Shown one piece after another: positions 1 through 13,903 of a stretch of 13,903 nucleotides of DNA; the stretch's first letter is position 1, and the number at the start of each line of letters is the position of its first letter. The DNA is taken from the NCBI GenBank assembly GCA_030638105.1, contig DAOWFF010000041.1, positions 1-13,903 of the forward strand, read 5' to 3'. Source of the DNA: an archaeon (GTDB lineage Archaea > Nanobdellota > Nanobdellia > Pacearchaeales > GW2011-AR1). A program made the position numbers and the translations under genes. The notes under the pieces are model-generated. The model was not told the origin of the DNA and did no database searches. It saw only the letters and a program-made list of their open reading frames with translations.

Positions 1-35
1 TTCGTATGAGCATATTTTAAATCTAAGATTGTCAT
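1..35 (-). CDS. Possible start of a truncated gene at the left edge
   Basis: On the minus strand an ATG at 33-35 opens a frame that runs off the window edge without a stop, giving eleven codons (MTILDLKYAHT). It begins five bases after the stop codon of the 110-residue gene, so the two could form a small minus-strand operon. No clear Shine-Dalgarno motif precedes it. The visible part is too short to assign a family, and an open frame of this length arises easily by chance. The close spacing to the upstream stop is the only real support. Confidence 0.3.
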   Translation of the reverse strand, partial: MTILDLKYAHT

Positions 36-40
36 TTGAT

Positions 41-373
41 TTACTTTCTACGTCCTTCATCTTTCCCTTCTACAATTTTATAAATTTTCTTTTTTTCTGA
101 CGGTTTTCCGCTTTTATCAATTTCATTAAAACTTACAATTTTCTCATTTAGAATAACTTTAGCAAGATACTTAGTTGGTTGTTGGCTTGATAATGTTTTA
201 TAAAAACTAAATATGATATTCCATTTATTAGAATCTGGATTATTAGGAACTCCGTTTTTTGGTTCAAGTTTCTCTACACTAAATCTTAACAAACCTAAAT
301 CTCCGTGTATATGCTCAAATAATTCTTTAACTAAATCAATTGCTTGTATTTGTTTTGGTTTTTCTTCTGCCAT
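41..373 (-). CDS. Hypothetical protein, 110 aa
   Basis: I do not recognise this protein. It is a small soluble-looking, lysine-rich polypeptide without a signal peptide or membrane segment. The N-terminal third (IQAIDLVKELFEHIHGDLG) looks helical; the middle (WNIIFSFYKT, then YLAKVILNEKIVSFNEID) looks like alternating beta strands, and the C-terminus is a basic tail (KKKIYKIVEGKDEGRRK). The pattern of one helix followed by strands would suit a small alpha-beta domain. A purine-rich GAGGAG (complement of 388-393) lies 14 bases before the ATG, rather far for a Shine-Dalgarno site. The gene lies downstream of the HicB-like gene on the same strand, but 133 bases separate them and it has its own possible promoter, so it is probably expressed independently. 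Function unknown. Confidence 0.7.
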   Translation of the reverse strand: MAEEKPKQIQAIDLVKELFEHIHGDLGLLRFSVEKLEPKNGVPNNPDSNKWNIIFSFYKTLSSQQPTKYLAKVILNEKIVSFNEIDKSGKPSEKKKIYKIVEGKDEGRRK

Positions 374-424
374 TTTAAAATTATCATCTCCTCTTTTTTA
401 AACATATCTATACTAAATAAAAAC

Positions 425-434
425 CATTTAAATA
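425..434 (-). promoter_or_regulatory. Candidate TATA box for the 110-aa gene
   Basis: Read on the minus strand, an ATTTAAAT core lies about 55 bases before the start codon at 373. With the usual archaeal spacing of about 25 bases, transcription would begin near 400 and leave a leader of roughly 30 bases that includes the GAGGAG motif. In sequence this AT-rich such a match is weak evidence. Confidence 0.35.
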
Positions 435-506
435 ATTTTTCCTAAGTAAAAATTCACACTGATTAAATGAACTTTTTTATTTGAAGATTGGTTTACCAAC
501 CACTAT

Positions 507-740
507 TTAAACTAAAATTCTTGAAATAAGAAGCGGTTCTTTTGCTCCCTCAATAAAAAGTTCTTTTTTCTGCGGATATGTTTCTAAATATAAATGCAAA
601 GATTTTTTAAAATTTTCAATTGCTTCGTTTAATGTATCCCCAAAATCTGCAACTCCTGTATCCTCGTTATTGACTATGAAAACTTTTTGGTCATCCATTT
701 CCTCTTCTCTAACCAAAATATTCACGCTTAGTTTTTCCAT
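507..740 (-). CDS. HicB-like (UPF0150) family protein, orphan
   Basis: At 77 residues this matches the small HicB/UPF0150 fold: an N-terminal strand pair (LSVNILVREEE, then QKVFIVNNEDTGVADFG), the characteristic DTLNEAIENFKKSLHLYLE helix at about residues 36-54, and a short C-terminal strand. HicB proteins are antitoxins that bind and block the HicA RNase toxin. No HicA-like double-stranded RNA-binding gene is visible beside it, and the protein lacks an added ribbon-helix-helix or HTH DNA-binding domain. It therefore resembles the many solitary HicB-like proteins of archaea, whose role is often unknown. The first ATG is preferred over the internal one at residue 15 because a TATA box lies about 25 bases upstream of it, implying a leaderless mRNA. 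Confidence 0.75.
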   Translation of the reverse strand: MEKLSVNILVREEEMDDQKVFIVNNEDTGVADFGDTLNEAIENFKKSLHLYLETYPQKKELFIEGAKEPLLISRILV

Positions 741-761
741 ATTAAAAACATGACTATCATA

Positions 762-769
762 CTTATAAG
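762..769 (-). promoter_or_regulatory. TATA box of the HicB-like gene (leaderless)
   Basis: CTTATAAG, a perfect 8-base palindrome, is centred about 25 bases upstream of the HicB-like ATG (738-740). This is the usual TATA to start-site distance in archaea, so transcription would begin at or next to the start codon. Being palindromic it could in principle be read in either direction, but the ribosomal operon has a better placed box of its own. Confidence 0.55.
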
Positions 770-802
770 CTTTTCTAAATCCCCTAAAAAACCCTACCGA
801 AT

Positions 803-814
803 GTTTTATAAATC
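803..814 (+). promoter_or_regulatory. TATA box of the ribosomal protein operon
   Basis: The core TTTATAAA at 805-812 is the best TATA match on the plus strand between the divergent genes. Archaeal spacing predicts a transcription start near 833-837, giving a leader of about 35-40 bases before the uL3 ATG at 873. No GGAG motif lies just upstream of that ATG. The 741-872 interval is otherwise empty apart from the divergent promoter for the HicB-like gene. Confidence 0.55.
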
Positions 815-872
815 AATTTTTTCTTTGTATTTCACCTTCCAGGGTACAAAATGATCTTCGCAATATTTAGAA

Positions 873-1835
873 ATGCCAACAAGAAAATCACCACGAAAAG
901 GAAGTTTGCAGTTCTGGCCAAGGAAAAGAGCTGCCAAGTTTTTACCTAGAGTGAACTGGGACGCAATTAATTCTGGAAAAAATCTCAAAGGTTTTATCTG
1001 CTACAAGGCAGGAATGAGTTCTGCTTATGTTCTTGACAACACGCCCGACTCGATGACAAAAGGAAAAAAAATTACAATCCCCGCAACAATTCTCGCGTGC
1101 CCTACAATGAAAATATTTTCTATACGATTTTATAAAAACAACAAACTCGTTAAAGAACTTTTAGCAGAAAATTTTGACAAGGAATTAAAAAGAAAAATAA
1201 AATTGCCTTCTGCAAAATCAGATGATAAAAAAAAGAAAATTGAATTAGACAAAATAAAATCCGAAGATTACGACAATGTTAAGGTTGTATGTTATTCTCA
1301 AGTTAAAAAAACAGGGCTGAAAAAAACTCCAGATATAATTGAAATTGGGCTTGTCGGAAGCGTGCAGGAAAAAATAAATTTCATAAAAGAAAATTTAGGA
1401 AAAGAAGTTTCTGTTTTAGATGTTTTTGAAAAAAATCAACTTGTTGATTTGCGTGGTTTGACAAAAGGAAAAGGTCTTGTCGGACCTGTAAAAAGATTTG
1501 GGATAACTTTGAAGTCCCACAAGTCAGAAAAAGGAAGAAGACGACCAGGAAGTTTAGGACCTTGGCATCCAGCAAGAGTGATTTTTAAAGTTCCAATGGC
1601 AGGACAGCTCGGAATGTTCACAAGAGTTATTTACAACAACAAAATAATTGAGTCAGGAAAACCCGAAGACAGAGAGCTAAAAAATATAAAAAATTTCGGG
1701 AATGTTAAAACTGATTACATTATTGTTGGGGGCTCAATTCAGGGATCTGCAAAACGCCAGCTTTTAATCACTGCTCCTTTAAGACAATCAAAAAAACAAT
1801 TAAAAAAAGATTATGAGTTATTGGAGTTAAGATGA
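873..1835 (+). CDS. rpl3: 50S ribosomal protein uL3
   Basis: This 320-residue protein of the large subunit is clearly the archaeal/eukaryotic form of uL3, which folds near the peptidyl-transferase centre with a long extension reaching the A site. The N-terminus (PTRKSPRKGSLQFWPRKRA) and the segment VDLRGLTKGKGLVGPVKRFG followed by SEKGRRRPGSLGPWHP and MAGQLGMFTRV (residues about 190-255) are family signatures. A lysine-rich stretch at about residues 105-130 looks like a variable insertion. The ATG at 873 is chosen because the protein begins there with the conserved family N-terminus; an ATG at 851 is in a different frame. It is the first gene of the operon, and its stop overlaps the uL4 start (ATGA). 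Confidence 0.97.
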   Translation: MPTRKSPRKGSLQFWPRKRAAKFLPRVNWDAINSGKNLKGFICYKAGMSSAYVLDNTPDSMTKGKKITIPATILACPTMKIFSIRFYKNNKLVKELLAENFDKELKRKIKLPSAKSDDKKKKIELDKIKSEDYDNVKVVCYSQVKKTGLKKTPDIIEIGLVGSVQEKINFIKENLGKEVSVLDVFEKNQLVDLRGLTKGKGLVGPVKRFGITLKSHKSEKGRRRPGSLGPWHPARVIFKVPMAGQLGMFTRVIYNNKIIESGKPEDRELKNIKNFGNVKTDYIIVGGSIQGSAKRQLLITAPLRQSKKQLKKDYELLELR

Positions 1836-2629
1836 AAACCGCAATTTTAGATATAAACGGAAAAAAAACAAAAGAAATAGAACTGCCTAAATGTTTTTCT
1901 CAGGAAATTAGGGAAGATATTGTTGCAAAGATTTTGGAAACAAAAAAACATCAGCAACCTTATGCTCCGTCGCTGGTTGCTGGAAAACAACATTCTGCAA
2001 GCGGAAAAATCCGACACAGAAGACATGTTTGGCAGTCACATTACGGGCGGGGAATGTCGAGAGTGCCGAGAAAAGTTATGTCAAGAAGAGGGACACAATT
2101 CAACTGGGTTGGGGCAGAGGTCTCTGGAATGCGTGGCGGAAGAAGGGTTCATCCTCCAAAAGTTCTTTCAATGATTAACACTAAAAAAATAAACAAAAAA
2201 GAATTACAAATAGCATTTTCATCTGCCCTGAGTGCAACAGCAAACGAAAACAAAATAACTAAAAGATATTTAAAATTAAAAGGCGAAAAAATTAAAGACC
2301 TTCCGTTGGTTGTAGAATCAAAATTAATTTCCCTGAAAACAAAAGAACTAATTTCCTGCCTGAAAAAAATTCTTAGTGAACAATTATTTGCACTGGCGTT
2401 AAAAAAGAAAACTGTTCGGAGTGGAAAAGGAAAATTGCGGGGAAGAAAATACAAATCAAATGCCGGTTTGTTGCTTGTTGTCGGAGCCGACGAAAAACTA
2501 AAAACAAATTCTTTTGAAGTAGTAAATGTAAAAAATTTAGGAGTTGTCGATTTAGCAAACGGCGGGGTCGGGCGACTTACATTATATACTGAAAAAGCAA
2601 TTAAAGAACTTGGAGAGAAATTAAAATGA
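1832..2629 (+). CDS. rpl4: 50S ribosomal protein uL4
   Basis: This protein of 265 residues is the archaeal-type uL4, a large-subunit protein whose extended loop lines the peptide exit tunnel. The loop is recognisable at about residues 42-110: QQPYAPSLVAGKQHSASGKI, RHRRHVWQSHYGRGMSRVPR, then SRRGTQFNWVGAEVSGMRGG and RRVHPP. The C-terminal globular part includes GKGKLRGRKYKSNAGLLLVV, again typical. The start overlaps the uL3 stop by four bases (ATGA), with GGAG at 1823-1826 five bases upstream. Length agrees with the archaeal family. In bacteria the homologue also represses its own operon; nothing in the leader here tells whether that applies. Confidence 0.97.
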   Translation: MKTAILDINGKKTKEIELPKCFSQEIREDIVAKILETKKHQQPYAPSLVAGKQHSASGKIRHRRHVWQSHYGRGMSRVPRKVMSRRGTQFNWVGAEVSGMRGGRRVHPPKVLSMINTKKINKKELQIAFSSALSATANENKITKRYLKLKGEKIKDLPLVVESKLISLKTKELISCLKKILSEQLFALALKKKTVRSGKGKLRGRKYKSNAGLLLVVGADEKLKTNSFEVVNVKNLGVVDLANGGVGRLTLYTEKAIKELGEKLK

Positions 2630-2868
2630 ATCTTAAACCAGTAGTTACTGAAAAAGCTGTAATGATGATTGAATCACAAAATGTTCTGACATTTGAGACA
2701 GAAAAAAATAAAACCAAACAGGAAATAAAAAAAGAAATTGAAGAAATGTTCAAAATAAAAATTGAAAAAATCAGAACTCTTATCAGAGACAATAAAAAAT
2801 ATGCTTATGTTAAATTAAAAAAGGACTTCCTTGCTATTGATTTAGCGACGAAGTTGGGAATGATGTAA
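2626..2868 (+). CDS. rpl23: 50S ribosomal protein uL23
   Basis: A compact 80-residue uL23, which sits at the tunnel exit and serves as a docking site for signal recognition particle and other nascent-chain factors. The opening LKPVVTEKAVMMIE and the centre KKEIEEMFKIKIEKIRTLI, followed by KKYAYVKLKKDFLAIDLATK, match the archaeal family, with the usual alpha-beta ferredoxin-like layout. Length is normal for archaea. The start overlaps the uL4 stop (ATGA) with GGAG at 2612-2615, ten bases upstream. The stop is followed after one base by the start of a small winged-helix gene, not by uL2 as in other archaea. Confidence 0.96.
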   Translation: MNLKPVVTEKAVMMIESQNVLTFETEKNKTKQEIKKEIEEMFKIKIEKIRTLIRDNKKYAYVKLKKDFLAIDLATKLGMM

Positions 2869-2869
2869 A

Positions 2870-3049
2870 ATGTTATTAAGTGATGATATAATCAAAATCA
2901 TGGGAGAGGGAGAACCTCTTAAATTAGAAGATTTAGCGAAAAAAACAAATCTAAATCATAAAATCGGATATTTTAAAGAATATGTTGAATCATTGGTAGA
3001 GAGCAATTTATTAAAATATAATCGGGAAACAGGAGAGTATAGTTTATAA
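2870..3049 (+). CDS. Small winged-helix-like protein, 59 aa, between uL23 and uL2
   Basis: This short frame starts one base after the uL23 stop (TAAAATG) and ends one base before the uL2 start (again TAAAATG). The 59 residues read like a minimal winged helix: helix 1 around SDDIIKIMGEG, helix 2 in KLEDLAKKTNLN, a long third helix HKIGYFKEYVESLVESNLL, and a short wing KYNRETGEYSL. This layout is shared by MarR/ArsR-like DNA-binding domains and by domains used only for protein contacts. It is acidic overall (about 11 acidic to 8 basic residues), the opposite of its ribosomal neighbours. No paralogue or known ribosomal protein matches it. It could be a regulator of the operon or an accessory factor; the fold assignment rests on sequence pattern alone. 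Confidence 0.75.
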   Translation: MLLSDDIIKIMGEGEPLKLEDLAKKTNLNHKIGYFKEYVESLVESNLLKYNRETGEYSL

Positions 3050-3050
3050 A

Positions 3051-3749
3051 ATGGGAAAAAGAATAATAACTCAGGCACGGGGAAAAGGAAGCCACACTTA
3101 CAGAGTCAAAAAAAAGGCATTTAGATTTAAACTCCAATATCCAGCAAAACTTTCTGGCGAAGGAACTGTAATAAAATTGTTGGATTCAGCAGCACACAGC
3201 GTCCCGCTCGCAAAAATAAAATATACAGACGGAAGTTTTTATATACCTGCTTTTAAAAATATGGTTGAGGGACAGAAAATAAATTTAAACGCAAAAGAAA
3301 TTAAAGACGGAAACATTGTAAAACTAAAAGACATCCCTTTGAAAACAAAAATTTATGATATTGAATCAAGACCCGGGGACGGCGGAGTTTTCATAAAAAC
3401 AGCAGGGAATTGTGCAGAAATCACAAGGATTGTAGGAGAAAACATTTTTGTTTTAATGCCTTCAAAAAAAGAAAAAAAATTAAACAAAAACTGTCGGGCA
3501 ATTATTGGTGTTACTGCTGGAGCAGGGAGATTAGACAAGCCAGTTGTTAAAGCTGGGAAAAAATTTCATATTAAGAAATCAAAAAGTAAATTATGGCCAA
3601 GGACATCTGCAGTAAAAATGAATGCAATAGACCATCCGTTTGGTTCAGGAAGATCTAAGAATCCAAAAAGCAAGATTGCCAAAAGAAACGCACCACCTGG
3701 AAGAAAAGTTGGATTATTAAGGCCAAGAAGAACTGGTAGGAAAAAATAA
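3051..3749 (+). CDS. rpl2: 50S ribosomal protein uL2
   Basis: uL2 binds 23S rRNA domain IV and is needed for subunit joining and peptidyl transfer. At 232 residues it is slightly shorter than most archaeal versions. The N-terminus (GKRIITQARGKGSHTYRV), the central PGDGGVFIKTAGNCAEI and the C-terminal SAVKMNAIDHPFGSGR and RNAPPGRKVGLLRPRRTGR identify it. The functionally important histidine of the DHPFG motif is present at about residue 195. Two points differ from the usual pattern: the glycine triplet after DHPF reads GSG rather than GGG, and the following loop is lysine/serine-rich. The start follows the winged-helix stop by one base, with no Shine-Dalgarno motif in range (nearest GGAG 15 bases away). 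Confidence 0.97.
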   Translation: MGKRIITQARGKGSHTYRVKKKAFRFKLQYPAKLSGEGTVIKLLDSAAHSVPLAKIKYTDGSFYIPAFKNMVEGQKINLNAKEIKDGNIVKLKDIPLKTKIYDIESRPGDGGVFIKTAGNCAEITRIVGENIFVLMPSKKEKKLNKNCRAIIGVTAGAGRLDKPVVKAGKKFHIKKSKSKLWPRTSAVKMNAIDHPFGSGRSKNPKSKIAKRNAPPGRKVGLLRPRRTGRKK

Positions 3750-3750
3750 A

Positions 3751-4080
3751 ATGGAAAATGAAATAAGTGAAATAAGAAGAGTGGGAAGAATAGAAGACCT
3801 TGAAAAAGGAGAAATCTATATTGCACAATTTGGAGAAAATGATGAAAAGATTTTAGTTTGTTCAGGAATTGTAGGTGGAAGGTATGAATTTTTAGAAAAA
3901 GGAAAACAATTTGGTTCAAATAAGGATATTGAAATTTTAGGATGGCAAACTCCTCCAGGCGGAATAAAATTTTCTTATGGGGGGGAAGTAATAATCAACT
4001 CCCTTTTTAGAAAATTGGAAACATATATCCCAGGACATGGGGGTTATAAAATTAAACGAGATTTAGTATCAGTATTATAA
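3751..4080 (+). CDS. Hypothetical protein, 109 aa, between uL2 and uS19
   Basis: Not recognised. The protein is near neutral and rich in glycine and beta-type sequence (GEIYIAQFGENDEKILVCSG, then GGIKFSYGGEVIINSLFRKL), with a short N-terminal helix; no membrane segment or signal peptide is apparent. One cysteine and one histidine do not form a metal site pattern. The frame is bounded on both sides by TAAAATG junctions: one base after the uL2 stop and one base before uS19. That arrangement, the full-length open frame and the glycine-rich strand-turn pattern argue for a real gene. Its codons end mostly in A or T and CpG is rare (two in 330 bases), unlike uL2 and uS19. It might assist assembly of a neighbouring protein or merely exploit high expression; nothing in the sequence decides this. 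Confidence 0.8.
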   Translation: MENEISEIRRVGRIEDLEKGEIYIAQFGENDEKILVCSGIVGGRYEFLEKGKQFGSNKDIEILGWQTPPGGIKFSYGGEVIINSLFRKLETYIPGHGGYKIKRDLVSVL

Positions 4081-4081
4081 A

Positions 4082-4477
4082 ATGGAATTACAAAAAAAAC
4101 AATTTACATTTAAGGGAAAAACAATAGAAGAACTGAAAACTTTAGATGTTCGGGAATTTACGAAATTTTTGAAGTCAAGGCAGAGAAGAACTGTTTTAAG
4201 AAATTTTCAGGAAATTGAGGATTTCATCAGCAGGTGCAATAAAAAAATTTCTAATAACAAGCCGATAAAAACCCATAAAAGGGATTTGGTAGTGGTTCCA
4301 AAAATGGTCGGCATGAAAATTCAGGTTTATAATGGTCACGCGTTTATATCTTCTGAAATTACAGGAGAAATGTTAGGACACAAGTTCGGAGAGTTCGCCC
4401 CGACAAGAGCAAGAGTAAAACATGGAAGTGCAGGAGTTGGAGCAACTAAGGGTTCAAAATTCAAGGCAAAAAAATAA
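4082..4477 (+). CDS. rps19: 30S ribosomal protein uS19
   Basis: uS19 lies in the head of the small subunit next to uS13 and contacts the A-site finger of the large subunit. The 131-residue product has the archaeal/eukaryotic layout: an N-terminal extension with the RQRRTVLRNF segment (about residues 34-43), then the core IKTHKRDLVVVPKMVGMKIQ and VYNGHAFISSEITGEMLGHK, and a conserved end GEFAPTRARVKHGSAGVGAT. Length is usual for archaea. The start follows the previous stop by one base (TAAAATG) with no GGAG upstream. Downstream a 13-base A/T spacer separates it from uL22, one of the few gaps in the operon. Confidence 0.97.
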   Translation: MELQKKQFTFKGKTIEELKTLDVREFTKFLKSRQRRTVLRNFQEIEDFISRCNKKISNNKPIKTHKRDLVVVPKMVGMKIQVYNGHAFISSEITGEMLGHKFGEFAPTRARVKHGSAGVGATKGSKFKAKK

Positions 4478-4490
4478 AATTAAAAATAAA

Positions 4491-5105
4491 ATGACAAACA
4501 CAGAAAAACCAACAACAAAAACAGAGCAAAAAAAACAAAGCATAGTTAAAACTCCAGTAAAAAAACCAGAAGTAAAAAATATTCCTAAGACCATAGAAAA
4601 AAAAATAACCCCCAAAGAAAAGGAAACAAAATCTGATGATAAAAAAGAAAAACCACAAAAACCAATTCAAAAAAAACCAGTTGTTAAAAAAGAATACGCT
4701 GTTGTAAACGCAACGGGTTTACCAATTTCTACAAAGACATCTGTGGCAATTTGCAAATTCATTAAAAACAAAAAAATTAATCAGGCAATAGCCGACTTAG
4801 AAAATGTTGTCTTGACAAAAAAATCCGTCCCCATGAAAGGAGAAATTCCTCACAGAAAAGGCAAGGGTGCGATGTCTGGAAGGTTTCCAAAAAATGCTTC
4901 AGAACATTTTATAAATTTATTGAAAACCCTTCGGTCAAATGCAAACGCAAATGAAATTGACTCTCCAATAATCAAACAGGCAATGGCAAACCTCGCTTCA
5001 AGACCTTATGGAAGATTCGGAAGAATAAAAAGAAAAAGAACTCACGTAAAAATTATGGTCAAAGAAAAAAAATTAAACAAAAAAGAAAATAAGAAAAACA
5101 AATAA
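4491..5105 (+). CDS. rpl22: 50S ribosomal protein uL22 with long N-terminal extension
   Basis: uL22 spans the large subunit and its hairpin lines the exit tunnel. The family core begins around residue 67 (KEYAVVNATGLPISTKTSVA) and continues through VPMKGEIPHRKGKGAMSGRF, where the tunnel-hairpin region lies, to RPYGRFGRIKRKRTHVKIMV. The first 65 or so residues are a low-complexity Lys/Pro/Thr/Glu tail that ordinary archaeal uL22 proteins lack. I chose the ATG at 4491 (204 residues); an earlier ATG at 4422 in the same frame would overlap uS19 by more than 50 bases and add a segment encoded by the uS19 C-terminus in another frame. No Shine-Dalgarno motif precedes the start. The tail is either a disordered rRNA-binding arm or a lineage-specific addition. 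Confidence 0.95.
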   Translation: MTNTEKPTTKTEQKKQSIVKTPVKKPEVKNIPKTIEKKITPKEKETKSDDKKEKPQKPIQKKPVVKKEYAVVNATGLPISTKTSVAICKFIKNKKINQAIADLENVVLTKKSVPMKGEIPHRKGKGAMSGRFPKNASEHFINLLKTLRSNANANEIDSPIIKQAMANLASRPYGRFGRIKRKRTHVKIMVKEKKLNKKENKKNK

Positions 5106-5106
5106 A

Positions 5107-5430
5107 ATGCAAACAAAAATTAATTTTACAGAATTAGAAAGTTTAGAAGATTTAGGTGCAGTTATAGAAGGAGATGTTTTTAAAACAGACATGGGGGATG
5201 TTGCTTATTTTGCAGAGGAAAATGGAATGAGAGAATTTATTATGCCAAGTGTTTCTGGAAGAATTAATTCGTATTCTCTTCAAATTGGAAAAGAAGGGAG
5301 AGTAATGTCAAATGGGGGATTAATGTTTAATCCCCTTGATTTAGTTTTCAAAACCTATTCTCCAGAAAAAGAGGGTTATTGGAAGAGAAAATCTATGCTA
5401 AATAAATTAAATTTAAGAAGTAAATTATAA
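5107..5430 (+). CDS. Hypothetical protein, 107 aa, between uL22 and uS3
   Basis: Not recognised. The N-terminal half is acidic (TELESLEDLGAVIEGDVFKT, then DMGDVAYFAEENGMREF); the C-terminal end is basic (KRKSMLNKLNLRSKL), so overall charge is near zero. The middle contains strand-like segments separated by Gly/Asn/Ser turns (SGRINSYSLQIGKEGRVMSN). No membrane segment, signal peptide, cysteine or known motif is visible. TAAAATG junctions bound it on both sides, as for the 109-residue gene, but the two proteins show no convincing similarity. CpG is almost absent (one in 324 bases). The polarised charge, acidic first and basic last, could allow contact with a basic ribosomal protein and rRNA, but this is speculation. 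Confidence 0.8.
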   Translation: MQTKINFTELESLEDLGAVIEGDVFKTDMGDVAYFAEENGMREFIMPSVSGRINSYSLQIGKEGRVMSNGGLMFNPLDLVFKTYSPEKEGYWKRKSMLNKLNLRSKL

Positions 5431-5431
5431 A

Positions 5432-6097
5432 ATGGAAGAAAGAAATGTAGTCAAGGCGAAAAAAGAAGAATTTGCCATAAAGGAATCTGTCAAAAAATCA
5501 CTTGGAAAAGGAAAGGTAAGCGGAGTTAGAATAGAATACACGCCTGTTGGAACAAAGATAATTGTTTCCACACACAAACCTGGTTTGGTGATTGGAAGAA
5601 AAGGAGAAAGAATAGAAGAATTAACAACAGAAATTAAAAAAAATTTCAAACTTGAAAATCCCCACATTGAGATAGATGAAATAACAGAGCCAGAATTTGA
5701 CGCTCAGATAAATGCAGATGAAATTGCTTCAACTTTAGAAAGGTTCGGACCTTTAAGATTTAAAAGCACTGCTTACAGAACTCTGCAAAAAATAATTGAT
5801 GCTGGTGCATTGGGAGTAGAAATAAGATTAGGCGGAAAGCTTCCTGGTTCAAGAGCCAAAAGCTGGAGATTTAGTCAGGGGTATTTGAAAAAGGCAGGAG
5901 AGCCAGCAAAGATGGTTAGTTTTGCACAAGCAAGGGCACAAACAAAACCCGGAACAGTGGGCGTTAAAGTAAGCATACTTTCCCCACACATTCAGTTAAA
6001 AGACAGAGTAAAAATTGACGACGCACTTATCGAAAAATTAAAAAAGAATTTAGCAGAAGCAGAACAAGAAGAAGAATTAAATAAAGTTAAAAAATAA
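5432..6097 (+). CDS. rps3: 30S ribosomal protein uS3
   Basis: uS3 forms part of the mRNA entry channel in the small-subunit head. The 221-residue protein has a type II KH domain in its N-terminal half, with the nucleic-acid-binding GRKG loop at residues 55-58 inside GLVIGRKGERIEEL. The C-terminal domain contains GALGVEIRLGGKLPGSRAKS and a typical stretch around FSQGYLKKAGEPAKMVSFAQ. Length is within the archaeal range. Start and stop are both at TAAAATG junctions (with the 107-residue gene before and uL29 after), and no GGAG lies upstream. The C-terminal 30 residues are rich in lysine and glutamate. Confidence 0.97.
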   Translation: MEERNVVKAKKEEFAIKESVKKSLGKGKVSGVRIEYTPVGTKIIVSTHKPGLVIGRKGERIEELTTEIKKNFKLENPHIEIDEITEPEFDAQINADEIASTLERFGPLRFKSTAYRTLQKIIDAGALGVEIRLGGKLPGSRAKSWRFSQGYLKKAGEPAKMVSFAQARAQTKPGTVGVKVSILSPHIQLKDRVKIDDALIEKLKKNLAEAEQEEELNKVKK

Positions 6098-6098
6098 A

Positions 6099-6305
6099 AT
6101 GCCATCATTAAAATATAAAGATATAAAAAAAATGAACAAAGAAGATATAGAGAAAAAACTAAAAGAACTGAAATTAGAACTTGTAAAATCAAAAGTGCAC
6201 ACATCTAAAACAGGAAGTTCAAAAATAAAAGAAATAAAAAAAATGATTGCAAAAATACTTACATTCAACAAATCTAATAAAACAGAAGATAAGTTGAAAA
6301 GTTAA
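6099..6305 (+). CDS. rpl29: 50S ribosomal protein uL29
   Basis: A 68-residue, mostly helical protein matching uL29, which binds near the exit tunnel beside uL23. The first helix contains KYKDIKKMNKEDIEKKLKEL followed by KLELVKSKV; after a short loop (HTSKTGSSK) the second helix reads IKEIKKMIAKILTF, the expected archaeal two-helix pattern. Its position between uS3 and aIF1 is the conserved archaeal one. It starts one base after the uS3 stop (TAAAATG). The C-terminal 14 residues are a polar tail. Low sequence complexity makes similarity alone weak, but position and length together make the call firm. Confidence 0.93.
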   Translation: MPSLKYKDIKKMNKEDIEKKLKELKLELVKSKVHTSKTGSSKIKEIKKMIAKILTFNKSNKTEDKLKS

Positions 6306-6308
6306 CCA

Positions 6309-6605
6309 ATGGAAATATGTCCAAAATGTGGCCTGCCTACGCAGGCCTGTGTATGCGAACAGATTGTGAAAAGTTCGCAAAGAATAAAAATAACAACAGA
6401 CCGAAAAAGATACGGGAAAATAGTAACTGTTGTTACAGGATTTGGAAGCGGAATCAGCGTGAAAGATATCGCAAAAACTCTGAAAAATGAGTTGGCTTGT
6501 GGGGGAACCTACAAAGACGACCTCATAGAACTCCAGGGCGACCACAGAAAAAAGATAAAGCCAATACTGGTCAAACTCGGGTTTGATGAAGAGTTTATTG
6601 ACTAA
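6309..6605 (+). CDS. sui1: Translation initiation factor aIF1 (SUI1 family)
   Basis: aIF1 binds the 30S platform and helps discriminate the correct start codon. The 98 residues contain an N-terminal zinc knuckle (Cys4, Cys7, Cys14 and Cys16) and a SUI1 domain from about residue 24 with RYGKIVTVVTGFGSGI and the conserved ELACGGTYKDDLIELQGDHR. This zinc-knuckle form next to uL29 is typical of archaea. The start lies three bases after the uL29 stop (TAACCAATG), without GGAG upstream. Two oddities stand out: codons 8-13 form a perfect GC-rich hairpin that replaces the usual charged residues between the cysteine pairs, and the RNase P protein gene that commonly follows in archaea is absent. Confidence 0.96.
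   Translation: MEICPKCGLPTQACVCEQIVKSSQRIKITTDRKRYGKIVTVVTGFGSGISVKDIAKTLKNELACGGTYKDDLIELQGDHRKKIKPILVKLGFDEEFID
6330..6347 (+). repeat. GC-rich perfect hairpin inside the aIF1 gene
   Basis: Seven-base arms GGCCTGC (6330-6336) and GCAGGCC (6341-6347) flank the four-base loop CTAC. The element begins 21 bases after the aIF1 start codon, in a region whose surroundings are strongly A+T-rich. It encodes the residues between the two cysteine pairs of the zinc knuckle and uses G/C-ending codons seldom used nearby. In the mRNA it would form a stable stem-loop close to the start codon. It may act on translation, or may be the footprint of a small palindromic repeat. Confidence 0.6.
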
Positions 6606-6628
6606 GCATACACAAAAACAAAATCAAA

Positions 6629-6988
6629 ATGACAGAAAAAGTGAGAAACAAACAAAAAGAAAAAAAACCAGAATTAGTGGAAACTGGATGCAACGACAAA
6701 AATTGTCATGTTCACGGAAATTTAAAAACTCGGGGGAGGACTTTCAAGGGAAAAGTTATCAGGAAGTTCCACAAAAGAATCACAATTGAATTTGAAAGAA
6801 TGATTTATATAAGAAAATATGAAAGATACGCAAAGTCAAGAACAAAAATCCACGCACGGCTCCCTGTTTGTATGGAAGACAAAATTAATGTGGGGGATTT
6901 AGTAAAAATTCAAGAATGTAGACCATTGAGTAAAATAATTCATTTTGCGGTCTTAGGAAAAATTAAAGACAAGGAGGATGGGAAATGA
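6629..6988 (+). CDS. rps17: 30S ribosomal protein uS17
   Basis: uS17 is a primary 16S rRNA-binding protein of the small-subunit body. The 119-residue product has the archaeal signature CNDKNCHVHGNLKTRGRTFK (residues 21-40), with Cys21, Cys26 and His28, followed by the OB-fold strands (GKVIRKFHKRITIEFERMIY) and a C-terminal INVGDLVKIQECRPLSKI. The first 18 residues are a polar, lysine-rich extension. It is preceded by the longest gap in the operon (6606-6628), which contains no Shine-Dalgarno motif and is where many archaea carry the RNase P Rpp29 gene. Its stop overlaps the next start (ATGA). Confidence 0.97.
   Translation: MTEKVRNKQKEKKPELVETGCNDKNCHVHGNLKTRGRTFKGKVIRKFHKRITIEFERMIYIRKYERYAKSRTKIHARLPVCMEDKINVGDLVKIQECRPLSKIIHFAVLGKIKDKEDGK
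6973..6977 (+). promoter_or_regulatory. Strong Shine-Dalgarno site of the 86-aa gene
   Basis: GGAGG lies seven bases before the ATG at 6985, inside the end of uS17. It is a full five-base match to the archaeal anti-Shine-Dalgarno sequence, stronger than the motifs of most ribosomal genes here. It supports the 86-residue frame as a translated gene. Confidence 0.8.
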
Positions 6989-7245
6989 TTGGTGAGAAAG
7001 ACATTAGAAATATTTATAAAACGACTTACGAGATTGCGAAGTTGGTTGGAAATGGAGAATATACAAGAGAGATTGGATATAAACTTCATGTTCTGTTTGG
7101 AAGCAGTATCCAACAAACTTTAAGAGAAGAACATTGTTCTCAACCAGAATCAAAAAATTTGGCAATGGTAATCATACAAGTAAATGAGCAAGAATACTCT
7201 AAATTTAGAAAATTAGCAAGAAGACAGGAGGAAAGTGAAAAATGA
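6985..7245 (+). CDS. Hypothetical protein, 86 aa, between uS17 and uL14
   Basis: Not recognised. The sequence is predicted largely helical: DIRNIYKTTYEIAKLVGNGE, then EIGYKLHVLFGSSIQQTLRE, and a C-terminal helix EQEYSKFRKLARRQEESEK, with one strand (LAMVIIQV) between. Charge is about neutral. One Cys-His pair (HCSQ) does not make a recognisable metal site. The start overlaps the uS17 stop (ATGA) and the end overlaps the uL14 start (ATGA), with a strong GGAGG seven bases before its start and another GGAGG within its 3' end serving uL14. This tight double coupling is good evidence that it is translated with both neighbours. It occupies a place where no standard archaeal operon has a gene. It shows no resemblance to Rpp29. 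Confidence 0.82.
   Translation: MIGEKDIRNIYKTTYEIAKLVGNGEYTREIGYKLHVLFGSSIQQTLREEHCSQPESKNLAMVIIQVNEQEYSKFRKLARRQEESEK
7227..7231 (+). promoter_or_regulatory. Shine-Dalgarno site of uL14
   Basis: GGAGG ten bases before the uL14 ATG at 7242, located within the last codons of the 86-residue gene. The uL14 ribosome-binding site therefore lies inside the intercalated gene, and that gene could not be removed cleanly without affecting it. Confidence 0.75.
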
Positions 7246-7643
7246 AAGCAGTATCAGCGAGAACAACAGCAGGTCTGAATTTCGGAGCAAACATGATTGC
7301 TTCTGATAATAGCGGAGCAAAGGTTGTGAGGTTGGTCTCAGTTAAAAAAGGAAAAGGAAAAAAAGGAAAACAAGGATGCGCGAAAATCGCGGACTGGGTT
7401 AAAGTGAGCATCAGAAAAGGCGTGCCAGACATGAAAGGAAAGGTCTTTGATGCTGTAATAATAAGGCAGAAAAAATCTTACAGACGACTAACAGGAGAAA
7501 GAATCGCATTTGAAGACAATGCTGTCGCAATTTTAAAAGACGACAAAGGAAATCCCAAAGCAACTCAAATTAAAGGACCAATTGCAAGGGAGGTAATGGA
7601 GCGATGGCCGAGCGTGGCAAAAATCGCGAGTATAGTAGTTTAA
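7242..7643 (+). CDS. rpl14: 50S ribosomal protein uL14
   Basis: uL14 lies at the subunit interface and takes part in bridges and in binding of translational GTPase-related factors. At 133 residues it has the expected archaeal length. Signatures include NMIASDNSGAKVVRLVSVKK, DWVKVSIRKGVPDMKGKVFD, IIRQKKSYRR, IAFEDNAVAILKDDKGNPKA and the C-terminal GPIAREVMERWPSVAKIASI. The start overlaps the 86-residue gene by ATGA. Codon use differs visibly from its two small neighbours: CGN and NCG codons and CpG dinucleotides are frequent here (around 16 in 402 bases by eye) but scarce beside it. The stop is followed by a TAAAATG junction. Confidence 0.97.
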   Translation: MKAVSARTTAGLNFGANMIASDNSGAKVVRLVSVKKGKGKKGKQGCAKIADWVKVSIRKGVPDMKGKVFDAVIIRQKKSYRRLTGERIAFEDNAVAILKDDKGNPKATQIKGPIAREVMERWPSVAKIASIVV

Positions 7644-7644
7644 A

Positions 7645-7917
7645 ATGGCATTTCAAATAGATTATGATGCACTTAAAGAAGGGTTCAAAGAAAGGATAAA
7701 AAGTTCTCTTAATGCATTAGAAGTTGTTGCTGAACAATTATCAGACCCATTAGTACATGGAGAATATGTTACAGAATATCTCAAAACAAGAAAAGATGCA
7801 ATAAAGGGAAGTAATTTAAGCAGGGGAGAAATAAAAGAATTTGATGAAAAAGCTATAGAATATATGTTACAATTTTATGGCAGGATGATTAAACTTCGGG
7901 GTATAGAAATAAAATGA
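7645..7917 (+). CDS. Hypothetical helical protein, 90 aa, between uL14 and uL24
   Basis: Not recognised. Nearly the whole protein looks alpha-helical: YDALKEGFKERIKSSLNALE, VVAEQLSDPLVHGEYVTEYL, then EIKEFDEKAIEYMLQFYGRM. This would suit a small three- or four-helix bundle. Charges balance (about 16 acidic, 15 basic); there is no cysteine and no hydrophobic stretch long enough for a membrane. It begins one base after the uL14 stop (TAAAATG) and overlaps the uL24 start by ATGA. Only one CpG is present in 273 bases. Helical bundles of this size are common among dedicated chaperones and small regulators, but no family motif is visible, so a function cannot be named. Confidence 0.8.
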   Translation: MAFQIDYDALKEGFKERIKSSLNALEVVAEQLSDPLVHGEYVTEYLKTRKDAIKGSNLSRGEIKEFDEKAIEYMLQFYGRMIKLRGIEIK

Positions 7918-8381
7918 AAAATAAATTTAGCAAATCATGGAAATCAAGCAAGCAACCTCGGAAGCAGAGGAAATATTTAGCAAATGCTCCATTGCATATT
8001 CGGAAAAAATTTGTTAGTGTGAATTTGTCAAAGGAACTTCGGAAAAAATACAAGCGAAGAAATATTCCTGTAAGAAAAAACGATATTGTAAAAATTATGA
8101 GAGGAAAATTTAAAGCCAAGCAGGGAAAAATTATTGAAGTGAAATTAAAAATTTCAAAAGTTGTTGTTGAAGGAATTCAGGTTAAAAAACAAGACGGCTC
8201 AAAAGTGAGCATAAAATTGCAACCTTCAAATTTGCAAATCATTGAATTAAATTTAGAAGACAGAAAACGAATGAAAAAATTAGGAACAAAAGAAAACAAA
8301 GAAAGTAAAAATAAAAAACCAGAACCAAAAGAAATAAAAGTTAAAGAAAAGCCAAATAAAAATATGGAGAAACAAAAATGA
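7914..8381 (+). CDS. rpl24: 50S ribosomal protein uL24 with charged C-terminal tail
   Basis: uL24 starts large-subunit assembly by binding 23S rRNA domain I. The N-terminal archaeal segment (SWKSSKQPRKQRKYLANAPL followed by HIRKKFVSVNLS) precedes a KOW motif region at about residues 53-80, with VRKNDIVKIMRGKFKAKQGK. The family domain ends near residue 120 (LEDRKRMKKLG). Residues 121-155 form an additional low-complexity Lys/Glu/Pro tail, which makes the protein longer than most archaeal versions. The start overlaps the 90-residue gene (ATGA) without GGAG in range. The stop overlaps a 40-codon frame (ATGA) that stands before eS4. Confidence 0.96.
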   Translation: MKNKFSKSWKSSKQPRKQRKYLANAPLHIRKKFVSVNLSKELRKKYKRRNIPVRKNDIVKIMRGKFKAKQGKIIEVKLKISKVVVEGIQVKKQDGSKVSIKLQPSNLQIIELNLEDRKRMKKLGTKENKESKNKKPEPKEIKVKEKPNKNMEKQK

Positions 8382-8500
8382 AAATTCAAATAATTAAATT
8401 AGCAGGATTGCCCTCGTGCGATTTCCGACGGATTGCAAGAAAGAAATCGCTTAACCGCAAAGGAAGGGAAAATCCAAAAAAACCGCTTAGGTTGTTTTGA
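8378..8500 (+). CDS. Possible 40-aa basic micropeptide between uL24 and eS4
   Basis: A 40-codon frame starts at an ATGA overlap with the uL24 stop, with GGAG (8366-8369) eight bases upstream, and ends two bases before the eS4 ATG. The product (MKIQIIKLAGLPSC at the start, RRIARKKSLNRKGRENPKKP later) is strongly basic, unlike the other intercalated proteins, and would suit rRNA binding. I know no ribosomal protein that matches. Against it: the frame is short, and positions 8401-8460 are about half G+C with a perfect 8-base inverted repeat, so the stretch may be an RNA element or an insertion that happens to be open. The start context favours translation; real function is uncertain. Confidence 0.5.
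   Translation: MKIQIIKLAGLPSCDFRRIARKKSLNRKGRENPKKPLRLF
8418..8450 (+). repeat. Inverted repeat within a local G+C peak
   Basis: GCGATTTC (8418-8425) is repeated in inverted form as GAAATCGC (8443-8450), giving an 8-base-pair stem with a 17-base loop. The surrounding 60 bases are about half G+C in a region near one third. It lies within the 40-codon frame between uL24 and eS4. It may form a stem-loop in the mRNA just ahead of the eS4 start. Confidence 0.5.
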
Positions 8501-8502
8501 AA

Positions 8503-9153
8503 ATGAGTTATCTAAAAAGACAAAGCATTCCGAAAAAATGGTCATTGCATAGAAAGGGCACAAAATATGTAGTAAAGCCAAGTTTTAGTGTTCAAGACGG
8601 AGTTCCGATTTTAATCATCTTGAGAGACATATTAGAGATAGCACAGAACAGAAGAGAAGTAAAAAAAGCAATCCGAGAAAAAAATATTTTGCTTAACAAC
8701 AGAATAGTCAAAGACGAAAAACACAACGCCTTGTTGTTTGATACAATTTCAATTATCCCCTCAAAAAAACATTACCGACTTGAATTATCCGACAAAGGGA
8801 AATTTAAATTAATAGAAATAAATGCTGGTGAATCAACGCAAAAAATATCAAAAATCATAAACAAAAAAATTCTTAAAGGAAAAAAAACACAGTTAAACTT
8901 GAGCGACGGCAAGAACTTTTTGTCAGATATTAAATGCAAAGTTAATGACTCTGTTTTAATAGATTTGAAACAAGGAAAAATTTTAAAATGCCTGTCATTA
9001 AAAGAAAAAGCAAAAGTTGTTGTTTTTGCAGGAAAACATTCAGGAGAAATAGGAATTATAAACAAAATAAATTTAGAAAGAAAAATGGCTGACTTAAGTG
9101 AAGAAGGAAAAAAAGTTGATGTTTTAATTAAACAATTAATGGTGGTTGAATAA
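8503..9153 (+). CDS. rps4e: 30S ribosomal protein eS4
   Basis: eS4 is an archaeal/eukaryotic small-subunit protein absent from bacteria. The 216-residue product starts with the family-like SYLKRQSIPKKWSLHRKGTK and continues with a region resembling the S4 RNA-binding domain (REVKKAIREKNILLNNRIVK, residues about 51-70), a central domain and a C-terminal KOW-like segment (KAKVVVFAGKHSGEIGIINK, residues about 169-188). It is a little shorter than typical archaeal versions. I chose the ATG at 8503: an in-frame TTG at 8497 would add two residues and has no better ribosome-binding site. Three residues beyond this ATG begin the conserved LKR motif. The stop overlaps the next start (TAATG). Confidence 0.95.
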   Translation: MSYLKRQSIPKKWSLHRKGTKYVVKPSFSVQDGVPILIILRDILEIAQNRREVKKAIREKNILLNNRIVKDEKHNALLFDTISIIPSKKHYRLELSDKGKFKLIEINAGESTQKISKIINKKILKGKKTQLNLSDGKNFLSDIKCKVNDSVLIDLKQGKILKCLSLKEKAKVVVFAGKHSGEIGIINKINLERKMADLSEEGKKVDVLIKQLMVVE

Positions 9154-9410
9154 TGAAAAATAGAAACCCACAAATACTTAGTCGTATAGGGGAAGAAGTT
9201 TCATATAATGGAATGTCTGGAACACTTGGATTGGATAAGAGAGAATTACCGCATTTAAGTAAAATAGAGAAAGAATTATCTGGGGGGCTTTTTGTAGTGG
9301 ATAGAGAAGGGAAAAAATATCCCATTCATTCAGAAGGATATGGAAGAAGCCCTTCAAGATTTCATGAATACTGCACAATAAATGATCTTGGAGAAATTGA
9401 AGATAAATAA
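9153..9410 (+). CDS. Hypothetical protein, 85 aa, between eS4 and uL5
   Basis: Not recognised. The protein contains glycine-rich turns and short strands (RIGEEVSYNGMSGTLGLDKR, then LSGGLFVVDREGKKYPIHSE), and then an aromatic/arginine-rich patch (GYGRSPSRFHEYCTINDLGE). Charges balance and there is no membrane segment. The spacing of the glycines and strands suggests a small beta barrel or ribbon, but no motif is assignable. The ATG shares one base with the eS4 stop (TAATG); the frame ends at a TAAAATG junction with uL5. The nearest upstream purine motif is a weak GGTGG. The exact fit between eS4 and uL5 and the mid-length open frame support a real gene. Confidence 0.78.
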   Translation: MKNRNPQILSRIGEEVSYNGMSGTLGLDKRELPHLSKIEKELSGGLFVVDREGKKYPIHSEGYGRSPSRFHEYCTINDLGEIEDK

Positions 9411-9411
9411 A

Positions 9412-9963
9412 ATGACAGAAGAAACAAAAACAAAAGTGAAAGAGCAAACGACAAAGAAAGACAAATCCCAAAATCCTCTTTGGAAAATAAAAATCGAGAA
9501 AGTTGTTTTAAGTGTAGGCGGAATTGGAGATGAATTAGAAAAGGGCTTTAAACTTCTTAAGTTACTGACCCAAAGGAAGCCGGCAAAAATGAAATCTAAA
9601 AAAAGAATTCCTTCTCTTGGGGTTAAACCTGGTTTAGAAGTCGGTGCAGTTGTAACTATTCGGAAAAATCCAGAGGAAACTTTGAAAAAAATGTTAATAG
9701 CAATAGACAATGTTTTAAAGAAAAAACAAGTAGCAGAAAATAATTTTTCGTTTGGTTTAAAAGAATACATCGAAATCCCAGGCGTAGAATACCAAAGAGA
9801 AATAGGAATTAAGGGCTTTGATGTTACAGTTGTTTTCAAAAGAGCCGGAAGAAGAGTTAAACTGAAAAAAATAAAAAAGGGTAAAATCCCTAAAAGACAA
9901 GCAATCTCTCCCCAAGAAATAATTAAATTTATGGAAGATAAATTCCAGACAGAGTTTAAATAA
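9412..9963 (+). CDS. rpl5: 50S ribosomal protein uL5
   Basis: uL5 holds the 5S rRNA in the central protuberance and contacts P-site tRNA. The core begins near residue 22 (PLWKIKIEKVVLSVGGIG) and includes LTQRKPAKMKSKKRIPSLGV, PGLEVGAVVTIR and EYIEIPGVEYQREIGIKGFD, all typical of archaeal uL5. The first 20 residues are a polar Lys/Glu/Thr extension. I chose the ATG at 9412 (183 residues), which stands one base after the previous stop (TAAAATG). An upstream in-frame start at 9382 would overlap the 85-residue gene and has no family support. No GGAG lies in range; the nearest is about 17 bases away. Confidence 0.96.
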   Translation: MTEETKTKVKEQTTKKDKSQNPLWKIKIEKVVLSVGGIGDELEKGFKLLKLLTQRKPAKMKSKKRIPSLGVKPGLEVGAVVTIRKNPEETLKKMLIAIDNVLKKKQVAENNFSFGLKEYIEIPGVEYQREIGIKGFDVTVVFKRAGRRVKLKKIKKGKIPKRQAISPQEIIKFMEDKFQTEFK

Positions 9964-9964
9964 A

Positions 9965-10195
9965 ATGACAGCAAGTGATTGGAAAAAAGTTTTGGCGCAA
10001 TTGAAAACAAAACCCGCCATGGCTCAAAGATTTTTGAAACATTGTAAACCGAAAAAAAGAAAAATAGGAATTGCTGTAAAAAAATGCGAGAGATGCGGGA
10101 GATTCGGAGCCCATATAAGTTCATACGGATTAAATTTATGCCGACACTGCTTCAGAGAAATTGCTGAAGAAATCGGATTTAAAAAATATAGTTAA
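9965..10195 (+). CDS. rps14: 30S ribosomal protein uS14, zinc-binding, extended
   Basis: uS14 sits in the small-subunit head near uS3 and uS10. The 76 residues end in the zinc-binding core KKCERCGRFGAHISSYGLNL followed by CRHCFREIAEEIGFKKYS, with Cys41, Cys44, Cys59 and Cys62 all present. Most archaeal uS14 proteins have 50-56 residues and begin near the KKRK segment; here about 25 further residues (TASDWKKVLAQLKTKPAMAQ and on) precede it and look helical. From memory such extensions occur in Woesearchaeota-like DPANN genomes. The start and stop both sit at TAAAATG junctions, with uL5 before and uS8 after. Confidence 0.97.
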   Translation: MTASDWKKVLAQLKTKPAMAQRFLKHCKPKKRKIGIAVKKCERCGRFGAHISSYGLNLCRHCFREIAEEIGFKKYS

Positions 10196-10196
10196 A

Positions 10197-10577
10197 ATGA
10201 GTCAAGATATCGTCGCTGATGCACTGAACATGATACAGAACGCAAAGAAAGCTAAAAAGGAAACTATAACAATTAGCAGGATTTCAAATTTGCTGGTTGA
10301 GGTCTTAAAAATTATGAAACAAAAAGGAGCCATAGCAAAATACAAATTTAATGCCAAAGAAAAATCAATTATCGCAACAATCGGCGAACTTTCTGAATGC
10401 AAGGCAATCAAACCACGGTTTAGTGTGAACAAGTCCCAGATTGAAAAATACCGACGGAGATATCTGCCTGCAAGAAACTTTGGAACTTTAATCATCTCAA
10501 CAAACAACGGCTTGATGACCCATGAAGAAGCTCAGGAAGAACAAACAGGAGGATGCTTGATTGCGTATTTTTATTAA
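10197..10577 (+). CDS. rps8: 30S ribosomal protein uS8
   Basis: uS8 is a primary binder of 16S rRNA helix 21 and, in bacteria, a regulator of the spc operon. The 126-residue product matches the archaeal form: SQDIVADALNMIQNAKKAKK at the N-terminus, SNLLVEVLKIMKQKGAIAKY, KAIKPRFSVNKSQIEKYRRR, then YLPARNFGTLIISTNNGLMT and the conserved end EAQEEQTGGCLIAYFY. The ATG at 10197 follows the uS14 stop by one base. A longer version starting at 10161 would overlap uS14 and has no family match. No GGAG lies upstream. The junction with uL6 is again TAAAATG. Confidence 0.97.
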   Translation: MSQDIVADALNMIQNAKKAKKETITISRISNLLVEVLKIMKQKGAIAKYKFNAKEKSIIATIGELSECKAIKPRFSVNKSQIEKYRRRYLPARNFGTLIISTNNGLMTHEEAQEEQTGGCLIAYFY

Positions 10578-10578
10578 A

Positions 10579-11121
10579 ATGAAAAAAGAATTACAACAAA
10601 CAATTGAAATTCCAGAAGGAATAGAAATTAATTTAGAAGAGAATGAACTTTCAGTTAAAGGAGAGCACGGCGAAAATAAAAGAAAGTTTAATTTTGGAAA
10701 ACTTGATGTTGAAAAAAAAGATAATAAAATAATTATTGGAAACAAGAAATCGACAAAAAGAGAAAAGAAACTGATGAACACAATTGTCGCCCACATCAAT
10801 AATATGATTAAAGGAGTTCAGGAAAAATTTGAATATAAACTAAAAATTTGTTTCAGCCATTTTCCTTTTAGCGTTGAAGTTCAGGGAAATCAAGCCACAA
10901 TCAAAAACTTTTTAGGAGAAAAAATTCCAAGAAAATTGCAAATCCTTGAGGGCGTTGAGGTCAAAATTGAAAAAGAAATCATCACAATAAATTCAATAAA
11001 TAAAGAATTAGCAGGACAGACCGCAGCGAATTTTGAAAAAGCAACAAGAATAACAAACAGGGACAGGAGAATTTTTCAGGACGGAATTTTCATTACAAAT
11101 AAACCAGGAGTAGAAATATAA
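10579..11121 (+). CDS. rpl6: 50S ribosomal protein uL6
   Basis: uL6 lies near the sarcin-ricin loop and the factor-binding site. The 180 residues show the two-domain layout of the family: IEIPEGIEINLEENELSVKG opens the first domain; NTIVAHINNMIKGVQEKFEY and then KLKICFSHFPFSVEVQG link to the second, which ends with QTAANFEKATRITNRDRRIF and QDGIFI. The ATG at 10579 starts one base after the uS8 stop (TAAAATG). An in-frame TTG at 10561 inside uS8 adds six residues without support. The stop shares one base with the eL32 start (TAATG). Confidence 0.96.
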   Translation: MKKELQQTIEIPEGIEINLEENELSVKGEHGENKRKFNFGKLDVEKKDNKIIIGNKKSTKREKKLMNTIVAHINNMIKGVQEKFEYKLKICFSHFPFSVEVQGNQATIKNFLGEKIPRKLQILEGVEVKIEKEIITINSINKELAGQTAANFEKATRITNRDRRIFQDGIFITNKPGVEI

Positions 11122-11546
11122 TGCCGAAATTTTTAAGAAGAACTTCAAATAGATATTCAAAATTAGGAAAAAGAAGAAAAAAGAAACAGGTCTGGAGAAA
11201 GCCGACAGGAAGAGACAACAAGATGAGAGAAAAAAGAAAGGGCTATCCTGCAGTCGTGAAAATTGGTTACAAAAAATCCGAGCACAAATCTTTTTCAATA
11301 ATTAAAAATATTGAAGATTTAAAAAAGATTCAAAATAATGAATCTGTTATTCTCGGTAAAATTGGAAAAAAGAAAAAAATAGAAATTTTGAAAAAAGCCA
11401 AAGAAATGAAAATTAAAATTTATAAAATAAACATTGAAAAATTTTTAAAAGAAAATGAAAAGAAAAATAAAAAAGAAAAAGTCGAAGAAGTAAAAGATAA
11501 AAAACAAATTAAAACTAAAGATAAATTAAAGGAGAAGAAAAAATGA
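11121..11546 (+). CDS. rpl32e: 50S ribosomal protein eL32 with lysine-rich tail
   Basis: eL32 is an archaeal/eukaryotic large-subunit protein. The family core is unmistakable: FLRRTSNRYSKLGKRRKKKQ, VWRKPTGRDNKMREKRKGYP and AVVKIGYKK, then the domain with IEDLKKIQNNESVILGKIGK and ILKKAKEMKIKIYKINIEKF. The last 30 residues (from about residue 111) are almost only Lys and Glu with a few other polar residues, so the C-terminus is likely disordered. The start overlaps the uL6 stop by one base with GGAG at 11107-11110, ten bases upstream. The stop overlaps the eL19 start (ATGA). Confidence 0.95.
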   Translation: MPKFLRRTSNRYSKLGKRRKKKQVWRKPTGRDNKMREKRKGYPAVVKIGYKKSEHKSFSIIKNIEDLKKIQNNESVILGKIGKKKKIEILKKAKEMKIKIYKINIEKFLKENEKKNKKEKVEEVKDKKQIKTKDKLKEKKK

Positions 11547-11950
11547 ACCTAAGAAATAAAAAATTATTAGCAAGAAGAACTTTTAACATCGGCAAGAGAA
11601 GAATTGTTTTTTTCAGCTCGCGGTTAGATGAAATAAAAGAAGCAATCACTAAACAGGATATGCGCGATTTACAAAAAGATGGAGCAATACTTGTAAAAGA
11701 AATTAAAGGAAGGAAAAAAGTTAAGAAACGAGTTGGAAAAAAAAGTCCAGGAAATATAAGAAAAAAAGTGAACAAAAGAAAAGAAGAATATGTTATAATG
11801 ACAAGAAAATTAAGAAAATATGTCGCTGAATTAAAAAAACAGGGAAAATTATCCCGTGAAGAAGTTATTGATATTCGGAAAAAAATAAGAAATAAATTTT
11901 TTAAAAGTAAAGCAAATCTAAAAAATTATATTGGAGAATTAGAAAAATGA
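11543..11950 (+). CDS. rpl19e: 50S ribosomal protein eL19
   Basis: eL19 is an archaeal/eukaryotic large-subunit protein made of long helices that runs along 23S rRNA and can bridge to the small subunit. The 135 residues contain the typical NLRNKKLLARRTFNIGKRRI, followed by AITKQDMRDLQKDGAILVKE, the basic linker with KKSPGNIRKKVNKRKEE, and the helix REEVIDIRKKIRNKFFKSKA. It is slightly shorter than the usual 145-150 residues, ending soon after the second long helix. GGAG at 11531-11534 lies eight bases before the start, which overlaps the eL32 stop (ATGA). The stop overlaps the uL18 start (ATGA). Confidence 0.96.
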   Translation: MNLRNKKLLARRTFNIGKRRIVFFSSRLDEIKEAITKQDMRDLQKDGAILVKEIKGRKKVKKRVGKKSPGNIRKKVNKRKEEYVIMTRKLRKYVAELKKQGKLSREEVIDIRKKIRNKFFKSKANLKNYIGELEK

Positions 11951-12447
11951 AAACATTAAAACAAAGAAGAAAACAAAATAAAACCGATTACGGAAAAAGA
12001 ATTAAATTACTTAAAAGTGGAACGCCGAGAATTGTTTTTAGAAAAACAAACAATTATATTCTTGTTCAGTATGTTACAAGCAAACAAGCCCAAGATAAAA
12101 TTGAATTCGGATTGAACTCAGGGGAATTGCTGAAATTCGGGTGGCCAGAGGATTTTAAAAGAAGTTTAAAATCAATTCCTGCAACATATTTAACTGGATT
12201 TTTAACAGGGAAAAAAATTATCGCAAAAAAATTAAAGACCCCGATTGTTGATTTTGGAATGATTAGAACTTTGCACAAAACAAAAACCCACGCGTTTTTA
12301 AAAGGTCTGATAGACGCTGGAATTGAAATGAAACACAAGGAAGAAACATTTCCAGATCAGGATACAATAAAAGGTAAACACATGAAAAAAGATTTTTCAA
12401 AAATATTTGAAGAAATTAAATCTAAAATAGAGAATAAGAATGGATAA
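11947..12447 (+). CDS. rpl18: 50S ribosomal protein uL18
   Basis: uL18 binds 5S rRNA together with uL5 in the central protuberance. The 166-residue archaeal form begins with RRKQNKTDYGKRIKLLKSGT and PRIVFRKTNNYILVQYV, includes the conserved SIPATYLTGFLTGKKIIAKK, then FGMIRTLHKTKTHAFLKGLI and DAGIEM, and ends with a segment containing IKGKHMKKDFSKIFEEI. It is shorter than many archaeal homologues of about 190 residues. GGAG at 11933-11936 lies ten bases before the start. The 3' end overlaps the uS5 start by eight bases (ATGGATAA), the longest overlap in the operon. Confidence 0.96.
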   Translation: MKTLKQRRKQNKTDYGKRIKLLKSGTPRIVFRKTNNYILVQYVTSKQAQDKIEFGLNSGELLKFGWPEDFKRSLKSIPATYLTGFLTGKKIIAKKLKTPIVDFGMIRTLHKTKTHAFLKGLIDAGIEMKHKEETFPDQDTIKGKHMKKDFSKIFEEIKSKIENKNG

Positions 12448-13204
12448 AGAAAAAAAACCAGTTGAAGAAAAAGTTTTGGTAAAAAAAGAAATTGAAAAAG
12501 GGAAAACTGATAGAGGTAGAAGAAAAACTCCTTGGAAAAAGCAGGAAAAAACAAGAGAAGAAAAAATTTCAGAATGGGTTCCGAAAACAAAACTTGGAAA
12601 AGAAGTAAAAGAAAAGAAGATAAAAAATATTGATGAAATTTTAAAAGACGAAAGAAAAATTCTTGAAGCAGAAATTGTTGACGCTTTGATAAATGTTCAG
12701 TCAGAATTAATTTCTATTGGACAGGCAAAAGGAAAATTCGGCGGAGGGAAAAGAAGAATTTGGAGACAGACCCAGAGAAAAACAAAAGAAGGAAACATTC
12801 CAAGTTTTTCAACACTTGCAGTTGTCGGCGATGAAAATAGTCATGTTGGAATTGGCGTCGGGAAATCCAAAGAGACCTTGCCGGCAAAAGACAAGGCAAT
12901 AAGAAAAGCAAAACTAAATATCCTCAAAGTAACAAGAGCGTGTGCGGGTTTTGACTGTGCCTGTTCAGAATTGCATTCTATTCCATTCAGGGTAACTGGA
13001 AAATCCGGAAGCGTCAAAGTAACTTTAATCCCTGCACCACAAGGAACAGGTCTGGTCGTGGCAAACGAACTAAAAAAAATATTAAAACTTGCAGGAATTA
13101 AAGATGTTTACAGCCAGACATTTGGAAAGCAAAGAACAACTTTTAATTTAGTCAAGGCATGTATTGAAGCATTGAAAAAAACAAATAGGGAGGAGAAAAA
13201 ATGA
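12440..13204 (+). CDS. rps5: 30S ribosomal protein uS5
   Basis: uS5 forms part of the mRNA entry and proofreading region of the small subunit. The 254 residues include an N-terminal Lys/Glu extension of about 44 residues, the linker WVPKTKLGKEVKEKKIKNID, the RNA-binding first domain (AKGKFGGGKRRIWRQTQRKT and GNIPSFSTLAVVGDENSHVG) and the second domain with FDCACSELHSIPFRVTGKSG followed by SVKVTLIPAPQGTGLVVANE. Archaeal homologues are usually 210-235 residues, so the N-terminal extension accounts for the excess. The start overlaps uL18 by eight bases and lacks a clear GGAG. The stop overlaps the next frame (ATGA). Confidence 0.97.
   Translation: MDKEKKPVEEKVLVKKEIEKGKTDRGRRKTPWKKQEKTREEKISEWVPKTKLGKEVKEKKIKNIDEILKDERKILEAEIVDALINVQSELISIGQAKGKFGGGKRRIWRQTQRKTKEGNIPSFSTLAVVGDENSHVGIGVGKSKETLPAKDKAIRKAKLNILKVTRACAGFDCACSELHSIPFRVTGKSGSVKVTLIPAPQGTGLVVANELKKILKLAGIKDVYSQTFGKQRTTFNLVKACIEALKKTNREEKK
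13189..13193 (+). promoter_or_regulatory. Strong Shine-Dalgarno site of the 68-aa gene
   Basis: GGAGG seven bases before the ATG at 13201, inside the end of uS5. This full match supports translation of the small frame between uS5 and uL30. Confidence 0.75.
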
Positions 13205-13407
13205 ATGATGAAACTACAAAACCACATGAAGATTTAGTGAGGGAAGGATATTGCAGAATGAATCATGATGTATTAACTGAATCAGAGAGAGGAAAATTTC
13301 CGGGATTTTTGAAAGCAAGATTTAACAAAAGAAAAATAGAATCAATAGTATTTAAAGTGGATGATTTAGGTTGTGATGCTTATGTTAAATGGGGGAAATT
13401 CAAATGA
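13201..13407 (+). CDS. Hypothetical protein, 68 aa, between uS5 and uL30
   Basis: Not recognised. The product is a small, slightly basic protein with an acidic N-terminus (NDETTKPHEDLVREGYCRMN, then HDVLTESERG) and a strand-rich end (KRKIESIVFKVDDLGCDAYV). Two cysteines and two histidines lie too far apart to suggest a standard zinc motif. The start overlaps the uS5 stop (ATGA) with a strong GGAGG seven bases upstream, and the stop overlaps the uL30 start (ATGA). Its coupling on both sides mirrors that of the 86-residue gene. CpG is nearly absent (one in 207 bases). The GYCRMNHDVLTESERGKFPG segment reads like a conserved loop, so the protein may belong to a small lineage-specific family, but that is an impression only. 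Confidence 0.78.
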   Translation: MNDETTKPHEDLVREGYCRMNHDVLTESERGKFPGFLKARFNKRKIESIVFKVDDLGCDAYVKWGKFK

Positions 13408-13826
13408 TAGCAGTAATTAGAATTCACGGCATGGTAAAAATCAAGAAAAAAATAGAAGAGACATTGCAAAGATTACGACTTAGAAGAAAATATGCTTGTG
13501 TGGTTTTACAGCCGACAAAAGTTAATCTTGGAATGATAAAAAATGTTCGGGACTTTGTTGCGTTCGGCGAAATAAACAAAGAGACATTTGAAAAACTAAT
13601 TGAAGAACGGGGTCAAGCAATAAACAAGAAAAAAAAGATTGACGCGAAAAAAATAATTGTGGATTTGGAAGCAGGAAAAAAATATCAGGACTTGAATTTA
13701 AAGCCGTTTTTCAGGTTGCACCCCCCAAGAAAAGGAATTGACAGCAAAAAACATTTTGGAGTTAACAAAGGTGTTTTAGGAGACAACAAGGAAAAAATAA
13801 ATGAGCTGATTGGGAGGATGTTGTAA
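13404..13826 (+). CDS. rpl30: 50S ribosomal protein uL30
   Basis: uL30 is a large-subunit protein; the archaeal form is longer than the bacterial one. The 140 residues begin with the typical IAVIRIHGMVKIKKKIEETL and LRLRRKYACVVLQPTKVNLG, followed by MIKNVRDFVAFGEINKETFE and a C-terminal extension ending in FFRLHPPRKGIDSKKHFGVN and KGVLGDNKEKINELIGRML. This matches archaeal uL30 closely. The ATG at 13404 overlaps the preceding stop (ATGA); an earlier in-frame start at 13389 lies within the 68-residue gene and would add five unrelated residues. The stop shares one base with the next start (TAATG). uL15, normally next, is not visible. Confidence 0.96.
   Translation: MIAVIRIHGMVKIKKKIEETLQRLRLRRKYACVVLQPTKVNLGMIKNVRDFVAFGEINKETFEKLIEERGQAINKKKKIDAKKIIVDLEAGKKYQDLNLKPFFRLHPPRKGIDSKKHFGVNKGVLGDNKEKINELIGRML
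13813..13817 (+). promoter_or_regulatory. Shine-Dalgarno site of the NUDIX-like gene
   Basis: GGAGG eight bases before the ATG at 13826, located in the last codons of uL30. It supports the start chosen for the partial gene at the right edge. Confidence 0.7.
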
Positions 13827-13903
13827 TGGAGGGAAAATATATTGTTGCTTCAGGACCAGTAATTATTGAGGAAGGAAAATTGTTAGTTAATAAAGATGAT
13901 AAA
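13826..13903 (+). CDS. Partial gene, probably NUDIX hydrolase N-terminus
   Basis: Twenty-six codons are visible before the window ends. The segment YIVASGPVIIEEGKLLVNKD resembles the first strands of NUDIX domains, which hydrolyse nucleoside diphosphates linked to another moiety; the pattern of a hydrophobic strand, Gly, a second strand with a Glu-Gly turn and a Leu-Leu strand is typical. The diagnostic NUDIX box lies beyond the window, so the call is tentative. The ATG shares one base with the uL30 stop (TAATG), with GGAGG eight bases upstream. In most archaea uL15 would stand here, so this is another non-ribosomal gene inserted in the operon. Confidence 0.5.
   Translation, partial: MEGKYIVASGPVIIEEGKLLVNKDDK

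What the first reader, a model, noticed from the sequence alone, without database searches (positions are those of the whole stretch)
2870..13903. Nine non-ribosomal frames threaded through a ribosomal protein superoperon
Small genes of 59, 109, 107, 86, 90, 40, 85 and 68 codons, plus a NUDIX-like start, each sit exactly between two ribosomal genes that are normally adjacent in archaea. From uS17 to uL5 they alternate one by one with ribosomal genes, whereas uL5 through uS5 has none. They are coupled to their neighbours by overlap or one-base gaps. Those of 59 to 109 residues are near neutral or acidic and none of the eight complete ones belongs to a family I recognise. They could be dedicated assembly chaperones, ribosome-associated factors or expression hitchhikers. 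The set is the best candidate here for an undescribed system.
Basis: partly seen in the sequence, partly recalled or inferred. Interest (0 to 1): 0.85.

Follow-up and report, generated by a model that had tools for sequence, protein, structure and literature searches.

The report
Wandering guest genes in ribosomal operons
In one family of tiny archaea the ribosomal-protein operon, normally among the most conserved gene strings in a genome, is sprinkled with small unknown genes that fit exactly between ribosomal genes and differ from one close relative to the next.

Summary
The window is a whole contig of a Pacearchaeota-type genome. Seven of the eight complete frames (I1-I5, I7, I8) look like real, translationally coupled genes. 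The 40-codon frame (I6) is not a protein: it lies on a dispersed 86-nt element that here ends at the eS4 start. The ninth is cut by the contig end; its NUDIX label is untested. A dedicated ribosome system is not supported: none of the eight is found in 80 related operons. Other operons of this family carry their own ~100-aa genes: 263 of 2016 junctions in 107 operons. Seven operon pairs with 85-96% identical ribosomal proteins and any guests share none, yet guest number is similar in near relatives. In 20 genomes of 19 other families 16 of 400 junctions are filled, 13 of them at the usual RNase P subunit site. In one insert-rich genome guests fill 10 of 27 tight translation-operon junctions against 1 of 48 elsewhere. 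Two guest families recur at different junctions and in transporter operons. Best explanation: fast-turnover, fast-evolving guest genes using ribosomal operons for promoterless, growth-coupled expression; their roles remain unknown.

The parts
2870..3049 (+). I1, guest gene, 59 aa, between uL23 and uL2 (gaps +1/+1); weak winged-helix similarity
   Evidence: no match in 80 operons
3751..4080 (+). I2, guest gene, 109 aa, between uL2 and uS19 (+1/+1); finds only itself among 5.8 billion proteins
5107..5430 (+). I3, guest gene, 107 aa, between uL22 and uS3 (+1/+1); probable distant member of a recurrent guest family (S-x-E-D-L..L..G-D motif)
   Evidence: hhalign 34% against a maximum of 5.1% for 431 shuffled decoys
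6985..7245 (+). I4, guest gene, 86 aa, between uS17 and uL14 (-4/-4)
7645..7917 (+). I5, guest gene, 90 aa, between uL14 and uL24 (+1/-4); predicted three-helix bundle; family recurs at uL3|uL4, uL23|uL2, uL14|uL24 and in a transporter operon
8417..8502 (+). I6 re-read: two-hairpin leader-like element ending at the eS4 start codon (ATG 8503); the 40-codon frame over it (8378-8500) is incidental
9153..9410 (+). I7, guest gene, 85 aa, between eS4 (-1) and uL5 (+1 to the likely ATG at 9412)
13201..13407 (+). I8, guest gene, 68 aa, between uS5 and uL30 (-4/-4)
13826..13903 (+). I9, start of a frame after uL30 (overlap 1 nt), cut by the contig end; NUDIX-like label not testable
   Evidence: after uL30, L108 has three small unknown genes and L115 a 2-thiouracil desulfurase domain protein

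Best explanation
I1-I5, I7 and I8 are lineage-specific guest genes. Small, fast-evolving protein genes are repeatedly gained, replaced and lost at the stop-start junctions of ribosomal-protein operons in this archaeal family. Shown: in relatives such inserts fill the junction as coding-strand frames, mostly keep the -4/+1 coupling geometry, carry Shine-Dalgarno-like starts as often as ribosomal genes do, differ between sister operons whose ribosomal genes stay intact, and in one genome are concentrated in translation operons. Inferred: they are co-transcribed and translated with ribosomal proteins, so a gene landing there needs no promoter and gets high, growth-coupled expression (hitchhiking). 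Also inferred: their functions are lineage-specific accessory roles under changing selection rather than ribosome assembly; the few recognisable inserts are HAD, HD, NT5C and MazG-type enzymes, HTH proteins and DEDDh exonucleases. How the genes arrive is not shown.
For: No match of I1-I8 in 80 related operons at E<=1e-2, while each ribosomal protein is found in 63-80. After removal of ribosomal genes wrongly counted in seven rearranged operons: 282 insert frames, 263 of 2016 junctions occupied in 107 operons. Homologous insert at the same junction: 0.2-0.6% of comparisons below 65% ribosomal identity, 1.9-4.7% at 65-80%, 4 of 16 at 80-85%, 0 of 39 above 85%. Insert number, not identity, is similar between near neighbours (Spearman 0.46, n=74; 0.59, n=29). 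Other families: 16 of 400 junctions occupied, 13 at eIF1|uS17 read by eye as Rpp29. G030: 10 of 27 tight translation junctions against 1 of 48 others, p 8.5e-5. Purifying selection for two inserts shared by L030/L042 (pN/pS 0.22, 0.25). Two recurrent families at several junctions, also in transporter operons. Median length 100 aa and median net charge +1 for 198 inserts.
Against: No expression data. Purifying selection was shown clearly for one genome pair; six other guest pairs had pN/pS 0.51-0.73 at high pS, a DEDDh exonuclease pair 0.26. For I1-I8 themselves no close relative exists, so selection on them is untested. L030/L042 (84.6% identical) do share both inserts at one junction, so some guests persist. 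The enrichment rests on one 200-kb stretch with hand-labelled genes. Unknown small genes also flank the chaperonin in the window's genome, and the transporter-operon copies show that ribosomal operons are not the only site. The ten-member uL4|uL23 exonuclease family stays at one junction.
Confidence: 0.6

Rival explanations
1. Dedicated assembly chaperones or ribosome-associated factors: each guest helps make or regulate the ribosomal proteins beside it.
For: Concentration in translation operons; tight coupling. The I5 model resembles bS20-like three-helix proteins only non-significantly (E 0.6, TM 0.6).
Against: No shared guest in the seven operon pairs with 85-96% identical ribosomal proteins and any guests; 31 of 74 near-complete operons have none; the same family occurs at different junctions and in transporter operons; median net charge near neutral.
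Confidence: 0.08
2. A mobile cassette process: an unknown enzyme or microhomology recombination moves gene-sized pieces precisely into coupled stop-start junctions (TAAaATG or ATGA), which become duplicated at both ends.
For: Several empty/occupied pairs show junction to junction-insert-junction; direct repeats at insert ends slightly longer than same-locus controls (6.61 against 6.10, n=185, p 0.028); insert load is similar in near relatives; families hop junctions. Two inserts (L044 eIF1|uS17, L158 uL3|uL4) are accompanied by a 42-nt copy of the upstream gene's end, so some arise with a flank duplication.
Against: No inverted repeats (4.38 against 4.53 control, n=220); the direct-repeat excess is small and the junction sequence is also what coupling requires (-4 and +1 are the commonest empty junctions); some junctions keep no duplicate (L071 uL23|uL2); no recombinase was looked for.
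Confidence: 0.15
3. Young de novo genes or spurious frames: neutral DNA at junctions that happens to be open and turns over without function.
For: At least 171 of 209 inserts match no Pfam family (upper bound of matches from summed counts); I2 and I5 find only themselves in 5.8 billion proteins.
Against: Strand-specific openness 164 against 15 of 171; Shine-Dalgarno-like motifs at host frequency; pN/pS 0.22-0.25 in one pair; a confident three-helix model for I5 (pLDDT 90); recurrent families.
Confidence: 0.1
4. Horizontal exchange of whole operon segments between species brings different guests along with foreign ribosomal genes.
For: L016 and the more distant L020 share a guest family at uL22|uS3, where the sister L017 has an unrelated gene.
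Against: In L016/L017 the ribosomal genes on both sides of the replaced guests (uL22, uS3, uS17, uL14) are 93-97% identical in DNA, with no dip.
Confidence: 0.05

Closest known systems
Genomic hitchhiking in conserved operons (concept recalled from Rogozin and colleagues 2002; nothing of it seen here)
   Same: Functionally unrelated genes reside in ribosomal operons, presumably for their expression mode.
   Different: Hitchhikers as I recall them are conserved genes kept at one site; here they are mostly small orphans, up to 11 per operon, that differ between sister operons.
Gene insertions in the bacterial rpoBC-str-S10-spc-alpha cluster (PMC8046335, passages seen)
   Same: Non-ribosomal genes enter the ribosomal cluster over evolution.
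   Different: The passages report 163 alteration events and a pattern of small gene sets inserted between operons, with known metabolic genes as examples; here single orphans enter most junctions inside the operon.
Integron gene cassettes (recalled)
   Same: Gene-sized units inserted into an expressed array.
   Different: The non-coding margin is 15 nt or less on both sides in 220 of 282 inserts, leaving no room there for an attC-type site; guests occur at all 21 junctions examined.

Membership tests
Ribosomal proteins / ribosome assembly factors | Conserved among close relatives with the same ribosome | tested here: not met
   0 of 80 related operons match I1-I8; seven close pairs share no guest
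Ribosomal proteins / ribosome assembly factors | Match to a known family profile | tested here: not met
   Pfam and NCBIfam, none above cut-off for I1-I8
Ribosomal proteins / ribosome assembly factors | Physical association with ribosomes | not testable with these tools
   needs proteomics
Genomic hitchhiking | Resides inside a highly expressed operon in coupled geometry | tested here: met
   -4/+1 junctions; enrichment 10/27 against 1/48 in one genome; high expression is assumed from the operon's nature
Genomic hitchhiking | No functional link to the host operon | tested here: inconclusive
   Turnover and copies in transporter operons argue for it; function untested
Genomic hitchhiking | Conserved association over long evolution | tested here: not met
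   Among inserts only the ten-member uL4|uL23 exonuclease family behaves so
Integron cassettes / transposable elements | Terminal inverted repeats at the ends | tested here: not met
   4.38 against 4.53 control, n=220
Integron cassettes / transposable elements | Target-site duplication | tested here: inconclusive
   6.61 against 6.10, n=185, p 0.028; two 42-nt flank copies
Integron cassettes / transposable elements | Linked recombinase gene | not tested
   no search was made
Anti-phage defence genes | Match to known defence models | tested here: not met
   209 inserts against PADLOC: ten members match, and only the DEDDh and exonuclease-effector models

The most novel reading that the evidence does not exclude
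This archaeal family has an active, heritable process that delivers gene-sized cassettes precisely into translationally coupled stop-start junctions of translation operons, turning the ribosomal superoperon into a rapidly refreshed expression array for fast-evolving small proteins, perhaps used in conflict with viruses or the host cell.
Probability: 0.15. Interest if true: 0.92.

Novelty: new variant of a known kind. Interest (0 to 1): 0.72.

Why it matters
The S10-spc operon is a textbook case of frozen gene order and a standard phylogenetic marker. Here the order of its ribosomal genes is kept in most operons seen, but its junctions are a turnover zone: no operon pair at 85% or more ribosomal identity shared a guest. 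That gives a countable system for watching genes enter operons, and about 280 small, mostly orphan proteins likely to be well expressed in uncultured archaea. It also warns against inferring function for unknown genes from ribosomal neighbourhood alone.

Tried and rejected
Fixed ribosome-linked system: rejected and the close-pair comparison. I6 as a protein: rejected. Rfam gathering-threshold scan of the window: nothing. Single-sequence folding of the I6 region: z -0.42, no support for structure. Fold searches with the I5 model: no significant match in PDB or viral models. Structure of the I3 family: pLDDT 52, discarded. A viral-contig scan with the I5 family was answered with an error for lack of a conserved stretch, so a viral source is untested. 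PHROGs gave mostly the same enzyme-type inserts plus two families without a stated function. Corrections made on the way: (a) searches counted uS3, uL29 and eIF1 of seven rearranged operons as inserts at uS5|uL30 (20 frames) and two or three frames twice or in those junctions; one search removed them (307 to 282 frames, 270 to 263 occupied junctions) and lowered the Spearman values from 0.49/0.61 to 0.46/0.59; the three apparent shared inserts of L073/L077 were these ribosomal genes. (b) Gene 240 of G030, first counted as an orphan, is eS19 by eye; corrected. (c) One of the 209 inserts scanned is a ribosomal uL3 fragment in L077. The profile A5 also hits PEP-synthase-like proteins weakly in many genomes; I treat that as a shared short motif. 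Names such as Rpp29, eS19, SecE, RpoP-like, L7Ae-like were given by eye. Papers: listings; passages of PMC8046335 and PMC10833476, abstract and outline of PMC7760734; PMC2447332 returned no passage. None of what I saw described the pattern; that is the extent of the search.
Full report
What is there. The window is a complete 13.9-kb contig (C12) of a 442-kb, 75%-complete archaeal genome bin whose named relatives are mostly labelled Candidatus Pacearchaeota or Nanoarchaeota. It holds the archaeal S10-spc operon from uL3 to uL30 on the plus strand. Seven of the eight complete ones have codon scores of 0.16-0.23 nats per codon, within the range of the other genes of the contig (0.09-0.35), and sit at -4, -1 or +1 nt from their neighbours.

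One frame is not a gene. The 40-codon frame I6 lies on a dispersed repeat: 18 of 126 family genomes have a match at E<=1e-6, 43 at E<=0.01, many of those short. In 28 copies aligned the conserved part is a hairpin GCGATTT...AAATCGC, a purine-rich stretch and a second hairpin AACCGCTTAGGTT. At the same junction of L017 the element is shifted relative to I6's frame. A covariance model from 22 copies finds 15 matches at E<=0.01 in the window's genome, 150 of 495 first-look candidates being scored. Of 29 matches examined for context, 20 end within 12 nt of the start of a frame of 45 or more codons and 9 do not; two of the 20 frames are short and doubtful. Read by eye, genes behind them include eS4, uL16, eL43, eL39, uL11, FtsZ, an RpoP-like zinc protein and replication or repair proteins. 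Covariation is weak, one of 11 pairs changing on both sides, and a single-sequence fold of the I6 region is no better than shuffles (z -0.42). I read it as a candidate leader RNA or other 5' element of eS4 (8417-8502).

Are the others found elsewhere? With tblastn at E<=1e-2 none of I1-I8 has a match in 80 related uL14-centred loci, in which each ribosomal protein is found in 63 to 80. I5 matches 1 of 138 family genomes, its own, and I5 and I2 find only themselves among 5.8 billion proteins (that search needs shared five-residue words). With profiles built from several inserts, I5 does have distant relatives (below). No family passes a curated cut-off for I1-I8.

The pattern in relatives. The relatives carry their own inserts. 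I gave 121 operons (80 named, 40 unnamed, the window) to one analysis; 14 duplicates were dropped and 107 kept. A recount removed frames that were ribosomal genes of seven rearranged operons and double counts. It leaves 282 insert frames; 263 of 2016 ribosomal junctions hold at least one. Of 74 operons with at least 19 junctions, 31 have none and the most loaded have 11. In the first 80 loci, 171 gaps of 170-460 bp were open over 85% of their length in 164 cases on the coding strand and 15 on the other. Insert starts have a Shine-Dalgarno-like motif in 124 of 282 cases, host starts at empty junctions in 379 of 1010, internal ATGs in 1289 of 16692. Upstream boundaries are -4 in 103, +1 in 117 and -1 in 20 of 282; downstream -4 in 88, +1 in 64, -1 in 10. 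Junctions differ strongly in occupancy (chi-square 158, 20 d.f.): uL3|uL4 32 of 94, uS17|uL14 29 of 107, uL14|uL24 29 of 107, but uL29|eIF1 1 of 89. For 198 inserts of the first set the median length is 100 aa and the median net charge +1.

Turnover. A homologous insert at the same junction is found in 0.2-0.6% of comparisons below 65% ribosomal-protein identity, in 1.9%, 2.4% and 4.7% of those at 65-70, 70-75 and 75-80%, in 4 of 16 at 80-85% and in 0 of 39 above 85%. Eight operon pairs are at least 85% identical; seven of them have guests in at least one member, and none shares any: L016/L017 (7 and 4 guests), L019/L050 (0, 4), L044/L045 (2, 1), L071/L074 (9, 0), L073/L077 (5, 4), L154/L155 (0, 1), L014/L022 (3, 8). 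Some of these operons are incomplete, so only junctions present in both were compared. Just below, L030/L042 (84.6%) share both inserts at uL14|uL24. L016 and L017 have ribosomal genes 90-97% identical in DNA, yet at uL22|uS3 and uS17|uL14 they carry unrelated genes, and at uL14|uL24 one has a guest where the other has TAAaATG. Of 24 junctions occupied in at least one member of five such pairs, 20 are occupied in one only and 4 in both. The ends of the flanking ribosomal genes are mostly conserved; four upstream ends and two downstream starts fall to 30-base identities of 0.33-0.53. In contrast, the number of guests is similar between near neighbours (Spearman 0.46 for 74 operons, 0.59 for the 29 whose neighbour is above 75% identity). 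Load is similar; identity is not.

Selection. For the two inserts shared by L030/L042, pN/pS is 0.22 and 0.25, against 0.06-0.18 for four ribosomal genes, with pS saturated for the inserts. A DEDDh exonuclease pair gave 0.26; six other guest pairs gave 0.51-0.73 at pS 0.55-0.63, which says little.

Where guests sit. In 200 kb of an insert-rich genome (G030), orphan guests occupy 10 of 27 tight same-strand junctions among hand-labelled translation genes and 1 of 48 elsewhere (Fisher p 8.5e-5). They lie, by eye, in S10-spc, the uL10-P1 and uL1 region, NusG-uL11 and eL31-eL39. In 200 kb of a relative without guests in S10-spc (G055) the comparable orphan I saw is beside SecE. In sampled stretches of two further insert-rich genomes tight small unknown genes are mostly in S10-spc, with a few elsewhere in G043. 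In the window's genome unknown small genes also flank the chaperonin and eL33/uL16 (by eye). In 20 genomes of 19 other families, 16 of 400 junctions are occupied; 13 are a gene between eIF1 and uS17 that I read as Rpp29, leaving 3.

Recurrent guest families. I5 belongs to a family of about ten inserts at uL3|uL4, uL23|uL2 and uL14|uL24. Its profile matches 16 of 126 family genomes at E<=1e-3, model members included, and one copy lies in an ABC-transporter operon. Its model is a three-helix bundle (pLDDT 90) with no significant fold match. I3 is the second-best match of a four-member family (hhalign 34%; best of 431 shuffled decoys 5.1%). A profile of that family finds a member in another transporter operon (E 8.5e-7) and, weakly (E 0.006), one between an L7Ae-like and an eS28-like gene. 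Of 209 inserts scanned, Pfam at E<=1e-4 recognises ten DEDDh exonucleases (the number of the uL4|uL23 family), up to two HAD-type, one HD, one NT5C, two MazG, one or two HTH and two DUF proteins, and one uL3 fragment; a protein may match several models.

Interpretation. A ribosome assembly system should be conserved between sister species; these genes are not. Spurious frames should not be strand-specific, carry ribosome-binding motifs or fall into recurrent families; these do. The best reading is that small, fast-evolving accessory genes repeatedly settle in the coupled junctions of translation operons, where they need no promoter. Whether an enzyme or mere selection places them is open: insert ends show no inverted repeats, a marginal excess of direct repeats, and in two cases a 42-nt copy of the upstream gene's end. 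Their biochemical functions are unknown; I think lineage-specific accessory roles likely, with conflict (viruses, host cell) one untested possibility.

Limits. The genomes are largely metagenome bins; gene labels in G030 and several protein names were given by eye; no expression data exist here; the mechanism of arrival is inferred.

Noticed in passing
window 8417-8502; L269-L282 and relatives: A dispersed 86-nt, two-hairpin element, 15 matches in this genome, in 20 of 29 cases ending near the start of a frame (eS4, uL16, eL43, eL39, RpoP-like and others by eye); no Rfam family matched the window. Candidate new leader RNA.
   Followed up: partly
eIF1|uS17 junction, window 6606-6628 and the family: A gene read by eye as Rpp29 (RNase P subunit) sits here in 13 of 20 other-family genomes, but this junction is occupied in only 1 of 96 operons of the window's family.
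   Followed up: no
uL4|uL23 junction in 10 relatives (e.g. L006:4903-5556): A DEDDh exonuclease of about 210 aa stays at one ribosomal junction in ten relatives, unlike the other inserts.
   Followed up: no
L071, L073, L076, L077, L081, L138, L140 (L068 probably too): Operon rearranged: the uS3-uL29-eIF1 block lies between uS5 and uL30.
   Followed up: partly
L044 eIF1|uS17 and L158 uL3|uL4: The gap with the insert holds a 42-nt copy of the end of the upstream ribosomal gene: a possible trace of how some inserts arise.
   Followed up: partly
L222 and L290 (G022, G039): ABC-transporter/S-layer-like operons carry members of both recurrent guest families, a possible second hot spot.
   Followed up: partly
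L029: Record labelled Patescibacteria group bacterium (KA32) holds an archaeal ribosomal operon of this family: label or binning error.
   Followed up: no
window 507-740, minus strand: 77-aa protein with weak similarity to PHD/HicB-like antitoxins (best E 3.5e-4, below cut-off).
   Followed up: no
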